This document shows, one piece after another, positions 1 to 57,153 of a stretch of 57,153 nt of DNA. A program made the translations under genes and the position numbers. Below the pieces are notes generated by a model that did no database searches, was not told where the DNA came from, and saw only the letters and a program-made list of their open reading frames with translations. Within the stretch, counting starts at the first letter, position 1, and every line of letters begins with the position of its first letter. This DNA is from Ignavibacteria bacterium (GTDB taxonomy: Bacteria; Bacteroidota; Ignavibacteria; Ignavibacteriales; Ignavibacteriaceae): NCBI GenBank assembly GCA_021286645.1, contig JAJTBZ010000072.1, forward strand, positions 1-57,153, in the 5' to 3' direction.

Positions 1-33
1 GCCCGCGTCATTTGGCGCGGGCTGTTGTGTTTT
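1..33 (+). terminator. Hairpin at the left edge, probable terminator of a gene outside the window
   Basis: Perfect 7-bp stem GCCCGCG/CGCGGGC with an 8-base loop, followed by the T-rich stretch TGTTGTGTTTT. It would end a plus-strand transcript entering from the left, but that gene is not visible. Confidence 0.55.
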
Positions 34-100
34 AAATAAATCTCTGCTATATTGGGAAAAACTATAGCGCCGAACTGATGAGGAAAATTGAATTGGTGGT

Positions 101-292
101 GTGAAGGTTATTCGTGAAGACTTTTTCGGTCAATACAAGAATGAACAGAAAACCAGATCGAAACTTATTTACATGATGGCAAAAAAAGCTCAGATATTAT
201 ATGTAATTAATTTTATTGGCGGTGAAGAATGTTATGCTGCCAATAAGGCGGCCATTGAAGAAGTGTTTGATAGCTGGCAGATTTTTCCATAA
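101..292 (+). CDS. Small hypothetical protein (63 aa), doubtful
   Basis: Not recognised. The open frame begins just after an in-frame TGA at 89-91, and its only reasonable start is GTG at 101. AGGAAAA lies about 14 bases upstream, so ribosome binding would be weak. The product is small and mixed charged/hydrophobic, with no signal peptide or known motif. An ATG in another frame at 78 gives a very short peptide that stops at 104, so a decayed or frameshifted 5' end is possible. It is followed by a strong hairpin at 362-398, which is mild support for a transcribed unit. It could equally be a spurious frame. Confidence 0.35.
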   Translation: MKVIREDFFGQYKNEQKTRSKLIYMMAKKAQILYVINFIGGEECYAANKAAIEEVFDSWQIFP

Positions 293-361
293 GCAGAATT
301 TGTATCAGTGTAGATTTCTCAATTTTCCTATGTGAAATTGAGATGAGGAGAGGAAAGGCAT

Positions 362-398
362 AAACCCCCGCCCGCAGTATATCGCGGACCGGGGGTTT
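362..398. terminator. Bidirectional terminator hairpin
   Basis: Arms AAACCCCCG (362-370) and CGGGGGTTT (390-398) pair perfectly, and a shorter internal CCGC/GCGG can also form. It lies between a plus-strand frame on the left and the convergent minus-strand gene at 448-771, and it can serve both directions. Confidence 0.75.
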
Positions 399-447
399 GT
401 GGTTTTATCGCGGAGTAAGTGCGATACTACATTATTTCGGAAATATA

Positions 448-771
448 TTACCGTACAATTCTTGGTCTGTTATGTTTCAGGCGCCAGATATCTTTCGAGG
501 CCTGTTTCTGTTCGGCTTTAATCATTCTTCGTTCTGCTTTGGTTACTTTTCCATCGGCTTTTACCATTAATTTTGTTCGTTCAATGGTGCGTTGTTCCTG
601 CTGCAAGGCTCGGGCTTCGCGGGGCGTTAGTTCGCCCGAACGAACACCCTGATGTATTCGCTGTTCCTGCTTTGCCTGTGTTTGGTTAACACCGGGAGTC
701 CGGGTCTGTGCAAATGTGGCGGATACTGCTATAGCGAGTATTATTACGGTACTAAAAACGAAATTTTTCAT
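448..771 (-). CDS. Small secreted basic helical protein, uncharacterised
   Basis: Start ATG at 771 is chosen because AAAGG lies 7 bases upstream; an in-frame TTG two codons earlier sits too close to that site. The product has a signal peptide (MKNFVFSTVIILAIAVSATFAQ, cut here to its two halves: MKNFVFSTV and a hydrophobic core ending ATFAQ). The mature part is about 85 residues, highly charged and rich in Glu, Arg and Lys, with a GELTPREA segment followed by a KADGKVTKAERR segment. This resembles a widespread uncharacterised family of exported small helical proteins whose two similar half-motifs look EF-hand- or TerB-like in spacing, though a metal-binding role is unproven. It is a single-gene unit ending at the 362-398 hairpin. 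Confidence 0.75.
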   Translation of the reverse strand: MKNFVFSTVIILAIAVSATFAQTRTPGVNQTQAKQEQRIHQGVRSGELTPREARALQQEQRTIERTKLMVKADGKVTKAERRMIKAEQKQASKDIWRLKHNRPRIVR

Positions 772-1047
772 TGCCAAACCTTTCTGATTATTCGTGCTTT
801 CAAAGGATTTGACATGGGTATAGAATGAAAGGTTTAAAATATTCTATCATGAACAAATTTTTTAAACTTAGGGCATGAGAAAAATATGAATTAACAGGAC
901 AGCAGGATCTAACCTGCCAAAGAGAAATAGTAATTTTACTAAAAAAAAAGAATTTACTTTCGACTACACGGGAAATGTAGTAAATTCCTGTTGAATTGCA
1001 TCAGTACTCTGATGCAGGCCGTTTCCCGAAAAACTGTTGAGGTTTCA

Positions 1048-1476
1048 ATGAGTAATCCCAGGCTCAGTATTATTGTCGGTTATATTGTTATTGCAGTTGT
1101 ATGTGCCTTCCCGCATGCACGTAATGTTTCTGCGCGTAAACTATCGGGGCATGAGACGAGAGTCTCGCACCTGGTTCGCCTGCAGGATAAATTAGAGCAT
1201 AGCATTGCAACGCAGCAACGAAAAATTGAAGATCTTAAGAAGTCACTCGTTGAGTTGAAGAAACGTATTTCTGAACGTGTGAAACTCGAGATTCAGCAGA
1301 AAGAACTTGACATTAAGAAACTGAAGGAGGCATTGCGGTTGGTGAAAGAGGAAGAAAAATCAAGGGAACGTAAGGAGAACGAACGCAGGAAAGACCGGCA
1401 TATCGTAAGACTTGAAAATTCTATTCAACGGCTGGACAGGGAATTGGCGGAGTTGAAAAAAGTAAAAGCGAATTAA
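1048..1476 (+). CDS. Exported coiled-coil protein of unknown function
   Basis: The frame is open from a TTG at 991, but ATG at 1048 is preferred: GAGG sits 5 bases upstream and the resulting N-terminus is a clean membrane or signal segment (hydrophobic residues about 7-22, then a PHARNVSA cleavage-like region). The remaining roughly 110 residues are almost pure heptad-type coiled coil rich in Lys, Glu, Leu and Arg. Such proteins often act as periplasmic spacers or murein-associated lipoprotein-like factors, but no specific family is recognised. The gene is monocistronic and ends at the strong hairpin at 1477-1506. Confidence 0.75.
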   Translation: MSNPRLSIIVGYIVIAVVCAFPHARNVSARKLSGHETRVSHLVRLQDKLEHSIATQQRKIEDLKKSLVELKKRISERVKLEIQQKELDIKKLKEALRLVKEEEKSRERKENERRKDRHIVRLENSIQRLDRELAELKKVKAN

Positions 1477-1506
1477 AAAGAGGCGCCCGAAACGGCGCCT
1501 CTTTTT
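1477..1506. terminator. Strong bidirectional Rho-independent terminator
   Basis: AAAAAGAGGCGCC and GGCGCCTCTTTTT form a near-perfect 12-13 bp stem with a short CGAAAC loop, A-rich on the left and T-rich on the right. It serves both the plus-strand coiled-coil gene and the convergent histidine kinase at 1519. Confidence 0.9.
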
Positions 1507-1518
1507 GCAATTTTTGCG

Positions 1519-2805
1519 TTAAGCTGTTGCCGCGGTTATTGAGGGGAGCGAAATTGTAAATTCGGTAAAGCTTCCGGGTTCGCTGGTAACTTCAATTGTG
1601 CCGCCATTTTTTTCAACGAACTGTTTACACAGAATTAACCCCAGGCCTGAACCTTTATGCGGCGAATTGCCAACTTTGCTGTTCGTATCAATGCGAAACA
1701 ACTTGCCAATATCTTCCTTACTGATTCCTATACCATGATCCCGTAACCGAATAATCACCCTTCCATTATCTTCATCAGCGGAAATATGTATTGCCTCGCC
1801 GTCCCGATTAAATTTAACAGCATTGTTAACCAGATTGCGTAATACCAGAGTAATGGTCTGCTCATCGGCCAGTATTATAGTTTCAGCAGAGATATTGCAG
1901 GTGAGTTCCATATTTCGTTGCCGCGCGAGCGGTGAATAGAGATCAATAAGGTCACTGACTATGGGTAATAGCTGAACGGGGACAGGGGCAATTGTAAGCT
2001 CGCCCAGTTGTGTGCGCGACCAGGCCAGCAGGTTTTCTACCAGGCGGTATGCTTTCTTGGCGCTATCGGCAACATCCTGAATAAATGAGTACTTTTCTTC
2101 ATCGGTTAACTCGGGATACATTGTTATCAGGGTATCGGTAAATCCCAGAATCGAGGCAAAGGGGCTGCGCAGGTCATGCGAGATAATGCTGAAAAAGCGG
2201 TCTTTGGTAGCATTTGCTTCCCTTAGGCGTTGTTCCGATTCTACCAGGGCTTTTTCCGCTGCCCGCTTCTCGGTAATATCGTTAATTACACCAATAACAC
2301 CGGCGACACTGCCATCCATGTTCTTCACAATCGATTTGCTGATCACTACTTCTTTCTGGCTGCCGTTCTTATCGGTAATAACTGCTTCGTAGTTAATCAT
2401 CTCCGGATCATCATCTGTTTCTTCGGTGGGTATATCTTCACCCTCAATTGGGAACTCGGGCATGATGTTGCCAAGAATGTTAAATTTTATTTCATCGGCT
2501 GTCATACCCAACAGCGCTTCAAAATATTTATTACAGCCCATAACAACGGCGTCGGTATCGGCAAAATAGGCCGGCACGGTCATGTTGTTAAGCATCGCGA
2601 TGACGTAGTCGCTATAAAGATTGGTAATATCGGAACCAAGCAGCTGGCCGAAAATTTCACCGAAACCTTCCATGCCTAAAGCCATAGCGGAACTATCGTC
2701 TGCCTGCTCTGCATTTACCGGAATTTCTTTAATAATAGATTCTAACTCAGTAACCCGCTGAATCAGTTCTTCTTTACTGTACTCTGAATAATCAGGTGTA
2801 TCCAT
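1519..2805 (-). CDS. PAS-domain sensor histidine kinase (orphan)
   Basis: Cytoplasmic sensor kinase of 428 residues without transmembrane segments. Residues about 65-180 form a PAS fold ending in the typical linker NDITEKRAAEKAL. The dimerisation/phosphoacceptor domain carries FFSIISHDLRSP with the phosphorylatable His at 210. The C-terminal ATPase has an N box (LVNNAVKFN), a G1 box (DHGIGIS) and a G2 box (GSGLGL). There is an acidic inter-domain insert (EDIPTEETDDD) around residues 120-134 inside the PAS region. No response regulator is adjacent, so its partner is unknown. The 149-bp gap to the divergent DinB-type gene at 2955 presumably carries both promoters. Confidence 0.93.
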   Translation of the reverse strand: MDTPDYSEYSKEELIQRVTELESIIKEIPVNAEQADDSSAMALGMEGFGEIFGQLLGSDITNLYSDYVIAMLNNMTVPAYFADTDAVVMGCNKYFEALLGMTADEIKFNILGNIMPEFPIEGEDIPTEETDDDPEMINYEAVITDKNGSQKEVVISKSIVKNMDGSVAGVIGVINDITEKRAAEKALVESEQRLREANATKDRFFSIISHDLRSPFASILGFTDTLITMYPELTDEEKYSFIQDVADSAKKAYRLVENLLAWSRTQLGELTIAPVPVQLLPIVSDLIDLYSPLARQRNMELTCNISAETIILADEQTITLVLRNLVNNAVKFNRDGEAIHISADEDNGRVIIRLRDHGIGISKEDIGKLFRIDTNSKVGNSPHKGSGLGLILCKQFVEKNGGTIEVTSEPGSFTEFTISLPSITAATA

Positions 2806-2954
2806 AGCCGAATAAATTTGTGATGAAATGTGAATAACAAAATACTAATTCCCGCTGAAATTTATTATGATTAATTACCGTTTTTATCTACCCGGAACTT
2901 CGTGTATTTTACAAAGGTTATTACAGGAAACCCGAACGAATAGTTGGAGTATAT

Positions 2955-3458
2955 ATGACTACTGAAATGAAAGAGATGCTGCTGCGGCAAATGTGCGCGG
3001 CTATTGATATGCTTGAGAATGCCATGGATGTTTGTCCCGATGATTTATGGGATGAAGGCGGAGAGCAGCCGCAGTTTTGGTATATAGCGTATCACGCGTT
3101 GTTCTGGCTCGATTTTTATTCATCAGAATCTATAGAAGGATATCAGCCGCCCGTGCCTTTCAACCTGGATGAGATGGATCCGGCAGGGTTATACCCTGAC
3201 CGCGTGTACACTCGTGAGGAATTATTAACCTACCTGGAATTCGGCAGGAATAAGGTAAAAGCTGCAATTGGAAACCTGACTGCAGAAAAAGCGTTGAGCC
3301 GTTTTGTGTTTGGTACGCTTGATATTAGCTATGGTGAAATGTTTTTATACAATATGCGGCATGTTCAGCATCATGCAGCGCAGCTAAATCAGTTGCTTCG
3401 TTTGCATAAGCAGAATGCCCCTCGCTGGGTGCGGCAGGGCAGAATAATATTAAATTAA
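2955..3458 (+). CDS. DinB/DfsB-family four-helix protein
   Basis: The 167-residue product fits the DinB superfamily of four-helix-bundle metal proteins (S-transferase-like or stress-induced, often thiol dependent). The expected metal-binding His set is visible: His47 in AYHALFW and the C-terminal pair His136/His140 in RHVQHHAAQL. GGAG six bases upstream supports the ATG. It is a single-gene unit closed by the hairpin at 3466-3490. The family is functionally heterogeneous, so no substrate can be assigned. Confidence 0.88.
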   Translation: MTTEMKEMLLRQMCAAIDMLENAMDVCPDDLWDEGGEQPQFWYIAYHALFWLDFYSSESIEGYQPPVPFNLDEMDPAGLYPDRVYTREELLTYLEFGRNKVKAAIGNLTAEKALSRFVFGTLDISYGEMFLYNMRHVQHHAAQLNQLLRLHKQNAPRWVRQGRIILN

Positions 3459-3465
3459 AGCGTTA

Positions 3466-3497
3466 AACCGCCCCGTGCCCCGGGGCGGTTCGCGTTT
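3466..3497 (+). terminator. Rho-independent terminator after the DinB-type gene
   Basis: Ten-base-pair GC-rich stem AACCGCCCCG/CGGGGCGGTT with a 5-base loop, followed by CGCGTTT. A frame that begins inside this stem (3475-3678) is not credible as a gene. Confidence 0.8.
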
Positions 3498-3674
3498 AGT
3501 TCCTTCCCCGAACAGAATAGCCGATCCCCCGTTATTTTGCTGCCGGGTATCAGCTGCAACAGCCTTCCACATGATGCAAAAACCGCCTGCAGTATTACCA
3601 CAAACTTCCGCAGTTAATGTGGAACCAGTACCGCTGCCGGATGGTTATCTGAATTATAGTAATTTGGAGAGAAG

Positions 3675-4388
3675 ATGAGAAGTGCTGACTATGGTACTGA
3701 TGCACCGGGTGTAATACGTAATTTGTTACTTTGTTCAATGGCCGCGTTATTGGTTTTCCTTTTTGCTCCTCGAGTGGTAATTGGCAATGTAATAATTGAA
3801 ACCGGGGGATTTATCTGGATGTCTATTAGTTGTGGTACGCCTGCCATTCTTATGCTTTTGTATAGCCGTTTTGGAAAATTCAAGCACAGGGATGCTATGC
3901 TTGCCCTGGTAGAGTGGGAGGGGAATGAACAGGTGCTTGATATTGGAACCGGCCGCGGCCTGCTGGCAATCGGGGCGGCGAAAAAGCTGAGTACCGGGAA
4001 TGTAACGGGCATTGATATTTGGAACCGGGAAGATCTTTCCAACAACAGCGAAGTAAACACGATGGAAAACGCGCGCCTCGAGGGAGTTGCCGATCGTGTC
4101 CGGGTTATTAGTATGGATGCAAGGAAGCTCGAATTCGCGGATGAATCATTCAATATTATTGTTAGTAATCTGTGCCTGCATAACATTTATGATACTGATG
4201 AACGCGAGAAGGCACTTCGTGAAATTGTTCGTGTATTGAAAAAGGGCGGGACGGGATTAATCTGCGATTTTCAACATGTCTCCGAGTATGAAAAAATATT
4301 TTCGGCCAGCGGTCTTCGTGTAGAGAAAATTCGTGGTTCTGTGTTGGCCACATTTCCCCCTCTCACGACACTACGTATCAGCAAGTGA
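3675..4388 (+). CDS. Membrane-anchored class I SAM-dependent methyltransferase
   Basis: GGAGA directly precedes the ATG. The first 65 residues contain two hydrophobic segments (about 16-36 and 44-63), after which a Rossmann methyltransferase domain begins. Motif I is VLDIGTGRG (residues 87-95), followed by the acidic GIDIW strand, SMDARKLEF (motif II region) and IIVSNLCLHNI (motif III). A membrane-tethered methyltransferase of this layout is common among uncharacterised proteins acting on lipids or quinones, but the substrate is unknown. The C-terminus is short (237 aa). It precedes the glycosyltransferase at 4510 by 121 bp and may or may not be cotranscribed with it. Confidence 0.85.
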   Translation: MRSADYGTDAPGVIRNLLLCSMAALLVFLFAPRVVIGNVIIETGGFIWMSISCGTPAILMLLYSRFGKFKHRDAMLALVEWEGNEQVLDIGTGRGLLAIGAAKKLSTGNVTGIDIWNREDLSNNSEVNTMENARLEGVADRVRVISMDARKLEFADESFNIIVSNLCLHNIYDTDEREKALREIVRVLKKGGTGLICDFQHVSEYEKIFSASGLRVEKIRGSVLATFPPLTTLRISK

Positions 4389-4509
4389 GTCAGGTCTATG
4401 CCGGGGGGTATATCGCCTTCAGGAAATAGCGGGGGATTTAGTATCTTGTGAATCCGGATAAAAACATTTATCCTCTTGCAGATATAAGGTTTTAACAAGG
4501 TAGTAGTAC

Positions 4510-5334
4510 ATGAGCATTCGTGTTTCCGTAATCGCGGCATTTTATAATAAGATTGACTTTCTTAAGCTTACTTTGGCGGGTTTTGCATGCCAAAGCAATA
4601 CTGATTTTGAATTTGTTGTTGCCGATGACGGGTCTAACGAAAATACCATTGCATGGCTGAACAAACAATTGCCGTCCTATCCATTTATAAATAAACATGT
4701 ATGGCACGAAGATAAAGGGTGGCGAAAAAATGCAATTTTGAATAAAGCCTTAATGGAAGCAAGCGGCGAGTATATTATTATTATTGATTCCGACTGTGTG
4801 CCTCATCCCTGTTTCGTTGAAGATCATTTACGATTTGCCCGGAAAGGGGAAGTGCTTGCCGGGCGCCGGGTGCATCTTTCAGAAAAACTCACCTCGCGTT
4901 TAACTGAAAAAAACATTAGCGAAGGATACCTGGAAAGGCATATACCATTTATGTTTTTTGATAGCCTACGTAAAGGTACGTATGATGTTGAAAAGGGCAT
5001 ACGGGTAACCTCGCCTTTTTTACGGAAGATAGCCGATAGAAAAAACAGGGGGTTGCTGGGGAGTAATTTTTCCACGTACCGGCAGGATTTTTTGGATATA
5101 AACGGTTTTGATGAACGATATGTTGCCCCCTCCATCGGTGAGGATACCGATATACAGTACCGGTTTGAAAAAGCAGGTAAAAAGATACATTCGGTAAATA
5201 ATATGGCCGTGCAATACCACCTGTATCACAAAATACTAAATCATCCTGCGGAGAATATCGAATTGTTCCGGGAAGTACAGGCGGCAGGTAATTACTGGAC
5301 CCCGTTTGGGATTAAGAAAACACCCGCCGCGTAA
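4510..5334 (+). CDS. GT-A family 2 glycosyltransferase with galactosyltransferase-like C-terminal domain
   Basis: Cytoplasmic GT2 enzyme transferring a sugar from a nucleotide donor. Residues 1-100 carry the nucleotide-binding fold (VSVIAAFYNK, VVADDGSN) and the metal-binding DSD triad at 93-95. The C-terminal half has the GGFDE-like segment (DINGFDERY) and the catalytic ED motif in GEDTDIQYRF, typical of the Glyco_transf_7C domain of chondroitin- and galactosyltransferase-type enzymes. AAGG lies about 9 bases before the ATG. No other polysaccharide genes surround it, so the acceptor is unknown. The gene is convergent with the one at 5349, only 14 bp away, with no obvious terminator between them. 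Confidence 0.9.
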   Translation: MSIRVSVIAAFYNKIDFLKLTLAGFACQSNTDFEFVVADDGSNENTIAWLNKQLPSYPFINKHVWHEDKGWRKNAILNKALMEASGEYIIIIDSDCVPHPCFVEDHLRFARKGEVLAGRRVHLSEKLTSRLTEKNISEGYLERHIPFMFFDSLRKGTYDVEKGIRVTSPFLRKIADRKNRGLLGSNFSTYRQDFLDINGFDERYVAPSIGEDTDIQYRFEKAGKKIHSVNNMAVQYHLYHKILNHPAENIELFREVQAAGNYWTPFGIKKTPAA

Positions 5335-5348
5335 AAATTTTACTTCAT

Positions 5349-5822
5349 TTACAGTGTATAATGCATGCCAAGGCGTAAACCGTGGTCTTTGCCTACCATA
5401 TACCGAACGGAAAAGGCTAACGGTGCAGTAATGTGCATGCCAACCCCCGCACCGAAAATTATTCCCGAATTGGTTGTGCGCGAATCGTTTGCCGCGGCAG
5501 AACTCCGCTCATGAGTAATATGGCCGCCTATCTGTAACACAGTAAAATATGGCCTGTCCTGAACCCAAAAATTATAAGATTCAGCGTTAATTTCGAACCG
5601 GTCCCTGGTTTCTACACTGGAACCTGAATTCCAGTTTGAACCGGTATAGTAACCGGCTCCCAGGCGAAACGAAACTTTTTCGTGATTCCAGGTACGTACC
5701 TGGTAGCTGCCGGAAATGCCCATCAGAGTACCATTACCATTAATATGGTAGGCAGTACCCGCAGTAAAGCTCTGTGCCAATACAGCAACAGAAAATACTA
5801 TACAATACACTAAAATTTTCAT
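5349..5822 (-). CDS. Small outer-membrane beta-barrel-like protein
   Basis: The true start is taken as ATG at 5822 (GAGAGG just upstream) rather than the longer open frame to 5870. The product has a signal peptide (MKILVYCIVFSVAVLAQ) and about 140 residues of alternating aromatic/polar strands such as GISGSYQVRTW, SFRLGAGYYTG and GIIFGAGVGMHI, ending in an aromatic-Thr-Leu C-terminus. The pattern fits a small 8-stranded OmpA/OmpW-like barrel. No specific family or ligand can be named. It lies divergent to the M48 protease gene at 6055. Confidence 0.75.
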   Translation of the reverse strand: MKILVYCIVFSVAVLAQSFTAGTAYHINGNGTLMGISGSYQVRTWNHEKVSFRLGAGYYTGSNWNSGSSVETRDRFEINAESYNFWVQDRPYFTVLQIGGHITHERSSAAANDSRTTNSGIIFGAGVGMHITAPLAFSVRYMVGKDHGLRLGMHYTL

Positions 5823-6054
5823 ACATCCTCTCTGGAAATTACATTCAAGCGAACACAGTTTTCTTCCCACTGAAATGTAGCTATTTTTTATGCTGAAATC
5901 AAGCGGGTGTATTGAACCGCACGTTGTGCACTTGCATAGTTACCGGGGGCTGTGTAAATTGATGGTATATAGATTTAATTTCTTGCATATACCGGAATTT
6001 GTCTGCCGGTGTATTCTTACGGCATTTATTTTCACTTATTAATAGGGATATAGA

Positions 6055-6858
6055 ATGAAACGTTTAGTTACGGGTCTTATTATTTTATCCACTTTCTTGT
6101 TTCAACAATGTACTACAGTTCCCCTTACCGGCCGCTCGCAGCTTAGCTTAGTATCATCGGCAACCATGCAATCATTAAGTTACCAACAGTATGGCGACTT
6201 TATGAAAACAGCAAAAAGGAGCTCGGACCAACGTAATTTCCAGATGGTGGTAACTGTTGGCAGAAATATTCAGTATGCTGTTGAAGACTATATGCGTCAA
6301 AGTAAACTTTCTGATCAGTTGAAGGGGTATGCCTGGGAATATAATCTGGTAGATGATAAGCAGGTAAACGCATGGTGCATGCCTGGTGGTAAGGTTGTTG
6401 TATATTCAGGTATTTTACCAATTACCATGAACGAAACCGGCCTGGCCGTTGTGTTGGGGCATGAGATTGCCCACGCAATTGCCAAACATGGCGATGAAAG
6501 AATGAGTCAGGGCTTGTTAACGCAATTGGGCGGGGCGGTATTGGATAAAGCGTTGGAAAAACAGCCAGCTCTGACACGTCAGCTTGCAATGACTGCATTT
6601 GGTCTCGGTGCGCAACTCGGGGTGTTGTTACCATTTAGCAGGTTGCATGAAAGTGAAGCTGACCGTCTCGGACTGATTTTTATGGCAATGGCGGGTTACG
6701 ATCCTCATGAAGCAGTTGGTTTGTGGCAGCGTATGGCGCAGTTGCATGCCGGCAGTGCTCCACCGGAATTCTTAAGTACACACCCTTCAGATAATACGCG
6801 TATAGCGGCTATTCAGAAAGAGTTACCTGAAGCAATGAAATATTACAGGAAAAGGTAA
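6055..6858 (+). CDS. M48-family zinc metalloprotease lipoprotein
   Basis: Small periplasmic M48 peptidase resembling LoiP/BepA-type enzymes that degrade misassembled outer-membrane proteins. The N-terminus is a lipoprotein signal with lipobox LFQQC and predicted lipidated Cys19. The zinc site HEIAH is at residues 136-140, and the third ligand lies in the downstream HESEADRLG segment (about 198-206). A THPSDNTRI motif near the C-terminus is also typical of the family. Length 267 aa is usual for the short, TPR-less form. The start is supported by AGGGAT upstream. It is monocistronic and followed by a clear terminator at 6877-6915. Confidence 0.93.
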   Translation: MKRLVTGLIILSTFLFQQCTTVPLTGRSQLSLVSSATMQSLSYQQYGDFMKTAKRSSDQRNFQMVVTVGRNIQYAVEDYMRQSKLSDQLKGYAWEYNLVDDKQVNAWCMPGGKVVVYSGILPITMNETGLAVVLGHEIAHAIAKHGDERMSQGLLTQLGGAVLDKALEKQPALTRQLAMTAFGLGAQLGVLLPFSRLHESEADRLGLIFMAMAGYDPHEAVGLWQRMAQLHAGSAPPEFLSTHPSDNTRIAAIQKELPEAMKYYRKR

Positions 6859-6876
6859 TTATATTATTGAAAATGG

Positions 6877-6915
6877 AAAACCCCTGAAGACCCAAAGGTA
6901 TCAGGGGTTTTTTAT
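6877..6915. terminator. Bidirectional Rho-independent terminator
   Basis: AAAACCCCTGA (6877-6887) pairs with TCAGGGGTTTT (6901-6911) followed by further T residues; the other strand also ends in TTTT. It serves the protease gene and the convergent small gene at 6944. Confidence 0.9.
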
Positions 6916-6943
6916 TGAAAAAGTTTTGAGAAATAATTGGAAA

Positions 6944-7150
6944 TTATTCCAAAATACCATCAACCGGACGGGATTTCAGCGATTCCAGGATGCTGAAAAA
7001 TACGATATCAATCTCACTCTTGGATTTAAATGTATATTCCAGATATTCATCAACTGATATATAAAGTTTAATACTTACCGAAGCGTCATCTTTAACTACT
7101 TTGAGCACCCGGGTAAAGTTTATCAGTTCATCCGCAATTTCAATCCACAT
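6944..7150 (-). CDS. Small cytoplasmic protein (68 aa), uncharacterised
   Basis: A very good ribosome site (GAGGAG, 5-6 bases before ATG) marks this as a real gene. The product begins MWIEIADELINFTRV and alternates hydrophobic and charged residues, consistent with a small beta-rich domain followed by a C-terminal helix (EIDIVFFSILESLKS). No signal peptide or cysteine is present. It resembles short conserved proteins of Bacteroidota that begin with MW(I/V) and have no assigned function, a similarity judged by eye only. It shares the bidirectional terminator at 6877-6915 with the protease gene. Confidence 0.7.
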   Translation of the reverse strand: MWIEIADELINFTRVLKVVKDDASVSIKLYISVDEYLEYTFKSKSEIDIVFFSILESLKSRPVDGILE

Positions 7151-7306
7151 AACTGCTCCTCAAATTAAGTGTAATTCCTATTTCCTATTGTCGAATAATA
7201 TAGAAAATTCTTTATAGAGAAAACGAATAAAACTCCGAAAAGCGAAAAATTAATTGCCAACGGAAATAATTCGTATGGTTTTTATGCTTTTGTGAATAGG
7301 TTTTAA

Positions 7307-7543
7307 TTATAAGGTAATATAGACACAATCGCCGTCATGGACGGTTTCTGTCTGATATTCTTCACCATCAACATGGAAAGTAATTTCCAATTCCTCTTCC
7401 AGTTCAAATGACACATCCCCGGCATCATTCGTGTATCCTTTTAGCCAGGTACTGGCCGGCCAGCTATGGATATCGAGAAAAACACTAACATTCGCGGCAT
7501 TCGATCCATCTTCGTACTCGACATGAACGGTAAACTCAATCAT
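7307..7543 (-). CDS. Small Ig/transthyretin-like domain protein (78 aa)
   Basis: Start ATG at 7543 is preferred over an upstream in-frame start at 7615 because AGAGGG lies 7 bases before it. The product is one small all-beta domain: an EYEDGSNAANVSVFL strand pair, then GYTNDAGDVSFEL, the characteristic 'TDxxGxxxF' turn of Cna-B/CarboxypepD_reg/transthyretin-like domains, then a strongly acidic C-terminal half. There is no signal peptide or membrane segment, which is unusual because such domains are normally parts of exported proteins. The function is unknown. Confidence 0.7.
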   Translation of the reverse strand: MIEFTVHVEYEDGSNAANVSVFLDIHSWPASTWLKGYTNDAGDVSFELEEELEITFHVDGEEYQTETVHDGDCVYITL

Positions 7544-7769
7544 GGTACACCCTCTTTTATGAAATGAATGAATTACGGCACCCGAAAAATTACGGGAAAG
7601 GGAAGTGAAAAACAACTGTGCGCGCCGGTAACTTTAACGGGCTTTTACATGCGTTTCACCCTGTTAGTGAATGAATTGCGCGAACATCTCGCGTATTTGA
7701 TTATTTCTTTATTCCGGTAAAAAGAATTTAAGTATTTTGCGTAACTAAATTTTTCATAAGGATAGTTCT

Positions 7770-9011
7770 ATGCGTTTTCAATACCTGCCGGTTGCTTCTG
7801 AGTTCGCCCGTACCGAAGAGGCGATAACCTCAATACTGGGAATATACTTCCCGCATCTTGATTCAATAGGGGGCGAACGAGTCAACTCACTACCGGCTGA
7901 AACGCCTTTGCCATTATTATATTTCGTTGCTACCGGCGGAACTGAAAATGATGTACTGGCATTGCAGGGCCAAAGAAAGGGCAGGCACGCCGATGAACCG
8001 GTTTTTCTATTGGCGCACGCTGCCAATAATTCACTACCCGCGGCAATGGAGATCCTGGCAAAATTGCAGCAGGAAGGCAGGAAAGGAAGAATTTTATTCC
8101 TACGCGGAGCGGGTGATTCAGCCGGTTTTACCGCCATAGAAGAATGCGTGCGTGGTATCGAGGTTTATCGAAAACTGCGTTCAACCCGCATTGGCGCTGT
8201 AGGCAAGCCCTCTGACTGGCTGGTTGCAAGCGCGCCCGATTTTAGCGTTGCCCAAAAGAGTTGGGGCCCCGAGATTGTGCCGGTGGATATCGAAGAAATT
8301 CATAAACGGCTGGATGTACAGAGTGAGGAAGAGATACAGAAGTTTCGTGAGTCGCTGGTGGGCAAATCCTCAGCGGTACTGGAACCTTCGGCACGGGATA
8401 TCGATGATGTGGTGCGGGTGTACCTTGCCCTGAAGAATATTACGCACGAATATAACCTGCAGGCACTTACCGTGCGCTGCTTTGATCTGGTATTACGGCG
8501 GAAGACAACGGGCTGCTTTGCTTTAGCCGAATTGATGGATGAGGGAATTATTGCCGGCTGCGAGGGCGATATTATGAGTGTTGTTGGTATGACCTGGGCG
8601 TACCAGCTTCTCCAGGCAATACCGTGGATGGCTAACCCTTCTGATATTAACATACCGGAAAACGTTTTAATTCTGGCACATTGCACCATTCCCCGCAAAT
8701 TGGTACAGGGATATACATTACGCTCACATTTCGAATCAGGCCTGGGGTTAGGAATACAGGGTACATTGCCTGAAGGGCCGGTAACATTACTGCGATTAGG
8801 CGGAAGCCGTCTGGAAAAAATCTGGCTTGCCGAAGGAACTATTCTAAGGAATGGCACGGCCGAAAACCTATGCAGAACACAGGTGGAAATTAAACTGGAT
8901 AATGGCGGGCATGTTGAAGATTTATTACGGGCCCCGCTTGGTAACCATATTATTGTTCTTCAGGGCAGGTATATGAAAGTTTTGCAGGATTGGTGGGATT
9001 TGTTACATTAA
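7770..9011 (+). CDS. L-fucose/L-arabinose isomerase-like family protein
   Basis: Belongs by eye to the FucI/AraA-like sugar isomerase group (COG2407-type proteins of 400-500 aa). Supporting segments are TTGCFALAELMDEGIIAGCEGD, here given as ALAELMDEG and IAGCEGD, which carry acidic residues of the metal site, and the C-terminal AHCTIPRKLV, RSHFESGLGLGIQG and GPVTLLRLGG series that ends these proteins. AAGGA seven bases upstream fixes the start. No sugar transporter or kinase is nearby, so the substrate cannot be inferred and a non-sugar role cannot be excluded. The following RNase H gene is 60 bp downstream on the same strand. Confidence 0.8.
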   Translation: MRFQYLPVASEFARTEEAITSILGIYFPHLDSIGGERVNSLPAETPLPLLYFVATGGTENDVLALQGQRKGRHADEPVFLLAHAANNSLPAAMEILAKLQQEGRKGRILFLRGAGDSAGFTAIEECVRGIEVYRKLRSTRIGAVGKPSDWLVASAPDFSVAQKSWGPEIVPVDIEEIHKRLDVQSEEEIQKFRESLVGKSSAVLEPSARDIDDVVRVYLALKNITHEYNLQALTVRCFDLVLRRKTTGCFALAELMDEGIIAGCEGDIMSVVGMTWAYQLLQAIPWMANPSDINIPENVLILAHCTIPRKLVQGYTLRSHFESGLGLGIQGTLPEGPVTLLRLGGSRLEKIWLAEGTILRNGTAENLCRTQVEIKLDNGGHVEDLLRAPLGNHIIVLQGRYMKVLQDWWDLLH

Positions 9012-9057
9012 TCGGGCTGAATACAGATATTGTTATACCGTGCATGCTGAAAGGAAA

Positions 9058-9075
9058 ATGAATAAAGCGGAATGA
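9058..9075 (+). promoter_or_regulatory. Five-codon upstream ORF overlapping the RNase H start
   Basis: GAAAGG lies just ahead of an ATG at 9058 whose frame reads M-N-K-A-E and stops at TGA 9073-9075, overlapping the ATG of the next gene (ATGA at 9072-9075). The RNase H start has no well-spaced site of its own, so ribosomes terminating here could reinitiate. The arrangement is seen directly; translational coupling is inference. Confidence 0.35.
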
Positions 9076-9683
9076 AACAACAGAAATATTATGTAGTATG
9101 GCAGGGGAGGATTCCCGGCATTTACGAATCATGGCCCGCGTGTAAAGAACAAATAGATGGTTTCGCTGATGCGAAATATAAATCATTTTTAACACGCGAA
9201 GATGCGGCAATAGCATTTAACCAGTCATATACCCGTCGCGGCAGGGCCGCAGATACCGCCGTTCCAAGGACCGATATGCCCCTGCAGGACGCGTATTGCG
9301 TGGATGCTGCCTGTTCAGGGAATCCCGGTATTATGGAATACCGCTGTGTGAAGTATGATAGCAGGGAAATAATTTTTCGTAGTAAAAAATATCCGTACGG
9401 TACAAACAATATAGGCGAGTTTCTTGCTGTAGTACATTGCCTGGCCCGGCTGCAAAAGGAAGGTTTAACGAATCCCATTTATACCGACTCTGCCAATGCA
9501 CTCAGTTGGGTGCGGCAGAAACGATGCAAAACTAAACTTGAACGGGTACCCGAAGCAAAAGAATTGTTTGAAGTGATAGCAAAGGCCGAGAAATGGCTTC
9601 GGGAGAATTCATTCAGGAATGAATTACTGAAATGGGATACAGTTCGTTGGGGCGAAATACCGGCCGATTTCGGGCGTAAGTAA
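9072..9683 (+). CDS. rnhA: Ribonuclease H with N-terminal viroplasmin (Cauli_VI) domain
   Basis: Degrades the RNA strand of RNA-DNA hybrids. Residues 3-50 form the viroplasmin-type hybrid-binding domain (YYVVWQGRIPGIYESWPAC...FLTREDAA, split here). Residues about 73-200 form the RNase H fold, with the four catalytic acids visible: Asp78 in YCVDAACSGNPG, Glu116 in NNIGEFLAVVH, Asp139 in IYTDSANAL and Asp199 in IPADFGRK. The C-terminus is shorter than in E. coli RNase HI, as is usual for this Bacteroidota/Firmicutes form. The stop codon (9681-9683) directly abuts the stop of the convergent antiporter gene with no intergenic base. Confidence 0.93.
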   Translation: MKQQKYYVVWQGRIPGIYESWPACKEQIDGFADAKYKSFLTREDAAIAFNQSYTRRGRAADTAVPRTDMPLQDAYCVDAACSGNPGIMEYRCVKYDSREIIFRSKKYPYGTNNIGEFLAVVHCLARLQKEGLTNPIYTDSANALSWVRQKRCKTKLERVPEAKELFEVIAKAEKWLRENSFRNELLKWDTVRWGEIPADFGRK

Positions 9684-11654
9684 TTATTGTGAAGATTGCA
9701 TCAGGTCTATTGCATTGTCAACGGCCTGGTGTGTCCCGGTTAAAACCAGTACATCGCCATAGCGTATTACCTCATTACCTGAGGGGTTATTGATGGCGGT
9801 ATCCTGCCGGACGATGCTGAGAATAGTTGCCCCGGTCTTTACCCGTAAATCCATTTCTTTTATTGCCTTATCTACCGCAAAGCTGTGTTCTTCAACGAAA
9901 TAGGTTTCTGTTACCGATTTCGCTATGATATCCATCAGGTGCATGGGTGAAATGCTGCCATCTTCACTCCGCAACAATTCATACCCGCCTTGCCGTATTA
10001 CATTAATCTGCCGCAGGATTATATTCATAGGTATATGAAATTCCTGCAATACGCGGCTGAAAATCTGGAGCGATGTTTCGAATTCTTCGGGTATTACGTA
10101 ATCTGCTTTTAATCGGTTGAGCTCCTCAATTTCTGTTACATATCGCGTGCGTACGATAGTGTGCAGCGAGGGATTTAACTTTTTGGCAAGTGCAACGCTT
10201 GTACGGGTAGAATGGGGGTCGGATATGGCATAGACCATTACTTTTGCTGTCTGTATCCCTGCCTTTTGCAATATATTTGTTTTAGTAATATCGCCGTACA
10301 GAATGTTTTCATTTTGCTCGCGCATCGATTTTACGGTATCGGGATTCAATTCTATTATAATATATGGTATCCCGGTTTCTTTCAGAACCCTCGCCAGGTT
10401 TTTACCGTTCAGCCCGTACCCGGCAATAATTACATGGTTTTGTAATTTCTTAACCGTTGAATTCTCACCGTTATTCCCGTCATCTTTTGAAGCGGGATTT
10501 ATGAGATCGGCAATATACGGTATGAACTCGATGAAAAAAGGAGTGAGTGTCATGGATAAAATGACGACAGATAGCGCGATATTATACGAGTGTGCGTTAA
10601 TGATATTATATTGCAGGCCGGACTGAAATAAGATAAACGCGAATTCACCGATTTGCGCCAGTGAGAACGCGCTGATTGCCGCGGTACGCGAGGGATACCC
10701 GGAAAAGCGAACAATGGCGAATACCACTACGGCTTTAACAAGAATGAGGGAGCCGAGCAGCGTGGCGATTAGGGTAATTTCGGTAATAAGCGCGCTGACT
10801 GAGAGCAATAACCCGGCAGAAACGAAGAAAAGGCTGTTGAAAATATCGCGCATGGGTAAAATTTCGGCTGCTATTTCGGTCGCGAAATCGGAATCTGCTA
10901 TAATAAATCCCGCAATAAAGGCACCAATGCTGAAAGAAATACCTGCAAGATGAGTGCAGTATGCCGTTCCCAGTAATAATACAATAAGAGTTGCGGTAAA
11001 TACCTCGCGGCTGCGCATGCCTGAAACCGCGAATAGCAGGCGGGGAACTATATAGCGGGAAAGCGCGACAATAGAAATGATAACGAGTACAGCAATAACC
11101 AGTTGTAACAATACCGCCGAAAGCACCAATTCCGACCCGCCGCGAAGCAGGGGCAATACCAGCAGCATAGGGATGATAGCAATATCCTGAAATACAAGAA
11201 TGCCTACTGCAACTTTCCCGTGCGGCGCATCGAGTATTCCTTTATCGGTATAGATCTTCAGGACAATTGCCGTACTGGAAAGAGCCGCGATCATACTGAA
11301 GAATATTCCCGTTTGAAGCGACAGGCCGATAAAATGGAGTACGAAATAGGAGGCGATAAAGGTAATAATAACCTGCAGCGGGCCAAAAACAATGAAAAAG
11401 CTTTTCATGCGAAGCAGGCGCGCGAGCGAGAATTCCAGGCCTACAGAGAACATGAGCAGAATAATACCAATTTCAGCCATTACTTCTATTTGGCCGGTTT
11501 GTTTCAGCAGGTGCAGGCCGGAAGGCCCGATAAGAATACCGGTAATCAGGTACCCGACAACGGGCGATACTTTTATTTTCCGGAATAGAAAGAGTACCGG
11601 AAGTGATACCGCCAGAATAAGGGTAAGGTCCCTGATTACCGAAAAATTGTCCAT
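9684..11654 (-). CDS. CPA2 monovalent cation:proton antiporter with RCK domain (KefB/YbaL type)
   Basis: Inner-membrane K+ or Na+/H+ antiporter of 656 aa. Residues 1-385 give about 12-13 membrane segments with family signatures GILIGPSGLHLL, FQDIAIIP (acidic pair at 156-157) and LAQIGEFAFIL. Residues about 405-525 are a Rossmann TrkA-N domain beginning HVIIAGYGLNG (glycine motif 412-417), binding NAD(H) or nucleotide. Residues about 570-655 are a TrkA-C ligand-binding domain. It lacks an adjacent KefF/KefG ancillary gene, so glutathione-adduct gating is not implied. It starts 41 bp after iorB on the same strand and may be its cotranscribed third gene. Confidence 0.93.
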   Translation of the reverse strand: MDNFSVIRDLTLILAVSLPVLFLFRKIKVSPVVGYLITGILIGPSGLHLLKQTGQIEVMAEIGIILLMFSVGLEFSLARLLRMKSFFIVFGPLQVIITFIASYFVLHFIGLSLQTGIFFSMIAALSSTAIVLKIYTDKGILDAPHGKVAVGILVFQDIAIIPMLLVLPLLRGGSELVLSAVLLQLVIAVLVIISIVALSRYIVPRLLFAVSGMRSREVFTATLIVLLLGTAYCTHLAGISFSIGAFIAGFIIADSDFATEIAAEILPMRDIFNSLFFVSAGLLLSVSALITEITLIATLLGSLILVKAVVVFAIVRFSGYPSRTAAISAFSLAQIGEFAFILFQSGLQYNIINAHSYNIALSVVILSMTLTPFFIEFIPYIADLINPASKDDGNNGENSTVKKLQNHVIIAGYGLNGKNLARVLKETGIPYIIIELNPDTVKSMREQNENILYGDITKTNILQKAGIQTAKVMVYAISDPHSTRTSVALAKKLNPSLHTIVRTRYVTEIEELNRLKADYVIPEEFETSLQIFSRVLQEFHIPMNIILRQINVIRQGGYELLRSEDGSISPMHLMDIIAKSVTETYFVEEHSFAVDKAIKEMDLRVKTGATILSIVRQDTAINNPSGNEVIRYGDVLVLTGTHQAVDNAIDLMQSSQ

Positions 11655-11664
11655 GTATATAACC

Positions 11665-11690
11665 CGTTATATAAAAAAATTAATATAACG
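11665..11690 (-). promoter_or_regulatory. Inverted repeat between iorB and the antiporter gene
   Basis: CGTTATAT (11665-11672) and ATATAACG (11683-11690) form a perfect 8-bp inverted repeat around an A-rich spacer, ending about 10 bases before the antiporter start codon. It could be a weak hairpin in the iorB-antiporter message or an operator. Confidence 0.4.
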
Positions 11691-11695
11691 AATAT

Positions 11696-12277
11696 CTATT
11701 TATTTTGCTCGGCAAACTGCCTTCCTGCAGCGAGTGCAGAAATATTTGACTCAACAACTTTTTCGCCTTTTTTGCCGAATATTTTTTTGATACCGTTCTC
11801 GAGGCATTGATAGGGTATATTGAGGAACGGTGAAGCCGCGCCCAGCATAATAATATTGGAGGAACGTGCCGATTTCAGGTCACGTGCCATTGCATCGGCA
11901 TCAATGAGAATATGGCGGGGTAAATGACGTATTTCATCGTGTATTGAGTCAAGCGCCGGGTAATCGGGTATATTAACAAACGGTACGCTGTTGGTTACCA
12001 GCCAGCCTTCAGGGCCAAGCCACGGTAAATAACGGAGTGATTCCATTGGTTCTACCGAAAGAATCAGGTCTGCTTTGCCCAAAGGGATTAAATCTGATGC
12101 GATTGTCGAATCGGAGATACGCATGTGCGATTGCACTGCCCCGCCCCGTTGACTCATGCCATGCACTTCTGCCTGTTTAACCTGTAAATTGGAATCCATG
12201 GCGGCGACACCGATAATTGCGGCGATGGAGAGTATCCCCTGCCCGCCAACCCCGGCGAGTATAATATCTGTTTTCAT
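11696..12277 (-). CDS. iorB: Indolepyruvate:ferredoxin oxidoreductase, beta subunit
   Basis: Gamma/delta-type POR domain subunit (193 aa) that pairs with IorA in the oxidative decarboxylation of arylpyruvates to aryl-acetyl-CoA, reducing ferredoxin. The N-terminal GVGGQGILSIAAIIG motif and the following EVHGMSQRGGAVQSH segment are the standard signatures of this subunit. AAAGG lies upstream of the ATG with proper spacing. It follows iorA by 61 bp on the same strand, a gap that contains a small hairpin. Arylpyruvate:ferredoxin oxidoreductases serve amino-acid catabolism in anaerobes, or biosynthesis of aromatic amino acids from aryl acids when run in reverse. Confidence 0.93.
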   Translation of the reverse strand: MKTDIILAGVGGQGILSIAAIIGVAAMDSNLQVKQAEVHGMSQRGGAVQSHMRISDSTIASDLIPLGKADLILSVEPMESLRYLPWLGPEGWLVTNSVPFVNIPDYPALDSIHDEIRHLPRHILIDADAMARDLKSARSSNIIMLGAASPFLNIPYQCLENGIKKIFGKKGEKVVESNISALAAGRQFAEQNK

Positions 12278-12302
12278 AAATAACCTTTGTATTTATTGCA
12301 TG

Positions 12303-12330
12303 TGCCCGGGCTGAATATAAGCCCCGGGTA
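12303..12330 (-). promoter_or_regulatory. Intercistronic hairpin between iorA and iorB
   Basis: CCCGGGCT and AGCCCCGGG flank TGAATATA and form an 8-bp stem with one bulged C. No T tract follows on the minus strand, so it looks like an mRNA stability or processing hairpin rather than a terminator. Confidence 0.4.
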
Positions 12331-12338
12331 AATGTTCA

Positions 12339-13940
12339 CTACTCAGCCTTACCGGCTTTTTTTCTTCTGCTTAATGTCTGAATACATTCTCTTCGGGCAA
12401 TGATTACCGAAACGCCCTGATACGCGAATTCCTGTTTGAAGAGAGAAACCATTTCCTCGTGATTCTTTTTAAGTGGAATTACTACATGCAGATGTTCCGG
12501 TTCAACACCAATACCGGCGCACATCGACTCAAGTTTTTGAAACGCTGCCGAATCCTGCCCTCCTGTCATACCGGTAGTTTCATTGTCTGAAATAATGATA
12601 GTAACCGGCGATTGAGAGTTAACGCAGTCTAATAGCCCGGTTAAACCCGAATGAGTAAAAGTGGAATCGCCGATAACAGCAACAGAAGGAGACAGACCTG
12701 CATCCGCAGCGCCTTTAGCCATGGTGATTGAAGCGCCCATATCTACACAGGAACAAATGGAATTATACGGGGCCAACGCGCCAAGGGTATAGCAGCCAAT
12801 ATCAGAAAATGCCCTGTTGCCAATAAATTCTGCCATAGCCTCATTAAGGGCATCAAACATATCCCTGTGCCCGCAGCCGGAACATAATTCCGGGGGTCGG
12901 TTTGCCACTAAATCGGGTTTTTTAATGCCGGGTCTTACCTGATTGCCCAATGCAACCGCAACGACATCGGGATTTAATTCGCCGTCTCGGGGTAACGTTC
13001 CATCGAGCCTGCCCTTTACGATAATGGTTTGCGGGTAGTATCCTTTTAATTTATCTTCCACGACCGGGTAGCCATCTTCCAGTACAAGCAGCGTGGAGCA
13101 GGCTTGTGCAAGGCGGGTAAGAAGTTCATCGGGCAGTGGGTATTGACCTATTTTTACAATTGGATACGGGCATTGCAGATTTTCAAAATTTTCCAGCAAA
13201 TAATTATACGCGATTCCGCATGCCACAATTCCCAATGATTTGTCGAGCCCGTCAATATATTCATTGTATTTGGAAGACTCGGCATGTTTTGTCATTTCGG
13301 GCTGTAATGCTAGGAGTTTCTTATACCGGTTGCGGGCGTACGCGGGCAACAGGATGAATTGGTTTTGCGATTGCGGCAGAGAGAGTGAACGCTGATGAAT
13401 GAGTTCACGCCTGCAAACAACGGCCCTGCTATGAGCCAGTCGGGTGGTTAGGCGGATAAGTACCGGGATACCGAACTGTTCGGAAAGCCTTAAGCCTTCG
13501 TAGGCCATATCGTAGCATTCCTGCTGATTTGCTGGTTCGAGCACCGGAAGTAAAGCAAAATTACCATAAACGCGGGAATCCTGCTCGTTCTGTGACGAGT
13601 GCATCGAAGGGTCATCGGCGGCAACAATCAGCATGCCTCCGTTAACACCGGTCATTGCAGAATTCATAAACGGGTCGGCAGCCACATTTAAGCCCACATG
13701 CTTCATACAGGTCATTGAGCGCTTACCGGCGTATGACATACCCAAAGCTGCTTCCATTGCAGTTTTCTCGTTGGCAGTCCATTCGCTATGGATATTCAGT
13801 TCGCGAGCCTGTTTTGAGTTGAGAACATATTCGGTAATTTCAGTCGAAGGGGTACCGGGGTAGGCGTATATACCAGATAGTCCGCCATCAATGGCGCCCT
13901 GGGCTATTGCTTCATCGCCGAGTAAAACGAGCTTTTGCAT
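12339..13940 (-). CDS. iorA: Indolepyruvate:ferredoxin oxidoreductase, alpha subunit, without the C-terminal ferredoxin domain
   Basis: Thiamine-diphosphate subunit of the IorAB complex. The N-terminal half has the POR pyrimidine-binding domain (GDEAIAQGAIDGG; AYPGTPSTEI). The C-terminal half begins at PPELCSGCGHRDMF, with the GDSTFTHSGL and SDNETTGMTGGQ segments that bind ThDP and Mg. The start is taken as ATG at 13940; the frame extends to a GTG at 13949 with no ribosome site. Archaeal-type IorA proteins continue for 70-100 residues with two CxxCxxC[4Fe-4S] motifs, but this protein ends at about 533 aa right after IIARRECIQTLSRR with a basic tail and no cluster cysteines. An external ferredoxin must therefore connect directly or another subunit is needed; none is adjacent. 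Confidence 0.92.
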   Translation of the reverse strand: MQKLVLLGDEAIAQGAIDGGLSGIYAYPGTPSTEITEYVLNSKQARELNIHSEWTANEKTAMEAALGMSYAGKRSMTCMKHVGLNVAADPFMNSAMTGVNGGMLIVAADDPSMHSSQNEQDSRVYGNFALLPVLEPANQQECYDMAYEGLRLSEQFGIPVLIRLTTRLAHSRAVVCRRELIHQRSLSLPQSQNQFILLPAYARNRYKKLLALQPEMTKHAESSKYNEYIDGLDKSLGIVACGIAYNYLLENFENLQCPYPIVKIGQYPLPDELLTRLAQACSTLLVLEDGYPVVEDKLKGYYPQTIIVKGRLDGTLPRDGELNPDVVAVALGNQVRPGIKKPDLVANRPPELCSGCGHRDMFDALNEAMAEFIGNRAFSDIGCYTLGALAPYNSICSCVDMGASITMAKGAADAGLSPSVAVIGDSTFTHSGLTGLLDCVNSQSPVTIIISDNETTGMTGGQDSAAFQKLESMCAGIGVEPEHLHVVIPLKKNHEEMVSLFKQEFAYQGVSVIIARRECIQTLSRRKKAGKAE

Positions 13941-14179
13941 ATATCTCACTTTTTGTTGTGGAACTATATATGCAAAATTATAAAAAATAGGCGTATTTAC
14001 ACGTTATTTCTTGCATCTCTTAACCGCTCTGTTAGCCGGTCTTCCTTGATTTTTGCCGTTTTTACAAATAGATGTCCTTTCCGCTATTTATTTAAGGTGA
14101 ATTGCGGAATTTGCCATAAATTATAAGCAAGTAATCGGGTAAAAAAATACCGAAACAGAATTTGCTGAAAGGGAAACAG

Positions 14180-15598
14180 ATGCAAACTATAGAAAATAAA
14201 AAAGGACCCCTGACCCGGAAAGAAATGATGGTTGAATCATTTCGGCTGGGAGCAATTGTGTATGCAGCATTTTTTATTGTTAGTGTAGCTGCGAATCCTT
14301 TCGCCTGGGGGCCATTCTGGGGCCCGGCTTCGCGTACGCCGATAATGCTGATTATGGCTTTGGTTTTCGCAGGGATAGCCGAAATTGTACGTCGTCGGCC
14401 GGATTCCGGTAAAAATTCAGAGCGGGTAGCCGTGGATATATGGACACAATTAACCCGGCGGGAGCTTTCCATGCTGGCGCTCGCTGTGTTCCTGATGTTC
14501 GCAACCATAGGGCCGGTAACCTTGTTTATGAATACTCCGTTTCGGCATATCAGCGTGTTACGAGTGCTGGTAAGCTCATTCTTTGCCGGCAGCCTTTCAG
14601 CCAGTATTATTTTATTCGGCAGAAGAAAAGTTATCCTGTTCATTTGCCTCGTAATTACCATTGCCGGTATATCTGCGCAGGGTGAAATTACCAGTTTTTT
14701 AAGCGGAGCCGAACCAGAGCAGATTGTAGCCCGGGGTGTGGTAACACTTACCGAAGCAGAGCGCGAATCGCTTGAGATGCAGCGCATCAACCTGGGCGTC
14801 TTTACTATTATGCTTATAGCCGCGGGGTATGTAACTTTTATCTACGTTATCGGGCGGCAGGGACACAAAAGAGTAAAACTGCAGACCGAAATTCAAATGG
14901 CCAAAAAAATTCAGGATACCCTGAACCTCCAGGGGAAAATATCGAAAGACTGGGTAGCAGTGGAAGCAATTACCGTAACTGCCGATGAAGTAGGCGGAGA
15001 TTACGTGGACTGTTTTGAGCTCAATGAGCACGAAGTGGTAATTGTTGTAGGTGATGCTTCGGGGCATGGAGTGGGTGCCGGTATTCATTCCGCCATGGCG
15101 AAAAGCGTCTTAAAATGCCTGCTCGACCAAAAATTGGCTGTGCCCGAGGTTTTGCGGCAACTCAACAGGACAATTTTTAATTTACTCACCCGTGACAAGT
15201 ATCTTACCATGGCGCTTGCCCGTATTGACAGGCAGGCAAACGTTATTGAAATTGCCACCGCAGGCCATCACCCGGTGTTTATGCAGCATGCCGGAGTGAT
15301 AGAAGAAATCCGCACTCCTTCACTTGGCCTTGGCTTATATCAGAATGCTGCCTATACAACGGTGCTGAAGTCGTATTTACCAGGTGACAGATTGTTCTTT
15401 TTTACTGATGGAATTGTTGAGGCGGTAAACGAGGAAGGTAGTATGTTTGGCCCTGAACGGGTAAAGGAACTATTTGCCGCGAGTGCTGCAGGTGCTGAAA
15501 GCTGCTGTTCGTTAATAGCAGATCAACTGACACGTTTTAGAGGGAAAAAGAAACTTACCGATGATGTATCGCTAACAGAGGTGCGGTTGAAGGCGTAA
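14180..15598 (+). CDS. Membrane PP2C-type serine phosphatase (RsbU/SpoIIE family)
   Basis: Start ATG at 14180 follows AGGG by 6 bases; an in-frame TTG at 14162 lacks support. Residues 1-225 contain about five or six membrane segments, with a roughly 40-residue loop after the fourth. A short helical linker (QTEIQMAKKIQDTLN) follows, as in RsbU-type phosphatases, then the PP2C_SIG catalytic domain. Metal-binding motifs are VGGDYVDCF, VGDASGHGVGAG, FFTDGIVEA and the final LTDDVSLTEV. It should dephosphorylate an anti-anti-sigma (STAS) protein or similar. No STAS or anti-sigma gene is nearby, so the pathway partner is unknown. It is divergent from iorA. Confidence 0.92.
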   Translation: MQTIENKKGPLTRKEMMVESFRLGAIVYAAFFIVSVAANPFAWGPFWGPASRTPIMLIMALVFAGIAEIVRRRPDSGKNSERVAVDIWTQLTRRELSMLALAVFLMFATIGPVTLFMNTPFRHISVLRVLVSSFFAGSLSASIILFGRRKVILFICLVITIAGISAQGEITSFLSGAEPEQIVARGVVTLTEAERESLEMQRINLGVFTIMLIAAGYVTFIYVIGRQGHKRVKLQTEIQMAKKIQDTLNLQGKISKDWVAVEAITVTADEVGGDYVDCFELNEHEVVIVVGDASGHGVGAGIHSAMAKSVLKCLLDQKLAVPEVLRQLNRTIFNLLTRDKYLTMALARIDRQANVIEIATAGHHPVFMQHAGVIEEIRTPSLGLGLYQNAAYTTVLKSYLPGDRLFFFTDGIVEAVNEEGSMFGPERVKELFAASAAGAESCCSLIADQLTRFRGKKKLTDDVSLTEVRLKA

Positions 15599-15605
15599 TA
15601 ATTGG

Positions 15606-15654
15606 CAACCGGAATTAAAACGGGGCAGCATCAGTAATGATACTACCCCGGTTG
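15606..15654. terminator. Imperfect hairpin between convergent genes
   Basis: CGGGGCAGCATCA (15621-15633) pairs with TGATACTACCCCG (15638-15650) with two mismatches; an alternative outer pairing CAACCGG/CCGGTTG extends it. No strong T tract, but its position between convergent stop codons supports a terminator role. Confidence 0.5.
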
Positions 15655-15688
15655 GAAGGGCAAGTGTACTTTGTAATGATTCGGAACG

Positions 15689-17074
15689 TTATAAATGTCT
15701 TTTTTTCTCGAGTTTATATTCTTTCATTTTAGCATATAACTGGCGCCGGTTGATCTTTAGGCGTGATGCAGTCTGGGTGCGGCTCCAGTTGGTTTCTTCC
15801 AGGGTACGCAACATTATCTCGCGTTCGATGTTATTAAGTATATCTTTAAGTGATTCACCATTCTTTATCTTTTCGTTGAGAGAAGTTACTTCATCTTCTC
15901 CCCGGATTTTCCCCGGAAGCAATTCAAGAGTAATAATGTTTTCGCGTGCAATAACCACGACACTATGGATTACATTTTCCAGTTCTCTTACATTGCCCGG
16001 CCAGTTATACGAGGTAAGGCGCTGCATCGCATCGGGTGAAACGATGGTTTGCGAATGCGGATTGAATTTCTTCAGGAAATGGTTAACAAGTAAGGGAATA
16101 TCTTCCGGATGCTCGCGCAGCGGGGGCAGTGTAATACGAACCACGTTTAACCGATAATACAAATCTTCACGGAACCTGCCTTCGCGTACTTCTGTTTCCA
16201 TGTTCTTGTTTGATGCAGCGATAACGCGAACATTCACCCGGATAGTTTGCTTACCGCCGACTCTTTCAAACGATCTATCCTGTAAAACACGCAGTAAGCG
16301 TACTTGCAGAGAGGGTGACATGTTGTTTATTTCATCAAGGAATATCGTGCCGTTGTCTGCCAGTTCAAATCTGCCCTGGCGCGAAGAAATAGCCCCGGTA
16401 AAGGCACCTTTTTCATGGCCGAACATTTCACTTTCCAGCAGAGTTTCGGGCAGCCCGCCGCAATTTACTTTAATAAAGGCCTTATTATTGCGTACAGAAT
16501 GCCGCTGAATTGCATCGGCGACCAGCTCTTTACCGGTCCCGCTTTCGCCCTCAACCAGCACCGTTGCATCGGTTGATGCAACTTTCCCGATGAGCTTAAA
16601 TATCTGCTGCATTTTGGGGCTTCGGCCAATGATCATCGGTTCATTCTGAACTTCTTCATTGCCGGTAAGCTGTGATTTTAGTTGTTTGATTTCATCAAAG
16701 AGATTTGAGTAGTTAATAGCCCTGAATACCGAAAGCCTGAATTCATCCAAATCGAATGGTTTCTCGATGTAGTCGAAAGCTCCCACTTTCATGGCTTCAA
16801 TTGCGCGCTCGCTTGTTCCATAGGCGGTGAACACGATAACAGCGACATCGGGATTAATTTTTTTAATTTCTTGCAGGGCAGACATGCCATCCAGTTTAGG
16901 CAGGTTAATATCCAGAAGGATAAGAGAAGGATTGCACGATTTTGCTGCTTCAATTGCCTGCAGTCCATCGGCAGCTTCAAACATGATAAAGCCTTCGCGC
17001 GAAAGCAGATCCGTTATGTTCCGGCGCATTGAAGCTTCGTCATCTACTACGAGAATTACCTTATTTTTATGCAT
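15689..17074 (-). CDS. Sigma-54-dependent NtrC-family response regulator
   Basis: Two-component activator for sigma-54 RNA polymerase, 461 aa. REC domain at residues 5-118 with acidic pocket VVDDE and phosphoacceptor Asp55 in LILLDINLP. AAA+ domain at about 148-380 with Walker A GESGTGKE (176-183), the sigma-54-contacting GAFTGA loop (223-228, fully canonical) and arginine-rich sensor segments. Fis-type HTH at the C-terminus (LEETNWSRTQTASRLKINRR, cut to NWSRTQTASRLKINRRQLY). It starts two bases after the stop of the histidine kinase gene, so the two are translationally coupled. Sigma-54-like promoters lie in the divergent region upstream of the pair at 18743-18758 and facing the 19-kb cluster at 18896-18911. 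Confidence 0.95.
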   Translation of the reverse strand: MHKNKVILVVDDEASMRRNITDLLSREGFIMFEAADGLQAIEAAKSCNPSLILLDINLPKLDGMSALQEIKKINPDVAVIVFTAYGTSERAIEAMKVGAFDYIEKPFDLDEFRLSVFRAINYSNLFDEIKQLKSQLTGNEEVQNEPMIIGRSPKMQQIFKLIGKVASTDATVLVEGESGTGKELVADAIQRHSVRNNKAFIKVNCGGLPETLLESEMFGHEKGAFTGAISSRQGRFELADNGTIFLDEINNMSPSLQVRLLRVLQDRSFERVGGKQTIRVNVRVIAASNKNMETEVREGRFREDLYYRLNVVRITLPPLREHPEDIPLLVNHFLKKFNPHSQTIVSPDAMQRLTSYNWPGNVRELENVIHSVVVIARENIITLELLPGKIRGEDEVTSLNEKIKNGESLKDILNNIEREIMLRTLEETNWSRTQTASRLKINRRQLYAKMKEYKLEKKRHL

Positions 17075-17076
17075 AC

Positions 17077-18612
17077 TTAACTGTATTTTTCCTTTTGCTC
17101 GACGGGTAAGAGTATTTTAAAAATTGTTCCATTCGGGGTATTCGGTAAAAATTCCAATTTACCATTATGCGCCCCGATGATTTCATAACAGATTGAGAGT
17201 CCCAGCCCGACACCACTGTTTTTGGTAGTGAAGAACGGATCAAATATCTTTCCCCTTATCTCTTCTGCAATGCCAATCCCGTGATCGGCAATACGAATTT
17301 CAACCGCGTTTTCTGCATCGTTACGCAGCGTGCTGATTTCTACTTTCCCTCCCAGAGGCATGGCTTCAACAGCATTATTTAAGAGATTGATGAAAACCTG
17401 TTCCAGGGATGCTGTATCGCAATACACCGCGGGAAGGTTTTCGCCGAAATGGCTTTCAAGATTGTGGCCGTTGGTAAACTGAATCATTGCAATGGCATGC
17501 TGAATTATATGGTTAACATCTGCCGGGTAGAGCTTTGATGATACAGGTTTGCTAAAATAGAGCAGGCGGCGTACCAGTTTAGAGAGCCTGTCGATTTCAT
17601 CAACAACCATTTGCAAAGAGTCGGTGGTCATAATAGAGTGAATGGGTGACTCTTTATCGAGTTGTTTAATTTCCTGCTGCCACATTTGTGTACGGGTTTT
17701 AATAATTGCCAAAGGCGTTTTAACCTCGTGGGCTACACCGGCAATCAATCTGCCGAGAGTGGCCATTTTTTCCTTTTGATGCAATTCGAGCTCTAATTCG
17801 CGGCTTCTCTGGTGTTCTGCCGAAAGAGCATCCACCATTCTATTAACATACTGGCCAATAGAGCCAATTACACCCGGCATAAGCCTGATCTTATAGGTCG
17901 GCTCGTACTCAATTCGTTCAATGCCTGTTTGTATTTCGCGCACTCTGCGGTAAAACCGGATTGAAACAAACAGAACAAGAATAAAACCGGCTATAGCTGA
18001 TATAGCAGTAAGGTTAAATGTTTTCTTTATCCGTTCAGAAGGCAGTTCTCTTTCGATATGAATACGGGTCCACGCAACCCCTATAATCCTGTTTGATTGA
18101 ATAATAGGAATAGTAACCAGCGGAAACACCGCCGGATCGAACTGGTGCATACCGGTAAAAGCCCGTCCTTTTTCCACCGATTGTTCCACCTGGTGCAGAA
18201 TAATATCGTACGACCGTGGCGGAGGACCGAAACGGGGGATTGGCGGAGGGGAAGTCGGGAAGGCATACCCGACAAATTTATTGATTTGGGGCAAATAGAA
18301 GCCGCCTTCTACCCTGTCAAAACGCGAAAGTACGCTTTGAGTGGTCCAATGGAGTGTGGAATCGACCATATCGGCGGTTAATTCGGTCAGAATACGGGGA
18401 TTTAGTACTCCGGCCTTCGAAAGACTGTCGATATAGTATTCCGATGATGCCAATAAAATTGAGGCAGCCTGGGCGGACAGATTTTTGTTTGCTTCAATTA
18501 CTTCTGCTGTCCAGTTATCGATTGCTTTTTTCGCGACAATGCTCAATGCACCACCCACGAAAAGGCATGCAACGAGTATGAGAACCGTGCGTAAACGTAA
18601 TTTGGGAATCAA
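17077..18612 (-). CDS. Membrane sensor histidine kinase, partner of the NtrC-type regulator
   Basis: Two membrane helices (about residues 9-27 and 201-220) flank a periplasmic sensor domain of roughly 170 residues that contains a Pro-rich stretch (SPPPIPRFGPPPRS). A HAMP-like linker and coiled coil follow, then HisKA with AGVAHEVKTPLAI (phosphoacceptor His295) and the ATPase domain with NLLNNAVEAM, DHGIGIAEE and GVGLGLSI. The extracytoplasmic sensor suggests it detects a periplasmic ligand. The start is uncertain: TTG at 18612 has no close ribosome site, whereas AAGGA fits two ATT codons 4-7 bases downstream of it, which would give an N-terminus 3-4 residues longer. It is cotranscribed with the regulator gene. 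Confidence 0.94.
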   Translation of the reverse strand: MIPKLRLRTVLILVACLFVGGALSIVAKKAIDNWTAEVIEANKNLSAQAASILLASSEYYIDSLSKAGVLNPRILTELTADMVDSTLHWTTQSVLSRFDRVEGGFYLPQINKFVGYAFPTSPPPIPRFGPPPRSYDIILHQVEQSVEKGRAFTGMHQFDPAVFPLVTIPIIQSNRIIGVAWTRIHIERELPSERIKKTFNLTAISAIAGFILVLFVSIRFYRRVREIQTGIERIEYEPTYKIRLMPGVIGSIGQYVNRMVDALSAEHQRSRELELELHQKEKMATLGRLIAGVAHEVKTPLAIIKTRTQMWQQEIKQLDKESPIHSIMTTDSLQMVVDEIDRLSKLVRRLLYFSKPVSSKLYPADVNHIIQHAIAMIQFTNGHNLESHFGENLPAVYCDTASLEQVFINLLNNAVEAMPLGGKVEISTLRNDAENAVEIRIADHGIGIAEEIRGKIFDPFFTTKNSGVGLGLSICYEIIGAHNGKLEFLPNTPNGTIFKILLPVEQKEKYS

Positions 18613-18742
18613 AAAGTTAATAATCAGTTCCTTATATAAAAATCATTCAATAGCATGTACCAAATCCACGGGTAATTAGCCGTACTTTTGCCAATATTTA
18701 CGAAAAGCAGTAAAATGGTAAATACTATACCTATTATTATAC

Positions 18743-18758
18743 TGCAATCGGAATGCCA
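18743..18758 (-). promoter_or_regulatory. Sigma-54-type promoter for the kinase/NtrC pair
   Basis: Read on the minus strand the sequence is TGGCATTCCGATTGCA. It matches the sigma-54 consensus TGGCACG-N4-TTGCA with invariant GG and GC exactly 10 bases apart. Transcription would begin near 18732, about 120 bases before the kinase start. Found by eye; the downstream NtrC-type gene makes autoregulation plausible. Confidence 0.65.
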
Positions 18759-18816
18759 AAAAATATGCGTTAAAAACCCACAAAATTTGCACATCTGAGC
18801 CTATACTGCTCATATA

Positions 18817-18839
18817 CAATGGGCAAAAATAACCCATTG
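18817..18839. promoter_or_regulatory. Perfect palindrome, candidate NtrC-type activator site
   Basis: CAATGGG (18817-18823) and CCCATTG (18833-18839) are perfect inverted repeats with a 9-base spacer. The centre (18828) is about 70 bases from the -24 GG of each flanking sigma-54-type promoter, so one site could serve both directions by looping. This would be the binding site of the adjacent regulator. Confidence 0.55.
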
Positions 18840-18895
18840 CATGAATACATGCAGAAAAAAGTTGAAAAACCGGCAAAAAATGCATGGAAAATTTT

Positions 18896-18911
18896 TGGTA
18901 CTTAAGTTGCA
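18896..18911 (+). promoter_or_regulatory. Sigma-54-type promoter facing the 19-kb cluster
   Basis: TGGTACTTAAGTTGCA matches TGGCACG-N4-TTGCA, with invariant GG (18897-18898) and GC (18909-18910) at the required 10-base spacing. Transcription would begin near 18922, leaving a leader of about 130 bases before the GTG at 19054. Confidence 0.65.
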
Positions 18912-19053
18912 TGTAAATAATGCCGAAGAAACAGAAAGCCAATTCGGGTTAATGATTTTTTTTCGAAAAGGTAACAGAAAGGATGAATCTGATACATGTA
19001 TTTACCAGGGTAAACCGGTAAATTAGCTAATCCAAATACAAGGAAAAGAGCAC

Positions 19054-20253
19054 GTGAAATTTCAGATGTTAAGTACTATGAGAACCAGAGTCCTGATACT
19101 AATCCTCCTATGCAGTATGGCCGCGTACCCGCAAAAAGATACCAGCGGAAGCCTGAATGCATTAGTTACCTATGTAGTGAGTAAAATGCCCGGTATGGGG
19201 GCAAATGCCTTCATCGTGCCCACGAATACCGAACTTTCAGTTTTTGCCAGTTCATTTAGTTTTATTGCTTCAAAAAATTACGCTCCCGTTACCGGCATGG
19301 TAGCCGCGTACGGTTATAGTTTTTATAAATTTTACGATGTAAATGTCAGAGATACTTTTTACGTTCTAAAAGAAAATGTTCCTGTCCAAAGAGGGTGGGG
19401 GACGTATATCTATTGTGCCTCCTCTCAAAACAATTTAATGATTGAAATTCCTCATCCGCTTTGGGATAAAAACACGTGGGATGTTGGTATCAGGACGTTT
19501 TTGGCAACAAAGGCACGCTGGTACTCGCTTTCGGGTACGCACAGGTATTGCAATACCGATTCATCCTCTGATGTTGCACACGAAACTCAGACGGTGTTTT
19601 ATAAATCGCATCAGACCATTGCCTGCCCATTGGCAGTACAGCCGCATGGTTTTGATGGAACAGACGCAACATACAGCGGTTACCCGGATGTTGTTATCAG
19701 TAATGGCACCAAAACACCCGTTACATTACATTATACCGTACGTGACGCGTACGTAGCAGCCGGATTTACCGCGGGTGTATTTAGCACGTCAACGTATTCT
19801 TCGTTAAATAAGCTTGGGGCCACCACAAATGTTGAAGGGCAGTGGTCGAACGCCAACGGGAAAACGTTTGTCCATATCGAACATGATTACCCGCTTCGTA
19901 AGGATACAGCAGCGGTACGAAAAACATCCAACATACTGATTGGAATCTTTTCATTATCCAACGCTGTAACAGATCAGCCAATGCATGCTGCTTCATTTAC
20001 ACTTCATCAAAACTATCCTAATCCTTTTAATCCATCTACTACTATAGAATATTCGTTGCCGGAAGCAGGCAATGTAGTGGTTGAGCTCTATAATAGCATT
20101 GGGCAGAAGATTAAGGATCTTACACGTGGGCTGCAGTTAAGCGGTACCCATAAAATTACCTTGTCGGCACAGGGGCTGTGCAGCGGTATATACCTCTGCC
20201 GGGTGCAGTTTCAGGGTTCGCAAAGAACTATCAAATTAAATATCATTAAATAA
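19054..20253 (+). CDS. Secreted N-formylglutamate-amidohydrolase-like enzyme with T9SS sorting domain
   Basis: First gene of the accessory cluster. GTG start with AAGGA about 9 bases upstream; signal peptide ends near residue 26. Residues about 30-300 form a domain whose motifs are PHPLWDKNT (133-141), GTHRYCN (161-167), a DVAH...FYKSH segment (173-186), QPHGF (196-200), VISNG (214-218) and HIEHDYPLR (274-282). The order of His/Asp/Arg-Asn/His/Glu motifs parallels N-formylglutamate amidohydrolases and the cluster's own gene at 30372 ('IQIE...GLRDN'), so a zinc amidohydrolase is inferred. Residues about 318-399 are the type IX sorting domain, beginning QNYPNPFNPSTTIEYSLP, so the enzyme is exported across the outer membrane. 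A homologous domain is the N-terminus of the gene at 36080. The next gene starts 9 bp downstream. Confidence 0.8.
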   Translation: MKFQMLSTMRTRVLILILLCSMAAYPQKDTSGSLNALVTYVVSKMPGMGANAFIVPTNTELSVFASSFSFIASKNYAPVTGMVAAYGYSFYKFYDVNVRDTFYVLKENVPVQRGWGTYIYCASSQNNLMIEIPHPLWDKNTWDVGIRTFLATKARWYSLSGTHRYCNTDSSSDVAHETQTVFYKSHQTIACPLAVQPHGFDGTDATYSGYPDVVISNGTKTPVTLHYTVRDAYVAAGFTAGVFSTSTYSSLNKLGATTNVEGQWSNANGKTFVHIEHDYPLRKDTAAVRKTSNILIGIFSLSNAVTDQPMHAASFTLHQNYPNPFNPSTTIEYSLPEAGNVVVELYNSIGQKIKDLTRGLQLSGTHKITLSAQGLCSGIYLCRVQFQGSQRTIKLNIIK

Positions 20254-20262
20254 TCACTAACA

Positions 20263-22131
20263 ATGATGTACGGTATGAATTCACTTAAAGCTACAAAATA
20301 CCTGGTTCTTATGAGCCTGCTTTCCGGCTGTTTGCTGTTGTTGGCGGGTTGTAACCCATTTCTCGATGACGGCATAACCGATGCCTCGGCAGTGCAGAGT
20401 AAAGGCTATTTTTATGTGACCGATCAAACGTCTTACTCGCTAATTATGTACGATTACAATATGGCCGAAATACAGCGCTGGGCTTTAGACAGCATTGTAG
20501 CAGGCTCTACCGTACAAGGCGCTACATTTGACGGCAAGAATATATGGCTGGCGTTTTCGAATCCGTCATACAGAATTTTTAAAGTACAGATAGATTCAAC
20601 GGGCAAATCATTAAAATGGGTCGATTCAATTAAGGCACCACCATCGGGTAAGGGCACTAACAGAGGTATAGCATGGGATGGCCAGTATTTATGGGCATTG
20701 AACAGCGGATCGACAACCTATAGCTATTCACCAAGTTTATATAAGATTGATGTAGCGACAAAATCCGTACTAGCCACATACGTTCTGCCTTCAGGCGAAC
20801 CACGCGCGCTCACTTTTGTTAATCCCGTTAACGATGTTTACGGCAAGGGGCCCCGCAAAGGTTTATATTACACCGATATTGAAAAGAAAATGGTGTATTA
20901 CTTCTCCACCGAACGCCCGTATTTTGATACGGCATTTTCTGCCCCTGAACCGCCCCTGGGTCAATATTATGTATATCCCACCGGTGTTGCCAGTGACGGG
21001 CAGAAATTCTATGTGATTAACAGCAGCGACGCTGCCGATAACTTTTTCCGCCTGGATTATACCGGTCGGCCTGAATCACGGCACGATTTCTTCAAGGTTG
21101 AGCACCCGGGTGCAATGTTCTGGAGCAGTGTTGATATCAGAACAATAATGGGTGTAGTAACTATTAACGGATGCGCGCCGGCAAAGGGCGCTGCCGGAGC
21201 AAAAATTGAAGTAGATATCACCGGTTCAGGCTTCAAGAGCAGCGGAGTAACGGTTGATTTTGGCGCGAATATTACCGTTGATTCGGCAAAAGTAATCGAT
21301 GTTACCCGTATTCATGCATACCTGAATATTGCTTCATCTGCAACCCTGGGTAAGCGATCAATAAGCGTTACCGTAAGTGGTGTAAAGGCAACACTTACCG
21401 ATGGTTTTGAAGTTACCTCTGTTCCTTTAACAGAATATCTGTACTTCGCAGATCAGAATATGAACAGGGTATATCAGTTACGGATTGAAGATACCGTGAT
21501 AGTTGGTTACTGGAGTACAAAATTAGTTTCTGCCGGTAGTATTCAGGGACTTGCCTATGACGGGCACGATTTCTGGATTACCTGTTCCGGAAGTGATAAG
21601 AGTATCTACAAAGTTACCTTCCCTGTCGGCGATACAAATGCTGCAAAAGTTGCCGGTTCAACCTCAATCTCTCTGGCAGTTTCGGCCGGAACCGTTCGCG
21701 GCTTAACATGCTACAACGGCTATTTATGGCAAACTGCAAGCGGTACACCGAATGGAAAATTATACCGTGCTAACCCCGATTCGGCTACCGTGATGGAATT
21801 TGCAACCGCAATGAGTGCAGAGCCGCGAGGTATTTGTTTTGTTGGTCAACGTTTGCTTTCCGTTGATAATAAGAATAAAACTGTCTCAGAATTCAGTACA
21901 AGTTCATTTACCTGGAACACGATATTTACGATTCCTTCAACAAACGGCGCGCAATTCCCAACGGGTCTATCGTATGATGGCACAAATCTGTGGGTTGCCA
22001 ACAGCAGTACGAATATGGATTTGCTTGAAAAGTTTTCAGTAACAGGAACCCTTATCGGCTATATTGATATCAAACGCGGTCCTATTACCTATGACCCTTC
22101 GATAACCGGTTTAATCTACATAGCAAAGTAA
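20263..22131 (+). CDS. Beta-propeller/IPT-TIG lipoprotein, probable surface ligand-binding protein
   Basis: Lipoprotein signal with lipobox LLAGC (Cys30). The body has two similar beta-propeller-like regions (about 40-290 and 400-622), each built from blades with the pattern GxxxDGxxLWxxxSG, e.g. GIAWDGQYLWALNSG, GLAYDGHDFWITCSG and GLSYDGTNLWVANSS. They flank an IPT/TIG Ig-like domain (about 300-385, GSGFKSSGVTVDFG). The repeats recall glutamine-cyclotransferase-like or SMP30-type propellers, but no catalytic residues can be assigned. Placed between the secreted hydrolase (9-bp gap) and the porin gene (12-bp gap), it may be the outer-membrane binding partner of the porin, analogous in role to SusD. 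That role is inference. Confidence 0.75.
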   Translation: MMYGMNSLKATKYLVLMSLLSGCLLLLAGCNPFLDDGITDASAVQSKGYFYVTDQTSYSLIMYDYNMAEIQRWALDSIVAGSTVQGATFDGKNIWLAFSNPSYRIFKVQIDSTGKSLKWVDSIKAPPSGKGTNRGIAWDGQYLWALNSGSTTYSYSPSLYKIDVATKSVLATYVLPSGEPRALTFVNPVNDVYGKGPRKGLYYTDIEKKMVYYFSTERPYFDTAFSAPEPPLGQYYVYPTGVASDGQKFYVINSSDAADNFFRLDYTGRPESRHDFFKVEHPGAMFWSSVDIRTIMGVVTINGCAPAKGAAGAKIEVDITGSGFKSSGVTVDFGANITVDSAKVIDVTRIHAYLNIASSATLGKRSISVTVSGVKATLTDGFEVTSVPLTEYLYFADQNMNRVYQLRIEDTVIVGYWSTKLVSAGSIQGLAYDGHDFWITCSGSDKSIYKVTFPVGDTNAAKVAGSTSISLAVSAGTVRGLTCYNGYLWQTASGTPNGKLYRANPDSATVMEFATAMSAEPRGICFVGQRLLSVDNKNKTVSEFSTSSFTWNTIFTIPSTNGAQFPTGLSYDGTNLWVANSSTNMDLLEKFSVTGTLIGYIDIKRGPITYDPSITGLIYIAK

Positions 22132-22143
22132 AGGAGAAGGAAA

Positions 22144-23421
22144 ATGAGAACTTATAAACATGTTTATTTCGTAATAGCGTTGGTAATACTTTGCTCGGTA
22201 ACCCCGGTACAGGCCCAGGTGACTCTTGATGGAGAATTCAGGATTCGCTGGTACAGTGATGTTTACGAATGCACACGGGATGCCCGTGATAAAGAAAATT
22301 ACATGCGGGTATTTGCCCGCATGCATTCACTCTGGAAAGCTTCGGATATTGCCAGCGTGAATATGGAAATGGCAACAGTAACAGAAAACCCCAATTCACC
22401 CACCCGAAACATTTCCGGTACCGGTGTGTATAAATATGCTATAACCCAGTTATATGCAGAATTGAATAAAACTGATTATTGGGGACTTGACGCTATACGC
22501 CTTCGTGCCGGTCGTCAGCAATTCCAGATCGGTAATGGCCTGGTTATGGGCGAGTCGAATTACTATATCGACCGCTTTGACGGGGCCCGGGTTGATTTAG
22601 CCTACGATAAGTTCACCCTAACCGGTTTTGGCGCAATTTATGGCCAGAATGTTAGCGCGAGCGGTTTATATCCCGATCCGGGCAGCGACCAGATCTACGT
22701 GGTTAAAGCAGGTGCGGAAGTTGAAAAACAAGAGCTTATGGCTTATTACCTGGTAGATAAACCACGTGGTGATTATAACGATTATTACATACTTGGCGGT
22801 GGTGTTGCTTCCAGCCTTATGAAAGGTCATCTTGAATATTTTGGCGAATTCGCTTATCAAAAATTCAATACTCCCGATGGCGCTCCGAAAAAACATGGTA
22901 TAGGTTATATGGCCGGAGTTGCATACCGTTTTGCATGGGGGCCGTTCAAATCAATAAAGGTTGAAACAAAATATGCTGCAATGCAGGGAGACGATAGTAC
23001 AACAGCTGACCAGGAAATTTTCAGCCCCCAATTCCCTAACTTTTTCTGGGGCGAGCGTACCGGTTACGCTAACGGTGTTGCCGGCGGCGATTACCCATAT
23101 CATCAGAAGAATCTTGAAGGCTGTAGAATTTGGTACAGCAGAATTTATTTTGTTCCGAAAATCGCGCCAAAAGTTCGCCTGCAATTCCAGTACACGAACG
23201 TGAATGAGTACAAAAACAATGATGGCTATAATTCAATGGATGATGAATTAGCAGTAAAGTTATATTACACGTTTTCATCCAATGTACAGGCACAGTTCAG
23301 ATATGGAAGGGTACTTGCAAAAGATTCTGATTACGATCCACAGAAAACAAACGTGGTTACATCCAGCAAGGACCGTTATGATATGAATAGATATATGTTC
23401 GATTTACAAATTCAGTTTTAA
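22144..23421 (+). CDS. Outer-membrane porin (alginate-export-like beta barrel)
   Basis: Excellent ribosome site (GGAGAAGGAAA). Signal peptide of about 25 residues ending VQAQ, then a 400-residue barrel of alternating aromatic and polar strands. Typical segments are IRLRAGRQQFQIGNGLVMGE and DGARVDLAYDKFTLTGFGA, matching the alginate_exp/phosphate-selective porin style where an RxGRQ strand is followed by an IDRFDG loop. The C-terminus ends in an aromatic (LQIQF), as expected for BAM-dependent barrels. It should let the cluster's small products cross the outer membrane. It is part of the 19054-25880 gene run. Confidence 0.85.
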   Translation: MRTYKHVYFVIALVILCSVTPVQAQVTLDGEFRIRWYSDVYECTRDARDKENYMRVFARMHSLWKASDIASVNMEMATVTENPNSPTRNISGTGVYKYAITQLYAELNKTDYWGLDAIRLRAGRQQFQIGNGLVMGESNYYIDRFDGARVDLAYDKFTLTGFGAIYGQNVSASGLYPDPGSDQIYVVKAGAEVEKQELMAYYLVDKPRGDYNDYYILGGGVASSLMKGHLEYFGEFAYQKFNTPDGAPKKHGIGYMAGVAYRFAWGPFKSIKVETKYAAMQGDDSTTADQEIFSPQFPNFFWGERTGYANGVAGGDYPYHQKNLEGCRIWYSRIYFVPKIAPKVRLQFQYTNVNEYKNNDGYNSMDDELAVKLYYTFSSNVQAQFRYGRVLAKDSDYDPQKTNVVTSSKDRYDMNRYMFDLQIQF

Positions 23422-23436
23422 TAATTCTACGGTAAT

Positions 23437-24705
23437 ATGTCTACAGAATTGATAGTTTTAATAGTAATGTTAGTTACGTTCGTTGCCGGGGTATTCATAC
23501 TCCGGCTGCCTTCGGGTGTTACCCTTGCATTAAGCGCGCTGTTAGGAGCATTGGCAGGCGGCGAGGGCATACCCATACGGCATTTGGTTGAAGGCAGCAT
23601 TGCATTTCTCGATCCGATATTGATTGTTTTTACCGCGATGGTATTCATGAAAGTCGTTGATGCAACAGGTGCATTGGCCTCGATAAATTACACGCTTATA
23701 AAAAGGCTGCACCGCTTTCCTACGCTGTTATTCATATTGATTGTATTTTTTATCATGTTCCCCGGAATGCTTACGGGTATTTCATCGACGTGTATCCTGA
23801 CAACAGGCGCCTTGGTTGCCCCGGCATTACTCGCGATGGGAGTACCTGCAACGGCAGTAGGAGCCTTTCTGGCAATGGGAGCGGTACTTGGTATGATTGC
23901 CCCGCCCATTAATTTGCCGGTAATGATTATAGGCGGCGGTGTGGATATGCCCTATATTGGTTTCGAAAAGCCGCTTTTGTTAGCCACGGTACCCACTGCA
24001 ATTTTAACTGCTTTGTATTACCGTGTACGCTACCTGCGCAAATTTGATATCAATGAAGTACTTGCAAAGTTGCCGGAATCAGTGTATCCGGAATATGGAT
24101 TCAAATTATTCCTCCCGATTATTTTCGTTGTGGGGTTCATGGTAATAGTTCGCGTATTCGCGAAATTTATCCCTGATATTGGCATCCCGTTAATCTTTTT
24201 AATTGGTGCACTTGCGGGATTTGGAACCGGAAAAAAATTCAAACTTGATGATATATTCAAAAAATCATTAAATGACTCGCTGCCTGTACTTGGTATATTG
24301 GTAGGTGTAGGTATGTTTGTTCAGGTTATGACCTTAACCGGCGTGCGGGGGTATATTGCAACAGCATTACTGCAATTACCACAGGCGTATTTATACCCGG
24401 CCATAGCGGTTATTATGCCGGCTTTTGGATCTGCTTTCACCGCCTCATCGGTTTTAGGTGTGCCGTTGGTATATGTATTCCTCGGTACGAATGAAATTGT
24501 TGTTACATCGGCGCTCACGCTTATTGCCGGTATTGGCGATCTGATGCCTCCTCCATCTCTTTTGCCAATATTCGCGGCGCAAATAGTTGGTGAAGAAAAT
24601 CATTTCCGGGTATTAAAAAAATGCACTATACCAATTATACTTTCATTAATCGTAGGCGTACTAATGATAATCTTTGCCCGCGATATTGGAATACTACTCG
24701 GATAA
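23437..24705 (+). CDS. DctM-like (TRAP large-subunit-type) permease
   Basis: Integral membrane protein of 422 aa with about 12 segments, the size and pattern of TRAP-transporter large permeases. Diagnostic stretches are GMLTGISSTCILTTGALVAP and the re-entrant APPINLPVMIIGGG with PYIGFEKPL, repeated in the second half as FGSAFTASSVLGVPLVY and GDLMPPPSLLPI. TRAP permeases carry carboxylates and amino-acid-like anions. No DctP-type receptor and no usual DctQ small subunit is encoded next to it; instead a 48-residue membrane protein follows 30 bp later. Glutamate or a related dicarboxylate as substrate is inferred from neighbours only. The ribosome site is weak, and coupling to the porin gene 15 bp upstream is likely. 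Confidence 0.85.
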   Translation: MSTELIVLIVMLVTFVAGVFILRLPSGVTLALSALLGALAGGEGIPIRHLVEGSIAFLDPILIVFTAMVFMKVVDATGALASINYTLIKRLHRFPTLLFILIVFFIMFPGMLTGISSTCILTTGALVAPALLAMGVPATAVGAFLAMGAVLGMIAPPINLPVMIIGGGVDMPYIGFEKPLLLATVPTAILTALYYRVRYLRKFDINEVLAKLPESVYPEYGFKLFLPIIFVVGFMVIVRVFAKFIPDIGIPLIFLIGALAGFGTGKKFKLDDIFKKSLNDSLPVLGILVGVGMFVQVMTLTGVRGYIATALLQLPQAYLYPAIAVIMPAFGSAFTASSVLGVPLVYVFLGTNEIVVTSALTLIAGIGDLMPPPSLLPIFAAQIVGEENHFRVLKKCTIPIILSLIVGVLMIIFARDIGILLG

Positions 24706-24735
24706 CACATAAGGATCAGACAGGTAGAATATACT

Positions 24736-24882
24736 ATGCTTCATATAATTTATATACTTATTACACTCGTGCTGGGCGTTTATATTGTTCGGCAGTTATT
24801 CACTGAAGGCGAATGGAGAAAGCAGGTAGCGCTGGCAATACTCCTTATTCCCGTCATTTTACGCGTTCTTCACATTAAATAA
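24736..24882 (+). CDS. 48-residue membrane microprotein next to the permease
   Basis: Short frame with ATG at 24736, stop TAA at 24880-24882, and AGGT about 10 bases upstream. The product has two hydrophobic helices (about residues 3-19 and 30-45) joined by a charged turn (TEGEWRKQ), consistent with a helical hairpin. It sits 30 bp after the DctM-like gene and 17 bp before the racemase gene, so it is tightly embedded in the run. I infer a small accessory subunit taking the place of, or degenerate from, DctQ. A chance frame is unlikely given the spacing and hydrophobic pattern. Confidence 0.65.
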   Translation: MLHIIYILITLVLGVYIVRQLFTEGEWRKQVALAILLIPVILRVLHIK

Positions 24883-24899
24883 CAGAATCTGAATTGATT

Positions 24900-25880
24900 A
24901 TGCAAAATGCTAAAATACTTCTTGCTGCAATTTTCTTAACACTACTACCTGTGCAGGCAGGGAATATTTCTGATGTTATTGTTAAAACACTTCAGAACAA
25001 AGAGAATGTAAAGATACTTGTTACCGATTCCGGTTTAGGCGGCTTATCGGTTGCGGCAGAAATCGATTCGATTTTAGTTGCCAATCACATTTTTCAAAAT
25101 GCAGAAGTTATCTTTTTTAATGCGTTACCCGATGCCGCATTCCGGTATAACTCGCTGCCCGATGTAGCAGCCAAGGCAAAAGTGTTCAGTTCATCTTTGG
25201 ATGCCATGGAACAGGGATACAAACCTGATATTATTCTTATTGCATGCAACACGCTTTCTGTTGTATATCCGTATACGGAATTCGCGCGTAAGAGTACAAT
25301 ACCGGTAGTAGGTATTGTTGAAATGGGTGTATCTGCTGTTAAGGATAGCCTTGAAAGGCACCCGGAAGCAAAAGCATTAATACTTGGAACGGAAACCACA
25401 ATCAGCTCGGATGCACATAAACAGGGACTTGTGGCGGCAAAAATTGATGCGGGCAGAATAATGACCGAAGCCTGTCCTAATCTGGAAACAGAAATTCAGG
25501 CTAATCCCGAAAGTGATATAGTTAGTAATTTGATAGATTTTTATCTTGATGAGCTAACCGATAAAGGCGCGAAGAAAGAAGACAAAGTGTATGCAGCTCT
25601 TTGCTGCACTCATTACGGGTATGCTGCAGCGTCATTCGCCCGGAAGCTGAATTCAATGTTCGAGACAGTATGCCTGGTTAACCCGAACAGAATTATGGCG
25701 GCTGCATTCACGAAGTTTGACGCAGGAAAATTTCCCCGGGGCTCAGTACGCTGCACGGTAGTTTCACAGGCTGAATTAGCTTCTGATGAAATTAACAGTA
25801 TCGGGAAATTGATAAAAACCGTTTCACCTGAAGCGGCAAAACAGTTAGAGAACTATAAGAAAATCAGTTGGAAATATTAA
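24900..25880 (+). CDS. Exported glutamate/aspartate racemase homologue (MurI family)
   Basis: The family interconverts L- and D-glutamate with two catalytic cysteines. All key elements are present: TDSGLGGLSV near the N-terminus, IACNTLS with the first Cys (about 116), GTETTISS, and ALCCTHYG with the second Cys (about 236). Unlike cytoplasmic MurI, the protein begins with a clear signal peptide (MQNAKILLAAIFLTLLPVQAG, here given as a Lys-hydrophobic core-VQAG), which places it in the periplasm. ATG at 24900 is preferred over the in-frame TTG at 24894. A periplasmic racemase would convert D-glutamate released from a polymer or from peptidoglycan into L-glutamate for uptake. It is last in the 19054-25880 run. 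Confidence 0.88.
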   Translation: MQNAKILLAAIFLTLLPVQAGNISDVIVKTLQNKENVKILVTDSGLGGLSVAAEIDSILVANHIFQNAEVIFFNALPDAAFRYNSLPDVAAKAKVFSSSLDAMEQGYKPDIILIACNTLSVVYPYTEFARKSTIPVVGIVEMGVSAVKDSLERHPEAKALILGTETTISSDAHKQGLVAAKIDAGRIMTEACPNLETEIQANPESDIVSNLIDFYLDELTDKGAKKEDKVYAALCCTHYGYAAASFARKLNSMFETVCLVNPNRIMAAAFTKFDAGKFPRGSVRCTVVSQAELASDEINSIGKLIKTVSPEAAKQLENYKKISWKY

Positions 25881-25893
25881 TATTATGAGTTAA

Positions 25894-26033
25894 CACCCTC
25901 CCTCAATGAACATTGCGGACTCTTGTATTAATGAAGGAAGAAGTCTGTAAAGAATTCGTATGATTTGGCTATGTGTGGCAGATTTCTTTTGAAAAATACG
26001 AGATGTTCCGCAATGGTTCTTTATAAAAGGGTG
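25894..26033. repeat. 140-base imperfect long hairpin upstream of the solenoid gene
   Basis: Nested complementary blocks: CACCCT (25894-25899) with AGGGTG (26028-26033); GAACATTGCGGA (25908-25919) with TCCGCAATGGTTC (26007-26019, one bulge); CTC..GTATT (25920-25929) with AATACGAG (25995-26002); AAGAAGTCTG (25938-25947) with CAGATTTCTT (25979-25988, one G-U). Internal loops are small. It could be a structured leader or terminator, or a MITE-like palindrome. Confidence 0.6.
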
Positions 26034-26122
26034 ACAAGTTTTAATAAAGTGGTTATACAGTACTATACAGCTGTAAAACCGTTCACTACATCAGTTACAC
26101 AAATGAATCGAAAGGTGCATTT

Positions 26123-28498
26123 ATGAGAAAAAGTTACATCCAAATAGCCGTTGTGGCAGCTATTTTGTGCTTGTACACAAATTTTGCATTCGGGCAGGCT
26201 ACCACAGCGCAATCAGGTTCGTGGTCATCAGCGGCAACCTGGGTTGGCGGTGTTGTGCCGGATAGCAATAAAAATGTGACTATTGCCGCGAGCCATGTGC
26301 TTACTATCGATGACAGTACAGCAGCATGCAAGAGTATTGTATTCGGTGATACCAGTTCACATTTAGTGATGAATGATGCGAAATCAGTATTGAAGGTATA
26401 TGGCGACTTTACCATTTTCAATACAACTCATAAAGCCTTTACAAAATGGATCGAAGGCGCGAAGATTAAATTTGTGGGCTCGGCAATACGACAGACTTTG
26501 TCAGGCTGGAACACGGCCGGTTCATCCACTTCATTTATGGAAATGGTTGTTGATAAAGATACCGGCGTTGTTGCCACCAATCGTTCAAATGAACGGTTCA
26601 GTTTTGGTAAATCACTTGAGATTGTCCGCGGTACCTTCCTTTTGGATACTCTTGATGATATTGAAACCCGTGGCATAGGCGGTACAGGTACCGATGCAAC
26701 AATTACCATATACGCCAAAGGCGTTTTCTCGATGACGGGCGGTACTTCATACATTCGTAAAGGTACAATAACCGATTCAACAAAGAACTATATCGGCAGA
26801 ATGACCATTTACGGGAAAGCTACTTTTACCTCGAAAAGCACCAACTGTCTTAACATTGACGGTATTGATATCGAAGATGGTGGTCAGCTAACGCTTACAA
26901 CCGGCGGTATTTCGAATTACGTAAACTGCAAAGTAATTACCGTAAAGAACAATGGTGTTTTTGTAAATGGTACAACGTTAAACCCATACTATGCAGCTGT
27001 TCCTGTTAATCTGGTAGTAATGCCGGGTGGTGAATACAATATTAATACAAGCAGCTCTTATTTACCAACAGGAACCTGTGACTACTCAAATGCAACCGTG
27101 CGTTTCTCACGCTCAGGCGATCAGACAATGCCCGCGGGCCTTACCACTTTTAACTCGCTTATTTTAAGCGGCAGCGGAAATAAAATTCTTTCTTCGAATA
27201 TTACCGTTAATGGCACATTTTCGTTACGTGGAACAGCAGTGCTGAGTCCAGGTACATTTACCATGACCTACGGTAATAATGTTACTTTGCAATACGGAGC
27301 CTCCGGCCAAACATCGGCTCAAACAACATCTGATTTGGAATTCCCCGAGGTAAATGGACCAAAGCATTTAAGTATTTATAATACCGGCGGTGTAACATTG
27401 CACGCGAACAGAACTATCCCCGGTACGCTTACGCTTTCAGCAGGCGTTTTTGATAATAATGGCGCCGCGAATGATAAAGTTTTAACATTAGGCGATACAG
27501 CAACAATCAGACGCGCGAGCGGATCCCTTGCTTCTGCCCCGCAGTTCGGTGCACATGTAAACGTGGCATATATCAGCACATTGGCCTCCGATACGATGAG
27601 CTATGAAATACCCGCCGCAGCAGGTGTGCTAAACAATCTTACCATGAGCAGCACGAAACCGGTTTATCTTGCTTCGGATGTTACCGTTAACGGTCTGGTT
27701 ACCTTTGAGCAGGGTGCTAATTCAATTTATACGGGTTCGAATACACTTAAGCTTGCTTCTTCAGCTGCTATTACCGGTGAAACAGGCAGCGGCCTGGTAG
27801 TAGGGAATGCATATACCGAAAGAACCGTTGGCACCTCTTCAGTTGATTTCGGCGGACTCGGTTTCGTACTTGGCAGCGGTTCTGCAAATATCGGGTTAAC
27901 AAAACTTACCAGAAAAAATGGCCCGACTGCAGCAGTTAATTTAACCGCGAACTATAAGAGTATTGCACGCACCTTCGCCCTCGATGAAAGCCAGGGTACG
28001 GCAGCAGCTCGTCCTATTACAATATCATGGACAGCTTCAGAAGATAACGGGAACGTATTTAATGCAACTACACGCGCGAAATTATATCAATATACCAGTT
28101 CATGGGCCGCAACAAATTCTGTTGCCGCGGTAAACAATACCGATCCCCGCACTGTTACCGTAACACCTACTGTGGTTGGTACATACACTGTTGATGCTGA
28201 ACCGGTTGCCGTAAACGAACCCAAAGTAAAAGCAGGTTCCTTTGCATTGGATCAGAATTATCCTAACCCGTTTAACCCCGTAACACGTATCAGTTATTCA
28301 CTCGCGCAAAGCGGAATGGTTACGCTGCATGTATTCAATTCATTAGGTGAACGGGTAGCTACATTAGTTAATGAAGTTCGTCCGGCGGGTACGTATAATG
28401 CAACATTCCAGGCTGCGCAATTATCATCGGGTGTTTACTATGCAGTATTGCATAGCAACGGCCAGCAGCAGATTATTAAAATGGTGTTAATGAAGTAA
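26123..28498 (+). CDS. Secreted G8/beta-solenoid protein with T9SS sorting domain
   Basis: Ribosome site GAAAGG before ATG; signal peptide ends ...NFAFGQ. Residues about 30-95 form a G8-like domain (SGSWSSAATWVGGVVPD; NVTIAASHVLTID) that starts many beta-helix surface proteins. A long run of short beta repeats (about 100-600, 'ITVNGTF', 'LTLSAG', 'NSLILSGSG') indicates a parallel beta-solenoid. The C-terminal 80 residues are the sorting domain beginning QNYPNPFNPVTRISYSL. It is clearly paralogous to the proteins at 33516 and 36080 over most of its length, including a shared GPKHLSIYN...RRASG region. No catalytic residues are recognised; it may be an adhesin or a carbohydrate/polymer-binding scaffold. 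Confidence 0.85.
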   Translation: MRKSYIQIAVVAAILCLYTNFAFGQATTAQSGSWSSAATWVGGVVPDSNKNVTIAASHVLTIDDSTAACKSIVFGDTSSHLVMNDAKSVLKVYGDFTIFNTTHKAFTKWIEGAKIKFVGSAIRQTLSGWNTAGSSTSFMEMVVDKDTGVVATNRSNERFSFGKSLEIVRGTFLLDTLDDIETRGIGGTGTDATITIYAKGVFSMTGGTSYIRKGTITDSTKNYIGRMTIYGKATFTSKSTNCLNIDGIDIEDGGQLTLTTGGISNYVNCKVITVKNNGVFVNGTTLNPYYAAVPVNLVVMPGGEYNINTSSSYLPTGTCDYSNATVRFSRSGDQTMPAGLTTFNSLILSGSGNKILSSNITVNGTFSLRGTAVLSPGTFTMTYGNNVTLQYGASGQTSAQTTSDLEFPEVNGPKHLSIYNTGGVTLHANRTIPGTLTLSAGVFDNNGAANDKVLTLGDTATIRRASGSLASAPQFGAHVNVAYISTLASDTMSYEIPAAAGVLNNLTMSSTKPVYLASDVTVNGLVTFEQGANSIYTGSNTLKLASSAAITGETGSGLVVGNAYTERTVGTSSVDFGGLGFVLGSGSANIGLTKLTRKNGPTAAVNLTANYKSIARTFALDESQGTAAARPITISWTASEDNGNVFNATTRAKLYQYTSSWAATNSVAAVNNTDPRTVTVTPTVVGTYTVDAEPVAVNEPKVKAGSFALDQNYPNPFNPVTRISYSLAQSGMVTLHVFNSLGERVATLVNEVRPAGTYNATFQAAQLSSGVYYAVLHSNGQQQIIKMVLMK

Positions 28499-28560
28499 TT
28501 CAGGCACACAGATAATTTCATAAACAGATTAATTAATGGATGAAGTGAAAATAGAATCGT

Positions 28561-29685
28561 ATGAAATCAAGTAAAATATTTGCAATAGTTTTGTTGGTAA
28601 TAGTAGCATCTCTGGTGGGAATAGCCTCTGCTGATTTTCTGAAAATGAGAACAGAAGATACTATTCGTCCGTCCACTTCATCCTGTGTTAAAGTCGGGCG
28701 TTTAAGCGATTATTTGCCCTCGATCAAGGGAACATCCGGCGATACCCGTATATTCTTTATGGACAGTAAAAAACCAGGTGCAACAGTATTGGTTTTAGGC
28801 GGCACTCACCCGAACGAAGCGGCAGGTTTTATGGCGGCGCTTATTTTGGTAGAAAACCTCGAGATACAGGCCGGCCGGTTCATTGTAATTCCCCAGGCCT
28901 GCCAAAGCGGATTTACCTGTACAGATCCCCTGGAAGGATGCCCCGAGTTCTATACAATTAAAACCAAAACGGGAGAGAGAACTTTCCGTGCCGGTTCGCG
29001 GGTATCCAATCCATTAGATCAATGGCCCGATCCGTTAGTATATCGTCATTTCCCCAGCGGGCAAAGCCTTTCCGGTTTTGAAACACGGAACCTGAACCGC
29101 TCGTACCCAGGCAGAGTTGATGGCTGTTATACAGAAAAAATCGGTTACGCAATTATGCAACTGCTGAAAAAAGAAAATGTTGATGTAGCATTTGATTTGC
29201 ACGAAGCAGCGCCGGAAATACCAATTATTAATGCTATTGTAACACACGATAAGAATCGGGAAATTGGCGCGGCTGCAATATTTAACCTCGAAATGGAATC
29301 ATTGACATATGCTCTGGAACTTTCACCAAAAAATTTCCATGGGTTAAGTCACCGTGAATGGGGCGATAGTACATCGGTTCTGCCATTCCTGATGGAGACT
29401 TGTAACCCTATTCAGGGCCGATTACGCGGACGCACCGATACAAATCTTCTAATTGAAGGTAATGATAAATTTTATGCCACGGCTCAAAAGGCAGCCCGGT
29501 TCCGTATTACGTATGATGCCGAGAACGGTTCGCCATTAAAGACCCGTGTTGCGCGTCATATTCAGGGAATCAAGGCTATCCTTGACGGTTATAATGAGGC
29601 GCATCCGGAAAAACCAATTATGTATTCCCATATTCCTACTTATTCAGAGTTAAATGCTTCGGGAATAGGAAATTTTCTAAAATAA
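28561..29685 (+). CDS. Exported M14-like zinc hydrolase (AstE/AspA, succinylglutamate desuccinylase type)
   Basis: Signal peptide or anchor at residues 1-25 (MKSSKIFAIVLL... to IASADF). The catalytic domain has the AstE/AspA zinc motif GGTHPNEAAGF (His83, Glu86), the substrate-binding NLNRSYPG (about 177-184) and the third ligand His214 in DLHEAAPE. These enzymes cut N-acyl groups or peptides from amino acids such as N-succinylglutamate, N-acetylaspartate and carboxy-terminal residues. An exported version fits deacylation or trimming of glutamyl material outside the cytoplasm. Specificity cannot be read from sequence. It starts 62 bp after the solenoid gene and 20 bp before the DUF6305-like gene. 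Confidence 0.87.
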   Translation: MKSSKIFAIVLLVIVASLVGIASADFLKMRTEDTIRPSTSSCVKVGRLSDYLPSIKGTSGDTRIFFMDSKKPGATVLVLGGTHPNEAAGFMAALILVENLEIQAGRFIVIPQACQSGFTCTDPLEGCPEFYTIKTKTGERTFRAGSRVSNPLDQWPDPLVYRHFPSGQSLSGFETRNLNRSYPGRVDGCYTEKIGYAIMQLLKKENVDVAFDLHEAAPEIPIINAIVTHDKNREIGAAAIFNLEMESLTYALELSPKNFHGLSHREWGDSTSVLPFLMETCNPIQGRLRGRTDTNLLIEGNDKFYATAQKAARFRITYDAENGSPLKTRVARHIQGIKAILDGYNEAHPEKPIMYSHIPTYSELNASGIGNFLK

Positions 29686-29705
29686 CAACTTATTAAGGAT
29701 TCAAT

Positions 29706-30263
29706 ATGAAACAGTTATTCGTACTTGCCATTATCTGCTTAGCATTGCAGGTAACATTTTCCAAGAATGGAGCTCCGGCTCTTCAGTTTGATCAGCCGGT
29801 ATTGGTAACATCTGCAGGCCAGAGTGCTGATGTAAGTCTTGCAGGCACGCTGCTTAAGAAAATGAATGTTAATCATAAAGTAGTAAACCTTGCTAAGGAA
29901 AATGATTTGGCCGGTATTAAGACTTTAGTTATCGTTCCCGGTTTCAGTTCAAAAGGCCTGGGTGCCGCCGGTATTAGCCGGGAACAGGAACTTGAAAGAG
30001 TAAAAAGCATTATTAAAGCTGCAAAAGAGAAGAATATAAAAGTCGTTATGGTTCACCTTGGCGGTAAAGCCCGCAGAGGTGCACAGTCGGATGATTTGTG
30101 CCAGATGGCAGCAAATGCTTCCTCATATATGCTCGTTGTAAAGCAGGGCGATGAAGATCAATTATTTTCAAAGATCGCATCACAGAAGAAAATACCGATT
30201 AAGATAATTGACAGAATGGCCGATGCAGTTACGCCATTAAAAGAAGTATTTGGTGTAAAATAA
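29706..30263 (+). CDS. Periplasmic DUF6305-like protein
   Basis: Ribosome site AAGGA at good spacing; signal peptide of about 19 residues. The mature domain begins QPVLVTSAGQSADVSLAG, then alternates beta strands and helices in a Rossmann-like order (TLVIVPGFSSKGLG; IKVVMVHLGGKARRG; DRMADAVTPLKEVFG). This 'LVTSAGQS' plus 'SKGLGAAG' arrangement resembles proteins labelled DUF6305, whose function is unknown, and the match is from memory of the family pattern. In this cluster, which lacks a TRAP receptor, it is a candidate periplasmic binding component, but that is inference. It follows the M14 gene by 20 bp. Confidence 0.7.
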   Translation: MKQLFVLAIICLALQVTFSKNGAPALQFDQPVLVTSAGQSADVSLAGTLLKKMNVNHKVVNLAKENDLAGIKTLVIVPGFSSKGLGAAGISREQELERVKSIIKAAKEKNIKVVMVHLGGKARRGAQSDDLCQMAANASSYMLVVKQGDEDQLFSKIASQKKIPIKIIDRMADAVTPLKEVFGVK

Positions 30264-30292
30264 CGATCTAACTGAGTGGTAAACTGATGTAG

Positions 30293-30358
30293 TTACCGGG
30301 GATTGGAACATGGTTAACGTCTCCTGTATAGAAAAAAGGTTCCATTCCCCTGGTAATT
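30293..30358 (+). repeat. Long intercistronic hairpin
   Basis: GTTACCGGGGATTGGAAC (30293-30310) is nearly complementary to GTTCCATTCCCCTGGTAAT (30340-30358), with one mismatch and one bulge, around a 29-base loop. It lies between the DUF6305-like and the amidohydrolase-like genes and has no T tract, so it may protect or process the message. Confidence 0.55.
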
Positions 30359-30371
30359 AAAGGTAAAGCGA

Positions 30372-31292
30372 ATGAATATGAAAACTCTTGTAACTATACT
30401 CTTATTGTGTGCTGCTATTGCCGGATGTACGCTCGCGCGTGATTACGAATCGGGGAAAACGTACTATGGCCGTCATAATTTTATTGAATACTGGCCAGGT
30501 ACCCTGCCAATTGTTATTTCTGTGCCGCATGATGGAAAATTAAAACCCGATGAAATACCGAACAGGCATGCCTCAACACGGGCCGATGTTTTTACACAGG
30601 ATATCGCGCTGAAAGTTCGCGAGTATTTTTACGAAAAATTTCACCAGTACCCGCATATTATCATCAATCAATTACACCGCAGTCGTCTGGATGCCAACCG
30701 CAATGTAGAAGAAGCTGCAGCCGGCAACGATCTGGCTAAAGAAGCCTGGGAAGACTATCATCACTTTATTGAGTATGCTTCTTCGGTAGTTGCAAATGAA
30801 TATGGCAAAGGATTATACATTGATCTTCATGGTCATCATCATGATATTCAGCAATTGGAATTAGGATATTTATTAGCTCCCGAAGAGTTGCAATTACCCG
30901 ATTCATTGTTGAATACCGATTATTTTATTGAAAAGAGCAGTATCCGGCACATGGTGCGTAATACCGTTGAGCCGTTAACATTCATGGAAATAGTTCGTGG
31001 GAAAAAATCGCTTGGCGCCATGTTCGTGCAGCATGGCTATCAGGCCGTACCCTCACCCGATTTTGAAACGCCTCCAACCGAGGATTTATACTTCCCCGGA
31101 GGATATGATACATACCGTCACGGGTCGTCAGGGTCCGGGGTAATAGACGGGATTCAGATAGAAACAAATATTAAAGGTTTACGCGATAACGCGGGCAATA
31201 TAGCCAGGTTCGCGAAAACAATGACTGATGTTGTAACAGAATATCTCCAGACGTATTATTTTACGAATAAAGAATTAAAACGATTACCCTAA
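30372..31292 (+). CDS. N-formylglutamate amidohydrolase-like lipoprotein
   Basis: Lipobox IAGC (Cys19) predicts a periplasm-facing lipoprotein. The domain shows the phosphorylase/hydrolase-fold signature of N-formylglutamate amidohydrolases: SVPHDG (His53), ADVFTQDIA (acidic about 77), RSRLDANR (103-110), YHHFI (129-133), DLHGHHHD (151-158) and IQIETNIKGLRDN near the C-terminus. In HutG-type enzymes these residues hold the zinc and bind the glutamate carboxylates. An extracytoplasmic, membrane-anchored version suggests hydrolysis of N-acyl-glutamate or a glutamyl amide before import. It follows a structured 108-bp gap and precedes the gamma-glutamyltranspeptidase gene by 60 bp. Confidence 0.85.
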   Translation: MNMKTLVTILLLCAAIAGCTLARDYESGKTYYGRHNFIEYWPGTLPIVISVPHDGKLKPDEIPNRHASTRADVFTQDIALKVREYFYEKFHQYPHIIINQLHRSRLDANRNVEEAAAGNDLAKEAWEDYHHFIEYASSVVANEYGKGLYIDLHGHHHDIQQLELGYLLAPEELQLPDSLLNTDYFIEKSSIRHMVRNTVEPLTFMEIVRGKKSLGAMFVQHGYQAVPSPDFETPPTEDLYFPGGYDTYRHGSSGSGVIDGIQIETNIKGLRDNAGNIARFAKTMTDVVTEYLQTYYFTNKELKRLP

Positions 31293-31352
31293 CGAGGCAC
31301 CCGGGCGAAGGGCGCTTGCAGGTATATAATTATAAACTAACAGAGCAGTGCA

Positions 31353-33341
31353 ATGAAAAGACATAGTTTCTTCACACAGAGCGCGAACAGGTTTTATGCA
31401 ATACTGTTTGTACTTTTACTCACATTTTCAGGCGGCCTCTACGCGCAGAATGAAAAGAGTGTATCCAGTAAAGAAGGGATGACCGCAACAGCACATCCAC
31501 TTGCAACAAAGGCTGCACAGGAAATGCTATCTAAAGGCGGTAACGCGGTTGATGCCGCGGTGGCTGCAGCGTTTGCTATTGGCGTTGTTGAACCTGACGG
31601 TTCAGGCCTTGGCGGCGGCGGCGGAATGGTAATCTACCTGAATAAATTAAAAAAATCTGTCTTTATCAATTATTATCAGTGTGCCTCGAAGGATGTAGCG
31701 AATTCTACATTTAAGTTAAATGTAGATAAAAATAACGCGAAAACCATTTTAGTGCCCGGAACTACAGCCGGCTTATTGGCCGCATTGGAAAAATATGGTA
31801 CATTGCCCCGATCCGTCGTTCTGGGGCCTGCAATCAGATACGCTAAAGAAGGCTATCCAATCGACGAAACCTTATCAAAGATCATCCTTGATAATTCCAC
31901 TTCGCTTCAGGGTTGCAAGGCTACGGCAGCTAACTTTTTACCGGAAGGTTTCCCCTTAGGACAGGGTGATACTTTACGTCAACCGGAACTTGCTGTTACA
32001 TTAACAAAGATTTCCGATTTGGGCAAAAAAGGCTTTTATGAAGGCGATGTCGCTAAACAAATTGTAGACGAGGTTAATGCTGAAGGTGGAGTAATGACCA
32101 TGGAAGATCTCAGTGGTTATGAACCGGTAATCAGCGAACCAGTTCGCGGCAGTTATCGTGGGTATACAATTTTAAGTACTCCCGCGCCTCTTTCAGGCAC
32201 TTCAGTTTTAGAAGCTCTTAACATTGTTGAGAATGTTGATCTGGGATCGTGGGGCCATTTTAGCACTTCGGCGAAATCGTTGCATTTGTTGGCAGAAACA
32301 TTTAAACGGGTTTCTTCAGACAGAAGCTCGTATCTTGGCGACCCCCGCTATAGTACCATTCCTACTAAGGGACTGCTTTCGAAAGATTTCGCGAAAGATC
32401 GTTTCGCCAGTATTGATCTGACTGCCGTTAATCCACCGAGGAACGCCGATGTAAAATCGGGTAACGTGCAATTATATAATAAGACGGCACCGAAACAAAA
32501 ACCGGTAGAAGCAAAAGAGAAATCGGTTAAACAGCAGGTGGATGCTGCTGATGACGTTGATGATAACGACAATGATATTAACAGTTCTTCACAAAAGAAT
32601 AAGAACCCGCGGTTCGATTACTGGGGAAAACAAAAAGTAAAATCGACTGGCAATCCGGTGAATGTTACCGAGCCGGAAGTTAAAGATACTTCTGACAAAG
32701 TTAATGATCAGGATAAACTGGAATCGTTGTTAAATACAGAGAATAATCAGGAATTAACCGCATTAACTGAACCGATCTTCGAAGGCGGTCATACAACCCA
32801 TTTATGCGTTGCTGACAAAGAAGGTAATATGGTTTCGTTAACGCAAACATTAGGAAATTTCTTCGGATCGGGTGTGAGTGCTGCAGGAGTATTATTGAAT
32901 AATGGAATGGTGAATTTTTCTGCTAATTCGGACAAGAATAAAATTGAGCCGGGTAAACGTCCACGTAGTTCAATATCACCGACCATTATTCTCGATAAAG
33001 AAGGTAAACCCTGGATTGCAATAGGCAGTCCCGGAGCAGGAAGAATTATTCCTACCGTAGCACAACTCATTATGAATATTATTGATTTTAAGATGAGCAT
33101 AAACGATGCGAATCTCGCGCCCCGCATGTACAGCCAGAAATTTGATGAAAACCTGTACGTCGAAAGCCGTGTTACCCCTCAGGTACGTGAAACTCTCGAA
33201 AAGATGGGACATAAAGTTGTTGTGTATGGCGATTTCGATTTGTTTTTCGGCGGCGCGCAAATAATTATGTTTGATAGTGCAACCGGATTATTCTACGGTT
33301 CGGCAGATCCCCGGAGAGGCGGTACAGCCGGAGGAGATTAG
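31353..33341 (+). CDS. ggt: Exported gamma-glutamyltranspeptidase with a long acidic insert and altered donor pocket
   Basis: N-terminal-nucleophile enzyme that cleaves gamma-glutamyl bonds. Signal peptide ends about residue 31. Family motifs are present: GMTATAHPLATKAAQ, GGNAVDAAVAAAF, LGGGGGMV, the autoprocessing/nucleophile segment GHTTHLCVAD (nucleophile Thr481), GNMVSLTQTL, RPRSSISPTII and the oxyanion-like GSPGAGRI. Two oddities: the residue matching the alpha-carboxylate-binding Arg of E. coli GGT (DFRE) is Tyr108 (NYYQ), and an insert of about 100 residues (371-477), rich in Lys, Asp and Asn, lies just before the cleavage site. The length of 662 aa reflects the insert (580 is usual). 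It ends the gene run, closed by a strong terminator at 33366-33412. Confidence 0.9.
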   Translation: MKRHSFFTQSANRFYAILFVLLLTFSGGLYAQNEKSVSSKEGMTATAHPLATKAAQEMLSKGGNAVDAAVAAAFAIGVVEPDGSGLGGGGGMVIYLNKLKKSVFINYYQCASKDVANSTFKLNVDKNNAKTILVPGTTAGLLAALEKYGTLPRSVVLGPAIRYAKEGYPIDETLSKIILDNSTSLQGCKATAANFLPEGFPLGQGDTLRQPELAVTLTKISDLGKKGFYEGDVAKQIVDEVNAEGGVMTMEDLSGYEPVISEPVRGSYRGYTILSTPAPLSGTSVLEALNIVENVDLGSWGHFSTSAKSLHLLAETFKRVSSDRSSYLGDPRYSTIPTKGLLSKDFAKDRFASIDLTAVNPPRNADVKSGNVQLYNKTAPKQKPVEAKEKSVKQQVDAADDVDDNDNDINSSSQKNKNPRFDYWGKQKVKSTGNPVNVTEPEVKDTSDKVNDQDKLESLLNTENNQELTALTEPIFEGGHTTHLCVADKEGNMVSLTQTLGNFFGSGVSAAGVLLNNGMVNFSANSDKNKIEPGKRPRSSISPTIILDKEGKPWIAIGSPGAGRIIPTVAQLIMNIIDFKMSINDANLAPRMYSQKFDENLYVESRVTPQVRETLEKMGHKVVVYGDFDLFFGGAQIIMFDSATGLFYGSADPRRGGTAGGD

Positions 33342-33365
33342 TCCTTCAGTTTATATTCTGAGCTT

Positions 33366-33412
33366 ATCCCTTCCTTTGTATCGTGAAGATATAAGGGAAG
33401 GGTATTTTTTTT
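33366..33412 (+). terminator. Strong Rho-independent terminator after the GGT gene
   Basis: ATCCCTTCCTTTGTATC (33366-33382) pairs over about 17 positions with GATATAAGGGAAGGGTAT (33387-33404) around a short loop, followed by eight T residues (33405-33412). It separates the GGT run from the next two genes. Confidence 0.92.
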
Positions 33413-33478
33413 AATAACCGGCAATAAAGCATTGAGCGACCCGATAAAAAAAATTATGGAAATGAATGACTCTTGCTG

Positions 33479-33501
33479 TAGTTTTGTACAATACAAAACT
33501 A
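33479..33501. promoter_or_regulatory. Perfect 10-bp palindrome just upstream of the ribosome site
   Basis: TAGTTTTGTA (33479-33488) and TACAAAACTA (33492-33501) are perfect inverted repeats with a 3-base CAA spacer. It ends 4 bases before the GGGGAG ribosome site of the gene at 33516. It could be a repressor operator or an RNA hairpin controlling translation. Confidence 0.5.
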
Positions 33502-33515
33502 ACGGGGAGAGCGAT

Positions 33516-36083
33516 ATGAATCGTTTTTGTTCATTTTTGCTGGTTAGTCTGTTATGTACAGGGGAAGCGCTTCACGGGCAAGCCGTCTCTGCTCAGAGCG
33601 GGGAGTGGAATAATCCGCTTACATGGCAGGGAGCCGCAATACCAACATCTTCAGATAATGTAACCATTTCAGATACCCATACAATCAGTATAGATTCAGC
33701 AGTAAGTTGTAAGTCGCTTGGCTTCAGTGGTAATGATGCGCATATAGCATTTACTGCCTCCGCGGGCTGCCTGAATATATATGGTAATATGACATTTTAT
33801 TCAGGCTCGCATCAACCATTCTCTTATTGGGCAGATGGAGCAAGAGTACGGTTTACCGGCTCTGAACAAAATCAGTTGCTGAGTAACTGGAATACTGCCG
33901 GTACAAATGCTTTACGGTTGATAGAAGTGGATAAAAATTCGGGTACCGTAATTACTTCCGGGCAGAACCTGCGATTTTGTTTTTCCGATACACTTCATAT
34001 TATTAATGGAACCTTTGATCTGGCCAATTCTGATGATATAGAAACCCGTTCTGTCAGCGGTGCCGCATCAAGGGGTTACGTAATTGTCGAGTCGGGCGGG
34101 AAATTTATTATTCGCGGGGGAACAACATATTTCCGGCGGGGGGCATTTACCATACCCGATTCAGCCCGTTCGGGTATGTGGCTGATTAGGGGAGCGGTGG
34201 AAATGGCCACCAAGAGTTCAAGCCGACTGAATATGGATAGCATCGTGGTTGATAGTGGAGGCATGGTAACCATAATGAACGGGTGGAATACCGGTCTTTT
34301 GAATTCCCGCTTCTTTCATGTAAAAGCAGGCGGTAAGTTGCAAACCTACCCTGCGGGGAACGTATGGTACGCGGGCTCACGGGTTCAGGCAGATTCCGGC
34401 TCAAGCACAGTGGTATATGGCTCACCCGTCGACTTCCCTTCGGGTAGCATTTTTAATGGGATATTTGAGTATGGTGCTGAAGGTTTTCAGCAGCTTGCCC
34501 AATCTGTTACAAGTTATGGACTTTTACGGTTTACCGGCAGTGGAACCAGGCAGCTAAGCGCGGGCATTTACATAAATCAGGGATGCCAGATAGGCGGCAG
34601 CGCACAGGTGGACGCGAATATCTATCAAATGAATTACAGTCCCAACGCCAGCCTTGAATATAATTCGGCTACAACAGCACAAAATATTTCATTCAATGAA
34701 TTACCGGCTACTGGCAGTCCGGGAATTCTGATAATTAACAATACAGTGGGTGTGCAATGCACTGTACCGGTTCGCGTTAGTAAGAAACTGGATTTGCGAA
34801 ACGGGCTTTTTCAAAATTCAGCCAATACACTTATAATGAGTCAGGGAGCCATACTTAACAGGACTCGATCGGGTTCCATTTCAATGCCCCCTGCGTGGGC
34901 AGGCGGCGTAAATATCATTTATGATTGTGCTGATTCTGCAACTATCGAAACCGGAAATGAGATTCCGGCAAACGGGAGTGTTGATACGTTTAGAATGGCA
35001 GGCACCGGATCTGTAAAGTTAAATAAAAATATTTCGGTGCAGGCAGCCTGCTCGATGAGCGGTAAGGGCATTGTAACGGGCGATTATATGCTTTCGTTAA
35101 ATGGAACCTCGGGAATAGAAGTGGAATCAGAGAGTACGCGGATACGAGGCCGGGCAGAGTATTCTCTTTCGGTGAATAATACCCCGGCTATCAATGCACT
35201 TGGTGCAATAATTACCGGGGAGCAGCTACCATATCAATTGCACGTCCTTCGAACAGATACCATGTGCGCGGGCATCACTGCAATTTCAGAAATTTGGTCA
35301 ATTGATTACAGCAGCACAAAAGCCGATGAGCCAAATACATTGTATATAGGTTGGTATAAAGATGTGGATAATGGTCTGCAATGGTCCCCGGGAAATCGGG
35401 CGGTATGTTTATATAGCAGCGACAACGGAGTAACATGGCAAAGAACGGGGGAGGCAACTGAAATTACGGGCTCCGGTATTCGTAAAGTCAAAGCCGGTGT
35501 TCCCCGAAGCGGGTTATATACGGTGACTGACGAGAATCACCTGGAAAGAAAATACACATTATTGGTGCATGCAATGATTGAGGGCTTCTGTGAATCGGGT
35601 AAATGTATTCCCGATACTTTGCAGATAGAACTCCACGATTGTCAGTCGAATGAAATAGCCGCTATATCGCGTTCGCTTGCAGATTCCGCGGGGCAGGTAG
35701 TATGTACTTTTACAAATTTAATACAAAGCAGGGGGTACTATGTTGTTGTTCGGCATAGAAACGCGCTCGAGACATGGAGCGCGCAGCCAATTCAGTTTAC
35801 CGGCTATAGTGCCGAATATAATTTTACCACGGGCAGAGGTAAGGCTTTTGCTGATAACATGAAAGAAGTTGATGGTATTAGCTATATTTACGCGGGAGAT
35901 GTAAATCAGGATGGGGCAGTAGATTTTAATGATATGGTAGCAATCGATAATGATTCTTACAATTACGTTACCGGGTATGTCGCCTCGGATATTAACGGAG
36001 ATGGCAGTGTTGATTTTCTTGATATGATAATTTGCGATAATAATTCTTTTAATTACAGACAAATACAAAGACCGTTCAAATGA
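33516..36083 (+). CDS. Secreted G8/beta-solenoid protein with dockerin-like C-terminus
   Basis: ATG at 33516 follows GGGGAGAG; the frame is open further upstream but without a ribosome site. Signal peptide MNRFCSFLLVSLLC...HGQ. A G8-like domain (SGEWNNPLTWQGAAIP; TISDTHTISID) is followed by about 500 residues of beta-solenoid repeats homologous to the protein at 26123. The C-terminal 150 residues form an Ig-like module (GFCESGKCIPDTLQIELHD; VVVRHRNALETWSA) and two dockerin-type calcium repeats (DVNQDGAVDFNDM, DINGDGSVDFLDM) instead of a T9SS sorting domain. The stop overlaps the start of the next gene (ATGA), so the two are cotranscribed. Confidence 0.85.
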   Translation: MNRFCSFLLVSLLCTGEALHGQAVSAQSGEWNNPLTWQGAAIPTSSDNVTISDTHTISIDSAVSCKSLGFSGNDAHIAFTASAGCLNIYGNMTFYSGSHQPFSYWADGARVRFTGSEQNQLLSNWNTAGTNALRLIEVDKNSGTVITSGQNLRFCFSDTLHIINGTFDLANSDDIETRSVSGAASRGYVIVESGGKFIIRGGTTYFRRGAFTIPDSARSGMWLIRGAVEMATKSSSRLNMDSIVVDSGGMVTIMNGWNTGLLNSRFFHVKAGGKLQTYPAGNVWYAGSRVQADSGSSTVVYGSPVDFPSGSIFNGIFEYGAEGFQQLAQSVTSYGLLRFTGSGTRQLSAGIYINQGCQIGGSAQVDANIYQMNYSPNASLEYNSATTAQNISFNELPATGSPGILIINNTVGVQCTVPVRVSKKLDLRNGLFQNSANTLIMSQGAILNRTRSGSISMPPAWAGGVNIIYDCADSATIETGNEIPANGSVDTFRMAGTGSVKLNKNISVQAACSMSGKGIVTGDYMLSLNGTSGIEVESESTRIRGRAEYSLSVNNTPAINALGAIITGEQLPYQLHVLRTDTMCAGITAISEIWSIDYSSTKADEPNTLYIGWYKDVDNGLQWSPGNRAVCLYSSDNGVTWQRTGEATEITGSGIRKVKAGVPRSGLYTVTDENHLERKYTLLVHAMIEGFCESGKCIPDTLQIELHDCQSNEIAAISRSLADSAGQVVCTFTNLIQSRGYYVVVRHRNALETWSAQPIQFTGYSAEYNFTTGRGKAFADNMKEVDGISYIYAGDVNQDGAVDFNDMVAIDNDSYNYVTGYVASDINGDGSVDFLDMIICDNNSFNYRQIQRPFK

Positions 36084-39000
36084 TGAAAAAACTATGTTTC
36101 ATGTTAGTATGTATGTACGGGGTAGTGTGTGCTCAGACAACGGTAACAGGCGATCTTTCGGCATATATCAGTACATATATCGGCAATATTCCCGGTGAAG
36201 GAACAAATCTGTATATTTCGCCGTCAACTAGTCAGTTAACCACCTGGGGAAGCGCGCTTACTAACATAATACAGGGAAATTACAGCAACGCGAATACGGT
36301 GGCAGCCGGCATAGGATACGAGGTAGTAAAGTACATCGATAATTCGGTATCGCCCAATAAGACCTATTATGTAATGCGGAAAACAACAGCCAGTACCAAC
36401 TATTGGGGGTTGTTAGTGTTTAACCCGGCACCAGTGAGAGCTAAGCTTGCAATTATGTCGCCTCACCCTCTGCATGATATGAACACGGGGCAGCAAGGTT
36501 TTTATATTTTTGAAAATGTCGGAGCCAGGCTCTTTATGGTAGCGGGGGCGCATCGGTGCAACGCTACTGACTCTACTACGTGCGATGGCACTACAGACGC
36601 GTGCAGTGACGATTTGCGTAAATATAAAATCTCAGATCAATGTCATAATGTAAATTCATCGTTCCAGCGGACTACAGAAATACTTTTATCTACGTACCCG
36701 AACATGATTTTCTTTCAGCCGCATGGATTTTCACGAGATACGGGTGACCCGTACCTGATCATCAGTAACGGAACACGGAAAAAACCCGCGACCGATTATG
36801 CCATGAAAATTTGGAATAAACTACAGGATATCGATAATACCTTAACGGCAAAGATTATTCATATAGATTCTTCATGGACAAAACTTACAGCAACCAATAA
36901 TACACAGGGGCGCTTAATTAATGGCAGCAGCGATCCCTGCGATATTAATCCCGGTTCCTGCAATGGCAGGTTTATTCATATTGAACAGGCCTATACAGGG
37001 TTACGCGACAATCAAACAAATTGGAAGAAGCTATCCGACGCGATAGCGCAGGCATTCCCTCCTGCCTCAACCGTTAGTTCCGGGAATTGGTCAACTGCCG
37101 ATATCTGGATGGAAGCACAGGCGCCCCAGAGCAATGATGATGTTGAAATTAATGAGAATCATACAGTAACTGTAACAACATTAGTTGATTCATGCAGGAA
37201 TCTTTCATTCGCTGCCGAAACGGCTAAATTGAGTTTTGGTGCATCTTCTATACTGAATGTTACCGGCGACGTTACTTTAGCATCTACGAGGCATCAGGCA
37301 ATAGGTTCCTGGAATAGTACTGCGCAAATGAAATTTACCGGCAGCGCGTTACAGACCCTGACCGGCTGGGCCCCGGATACTATCACCACACCTTTAATGA
37401 ATGTGATAATAGATAAATCCGCCGGTGCGGTTACTACTGATGGTACAGGAATGTACCTGGGATTGGGAAATAGCCTCGATATTGTGAATGGAGGATTTAT
37501 TCTTGCTCCGAACGATAATATTTACGGGCATGGAATAACCGGTTCGCCGGTAGCAACTACAATTACCGTGAGGGCCAACGGCGTGTTTTGGGCCGATAGC
37601 GGTACCTCGACAATTCGGAAAGGTTTTACAACGGATACTGTTGCATCGCGTATAGGGAAACTTACTATATATGGAAAAGCCTATATCTCCACTGCCGATT
37701 CAGCGAAAAAATACAATTTCGGAAATATCGATGTTGAGTCCGGAGGCGAATTTATTTTTTCGGGCGGATGGAAACCAACCGGATTTAACCCGGGAATTTT
37801 TACTGTTAAAAGCGGCGGTACCCTAACCAATACAACCACATCGAGTTTGTGGCATTCTACCGCGTATCTCACACTGCTTGCCGGTTCTAAATTGTATATC
37901 AGCAGTTCAACTATTTCGCTTCCTTCACAATTGAATTGCAGCGCCGATACAGTTGAGTATTTCCGCAGCACAACAACCAGTACGATGTCCAATAAAATTA
38001 CTACGTTTAATAGTCTGATACTTTCCGGCACGGTAGCAAAAACACTCGCTGCCAATATTACGGTAAACGGTACACTGGTAGTAAAAGGCGCGGCATTTGT
38101 CTCAGGTTCCGGGTATAAACTGAGTTTCGGCAGTAATGGAACTTTGTATTACAATAATCCGGATGCTGCACAGACAACGGCCGATGCAGAATTTCCCGCT
38201 ACGAGCGGACCGAAGAATGTAACATTTAACAACTCGCGAGGAGTTACGCTTCATGCAGCCCGAACAATTAATGGAACGCTTTCACTTCTTTCGGGCACGT
38301 GTACAAATGCATCTGCAAAGAATATAACTTTAGGAGCGGGTGCCACAATTCGCCGCGCCAGCGGTGCGCAGTTGGCAATTGCCCCGGTGTTTGGCAGCAG
38401 TGTAAATCTCGACTATTGCAATACTGCCGCTACAGTAACAACGGGCGTGGAAATGCCTGCGACCACAACTATTCTCGCTAATCTTTCACTTAGTGGTACT
38501 CAGGCAGTAACGTTAGGTGCAAATGCCACGGTCAATGGTCAGGTAACGCTCTCATCATCTGTCCTGAACACCGGTTCATATACTCTTACATTCAGTTCGA
38601 CCGCTTCCTCACCAATTGAAACCACGACGGGTTATATTTATGGAACGTCACTTATGAGTACAGGGGCAGTAGGAACTGGTAGTTTAAGTATGCTGGGTGC
38701 TACGGTAACCGGTACGGCTAATTTAGGCAACTGCACGCTTACACGCGTTACCGGTCAGGCAGTAAGTGGAGGAAGCAATTCTTCTGTTGCAGCGGTATGG
38801 AAATTAACATCTTCTGTATCCGGTCCGTATTCCGGCAGAACTATTGGTATATCATGGCCCCAGTCGCTCGATAACGGTAAAACGTTTACTACTACGAACA
38901 GGGCGCTTACCTGGTATTCGGCTAATAGTGGCAGTTCATGGTCTCCCGTAGGTTCGTACACCGATGTATCTGCATCGCAGATCAGAGCAATTTCGGCACC

Positions 39001-39580
39001 ACTGACCAATGCTTTCTGGTTCACCGCGAGCGACTCGCTGCATCCCCTAATGCCAATGGTAAGCGCACGTGTACTCGTTGAGGGGCTCTGGGATGGAACG
39101 ACAATGAAGGCGGATACAATAACTGCCGAGCTGCATTCGGCACAAAGCCCGTATAATGTACTATCAACTGCACAGGCTGTTACTAATACCGATGGAACGG
39201 TTCTCTTTCCTTTCGCTGCATTGCCTGCTCAGAATGTGTATATCGTCTGTAAGCACCGCAATAGTATTCCCGTTTGGAGCGCCGTTGCTGTAACTCCGGC
39301 AAATCAATTGGCCGGCATGAATTACGCCGATGTGAGCACCAATACTTACGGCAATAACGCGGTGGGTAAAGGCGGTAAATTCTGTATGAAAAGCGGCGAT
39401 GTCAACCAGGATGGAATTGTGAATTTCTATGATATGATGGCGGTTGACAATGATATATACAACCGGGTATCGGGTTATGTTGCAACTGATCTGAATAACG
39501 ACGGCGTAGTTGACTTTAGCGACATGCTGATAGTTGATAACAACTCACTGAACTATGCCGAGATAAAGCAGCCCCAGTAA
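36080..39580 (+). CDS. Multidomain secreted protein: amidohydrolase-like domain + G8/beta-solenoid + dockerin-like end
   Basis: Large 1166-residue exported protein; signal peptide ends at CAQ (about 19). Residues about 20-330 repeat the enzyme domain of the gene at 19054: PHPLHDMNT (128-136), GAHRCN (156-161), FFQPHGF (211-217), IISNG (227-231) and HIEQAYTGLRDN (300-311). Residues about 335-400 form a G8-like domain (SSGNWSTADIWMEAQAP), then a beta-solenoid strongly similar to the 26123 protein ('GPKNVTFNNSRGVTLHAART' region, cut: GPKNVTFNN, RRASGAQL). The end carries the KHRNSIPVWSA module and two calcium repeats (DVNQDGIVNFYDM, DLNNDGVVDFSDM). It looks like an enzyme fused to the cluster's own scaffold. 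Overlaps the previous gene by 4 bp and abuts the convergent permease gene. Confidence 0.85.
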   Translation: MMKKLCFMLVCMYGVVCAQTTVTGDLSAYISTYIGNIPGEGTNLYISPSTSQLTTWGSALTNIIQGNYSNANTVAAGIGYEVVKYIDNSVSPNKTYYVMRKTTASTNYWGLLVFNPAPVRAKLAIMSPHPLHDMNTGQQGFYIFENVGARLFMVAGAHRCNATDSTTCDGTTDACSDDLRKYKISDQCHNVNSSFQRTTEILLSTYPNMIFFQPHGFSRDTGDPYLIISNGTRKKPATDYAMKIWNKLQDIDNTLTAKIIHIDSSWTKLTATNNTQGRLINGSSDPCDINPGSCNGRFIHIEQAYTGLRDNQTNWKKLSDAIAQAFPPASTVSSGNWSTADIWMEAQAPQSNDDVEINENHTVTVTTLVDSCRNLSFAAETAKLSFGASSILNVTGDVTLASTRHQAIGSWNSTAQMKFTGSALQTLTGWAPDTITTPLMNVIIDKSAGAVTTDGTGMYLGLGNSLDIVNGGFILAPNDNIYGHGITGSPVATTITVRANGVFWADSGTSTIRKGFTTDTVASRIGKLTIYGKAYISTADSAKKYNFGNIDVESGGEFIFSGGWKPTGFNPGIFTVKSGGTLTNTTTSSLWHSTAYLTLLAGSKLYISSSTISLPSQLNCSADTVEYFRSTTTSTMSNKITTFNSLILSGTVAKTLAANITVNGTLVVKGAAFVSGSGYKLSFGSNGTLYYNNPDAAQTTADAEFPATSGPKNVTFNNSRGVTLHAARTINGTLSLLSGTCTNASAKNITLGAGATIRRASGAQLAIAPVFGSSVNLDYCNTAATVTTGVEMPATTTILANLSLSGTQAVTLGANATVNGQVTLSSSVLNTGSYTLTFSSTASSPIETTTGYIYGTSLMSTGAVGTGSLSMLGATVTGTANLGNCTLTRVTGQAVSGGSNSSVAAVWKLTSSVSGPYSGRTIGISWPQSLDNGKTFTTTNRALTWYSANSGSSWSPVGSYTDVSASQIRAISAPLTNAFWFTASDSLHPLMPMVSARVLVEGLWDGTTMKADTITAELHSAQSPYNVLSTAQAVTNTDGTVLFPFAALPAQNVYIVCKHRNSIPVWSAVAVTPANQLAGMNYADVSTNTYGNNAVGKGGKFCMKSGDVNQDGIVNFYDMMAVDNDIYNRVSGYVATDLNNDGVVDFSDMLIVDNNSLNYAEIKQPQ

Positions 39581-40813
39581 CTATTCCCAGCGAATAGCTT
39601 CTAATGCATTAATTTTAGCAGCCCTGGCCGCCGGAAACAACGCGGCCAGGAGGCTTAAACAAATTGCCGCCGCGCTTACCGTTATAAAATCAATAAAATT
39701 CAATTGCATGGGCATCGCATCAATCTTAAAGCGTGTCGGATCGAGAGGATATATTTTATACGTAACCTGAAGCCAGTACAAAAATACTCCGAGCATGGAA
39801 CCGAGAATTGTTCCCGCAACTCCGGCAATAGCGCCCTGTATCAGGAATACACGACGGATGGCATCGGGCTGAAGGCCCATAGCCTGTAAGATACCAATCT
39901 CCCGTTTCTTTTCCATAACCGACATTGCCAAAGACGCGAGTATGTTAAACACTGCAACAAGAATGATGAGCGAAAGTAATACAAAAGCCGCGATTCGCTC
40001 TATACGCATAACGGTAAATAATTCCTTATGAAGATCGAACCATGTTTTTACCGAGTAGTCTGACTGGTTAATTTCGGAGCGCAAAAGTTCGGCAGTTTTC
40101 TCACTGGTATTCACATCGGTAAGATGAATGTCGATTCCTTCAAATGAATCATTATAACCGAATAATGATTGAGCGCTCGCGAGGTCTCCCATTACACATG
40201 CAATATCGTAATAATTATTTTGGGACATGTAAACACCCGATAAAACGGATTTGTTAACATTGGGTAAAGAGCCGTAGAGGTATGCTGATTCCAGATTCTT
40301 TGGCGAGATAAATGCTACTGTATCGCCAGGTTCTATGCCGAAGCCCGATGCCATTGGCTGCCCGGCATAAAAGAAATTTTCATCGGTGGTCCCGGGAAAA
40401 ATTTTCTTACCATCAAAAATATATTCATTTAGATTATAAACACTTACCAGGCTGGCAGTTTCAACACCTTTATAATTAATAATCTGGTATGTACCACGGT
40501 GGAAGATCAGCACTTTTCCGCTAATGTATGGCGACATTGGTATATCGGGATGATTTTTACGTAGAGAAGTAAGCAGGTCATTCATTCCCGCCTGCCCCGT
40601 AGTATTATTTGCTTCGATGCAGATTTGCGGGTCAAGCGAAATTAACATTGTTGAAACAAGAGTGCTGAACCCGTTGTAAACTGACAGAACAACGATTAAA
40701 GCCGCAACGCCAATGGTAATGCCTCCGAATGAGAGATAGGAGATAATAGTAATGAAGTTTAACCTGCGCCGTGCAAGAAAATATCGTAAAGCAATAAAAA
40801 ATTCAATGCGCAT
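39581..40813 (-). CDS. LolC/LolE-type ABC permease (second of a tandem pair)
   Basis: Membrane component of a lipoprotein-releasing-type ABC transporter (MacB/LolCE fold). It has one N-terminal helix (about 20-45, IISYLSFGGITIGVAALIVVL), a large periplasmic domain (about 50-260) and three C-terminal helices. The EKKREIGILQAMGLQPDAIRRVF segment (cut: KKREIGILQAMG) is the cytoplasmic coupling helix typical of LolC/E. It would extract lipoproteins from the inner membrane for delivery to LolA. It is preceded by its paralogue, with which it shares one base (TAATG). No LolD ATPase gene is adjacent. The stop abuts the stop of the convergent gene at 39580 with no spacer. Confidence 0.88.
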   Translation of the reverse strand: MRIEFFIALRYFLARRRLNFITIISYLSFGGITIGVAALIVVLSVYNGFSTLVSTMLISLDPQICIEANNTTGQAGMNDLLTSLRKNHPDIPMSPYISGKVLIFHRGTYQIINYKGVETASLVSVYNLNEYIFDGKKIFPGTTDENFFYAGQPMASGFGIEPGDTVAFISPKNLESAYLYGSLPNVNKSVLSGVYMSQNNYYDIACVMGDLASAQSLFGYNDSFEGIDIHLTDVNTSEKTAELLRSEINQSDYSVKTWFDLHKELFTVMRIERIAAFVLLSLIILVAVFNILASLAMSVMEKKREIGILQAMGLQPDAIRRVFLIQGAIAGVAGTILGSMLGVFLYWLQVTYKIYPLDPTRFKIDAMPMQLNFIDFITVSAAAICLSLLAALFPAARAAKINALEAIRWE

Positions 40814-42030
40814 TATTGAAACCTCAATGTTGTCACGGGTGAAAATTTCGAAGCAATATAGGCCGGCACAACGGATACAAAAATTGACATAAAAAAGGCA
40901 GCCAGCGATACTTCCAGATAAATTTGTGCTGAAGGCAGCATCGGTACCCTGGAAGTGAAGTATACATTTGCAGGAAGGGTGATAATATTATATTTCATTT
41001 GCAGCCAGCATGCAAAAAAAGCAAGCAGGTTGCCTACGAGTATGCCAATAATGCTCAGGTAAACGCCCTGAAAAAGGAATATGGATCCGATAACACGGCG
41101 TTTGGTTCCCATAGTGCGCAATATCCCGATCGCACCACTTTTTTCGAGTACCAGCATTAACGTTACCGAAATAACATTGAATACGGCTACCAGGATAATG
41201 AGTCCTAAAATAATGGGAATGGGTTTTTTCTGTAGTTCTATCCAAGCGAAAATATTTGAATATAACCGGTATATGCTTACTGCACGATATGGTGAGGGCA
41301 ATACATCGGCCAGGCTGCTGGTAATGGCATTAAGATTATCGGTGCTTTGTAGGCGAAGTTCTATACCGGTAGCTTCGGCTTTGGTATATCCGAATAAATC
41401 GGAAACGACAGCCAGATCGGTATATACGACTTCATCATCAAAACGGGCAATACCGCTTTCAAACAGGCCGGTTACCGTAAACTGTTCAAATACCGGTGGA
41501 TTCTTGGCATCGGGCAGGGCGTTATATTTCAGTGAAAAAACACTTACGCGGTCTCCGAGTTTAATAAACAGGCGCTCGGCGAGGTGCTTGCCAATAACGA
41601 TACCATGGCCATTGGGTGTAAGGCTTCCCTCACAAAGTTTAATAGAGGGCCTGCCCTGGAAATAGTCGGGGCGTATGCCACGGAGCTGCACGCCATCGCG
41701 TTTTTTACCTTTTCCAATCAGAATCGTTTTTTCGATGATCGGGCTTGCCTTAACAAGGTTATTCCCCAAGTGCTTCTTTATCTGTGGAATAACCAAATCT
41801 ACCGCTGGCAGGTTGCTGCCGCGATATGCGTACACGAGTATATGCGAGTCGAGATTAATAAGCCTGTCGCGCAGTACATGTTCGAAGCCGTTCAGAACAG
41901 TTAATGATATAATTAACGCAGCTGCTCCGATAGCTATTCCGATAATAACGATAAATGAAAAAAACGAGAAGCCCGCCATTGCTTTGCGTGCTGAATTAAA
42001 GCGGCGGACTATGAAGAGAATAAATTCCAT
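40813..42030 (-). CDS. LolC/LolE-type ABC permease (first of a tandem pair)
   Basis: Paralogue of the following gene with the same layout: N-terminal helix (about 22-48, FFSFIVIIGIAIGAAALIISL), periplasmic domain and three C-terminal helices. The coupling segment LEKSGAIGILRTMGTKRRVIG and the VAVFNVISVTLMLV helix match LolC/E. The two together would form the LolCE heterodimer. Genes for the ATPase LolD and chaperone LolA are not in the window. The start ATG at 42030 has AGG a few bases upstream. The 142-bp gap to the divergent flavoprotein gene at 42173 would hold both promoters. Confidence 0.88.
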   Translation of the reverse strand: MEFILFIVRRFNSARKAMAGFSFFSFIVIIGIAIGAAALIISLTVLNGFEHVLRDRLINLDSHILVYAYRGSNLPAVDLVIPQIKKHLGNNLVKASPIIEKTILIGKGKKRDGVQLRGIRPDYFQGRPSIKLCEGSLTPNGHGIVIGKHLAERLFIKLGDRVSVFSLKYNALPDAKNPPVFEQFTVTGLFESGIARFDDEVVYTDLAVVSDLFGYTKAEATGIELRLQSTDNLNAITSSLADVLPSPYRAVSIYRLYSNIFAWIELQKKPIPIILGLIILVAVFNVISVTLMLVLEKSGAIGILRTMGTKRRVIGSIFLFQGVYLSIIGILVGNLLAFFACWLQMKYNIITLPANVYFTSRVPMLPSAQIYLEVSLAAFFMSIFVSVVPAYIASKFSPVTTLRFQ

Positions 42031-42172
42031 GAAACCTGTTAATTCTGATAATTAAATTTAACTATCCGGAATTGTTAATAAAAATTATTTGTTACATGAT
42101 TACGAAAGCGTTAAATCTTTCTGCTTTAGAGTGCATCAAATTTCAATTACATAATAAAACAATAGATACAAT

Positions 42173-43150
42173 ATGTATAGTATAATAATTATTGGCGCCG
42201 GCCCTGCCGGCCTAAGCATGGCAGTGGAATCAATTGTATCCGGAATCCCAACAGAAAAAATACTCGTTTTGGAAAAAGCGCAGGAACATTCATTCTCTAT
42301 TCGTAAATATTACCCGGAAAATAAACTGGTTACCGCAAATTATAAAGGCTTTGAAGCAGTGTGCATAGGCACTTTGTGTATTCCGGATTTATCGAAGCAT
42401 GAAACAATCTCCTATCTTGATACCGTTATAGACGAATATAAAATTCGTGTGCAGTATGAAGAAACGGTATGGAAAATGGATTACGATGCCAATGAGCAAT
42501 CATTTACCATTTATACCGATAAGGGCACGTATCAATCACGTGTTATGGTAATTGGCATCGGGATACTTGGTAAACCCAATAAACCCGAATATAAGCTGCC
42601 CCTTAGCCTGAAAGAACGGTTACTGTTTGATATAACCAGCAGCCAGATAGCAGATTCACGCGTTCTTGTTGTTGGCGGCGGCGATTCCGCATCCGAATAT
42701 TGCCAGTACCTTGTTCAGAACAACAATGAGGTTAGCCTGAGTTACCGGCGCGGAGATTTTACCCGCATGAACCATATTAATAATGACAGCCTGCAGGCAT
42801 TGGCCGAAGCCGGCAAAGTGCGGCTGCTGTTAAATTCCAACATCACGGAAATTATTGATCAGGATGGAAAACCCCGTGTAGTTTTCCAGGAGCAGGAATA
42901 CGCCGGCGAAGCATTCGATTATATCGTTTATGCGCTTGGCGGCACTACCCCGGAAAATTTCCTTAAGACCTTAGGCATTGAATTTAACGGGAAAGAGCCG
43001 GTTTTAGGCGAAGGGTATGAGACCAATGTGCCCGGTCTGTTTCTTGTAGGAGACCTCTCAGCCGGCACCAAAGGAGGTTCGATAATTTGGGCATTTAATT
43101 CTGCCAATACAGCAATAAAAAGGATAACCGGGAAGTATTTGGATGTGTAA
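42173..43150 (+). CDS. YpdA-like FAD/NAD(P)-dependent oxidoreductase
   Basis: Thioredoxin-reductase-like two-dinucleotide-binding flavoprotein. FAD site GAGPAG at residues 8-13, NAD(P) site VVGGGDSASE at about 166-175, and C-terminal FAD segment NVPGLFLVGDLSAG. It lacks the CxxC redox pair of thioredoxin reductase, as in YpdA (bacillithiol-disulfide reductase) and related proteins. The overall 325-aa length also fits that group. The physiological substrate is uncertain: YpdA homologues occur in FCB bacteria that make low-molecular-weight thiols, but related enzymes reduce ferredoxin or quinones. It is a single gene followed by a bidirectional hairpin. Confidence 0.82.
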   Translation: MYSIIIIGAGPAGLSMAVESIVSGIPTEKILVLEKAQEHSFSIRKYYPENKLVTANYKGFEAVCIGTLCIPDLSKHETISYLDTVIDEYKIRVQYEETVWKMDYDANEQSFTIYTDKGTYQSRVMVIGIGILGKPNKPEYKLPLSLKERLLFDITSSQIADSRVLVVGGGDSASEYCQYLVQNNNEVSLSYRRGDFTRMNHINNDSLQALAEAGKVRLLLNSNITEIIDQDGKPRVVFQEQEYAGEAFDYIVYALGGTTPENFLKTLGIEFNGKEPVLGEGYETNVPGLFLVGDLSAGTKGGSIIWAFNSANTAIKRITGKYLDV

Positions 43151-43157
43151 TCAAAAG

Positions 43158-43196
43158 GCAGGTGCTGCCCCGCGTGGAGAACAGGGCAGCATCTGC
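43158..43196. terminator. Hairpin terminator between convergent genes
   Basis: GCAGGTGCTGCCC (43158-43170) pairs with GGGCAGCATCTGC (43184-43196) over 13 positions with one G-U wobble. On the minus strand it is followed by TTTT, so it should end at least the lipoprotein gene at 43206-44072. Confidence 0.75.
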
Positions 43197-43205
43197 TTCA
43201 TCTGA

Positions 43206-44072
43206 TCATGAGTGTAAATTAATAACCAAGCTGAGAGAGAACTTTTCATTCATAGAACCGGCCTGCTCACCGCCTTCAGGGCGGGGACCTCTGCCACCCA
43301 TACTACCGCGGCTGCCCATGCCACCGCCGCCATGCTGCCCGCGGCCGCCCATTCTTGGGCTGTCAGAATTTCCATCACCCCTGTCAACTCTGGCTGGCAT
43401 TTCAAATTTTGGTATTTCAAACGTTACCGGCAGCTCTTTTAAATCGCCTGGTAACGAATAACCGAGCATATCTGATTTGTACGGCAGTTTGATTGTATAG
43501 GTAAAAATATCAATAGTATCCCGAACACTGATGGAAAGATTATAACCGGATTCGGCAGTTGCTTTAGAAATGCGGTCTTTTGAATTATCCATTGGCCCGA
43601 TTATATCAATTTCCGGATAGAGCGCGTCAATATTATTAATCATGCGTGCCATATTGAATTTGGGCCTTCCCTCCGGTTCGCCATTTTCCCTGTTGCGTTC
43701 ACGTGCATCCATGAGTGGCGTGTTGCCATCGCGGCGCATCTCACTTAAACCCAGGGGATATTTTATTCCGATCATGCGTCCGCTGCCTTTAGTGGGGAAT
43801 GAAGTAACAAGACCTCGCATAAAAACCTGTCTGATAAATCCGGGGTCTGTAGTTTTTAAGCAAATATAGATATAGTCGTTATCGTGGGTACTGGCAATAG
43901 AAATCTTCTCAACCGTTTGGAATTCGGCCGGTTTCCAAGAGTTAAGCAATACAGCAGACGACGTTTTGGGCGAATCGATTAAGGTGGATGAGGAGCACCC
44001 GCCAATAAGGGCTGCAATTGCCAGGAGGCCTGCCGGTATGAGGTACCGAAGCAAAGTACGGTTGGGCTTCAT
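43206..44072 (-). CDS. Lipoprotein of unknown function with a Gly/Arg-rich tail
   Basis: The frame is open to 44294, but ATG at 44072 has AAAGGA 7 bases upstream and gives a proper lipoprotein signal (lipobox LIGGC near residue 28). The mature protein has a beta-rich domain (SWKPAEFQTVEKISIA; DNDYIYICLKTTDP; YNLSISVRDTIDIFTYTIKLP in two parts), reminiscent of DOMON/CBM9-like or carbohydrate-binding folds used for heme or sugars, a weak similarity. Before the C-terminus comes a low-complexity stretch of about 40 residues rich in Gly, Arg, Met and Ser (MGGRGQHGGGGMG). The final residues return to a hydrophobic strand. Ligand and role are unknown. Confidence 0.75.
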   Translation of the reverse strand: MKPNRTLLRYLIPAGLLAIAALIGGCSSSTLIDSPKTSSAVLLNSWKPAEFQTVEKISIASTHDNDYIYICLKTTDPGFIRQVFMRGLVTSFPTKGSGRMIGIKYPLGLSEMRRDGNTPLMDARERNRENGEPEGRPKFNMARMINNIDALYPEIDIIGPMDNSKDRISKATAESGYNLSISVRDTIDIFTYTIKLPYKSDMLGYSLPGDLKELPVTFEIPKFEMPARVDRGDGNSDSPRMGGRGQHGGGGMGSRGSMGGRGPRPEGGEQAGSMNEKFSLSLVINLHS

Positions 44073-44309
44073 AAAGATTCCTTTATATATTTTGTTCGTA
44101 ATTATAAATATTAGACGTTGAATTTCGGAAAAGAGTTTAAATTTGAGAGAATTAAGTTTAAAAATGCTTTGAAAGAAGTTGATACAGCCCGATGCCTGAA
44201 TTGGTGATAACAGGTAAAACCAAGTGATGAACGGCGGAGGACGAAATGAAATCTGCGGTATTTTATAAATGAGTGTAATGAAATTTTTTTCCACAAGAGA
44301 GCAATACTA

Positions 44310-45245
44310 ATGCATGCAATTGAAGTGAAGAATCTGGTAAAACGGTTTGACGGTATTACAGCAGTCGAGAATGTCTCGTTTACTGTACCGGAAGGCGCGA
44401 TATTCGGATTGATAGGCCGTAATGGTGCGGGTAAAACAACAACGCTGCGAATGCTGATGAATGTATATATGCCCGATGAAGGTGAAGTGCTCGTCCGTGG
44501 CGCCAGCGCGGGTCACGAATTCCGCGAGCGTTCCGGCTATTTGCCCGAAGAGCGGGGGCTCTATAAAAAACTAAAGGTTTTCGAAACCTTGTTGTTTTTT
44601 GCGGAGTTAAAGAATGCCTATGGCAAAGAAGTTGAAGAGAAAGCTGTTGAATACCTGAAAAAATTTGATCTGTATGACAGGCGAAATTCGAAGCTTGAGG
44701 ATTTATCGAAAGGTAATCAGCAAAAAATTCAGTTTCTTTCGACAATTATTCATAACCCCGATTTTCTGGTGCTTGATGAACCTTTTTCCGGTCTGGACCC
44801 GGTGAATACGAATATTTTGAAAGAGATAATACTCGATCTGAAAAAACAGGGTAAGGTTATTATTTTTTCTACACATTTGATGGATTTTGCCGAAAGAATG
44901 TGTGATACAATTACAATGATTGATAAGGGCAAGGTTATTCTCGCGGGTAATTTGCAGGAAATTAAGGCAAAATTTGCCGAAGGTACCGTAAAAATAGTGT
45001 GCGATGGCGATATAGGGTATTTGCAGGATCTGCCGTATGTAGAAAAATTAACTACTTTCGGCAATACAGCCACTGTTAAGGTAACGGAGGGCGGTTATGT
45101 GCAGGACGTTCTGAAAAAAATGGTCGAAAAAGATACACGCGTGCATTCTTTCATAAGCAATGAAATTACATTGCATGAAATATTTATCGCTCTCGCGGGT
45201 GATGATAATGATGTTCATGTTCAGAGTGGAGGCAAAAATGCTTAA
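44310..45245 (+). CDS. ABC transporter ATP-binding protein (NatA-like)
   Basis: ATPase subunit of an ABC-2 type exporter. Walker A GRNGAGKTT (36-44), Q-loop region followed by the DUF4162-type helical part, signature LSKGNQQ (132-138), Walker B FLVLDEPFSGLDP (152-164) and the switch His in FSTHLMDFAE. The C-terminal 80 residues are the DUF4162-like domain common in NatA/YhaQ proteins. It overlaps the start of the permease gene by 8 bp, so the two make one operon. The family exports Na+, antibiotics or unknown compounds; the substrate is not evident. Confidence 0.93.
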   Translation: MHAIEVKNLVKRFDGITAVENVSFTVPEGAIFGLIGRNGAGKTTTLRMLMNVYMPDEGEVLVRGASAGHEFRERSGYLPEERGLYKKLKVFETLLFFAELKNAYGKEVEEKAVEYLKKFDLYDRRNSKLEDLSKGNQQKIQFLSTIIHNPDFLVLDEPFSGLDPVNTNILKEIILDLKKQGKVIIFSTHLMDFAERMCDTITMIDKGKVILAGNLQEIKAKFAEGTVKIVCDGDIGYLQDLPYVEKLTTFGNTATVKVTEGGYVQDVLKKMVEKDTRVHSFISNEITLHEIFIALAGDDNDVHVQSGGKNA

Positions 45246-46503
45246 CAGGAGAATACTTGTAATACTGAAACGTGAAATTCTTACACGTCTGTTTTCAAAA
45301 GCATTTATTATAATGACTCTTCTTATACCGCTCTTTATGTTCGGAATAATAGGGTTTCAGGTTTTTGTAAATACGTATGAAAGCGACCACGGCACAACAT
45401 TAAAGATTGTTGCCCCCAATACTTACGCTATGCAAAAATTCCAGGCAGCATTCGCTCAGGCAGATGTTGTGAAAAACGGGACGTATAAGATCAGCTTTGA
45501 TACTCTGGGAGGGAAGACCGGGGAAGCCTACACGCAAGAATATAAGGAAAAGCTGCTCCAGGAAAAGCTGAACGGTATTTTTATTGTTCCGGAAAAGGCA
45601 TTGGAAAACAAGGAGATAAATTATTACTCGACTAATCCCAATAACCCGACAGTATTCGGTAAAGTGCGTTCGGTAATTAATGAAGTGCTTATCGATATGT
45701 ATTTCAAAGACCGTTCTCTTTCAAAGTCGGATAAGGAATTTGTTCGAAAGGGCGTGAACTTTGAAAGCTTCCGGGTAACGAAAAACCAAAAAATAGAAGA
45801 AGAGGGTTCAGGCAATCTTATCCTGTCGTTTATTTTTACATTCTTCCTGTATTTTAGCCTGTTGATGATTGGCACGAACCTTATGCGTTCGGTAATAGAA
45901 GAAAAGTCAAGTAAGATTGTGGAAGTAATTCTCTCATCAGTTAACGCAAAAGAGTTGATGATAGGCAAAATTCTGGGAACAGCAATTACCGGACTGGTAC
46001 AAATGGCAATATGGTTAATACCTATTGTTGTAGTGGCACAGACGAGCCTGTTTGCATTGCCGGAAAACTTCCAGATAAAGGTTGATCTATGGATGCTGGG
46101 ATATTTCCTTTATAATTTTGTTGTATCACTGGTGACCTATTTGGGCATATTTGCTGCAGTTGGCGCCATGTTCGATAGTGATCAGGATGCACAGAGCGGT
46201 ATGTGGCCGGTTATGATTCTCATAATGATACCGTTTTTTATTGCCATGGGTCTGCCCGCACGGGGTGATAACAGCCTTTCAATGATTACTTCAATGCTGC
46301 CATTTACCGCGCTTATGGTAATGCCCGCGCGACTGGCGCTGATTAGCGTTCCGGCCTGGCAAGTATTGGTTTCTATTGTAGTTAATATTGGCTTAATGCT
46401 TACCACTTTTTCACTCGCCGGAAAGATATACCGGGTTGGTATTCTGGCCACGGGTAAAAAGGCTACGTATCAGGATTTGGTGAAATGGCTTAAAATTAAA
46501 TAA
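45238..46503 (+). CDS. ABC-2 type permease (NatB-like)
   Basis: Start ATG at 45238 is set by a GGAGG site inside the end of the ATPase gene; the frame is open further upstream without one. The first helix (about 20-40) is followed by a soluble extracytoplasmic domain of about 140 residues (LNGIFIVPEKALENKEINYY in two parts) and then five or six helices. Characteristic is the EEKSSKIVEVILSSVNAKELMIGK segment (cut: EEKSSKIVEVILSS), the coupling helix of NatB/YhaP-type exporters. It functions with the ATPase encoded just upstream. Transcription ends at the hairpin 46544-46579. Confidence 0.92.
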   Translation: MLNRRILVILKREILTRLFSKAFIIMTLLIPLFMFGIIGFQVFVNTYESDHGTTLKIVAPNTYAMQKFQAAFAQADVVKNGTYKISFDTLGGKTGEAYTQEYKEKLLQEKLNGIFIVPEKALENKEINYYSTNPNNPTVFGKVRSVINEVLIDMYFKDRSLSKSDKEFVRKGVNFESFRVTKNQKIEEEGSGNLILSFIFTFFLYFSLLMIGTNLMRSVIEEKSSKIVEVILSSVNAKELMIGKILGTAITGLVQMAIWLIPIVVVAQTSLFALPENFQIKVDLWMLGYFLYNFVVSLVTYLGIFAAVGAMFDSDQDAQSGMWPVMILIMIPFFIAMGLPARGDNSLSMITSMLPFTALMVMPARLALISVPAWQVLVSIVVNIGLMLTTFSLAGKIYRVGILATGKKATYQDLVKWLKIK

Positions 46504-46543
46504 ATCGAAAAAAAACTTGTAGCGAATAGATGTAGGTGTTATC

Positions 46544-46579
46544 GCGGGATGTTCTAAGTTTAGGGCATCCCGCTTTTTT
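46544..46579 (+). terminator. Rho-independent terminator of the ABC-2 operon
   Basis: GCGGGATG (46544-46551) and CATCCCGC (46566-46573) form a perfect 8-bp stem followed by TTTTTT (46574-46579). Confidence 0.9.
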
Positions 46580-46586
46580 ATGAATG

Positions 46587-47270
46587 TTAGTTACCCCTAA
46601 ATGAAAACGTTTGTAACATGGCCAGAAATACCGGTTTGAATTCATGGAAAGCCGGCTCGCCCTTAACAATAAGCTTAAACAGATAGTCCTGATCGTTTTC
46701 TGTTCGTACGTATACCTCAAACGTGTATTGTTCTTCCAGTATTTCGGGTTCGTTATAATATGCCTTGCTTTTACCCATATCTACCGATTGCTTATACCTG
46801 CCCGGATTAAACAGATATTTATCCTGTACTTTCATGTGGATGTAAGGTATTTGGCCGTTTGAGGTGGCCGGACCGAGAAATGTTATGCCGTCCAGTTGCT
46901 TTTTTACCTTTTGATCGAGATACGACCAGCCATTGGGGTAGCGCATATGAACACCAAGTGTGGATTCTGTATAGCTATTGCCCAGAGATGCCGAATCTCC
47001 CGTACCCCATAGATTTCCCCCGCCGGAATTTACGCCTACCTGCGCTTCGGAATGTGGCTGCTGATTTGGGCTGTCTTCGCCCGGTTCGGGTGGCGGGGTT
47101 GTTTTGCCCGATTGCGGGGTGCCCATAGAAGCTGCATCGATGGAGAAAAACGGGCCGCCTTTAATATTATTATCTTCGTCAATATGCTGCATAGTTGCCA
47201 ACAGGAAGAAAAAGAATAGACACAGGTGCAGGGCAACGGATAGCCCCCAGGTAAGGCGGTCTTTTGTCAT
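46587..47270 (-). CDS. Single-pass membrane protein with Pro-rich linker and PsbP-like C-terminal domain
   Basis: ATG at 47270 is preferred over an upstream TTG at 47354 without a ribosome site. After a short cytoplasmic start (MTKDRLTWG), one membrane helix (LSVALHLCLFFFFLLATM) leads to a Pro/Gly/Ser-rich linker (about 50 residues, TTPPPEPGEDSPNQQP), the layout of TonB-type anchors. The C-terminal 110 residues (MRYPNGWSYLD...EYT-type strands ending FLAMLQTFSF) look like a PsbP/MOG1-like alpha-beta domain ('YPxGW' start). A TonB C-terminal motif is absent. Function unknown. It follows one copy of the structured noncoding element, which lies just upstream on the same strand. Confidence 0.7.
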   Translation of the reverse strand: MTKDRLTWGLSVALHLCLFFFFLLATMQHIDEDNNIKGGPFFSIDAASMGTPQSGKTTPPPEPGEDSPNQQPHSEAQVGVNSGGGNLWGTGDSASLGNSYTESTLGVHMRYPNGWSYLDQKVKKQLDGITFLGPATSNGQIPYIHMKVQDKYLFNPGRYKQSVDMGKSKAYYNEPEILEEQYTFEVYVRTENDQDYLFKLIVKGEPAFHEFKPVFLAMLQTFSFRGN

Positions 47271-47721
47271 ATAGCTTTGCCTGGAACTAAGGCGGGAAAT
47301 ATAACTCGAAAAATCAAAAAGGGAGAATTCATCCGTCCTGCCGAAAAATTGCAAAATAATAAAAAGTGCATTATAAAATACATATGCAGGGGAAAAAGAA
47401 GAATAGAAATATTGGTGGATGATTTAAAAAACAAAATGCCCGTTAAAAAACAGGCATTTTGTCAATGAAGGAAAGAAAGAAATCCTTTTCTTACGTGCTT
47501 CCCCGTCCTTCGAAGCGGGTTCGAAACCTTGTAATGGCAGTGCCATTAAAAATCCAATCTTAAACGGTTAAAACGAACAACCGCTTCGAATTTGGGGTGT
47601 GGCCGCTGAGAAGCTCTATAATCAAACTGTCAAATATCAATTAATCACAATTCAAATTTATTAAGCCTGCTATACCTGTGTAATAGTATTTTTTATGATT
47701 TTTTTGTAGTAGAAATGCGGC
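47271..47721. other. Gap of about 450 bp holding structured element copy 1
   Basis: No gene. It contains copy 1 of a conserved structured RNA-like element (47431-47620) with its terminator, and further weaker similarity to the copy-2 region up to about 47712. The remaining 160 bp next to the gene at 47270 are AT-rich without recognised sites. Confidence 0.7.
47431..47620 (-). ncRNA. Structured noncoding element, copy 1 (with Rho-independent terminator)
   Basis: On the plus strand the nested stems are CCCC/GGGG (47501-47504 with 47594-47597), TTCGAAGCGG/CCGCTTCGAA (47509-47518 with 47581-47590), GTTCG/CGAAC (47519-47523 with 47574-47578), AACC/GGTT, and an inner hairpin ATGGC-AGT-GCCAT (47534-47546). 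The minus strand ends in a terminator (AAAATGCC/GGCATTTT, 47433-47460) followed by a U-rich tail. A TATAGAG block at 47614-47620 may be a -10. It sits about 100 bases past the stop of the minus gene at 47722. Strand is inferred from the terminator. Confidence 0.7.
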
Positions 47722-48843
47722 TTATTTAGTACCTGCTGTATCGTAGGCCGAAACAAGAAACGGCAGCGCGAGAATAAAGTATGAAATATCGAATAACGGG
47801 CGCTCAAACAAGGAGTTGAAAATACCATTTTGCGATATATGAATGGAGAACGAAACAGCAACAAGAATAAAAAGGAAAACGCCGGTAAAGAAAAAAGATT
47901 CCTTCTCTGCCTGCAACTTTCCGGCCACGGCCAATGCAAACAGTCCGGCACATAGCATAAACCATCCGGGTAAATATAACGATTGTATGGCGAAAGGGCC
48001 TGAATGCATGAAATAATTATAATCCCAGGCCAGGAAGGGTATCAGGGTAAGCGCAAATACACCGAGACTGATGCCGGTAAAAACAAAAAATTTATTCAGC
48101 CGGGAGCCGATGAGCGGCAAGACCAGGATTGCGGTTATCGGCCAGGCAGTTAATCTGGTCGAAAGCAGAAAACCAAAACCCGCGGCAGCGGCTATAAATT
48201 GCGGAGAAATGGAGTCCTTTTGCAGATTCTTTTTAGTAATGCTGTAGAGCAGCAATAGTAATGCCCCGTTCAGTAGTAATTCGCTTCGAACCATAACTTC
48301 ATAAAAAAGCATTGGGGAAAGAGCCAGCAGTAATAGTACGGTTGAAGCTGATTTCTCATTTCGTTCCGAAATGCGGAGAAAGAAAATGAAAATAACGTAG
48401 CCAAAAATACATAGCACTTGGGCTAACCCCATCAGGTAGAAGGGCATTGCCAATAAAAACAACCCGGGAAAACCTGAAGGGTTTACAGGCGATTTATAGG
48501 GAAATATGCCCTGCATTAAATTTCCCAGCCAGATTTTAATCGCGGGCAGCCGGGTTACATTTGACTGTTCCGGGGTGAAAATTACAATCGAAATCAAGAA
48601 TAATCCTAATCCTGCAGCCAGAATAAAGAATGCACGTCGGGCAAATTGAACAGAATGGCCGGAAATAACCGATTTACCCTTAAGAAATATGGCAATTATT
48701 CCAATGGTTGTTAATGCAGAAACGGTAAACGATAGTGGTAATGAATGGAGTACCCGAGTAGAATATTTAAATAGAAACAGGAAATTGATGCAGGAAATTA
48801 AAAGAATTATGATTGAATTTTTATACCGCATGAGAAATTTCAT
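47722..48843 (-). CDS. Polytopic membrane protein, GT-C glycosyltransferase-like
   Basis: About 10-11 hydrophobic segments in 373 aa. The first extracytoplasmic loop region carries LMQGIFPYKSPVNPSGFPG, and the pattern of Tyr/Pro before a long hydrophobic body recalls the GT87/PMT-type lipid-linked mannosyltransferases, though their acidic DxD/ED motif near the N-terminus is not evident. The assignment is therefore tentative. A TATAAT sequence (48864-48869, minus strand) lies about 20-25 bases before the start codon and may be its own -10. Structured element copy 2 lies upstream and copy 1 downstream. Confidence 0.65.
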   Translation of the reverse strand: MKFLMRYKNSIIILLISCINFLFLFKYSTRVLHSLPLSFTVSALTTIGIIAIFLKGKSVISGHSVQFARRAFFILAAGLGLFLISIVIFTPEQSNVTRLPAIKIWLGNLMQGIFPYKSPVNPSGFPGLFLLAMPFYLMGLAQVLCIFGYVIFIFFLRISERNEKSASTVLLLLALSPMLFYEVMVRSELLLNGALLLLLYSITKKNLQKDSISPQFIAAAAGFGFLLSTRLTAWPITAILVLPLIGSRLNKFFVFTGISLGVFALTLIPFLAWDYNYFMHSGPFAIQSLYLPGWFMLCAGLFALAVAGKLQAEKESFFFTGVFLFILVAVSFSIHISQNGIFNSLFERPLFDISYFILALPFLVSAYDTAGTK

Positions 48844-49217
48844 TAAAACCCGACACCGTGATTATTATAGCCTGAAAAATAGAGATAAAATACTGAATGA
48901 AGAAATTTGGGTTCGTGGAACAGGAAGGAATGTTTAAAATAAAAAAGCCTGTTTAGAAAACAGGCAAAAATTCATTTTTTTTAAGCCCCGTCCTTCGAAG
49001 CGGAGTTCGAAACTTGTATGGTTTTACCAAAACTCCGATTCTCAGCTTGCGGTTTTAACGAACGACCGCTTCGAATTTGGGGTGTGGCCGCTGAGAAGCT
49101 CTATATTTTCAATATATCAAATCATCATTAACTTACAATTCAAATATCGCCATTGAGATAAATTTGAGTTATAGTATTTTTGATGATATTTGTGTAGTAG
49201 TATTACTACACAACCTG
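48844..49217. other. Gap of about 370 bp holding structured element copy 2
   Basis: No gene. It contains copy 2 of the structured element (48941-49105) and a segment up to about 49204 that is also similar to the corresponding region of copy 1 (TACAATTCAAAT versus CACAATTCAAAT; AGTATTTTTGATGAT versus AGTATTTTTTATGAT). Near 48860 is the candidate -10 of the gene at 48843. Confidence 0.7.
48941..49105 (-). ncRNA. Structured noncoding element, copy 2 (with Rho-independent terminator)
   Basis: Same architecture as copy 1: CCCC/GGGG (48986-48989 with 49079-49082), TTCGAAGCGG/CCGCTTCGAA (48994-49003 with 49066-49075), GTTCG/CGAAC (49005-49009 with 49059-49063), and an inner hairpin TGGT-TTT-ACCA (49019-49029) whose bases differ from copy 1 yet still pair. 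The minus strand ends in the terminator GCCTGTTT/AAACAGGC (48947-48965) with a U tail. A possible pseudoknot pairs TTCTCAGC (49039-49046) with GCTGAGAA (49090-49097). The conserved flank GTGTGGCCGCTGAGAAGCTC is shared with copy 1. Confidence 0.7.
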
Positions 49218-50729
49218 CTATTTCGTCCCCTTTGCATTTTCTTCTTTAATAAGAGCATGCATAATGCTGTGTTTTCTGCCGTATGTAAAATAAATTACCA
49301 ATCCAATACCCAGCCAGATAAATAACCGCCACCAGTTTTCGACAGGGAGCGAGAACATGAGAATAAGGCAGGTGATAATACCTAAAATTGGTACAAGGGG
49401 AACAAACGGAGCCCTGAACGGGCGGGCTGCCTCCGGGTGTGTTTTTCTCATGATGAGGACTGCCGAGCATACAACAACAAACGCGAACAGGGTGCCAATA
49501 TTAACCAATTCAGCTAATATACGCAGCGGCAGTAAACCGCCAAGAATGGCAACAAAAATACCCGTGAGGATGGTCGATTTCCATGGAGTGCGGTACTTGG
49601 GATGTACATCGCCGAAAAGACCCTGTGGTAAGAATCCATCGCGTGCCATCGCAAGGAAAATTCTTGGCTGACTCAGCATCATTACCAGAAGAACCGAAGT
49701 AATTCCGGCTATTGCGCCTGCTGAAATAATAAATTGGGCCCACGCGAGTCCTTTTTGTTTAAACGCATCCGCAACAGGAGCATCAATATTAATCTGATTG
49801 TACGGAACCATACCCGTAATAACCGCGGCAACGAGTATATAAAGGATTGTACAAACAATGAGAGAAGTAATAATGCCAATGGGCACATCCCTTTGCGGGT
49901 TCTTTGCTTCTTCCGCGTGAGTAGAAACAGAATCGAAACCGATATAGGCGAAGAAGATCATTGCGGCACCTGCCAGTACACCGAGTGGCGCGCCTGCGGT
50001 GTTCGACTGCCCCATGATAGTATGCCCGAACAGGCTGAGACCGGTGAAGCCGAATGGGGCAAAGGGTTTCCAGTTATTTGTATCTATATAAAATACACCC
50101 ACCCCTATTACTAAAACAACAACGAAAAGCTTAACGAGTACCATTGCTGTATTAAAACCGGCACTTTCCTTTATACCTTTTACCAAAATAATGGTTACCA
50201 ATATGGTAATGATTATGGCAGGCAGGTCAAACAGTGTACCGGTAGCGAAAAAAGTACCGCTGACCGGGTCGAATTCCGTAGGTGACTTAGCGAAAATTTC
50301 GGGAATTTTTAAGCCGAAAATGCCAATAAAGTTTTGGAAATAATGAGACCAGCCATGAGCAACGGTTGCAGAAGCAACGGCATATTCCAGAATCAGGTCC
50401 CACCCGATAATCCAGGCGAACAATTCTCCCAAAGTAGCGTACGCGTATGTGTATGCCGAGCCGGCAACCGGTACCATGGAAGCAAATTCTGAGTAACAAA
50501 GAGCCGCGAAAATACATGCCAGACCGGCAAAAGCGAAAGAAAGTGTTATAGCCGGGCCCGCTTTATCGTGTGCTGCAATTCCGGTGAGCACAAAGATGCC
50601 CGTCCCGATTATTGCGCCAACACCTAAACTGGTAAGGGCAGCCGGGCCAAGTACGCGACGTAAACGGTTTTCCCCCTTCATTTCTTCTAACAGAACATGT
50701 AATGGCTTTTTAGCGAACATTTGTTTCAT
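49218..50729 (-). CDS. APC-superfamily amino acid permease (CAT/YfnA type)
   Basis: Inner-membrane amino-acid transporter of 503 aa with 12-14 helices. The N-terminal LGPAALTSLGVGAIIGTGIFVLTG (cut: GVGAIIGTGIFVLTG) is the substrate-binding helix-1 break of APC transporters. GSAYTYAYATLGE, IFFAYIGFDSVSTHAEEAKNPQRDVP (cut: FFAYIGFDS, EEAKNPQRD) and LSQPRIFLAMARDGFLP are all classic for the cationic amino-acid transporter subgroup. AGGGA precedes the ATG. Substrate specificity cannot be told from sequence. It is transcribed toward structured element copy 2, which begins about 110 bases after its stop. Confidence 0.92.
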   Translation of the reverse strand: MKQMFAKKPLHVLLEEMKGENRLRRVLGPAALTSLGVGAIIGTGIFVLTGIAAHDKAGPAITLSFAFAGLACIFAALCYSEFASMVPVAGSAYTYAYATLGELFAWIIGWDLILEYAVASATVAHGWSHYFQNFIGIFGLKIPEIFAKSPTEFDPVSGTFFATGTLFDLPAIIITILVTIILVKGIKESAGFNTAMVLVKLFVVVLVIGVGVFYIDTNNWKPFAPFGFTGLSLFGHTIMGQSNTAGAPLGVLAGAAMIFFAYIGFDSVSTHAEEAKNPQRDVPIGIITSLIVCTILYILVAAVITGMVPYNQINIDAPVADAFKQKGLAWAQFIISAGAIAGITSVLLVMMLSQPRIFLAMARDGFLPQGLFGDVHPKYRTPWKSTILTGIFVAILGGLLPLRILAELVNIGTLFAFVVVCSAVLIMRKTHPEAARPFRAPFVPLVPILGIITCLILMFSLPVENWWRLFIWLGIGLVIYFTYGRKHSIMHALIKEENAKGTK

Positions 50730-50887
50730 ACAGTTCCCTACGGGTTAGTGTTTAGGATAGTTACAATCAGTGAATAAAAAATAGGGATTACTTAACTAAT
50801 TGAAAAACAATTTCTTCCGGGCTATTCGAATTTTCTCTATATTATGTATATACTAGATTTATCATCAACCGGTTTCCAGGTATTTTT

Positions 50888-51103
50888 ATGAAAAGCAGTG
50901 AACAAAAAAAATTACTCGATGATTTGAATAAAGTTATCAGCAAAATGAATCGTACCGATCAGGATGCTTTTAAACTATTGCAGAAGAGAGACAAAGATGA
51001 AGAAGAATTTGATACGCTTTCCATTGCCCGCCTGAAGGAATTGCACACCCGGTATGTAATTTCGAAACCAAAAGCGGATTTTAACGCGCTTTTTAAGAAG
51101 TAA
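50888..51103 (+). CDS. Small charged helical protein (71 aa), unknown
   Basis: ATG with CAGG about 10 bases upstream. The product is hydrophilic and predicted helical, with many Lys/Asp/Glu and a dense acidic stretch (KRDKDEEEFDTLS). No signal, membrane segment or known motif. It lies divergent from the amino acid permease with a 158-bp gap that likely holds both promoters, and 131 bp before the next plus-strand gene. Real but of unknown function. Confidence 0.65.
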   Translation: MKSSEQKKLLDDLNKVISKMNRTDQDAFKLLQKRDKDEEEFDTLSIARLKELHTRYVISKPKADFNALFKK

Positions 51104-51234
51104 AGTTCGGATTTTGGTGGATTCTTCAGATAACTATAATGTGTTAAAAGCAAGCGGTAAAATAGGTAAGGGAACTTTCCTCCTGTACAGGGAATTGTTT
51201 TTTTAGTATATTGTAAGGTTATATTAAGGAAATT

Positions 51235-51732
51235 ATGAGTTCTTATTCCATTATTGTAGTACTGCACATAATCTCGGCACTTATTTGGTTCTCGATTATA
51301 CCGGCGGATTTAGTTTTACGTAAATATGTATTGGGTAAAGCAGGAGTTTCAGGTCAGCGCAAAGTGATTTCGGCGTGGCTGCAACTGCTTAACCTCACCG
51401 GAATGGCCGGCATGACCGGTATTTTGATAACAGGAATAGTTATGGTACTGGTAATGCCCGGGTACGGTTTCTTTCAGGTAAGTTCAAATCATTGGCTTAC
51501 GTTTAAGCAAATTAGTACGCTGGCAATTATTGCATTAACCGGTGCATATATAATTCCCTTAGGGAAAAAAACACGAATTGCAATTGGCAGTAATTTAGAA
51601 AATAATGACGGACTTACGGAAGAAGCGATAGATACCCTGAAAAAATTGGTTCAGTTGGCTGAAATAAGCGGGTTATTGGTAGGTATAAACTTACTCTTTG
51701 GCCTGGGCCATAGTGTTTTGCAAATATTCTAA
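51235..51732 (+). CDS. Four-helix integral membrane protein (DUF2269/CopD-like)
   Basis: AAGGA seven bases before the ATG. Four hydrophobic segments in 165 aa; the first carries VVLHIISALIWFSIIPADLVLR, with His and Trp placed as in DUF2269/CopD-like proteins that may bind heme or copper. Additional membrane His residues include one in SSNHWLTFKQ and one in GLGHSVLQIF. The function is unknown. It starts the run 51235-54292, with the dxr gene 27 bp downstream. Confidence 0.75.
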   Translation: MSSYSIIVVLHIISALIWFSIIPADLVLRKYVLGKAGVSGQRKVISAWLQLLNLTGMAGMTGILITGIVMVLVMPGYGFFQVSSNHWLTFKQISTLAIIALTGAYIIPLGKKTRIAIGSNLENNDGLTEEAIDTLKKLVQLAEISGLLVGINLLFGLGHSVLQIF

Positions 51733-51759
51733 ATTCCTGTCGGAGTAAAAGAAAAGTTA

Positions 51760-52908
51760 GTGAAAAAGAAATTGCTGATAATGGGATCCAGTGGTTCCAT
51801 TGGTAAGAGCACCCTTGAAGTTGTACGGCAAAATCCGGAATTGTTTTCGGTTACCGGGTTGGCAGTTAATACCAGTACAGCAGCTGTAATTGAGCAGGCG
51901 CGGGAGTTTTTACCTTCGGTAGTTGCCGTTCGCGATCAGGCAGCGGCAGCAGCAATTGCCGGAAATTTACCGCCCGGTACCGAATTAGTGATTGGTCAAC
52001 AGGGTTTGCAGCAAATAGCTGCTCTGGCAGATTATGACATATTTGTCGGTGCCATGGTCGGTTTCGCGGGCTTAATTCCCACCCTTGAGGCAATCAGGCG
52101 TGGTAAGCGTATCGCGCTGGCGAACAAAGAAACTTTGGTAGTTGCCGGCCAACTGGTTACAGAACTTTGCAAAAGATATAAAGCTGAGTTACTTCCGGTT
52201 GATTCAGAACATAGCGCGATTTTCCAGTGCTTATATGGTGAAGCATCTGATGCTGTACAGAGATTAATTTTAACTGCTTCCGGCGGGCCGTTTTACCAGC
52301 TCCCTAAGAGTGATTTTGAAAAAATTTCGATAGAGCAGGCGTTAAATCACCCGACATGGAAAATGGGTTCAAAAATTACTATTGATTCGGCAACCCTGAT
52401 GAACAAAGGCCTGGAAGTAATTGAAGCGCGCTGGCTATTTGGCCTGCCGCAGAACAGAATTGATGTAGTAATTCATCCACAGTCGATCATTCATTCAATG
52501 GTGGAATTTGTGGATGGTTCGATAAAAGCGCAATTAAGCGTACCCGATATGAAGTTGCCCATTCATTATGCTCTTAATTACCCCAACAGGGTAGCAGCTT
52601 CATATATAAGGACCGATTTTTTACAGATAGGAACTTTGACATTCGCGAATCCCGATACAGAGAAATTCGAATGCCTTCAACTGGCTTATGATGTACTGGC
52701 CGAAGGTGGAAAGGCCCCCTGCATATTAAATGCGGCGAATGAAGTGGCAGTAGCAGGATTCTTAAAAGGACAGATAGGATTTACGAAGATACCCCGCGTT
52801 ATTCGAAGCGTATTGGAGAAAATACCCGGCGGGGAACCGAATGAGATTGAAGAAATAATTGAGTGTGATGTGTTGGCCCGAAAGGCTGCCGAACAGGTTT
52901 TAATTTAA
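51760..52908 (+). CDS. dxr: 1-deoxy-D-xylulose 5-phosphate reductoisomerase
   Basis: Second step of the MEP isoprenoid pathway, converting DXP to MEP with NADPH. GTG start (GGAG 12-14 bases upstream, long spacing). NADPH-binding GSSGSIG at residues 9-15, ANKETLV around 124-130, the metal/substrate motif SEHSAIFQ, ASGGPF, and the downstream NKGLEVIEA segment. Length 382 aa is normal. The pairing with the following rseP gene (19-bp gap) is the common bacterial order. The organism thus uses the non-mevalonate pathway. Confidence 0.97.
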   Translation: MKKKLLIMGSSGSIGKSTLEVVRQNPELFSVTGLAVNTSTAAVIEQAREFLPSVVAVRDQAAAAAIAGNLPPGTELVIGQQGLQQIAALADYDIFVGAMVGFAGLIPTLEAIRRGKRIALANKETLVVAGQLVTELCKRYKAELLPVDSEHSAIFQCLYGEASDAVQRLILTASGGPFYQLPKSDFEKISIEQALNHPTWKMGSKITIDSATLMNKGLEVIEARWLFGLPQNRIDVVIHPQSIIHSMVEFVDGSIKAQLSVPDMKLPIHYALNYPNRVAASYIRTDFLQIGTLTFANPDTEKFECLQLAYDVLAEGGKAPCILNAANEVAVAGFLKGQIGFTKIPRVIRSVLEKIPGGEPNEIEEIIECDVLARKAAEQVLI

Positions 52909-52927
52909 TTGGAGAAGTAGTTGGTTT

Positions 52928-54292
52928 ATGGTACTTGAGCAGATATTCTATTTTATTATCACGATAGGAATATTGGTATTTGTGCACGAATTCGGGCATT
53001 TCGCTGCCGCAAAGCTAAGCGGTATGCGTGTGGATGCGTTTGCTGTAGGCTTCGGATACCGTTTATTCGGATATAATAAAATTAGCGGTTTTACCCTTGG
53101 CGAATTACCTAAAGGTTTTGATACCGAAGGTTTTACTGACTATCGTTTATGTCTGTTGCCGATTGGCGGTTATGTAAAAATAGCAGGCATGGTTGATGAA
53201 AGCGGTGACGTATCATTTGCTAACTCAGAGCCAAAGCCCTGGGAATTCCGGTCGAAATCTACAAGTAAAAAAGTTTTCGTTATTACCGCCGGTGTTATGA
53301 TGAATCTTATTCTGGCATTGGTAGTATTTTGGGGTAATAATTATTTTATTGGCAAAAGCTACACGTGCACAACAACAATTGGATACATTGAGCCGGGCAG
53401 CCCTGCCGATAAAGCAGGCCTGAAAGAGCATGATATTATACAAACAGTGAATACCGTGCCGGTACATTATTGGGAAGAAGTCCGGAACGAGATGTTTATC
53501 TCAAATATGGGAAGAGATCTTGATCTAACCTTATTGCGAGATAATAAGCAGTTTAATTTACACATTTCACGTAAAGCAATGCCTACTGATGAGGCAAAAG
53601 GCCCTTTCATTATTACCGAAAATCTGCGTCCCATTGTTGCCGATTTAGTAAAAAAATCGCCGGCAGATTCAGCAGGCCTGCAGGCCAATGACGTATTGCT
53701 TAGCTTAAATGGAGTCGCACTTGGCTCAATTCCACAGACTATAGCAGGTATTTCAGCTTCCAAAGGGCAAAAGGCACAATTGATTGTTCGTCGTGGAAGC
53801 GATACATTAAATTTGGCTGTAGTGCCGGGTGCGGATGGTAAAATAGGCATTATGCTTGGCGGTTATGAATTTTTAGGTAAAACCGAGAGGAAAACATTTA
53901 GCATGTTTGCTTCTGTAGGCCTGGGTGTTACCGATATGATGAAAACCGTGCAGTTGACATTTAGCATGATTTACCGTGTATTCACTCATGATGTCGCGTT
54001 TGGCAAGGCGTTTGGCGGCCCGATAAAAATAGCACAGTTTGCTGCCCGTAGTGCAGATTCGGGCATGGCCAGTTTTATCATGTTTCTTGGATTGCTTAGC
54101 CTGAGTCTCGCGATATTGAATATTTTGCCTGTTCCGGCTTTGGATGGCGGCCATTTGGTTATCATTCTGATTGAAGGTGCTTTGAAACGCGAACTTTCAT
54201 TGAAAGTGAAGATAGCATTCCAAAATGTAGGTTTCGCGCTGCTTTTGCTCCTCATGGCATTTATCATTTATAACGACGTCCTTTCATTATAA
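52928..54292 (+). CDS. rseP: RIP (site-2) metalloprotease RseP
   Basis: Intramembrane zinc protease that cleaves anti-sigma factors and remnant signal peptides. Active-site HEFGH at residues 20-24 in the first helix and the LDG-type motif PVPALDGGHL near residue 405 in the third core helix. Two PDZ domains lie between (IGYIEPGSPADKAGL about 149-163 and IVADLVKKSPADSAGL about 235-250). Length 454 aa is normal. GGAG is upstream of the start. It directly follows dxr and is followed by a 12-bp perfect hairpin at 54301-54333. Confidence 0.96.
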   Translation: MVLEQIFYFIITIGILVFVHEFGHFAAAKLSGMRVDAFAVGFGYRLFGYNKISGFTLGELPKGFDTEGFTDYRLCLLPIGGYVKIAGMVDESGDVSFANSEPKPWEFRSKSTSKKVFVITAGVMMNLILALVVFWGNNYFIGKSYTCTTTIGYIEPGSPADKAGLKEHDIIQTVNTVPVHYWEEVRNEMFISNMGRDLDLTLLRDNKQFNLHISRKAMPTDEAKGPFIITENLRPIVADLVKKSPADSAGLQANDVLLSLNGVALGSIPQTIAGISASKGQKAQLIVRRGSDTLNLAVVPGADGKIGIMLGGYEFLGKTERKTFSMFASVGLGVTDMMKTVQLTFSMIYRVFTHDVAFGKAFGGPIKIAQFAARSADSGMASFIMFLGLLSLSLAILNILPVPALDGGHLVIILIEGALKRELSLKVKIAFQNVGFALLLLLMAFIIYNDVLSL

Positions 54293-54300
54293 TTTTTACC

Positions 54301-54333
54301 CTGCTCACCCGGTTAGCAATGCCGGGTGAGCAG
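54301..54333. terminator. 12-bp perfect hairpin after rseP
   Basis: CTGCTCACCCGG (54301-54312) and CCGGGTGAGCAG (54322-54333) pair perfectly around a 9-base loop. The downstream side is not T-rich (TATTCATT), so termination may be inefficient. Confidence 0.65.
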
Positions 54334-54410
54334 TATTCATTCTGAGCAGAATATCAACTTGCCATTGAATGTCTCCGATAATAAATTTTCAACATGAGTA
54401 ACATTCGGTT

Positions 54411-55799
54411 ATGTCAGCAGAATTTTTAACAATACTACCGCTGGGCGGTGGTAACGAAATCGGGGCGAATTGTTATTATATCCATTGGGGTGGTACGGGA
54501 ATAGTACTGGATGTCGGCATTCACCCTAAGAAAGAAGGCCTGGAATCACTTCCGGATTTTTCTCAAATTTATAATGCCCCGGTTGATGATATTATACTTA
54601 CCCATGCACATCAGGATCACATCGGAGCGCTTCCCTTTTTCATCCGCGAGTTTCCGCATACGCGAATCATGGCAACCTACCCCACGGCAATTATGGCGCG
54701 TATTGCTTTACATAATTCGATTCGAATTTTGCGGGAACAATTAATAAAACATCCTGAATTTAAAATATACTCGCACGAAGAAGTAGAATTGATGCTCAGA
54801 ACAATTCGTGACATTGCTTATAGAAAACCATTTCAGTGTAAAGGTTTTAGCATTCCCGAATCAGAAGCTATAGAAGCAGAATTATATGATTCGGGCCATA
54901 TTTTGGGTTCGTGTGGAGTAAGGCTGCAAAAAAATGGTCATTCATTTTTTTACACGGGCGATATCAACCTGAGAGCGCAGTCGATTGAAGTGCCTGCACA
55001 GCGCCCGCCCGGGAAGGTACATACGTTGTTGGTTGAAGCAACATTGGGCGCAACCGACCCCGATGCATTACCCGACTGGGATGAAGAATGCAGCCGGCTT
55101 GCCCGCGAATGCAACCGCATTTTCTCGAAAAACGGGTCAGTATTAATACCTGTATTTGCAATCGGCAAAACCCAGGAACTATTGTCGGTAATATGGAAGT
55201 TGATGGAAGAGGGGAAGATGATGAAGGTACCGATTTATACCGGCGGTATCGGCAGGAAGGTAGCAAAGATTTACGATAAATTCCGGTATATGGTGCCGGT
55301 GCAAAATCCCCGCCGGGAATTAAAAGATATTCCGCAGATTCCTTTGAATGGTAATGTTGAATATCATTCGCTTGTGCAGGAACCATGTATAGTACTCGCT
55401 TCAAGTGGTATGATGGTTCACCGGACTGCATCGTATAATATAGCAAAAGTGTTTCTGCGAAATCCTTATAGCGCTATTTGCACTGTGGGATATATGGATG
55501 AAGAATCGCCCGGGTATAGAATAGCACACGCTAAGCAGGGTGATAAAATACGATTAACCGATTATTCTGAAGAAACCCGGGTACAGTGTGAAATATTGAA
55601 TTTCCGGTTTACTTCACACGCGAGACGCGATGATTTACTTGAATATATATTTTCATTGCATGTAGATAATGTGGTTTTAACTCATGGCGATGCAGATGCT
55701 GTTGCGTGGATGGGAGAACAGATACTCCGGGAAAACCGTGGTATTCGGGTTTTCGCGGCGGAACCGGGCAAAAAGATTGAAATTCCTGTTATATGGTAG
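54411..55799 (+). CDS. MBL-fold beta-CASP ribonuclease
   Basis: Zinc-dependent RNase of the metallo-beta-lactamase/beta-CASP type (RNase J/CPSF73-like). Metal motif THAHQDH (HAHQDH, 65-70), a further His in SGHILGS, DINL with the metal-bridging Asp, then the beta-CASP segment VLIPVFAIGKTQEL and the late ASSGMMVHR, HARRDDL and VLTHGDADA motifs. The KH-domain extensions of archaeal forms are missing. It likely takes part in RNA processing or degradation. No clear ribosome site precedes the ATG. Its position 118 bp after rseP suggests a separate unit. Confidence 0.9.
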   Translation: MSAEFLTILPLGGGNEIGANCYYIHWGGTGIVLDVGIHPKKEGLESLPDFSQIYNAPVDDIILTHAHQDHIGALPFFIREFPHTRIMATYPTAIMARIALHNSIRILREQLIKHPEFKIYSHEEVELMLRTIRDIAYRKPFQCKGFSIPESEAIEAELYDSGHILGSCGVRLQKNGHSFFYTGDINLRAQSIEVPAQRPPGKVHTLLVEATLGATDPDALPDWDEECSRLARECNRIFSKNGSVLIPVFAIGKTQELLSVIWKLMEEGKMMKVPIYTGGIGRKVAKIYDKFRYMVPVQNPRRELKDIPQIPLNGNVEYHSLVQEPCIVLASSGMMVHRTASYNIAKVFLRNPYSAICTVGYMDEESPGYRIAHAKQGDKIRLTDYSEETRVQCEILNFRFTSHARRDDLLEYIFSLHVDNVVLTHGDADAVAWMGEQILRENRGIRVFAAEPGKKIEIPVIW

Positions 55800-55923
55800 T
55801 TTGAAGTGAAAGACGAATTTTATAAATTGATTTCTCGCTTCCTGATGTATTTGTCCTGAGAGAATGTAATTAATTAATAAAGCAGATTTTAATAAGATTT
55901 TACCAACTGTTGAGGCTTATAGC

Positions 55924-56607
55924 ATGAAAGAAAATGATAATTTCCTCAAGTATGTACCAATCTTCGCGGATTTGGATGATGAAGCTCTTGAAAAAATTTC
56001 CCGGCTCGGTAAATCGAGAACCTACGAAAGGGAATCGGTTATCCTTATGGAGCATGAAACAGGTTCGGCTCTATTTGTAATCGTTTCTGGTAAAGTAAAA
56101 GTTTTCAGAGTAAGTGAAGATGGCAGGGAAGTAATTCTCAGTATCTTAAGCGAATCGGATTTCTTTGGCGAAATGGCCATTCTGGATGGTTTGACCCGTT
56201 CGGCAAACGTAACCGCGATAGAGGAATCGGAAATATTTATCATTCAGCGTTCGGATTTTCTTGATCTATTATACGATCATCCGGAAGTTTCGATAAGCCT
56301 TCTGCAAGAATTAACAAAACGCCTTCGTTCGGCTGATATGAAAATTAAATCGTTATCATTAAAAGATGCCGAAGGAAAAGTTGCTACAGTAATATTGCAA
56401 TTGGCAGATGATATCGGAAAAATCAGGCAGGGTGTAGTTGAGATAGAAAAACTTCCTTTCCAACACGATCTCGCGAATATGGCAGGTACATCGAGAGAAA
56501 CAATTTCACGTACGTTGCATTCATTTGCAAAACGTGGACTCATTGAACTCGATGGCAATAAACTGCGCATACCCAACTACGAAAAATTCAAAGAATTGTT
56601 TTTATAA
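55924..56607 (+). CDS. Crp/Fnr-family transcription regulator
   Basis: GAGG nine bases upstream supports the ATG. Residues about 10-125 form the cyclic-nucleotide-binding-type fold (GSALFVIVSGKVKVFR; GEMAILDGLTRSANVTA), and about 150-220 the winged HTH, with recognition helix GTSRETISRTLHSF. No cysteine set typical of FNR oxygen sensors is present. The cNMP phosphate pocket (GEMAILDGLTRSA) keeps the family Gly-Glu and Arg-Ser, so cAMP-like ligand binding is possible. The PHP-domain gene starts two bases after its stop, so the two are cotranscribed. Target genes cannot be inferred. Confidence 0.92.
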   Translation: MKENDNFLKYVPIFADLDDEALEKISRLGKSRTYERESVILMEHETGSALFVIVSGKVKVFRVSEDGREVILSILSESDFFGEMAILDGLTRSANVTAIEESEIFIIQRSDFLDLLYDHPEVSISLLQELTKRLRSADMKIKSLSLKDAEGKVATVILQLADDIGKIRQGVVEIEKLPFQHDLANMAGTSRETISRTLHSFAKRGLIELDGNKLRIPNYEKFKELFL

Positions 56608-56609
56608 GC

Positions 56610-57153
56610 ATGATAAGCAGGAAAATAGATCTCCATATTCACACAACACATTCCGATGGGACCTATTCTCCTGCTCAAATTGCAGCAAAGTTAGTCCAGT
56701 TAGGCATAGGTACATTCAGTTTTACCGATCATGATACAATAAGTTCGTTGGCAGAAGCAGAAGAAATTTGCATGGCACATGGGCTTCATTGTCTTCCCGG
56801 AGTTGAATTCACCACGTATATTGATGACAAAGAAGTACACATTCTGGGGTACGGTTTTGATCGTACCAACCCGGCAGTTAATCGGTTGCTGGCATATTTT
56901 TTTGATGAACGGCTTAGCAGGGCTAAAAGAATACTACAGAAATTAGAAGCATATCACAAACCACTTACTATTGAAGAAGTGCAGGCAGAAGCAAAAAATG
57001 CGGCAATAGCCCGGCCACATATCGCTATGGCTATGATTAAAAAAGGTTACGTCCGTCATTTTTATGAGGCATTTGATCTGTATCTTGGTAATAACGGCGT
57101 TTGCTATGAGCGGAAATTTTTTATAGAACCCCAAGTAATTTTTAACGTAATTC
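56610..57153 (+). CDS. PHP-domain phosphoesterase (TrpH/RNase AM-like), 3' end outside the window
   Basis: Open frame that continues past the right edge (181 codons seen). It starts ATG two bases after the Crp/Fnr gene. PHP motifs are clear: DLHIHTTHSDGTYSP (motif I), FTDHDT (motif II), PGVEFTT, VHILGYGF and ARPHIA. This combination matches the YciV/TrpH group, which acts as 3',5'-nucleotide bisphosphatase or 5'-3' exoribonuclease on short RNAs, so it hydrolyses phosphomonoester or nucleotide substrates with a trinuclear metal site. The remaining C-terminal motifs are not visible. Confidence 0.88.
   Translation, partial: MISRKIDLHIHTTHSDGTYSPAQIAAKLVQLGIGTFSFTDHDTISSLAEAEEICMAHGLHCLPGVEFTTYIDDKEVHILGYGFDRTNPAVNRLLAYFFDERLSRAKRILQKLEAYHKPLTIEEVQAEAKNAAIARPHIAMAMIKKGYVRHFYEAFDLYLGNNGVCYERKFFIEPQVIFNVI

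Follow-up and report, generated by a model that had tools for sequence, protein, structure and literature searches.

The window analyzed here is a 57,153-nucleotide stretch of an Ignavibacteria bacterium genome. Between positions 19054 and 39580, it carries twelve plus-strand open reading frames (ORFs) and one 48-residue microprotein gene, all of which had been listed in the original prediction and were found to be present (Table 1). The largest intergenic gap in the cluster equals 242 bp (25881 to 26122), and putative export signals are found in nearly all cluster proteins, as judged by eye from their N termini.

Table 1. Features of the cluster and its flanking regulatory region, with window coordinates
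Feature	Position	Strand	Basis or remark
NtrC-type response regulator: receiver, sigma-54 activator, Fis-type HTH	15689..17074	-	Pfam
Histidine kinase, partner of the regulator	17077..18612	-	HisKA and HATPase_c
Sigma-54 promoter-like site toward the kinase/regulator genes	18743..18758	-	TGGCATTCCGATTGCA
Sigma-54 promoter-like site toward 19054	18895..18911	+	TTGGTACTTAAGTTGCA
Secreted hydrolase, new family, T9SS sorting tail	19054..20253	+	Fold inferred from the 36080-domain model
Putative surface lipoprotein, beta-propeller-like by eye	20263..22131	+	Homologues adjoin porin homologues
Putative outer-membrane porin	22144..23421	+	Homologues adjoin lipoprotein homologues
DctM-like permease, core	23437..24705	+	Pfam match below cutoff, locus conservation
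48-residue membrane microprotein, candidate small subunit of the permease, core	24736..24882	+	Conservation, coding-type substitutions
Exported MurI-like glutamate/aspartate racemase, both catalytic Cys	24894..25880	+	Pfam, residues
Secreted G8-domain protein, T9SS tail	26123..28498	+	Pfam; similar protein in L040
AstE/AspA-like zinc hydrolase, core	28561..29685	+	Pfam, metal-site residues
DUF6305 periplasmic protein, core	29706..30263	+	Pfam
FGase-like exported amidohydrolase	30372..31292	+	Sub-cutoff Pfam match, residues
Lid-less gamma-glutamyltranspeptidase (GGT), changed donor-site residues, core	31353..33341	+	Pfam, alignment
Secreted protein, weak G8- and dockerin-like parts	33432..36083	+	Pfam; link to the system uncertain
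Secreted hydrolase domain (FGase/PghP-like fold), long middle part, dockerin-like end	36080..39580	+	Pfam, model

Sixty loci were scanned for related gene sets (labeled L; G000 is the window genome), and counts were taken from the 33 loci with long flanks. The conserved block comprises the DctM-like permease, the AstE/AspA-like hydrolase, DUF6305 and the GGT. Alongside DUF6305, the permease and the AstE-like gene each occur in 33/33 loci and the GGT in 32/33. Across the phylum, permease, microprotein and DUF6305 are found in an identical set of 6 of 296 genomes (Fisher test for DUF6305 versus permease, 1e-12, with genomes treated as independent). The conserved co-occurrence on which the original prediction had staked itself is thus strong. 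The lipoprotein, porin, FGase-like protein, racemase and secreted hydrolases are recurrent near the core and not universal, lying within 6 kb of it in 4, 5, 13, 5 and 13 of these loci, respectively. Homologues of the lipoprotein and of the porin, which has no Pfam family, stand side by side in L012, L040, L053, L057, L080, L150 and L152. The 26123 protein matches G8 with 38 bits (cutoff, 22.9), ends in a T9SS sorting domain and has a similar protein at the equivalent position in L040; a T9SS was found in the window genome. In 33432, both the dockerin and the G8 match fall under their cutoffs.

The block is closely tied to synthesis of poly-gamma-glutamate (gamma-PGA). The synthase genes PgsB, PgsC and TIGR04332 share the locus with the block in 27 of the 33 long-flank loci, and in the genomes of the remaining six, PgsC is matched outside the locus (in one case slightly under the cutoff). 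Curated models name the synthase in L009 and L012, and an alternative order, PgsB-PgsC-TIGR04332-DUF6305-permease-AstE, is found in L114 and L044. This linkage strongly supports gamma-PGA, the substrate that had been put forward as the best guess.

The permease scores 21.3 bits against DctM, below the cutoff of 23.8. DctM is the top family for 33/33 of its family members at an E value of ≤0.01, and a PDB sequence search with the permease profile gave a single weak TRAP match (E value, 0.07). Directly downstream lies the microprotein, which is conserved in other phyla as well and whose substitutions concentrate at third codon positions; as judged from its sequence, it is a real coding gene. Its profile returned one chance-level match in the PDB sequence search (E value, 0.42). 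Apparent permease-microprotein fusions in long ORFs of L088, L089 and L098 were rejected because the microprotein matches lie in another frame of GC-rich DNA. The DUF6305 protein matches its family with 178 bits; fold comparison yielded only generic alpha/beta matches (best Z score 9.7, ribokinase-like) and no solute-binding fold. Nothing was returned by a profile comparison of DUF6305 with TIGR04332, a PDB sequence search with the TIGR04332 profile or a PADLOC scan of three proteins. Similar to TRAP transporters, a DctM-like large subunit is encoded together with two further proteins, one a small membrane protein and the other periplasmic. However, DctP has 0 matches in the window genome, as in G148 and G212 (matches occur elsewhere in G224, G240 and G093), the 48-residue protein has no DctQ match (none among the four microproteins scanned), and DUF6305 is of another fold class.

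Among the predicted periplasmic enzymes, the GGT matches its family in Pfam (476 bits) and TIGR00066 (453.7 bits with a cutoff of 357.85). The nucleophilic Thr of its small subunit, T481, is kept in 66/66 aligned rows. Unlike in the Escherichia coli enzyme, the donor-site residues R114, N411, D433 and G484 are Y, G, N and A in the window protein and in most rows. Going by this alignment, the window GGT is without the standard gamma-glutamyl donor site (R114, N411 and D433 replaced). It has no lid loop, as in GGTs accepting gamma-PGA, and it shares this feature, export and the nucleophilic Thr with the lid-less GGTs of Bacillus. The AstE-like protein matches AstE_AspA_cat with 33.2 bits (cutoff, 25), and its metal-site residues H83, E86 and H214 are present in 60/60 rows. 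The FGase-like protein reaches 25.1 bits, below the FGase cutoff of 28.9; metal and catalytic residues are conserved across its set, and its profile found nothing in the PDB sequence search. The racemase scores 42.4 bits against the Asp/Glu racemase family PF01177 (cutoff, 31) and 73.8 bits against glutamate racemase TIGR00067, under the equivalog cutoff of 146.65. Its catalytic cysteines are conserved as C118 in 20/20 rows and C238 in the 12/12 rows reaching it.

Two secreted hydrolases bound the cluster. The first, 19054, ends in a T9SS sorting domain, and the dockerin of 36080 scores 23.4 bits, barely above its cutoff of 22.9. The hydrolase domain of 36080 is 29% identical to 19054; neither matches PF05908 or PF05013, and a PDB sequence search with the 36080-domain profile gave nothing. 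The predicted model of this domain (pLDDT 93) resembles FGase structures (Z scores of 12.8 for 2odf, 3.1 Å over 177 aligned residues, and 11.8) and gamma-PGA hydrolases (3a9l, 11.3, 3.6 Å over 167 aligned residues; 21dc, 10.7; 5onj, 10.5). It also resembles carboxypeptidases (Z score of ~10) and the muramoyl-alanine amidases 7rag (10.2) and 4rn7 (9.7), and since the likeness is spread over carboxypeptidases and amidases, the fold does not prove the substrate. The grouping of 19054, 30372 and 36080 as three amidohydrolases of one superfamily is based on the predicted fold, the identity between 19054 and the 36080 domain and a weak local profile match of that domain to the FGase-like 30372 family; no Pfam match of 19054 or of the 36080 domain backs it. 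In the fold predicted for the 36080 domain, this secreted hydrolase family is akin to the phage-type gamma-PGA hydrolases PghP/YndL, from which it differs in the missing Pfam match, the slightly higher scores of FGase-like structures and, going by the tail of 19054, T9SS secretion. The family also occurs in 14 of the 290 genomes without an over-cutoff DUF6305, only one of which has PgsC. Its members often lack a synthase in the same genome (13/20, plus the window genome), similar to PghP outside the Bacillales, which is often found in genomes without synthase (PMC4497714).

Both sigma-54-like sites sit between the cluster and the divergent NtrC-type regulator pair. They were first spotted by eye and then tested; the initial pattern, TGGC-N8-TTGC, has a single match, within the GGT gene at 31561. 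In L113 and L150, homologues of the regulator adjoin the module of 19054, lipoprotein and porin; kinase homologues are present in these two loci and in L012.

Separate searches of the window genome, a 108-contig draft of 99.02% completeness, found no PgsB, PgsC (both at an E value of ≤0.001) or TIGR04332. In a same-genus relative, the synthase adjoins the cluster. DUF6305 is present in 7 of the 80 genomes of the family searched, and the six besides that of the window have the synthase beside the block (seen directly for G148, G212, G347 and G368; for G324 and G366, assumed from the contig number to be L041 and L048). PgsC was likewise not found in three further core-bearing genomes, which may be incomplete. 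The position of pgsBCW in the relatives, after the GGT or after 36080, is intact within the window contig and occupied by other genes. A synteny check for a clean pgs deletion, comparing downstream window genes with L112, gave no matches, so we infer such a deletion rather than observe it. The window block is intact and shows no fast decay in a relative-rate test with L061 as the outgroup. Rooting with L041 instead makes the window branch appear longer, which probably reflects that L041 does not lie outside the group; L040 being nearer L041 than the window in these genes, this rooting is unusable for relaxation. As no synthase was found in the genome, the organism probably feeds on polymer made by others. 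"Utilisation", as originally predicted, suits the window genome, with its NtrC/sigma-54 control and no synthase found. Most relatives, however, couple the block to synthesis, which makes recycling or maturation of their own polymer the commoner setting. As a whole, the earlier interpretation is partly supported.

Based on the gene set, its conservation, the synthase link, the family features, the predicted fold and the promoter-like sites, the cluster is fairly probably an NtrC/sigma-54-controlled system for gamma-PGA processing and uptake, uncoupled from synthesis in the window genome. In the scheme that we infer, which extends to every activity, the order of steps, the direction of import and scavenging, 19054 and 36080 would cleave the polymer extracellularly, and the porin would pass fragments across the outer membrane, aided by the surface lipoprotein. 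In the periplasm, the lid-less GGT, the AstE-like protein and the FGase-like protein would trim gamma-linked oligomers, and the racemase would interconvert D- and L-glutamate. The permease, its microprotein partner and DUF6305 would then import glutamate or short gamma-glutamyl oligomers. The core of permease, microprotein, AstE-like protein, DUF6305 and GGT would, in most relatives, work with PgsB, PgsC and TIGR04332, presumably in recycling or remodeling the cell's own polymer. A more tentative proposal, possible rather than probable, is that permease, microprotein and DUF6305 form a new secondary transporter for gamma-glutamyl oligomers, TRAP-like in build and made from unrelated small and periplasmic parts, which would join the GGT and the AstE-like enzyme in recycling polyglutamate in several phyla and be a scavenging tool in the window bacterium.

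The close linkage to PgsB, PgsC and TIGR04332, including the second gene order in L114 and L044, would also fit a core that serves maturation, release or surface attachment of the cell's own gamma-PGA. The GGT would then transfer chains to an acceptor, as the GGT-type enzyme CapD does in its anchoring role in Bacillus (PMC8062742), permease and DUF6305 would serve synthesis or export, and the window cluster would be a remnant. This is rather unlikely, given an intact block that is not fast-evolving (L061 as outgroup) in a genome without a detected synthase, the recurrence of secreted hydrolases and exported racemases around the block, and the role of DctM-type permeases as small-carboxylate importers (PMC5812351).

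Somewhat less likely still is an ordinary producer whose pgsBCW lies in an assembly gap, which would touch only the scavenging step of the processing-and-uptake reading. A draft of 108 contigs leaves room for such a gap, and the synthase stands beside the block in the other six DUF6305 genomes of the family, but the corresponding site is intact and filled by other genes, and each of the three synthase searches came back empty. It is highly improbable that what the enzymes recycle is not gamma-PGA but stem peptides of peptidoglycan or other gamma-glutamyl compounds: enzyme families of this sort also serve in wall recycling and muramoyl-alanine amidases are among the fold neighbors of the 36080 domain, but the core goes together with a synthase that is rare (PgsC in 11/296 genomes of the phylum), whereas peptidoglycan is, to our knowledge, nearly universal in bacteria.

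Gamma-PGA is best known from Bacillus. Like the Bacillus Pgs/Cap systems (PgsB, PgsC, PgsA and PgsE; CapB, CapC, CapA, CapE and CapD), the clusters of the relatives combine PgsB and PgsC, over curated cutoffs, with a GGT-family enzyme. They differ in the addition of DUF6305, the permease, the microprotein and the AstE-like protein; the window has the GGT-family enzyme without PgsB or PgsC. No account of such a cluster was found in the accessible parts of open-license PubMed Central papers. The cluster places DUF6305 and TIGR04332 in a context that can be tested. It also brings to light a secreted hydrolase family with no match in Pfam, together with a permease-linked microprotein that had no annotation. 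It points to new enzymes for cleaving gamma-PGA, an industrial and capsular polymer, and suggests a route by which bacteria with an outer membrane may recycle or scavenge polyglutamate.

All twelve plus-strand genes of the original prediction are present in the cluster as described, with family matches, and the window is one entire contig (C29). Genes are named by their start coordinates, and further features are listed in the table. The core consists of a DctM-like permease (23437), a microprotein, an AstE/AspA-like hydrolase (28561), a DUF6305 protein (29706) and a gamma-glutamyltranspeptidase (GGT; 31353). Downstream of 36080, ABC-type permease genes were identified by eye.

Features of the window and their coordinates
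Feature	Coordinates	Strand	Remark
NtrC-type regulator	15689-17074	-	
Kinase	17077-18612	-	
Microprotein	24736-24882	+	48 residues
Secreted protein	33432-36083	+	
Putative secreted hydrolase	36080-39580	+	

Across 296 genomes of the phylum, DUF6305 was detected in seven at an E value of ≤0.001, six of them above the cut-off. The permease (E ≤ 1e-20) occurs in exactly these six genomes, as does the microprotein (E ≤ 7.4e-18), which has one additional partial match in G012 (8e-4). The five relatives in the phylum share the gene order permease, AstE-like, DUF6305 and GGT, followed by three more genes. In L009 and L012, the two loci scanned for this, these are PgsB, PgsC and TIGR04332 (model name "poly-gamma-glutamate system protein"), above the curated NCBIfam cut-offs; genome searches recovered PgsC and TIGR04332 above cut-off in all five relatives. 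Directly after TIGR04332, L012 encodes a protein (15147-16832) that carries a type IX secretion (T9SS) tail and matches the C45 acyltransferase family at a score below cut-off. Among 80 genomes of the family, seven carry DUF6305, and the synthase genes adjoin the block in six, the exception being the genome of the window (G000); adjacency was read directly in G148, G212, G347 and G368, while G324 and G366 were taken to be L041 and L048.

A wider scan of genome contigs with the six aligned DUF6305 sequences yielded 60 loci, including five genomes already in the phylum set, from records named Ignavibacteria, Bacteroidota, Calditrichota, KSB1, Zixibacteria, Acidobacteria, Aminicenantes and Bacillota. 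When searched with profiles made from six Ignavibacteria clusters, 50 of the 60 had the permease, AstE-like, DUF6305 and GGT genes all inside 6 kb; contig ends interrupt many of the others. At the 33 loci with long flanks (at least 4.5 kb left and 6 kb right), the permease and the AstE-like gene are always present, GGT is present in 32 (exception, L044), and PgsB, PgsC and TIGR04332 occur together in 27. Each genome of the six synthase-free loci (L084, L085, L090, L093, L094 and L097) has a PgsC match elsewhere, that of L097 slightly under cut-off. PgsC was matched in 19 of 22 genomes checked (18 above cut-off), all from the 60 loci and most of them picked for having no adjacent synthase (L040 and L044 have one); no match was found in the genomes of L055, L091 and L099, which may be incomplete. 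A second arrangement, PgsB-PgsC-TIGR04332-DUF6305-permease-AstE, occurs in L044 and L114, and a Bacillota contig has the order PgsB-PgsC-TIGR04332-DUF6305.

Six phylum genomes encode canonical PgsB/PgsC and no DUF6305, and their PgsB sequences form a single clade (SH-aLRT, 98) in a quick tree of 49 sequences. On the same tree, the 40 PgsB rows near DUF6305 require three changes and thus are not one clade. The core marks a subset of poly-gamma-glutamate (gamma-PGA) systems, in which it is a recurrent accessory module, and the link of the cluster to gamma-PGA is strong. Searches of open-licence PubMed Central papers found no earlier description of this module.

DctM is the best-matching family for each of the 33 permeases scanned (E ≤ 0.01), although the permease of the window scores 21.3 bits, under the cut-off of 23.8. 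A TRAP system is built from DctM, DctQ and either DctP or a TAXI protein (PMC5812351). Genome searches found no DctP in G000, G148 or G212, and found it elsewhere in the genomes G224, G240 and G093. A microprotein profile of ten seeds, drawn from the same loci on which it was run, matched 59 of 24,119 ORFs, 51 of them within 200 bp downstream of the permease ORF. The remaining eight comprise four that begin 246 to 858 bp after one, three (L042, L114 and L152) that lie where no permease scored in that run, and a low-scoring, shifted stretch in L072, which has a separate good copy. In the microprotein gene, codon positions 1, 2 and 3 show 178, 34 and 562 differences, respectively (35 non-independent pairs; protein identity, ≥80%). 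The DUF6305 model (pLDDT, 95) resembled only generic alpha/beta folds in structure comparison.

Aligned to E. coli GGT (2e0w), 31353 has no lid loop. The loop is missing in 64 of 66 aligned rows (the window and five genomes being counted twice) and present in L103 and L105, loci without DUF6305. Where E. coli has R114, N411, D433 and G484, the window's enzyme has Y, G, N and A, residues found in 49, 48, 50 and 45 of the 66 rows, respectively; Aminicenantes and Clostridiales rows mostly retain R, N and D. According to a review, lid-less GGTs are reported to accept gamma-PGA, and D433N or D433N/Y444A/G484A to confer cephalosporin acylase activity on E. coli GGT (PMC8062742). We infer that the cluster GGT takes gamma-glutamyl groups with a blocked amino group, as within a gamma-PGA chain. 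L072, L086 and L095 each have two GGT genes, with R in one and Y in the other at the R114 position; judging by these residues, the pairs may divide free-amine and blocked-amine donors.

The racemase 24894 keeps both catalytic cysteines and scores under the MurI equivalog cut-off. Racemases with signal-like N termini (by eye) recur; they make up 20 rows when the window is counted, and L012 and L061 are the same genome. L150 (G093) carries racemase, secreted hydrolase, lipoprotein and porin at a locus of their own, next to another divergent kinase/regulator pair; the surface module is thus separable from the core. In L009 (506-7167) and L010 (12936-19594), TonB-receptor-like, large secreted and PorV-like proteins, all identified by eye, replace lipoprotein and porin before the permease.

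The putative secreted hydrolase 19054 is 29% identical to the N-terminal part of 36080, and both fall in a single family (20 members aligned) that matches none in Pfam. Among Foldseek's top 1000, the best neighbors of the 36080 domain model (mean pLDDT, 93) were 2odf (Z 12.8, 3.1 Å, 177 aligned), the N-formylglutamate amidohydrolase (FGase) 2q7s (Z 11.8, 3.2 Å, 191), the phage gamma-PGA hydrolase 3a9l (Z 11.3, 3.6 Å, 167), the PGA hydrolase 21dc (Z 10.7, 4.0 Å, 171) and YndL with PGA, 5onj (Z 10.5, 4.4 Å, 175), alongside carboxypeptidases (Z 10 to 10.7) and muramoyl-alanine amidases (Z 10.2 and 9.7). Foldseek's own ranking mixes M14-like and FGase proteins at the top (best E, 1.5e-5). The near-invariant residues H111, H140-R141, H197 and E284 (numbering of window:36134-37084) resemble, paired by eye, the pattern H53, N109-R110, H153 and E264 of the FGase-like 30372; profile comparison of the two families aligned a C-terminal stretch only (E 0.0014; probability 18%). 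The family occurs in 20 of 296 genomes. Six of these are the DUF6305 genomes, and of the other 14 one has PgsC; in the neighborhoods examined for six of the 14, no further cluster gene lay nearby. According to a published survey, PghP-like genes outside Bacillales are mostly in species without pgsB (PMC4497714). The T9SS is present (SprA, 989 bits). The products of 33432 and 36080 have a pair of dockerin-like EF-hand repeats at their ends (that of 36080 barely above the Pfam cut-off), in contrast to the T9SS tails of 19054 and the G8-domain protein 26123, possibly reflecting a different mode of surface attachment.

Systems under NtrC-type control often act in nitrogen acquisition, and the NtrC-type regulator and kinase diverge from the cluster. 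Homologues of both occur in L113 and L150, and L012 has a kinase homologue. The sigma-54 promoter-like motif TGGYAYN5TTGCW has two matches in 57 kb (0.26 expected; two or more in 4 of 100 shuffles), both in the 441-bp gap between the kinase and 19054, in opposite orientations, one toward each side. The stricter TTGGYACN5TTGCA has a single match in the window (0.02 expected; at least one in 2 of 100 shuffles). L113 has a pair of such sites in the corresponding gap, and L150 and L012 have a single site each, toward the kinase. Looser patterns also match outside the gap (window, 17577; L113, 12482; L012, 17949).

Searches of G000 (3.72 Mb, 108 contigs, 99.02% completeness) found no PgsC, TIGR04332 or PgsB. 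The window's nearest relative in the named collection is L040, an Ignavibacteriales MAG (DUF6305 identity, 74%) taken as G368, of the same genus, with pgs genes at matching places. It is collinear with the window from the kinase through the 36080 homologue, followed by pgsWCB on the opposite strand; in L041, pgsWCB follows GGT, also on the opposite strand. The L040 homologue of 36080 (13617-17054) is split over several overlapping reading frames, by assembly error or decay. An assembly gap is a possible explanation for the missing synthase; the simplest reading is loss on the window's branch. In relative-rate comparisons with L061 as the outgroup, changes on the window and L040 branches numbered 17/31 (permease), 23/19 (AstE), 12/10 (DUF6305), 54/77 (GGT), 29/21 (racemase), 40/32 (porin) and 96/85 (lipoprotein), with no clear decay on the window branch. 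With L041, they numbered 54/18 (AstE), 26/12 (DUF6305), 111/51 (GGT) and 74/17 (FGase-like), an asymmetry that more likely reflects L040 being nearer L041 in those genes. The cluster in the window is the core module without a synthase, and import and scavenging are its best-supported candidate roles.
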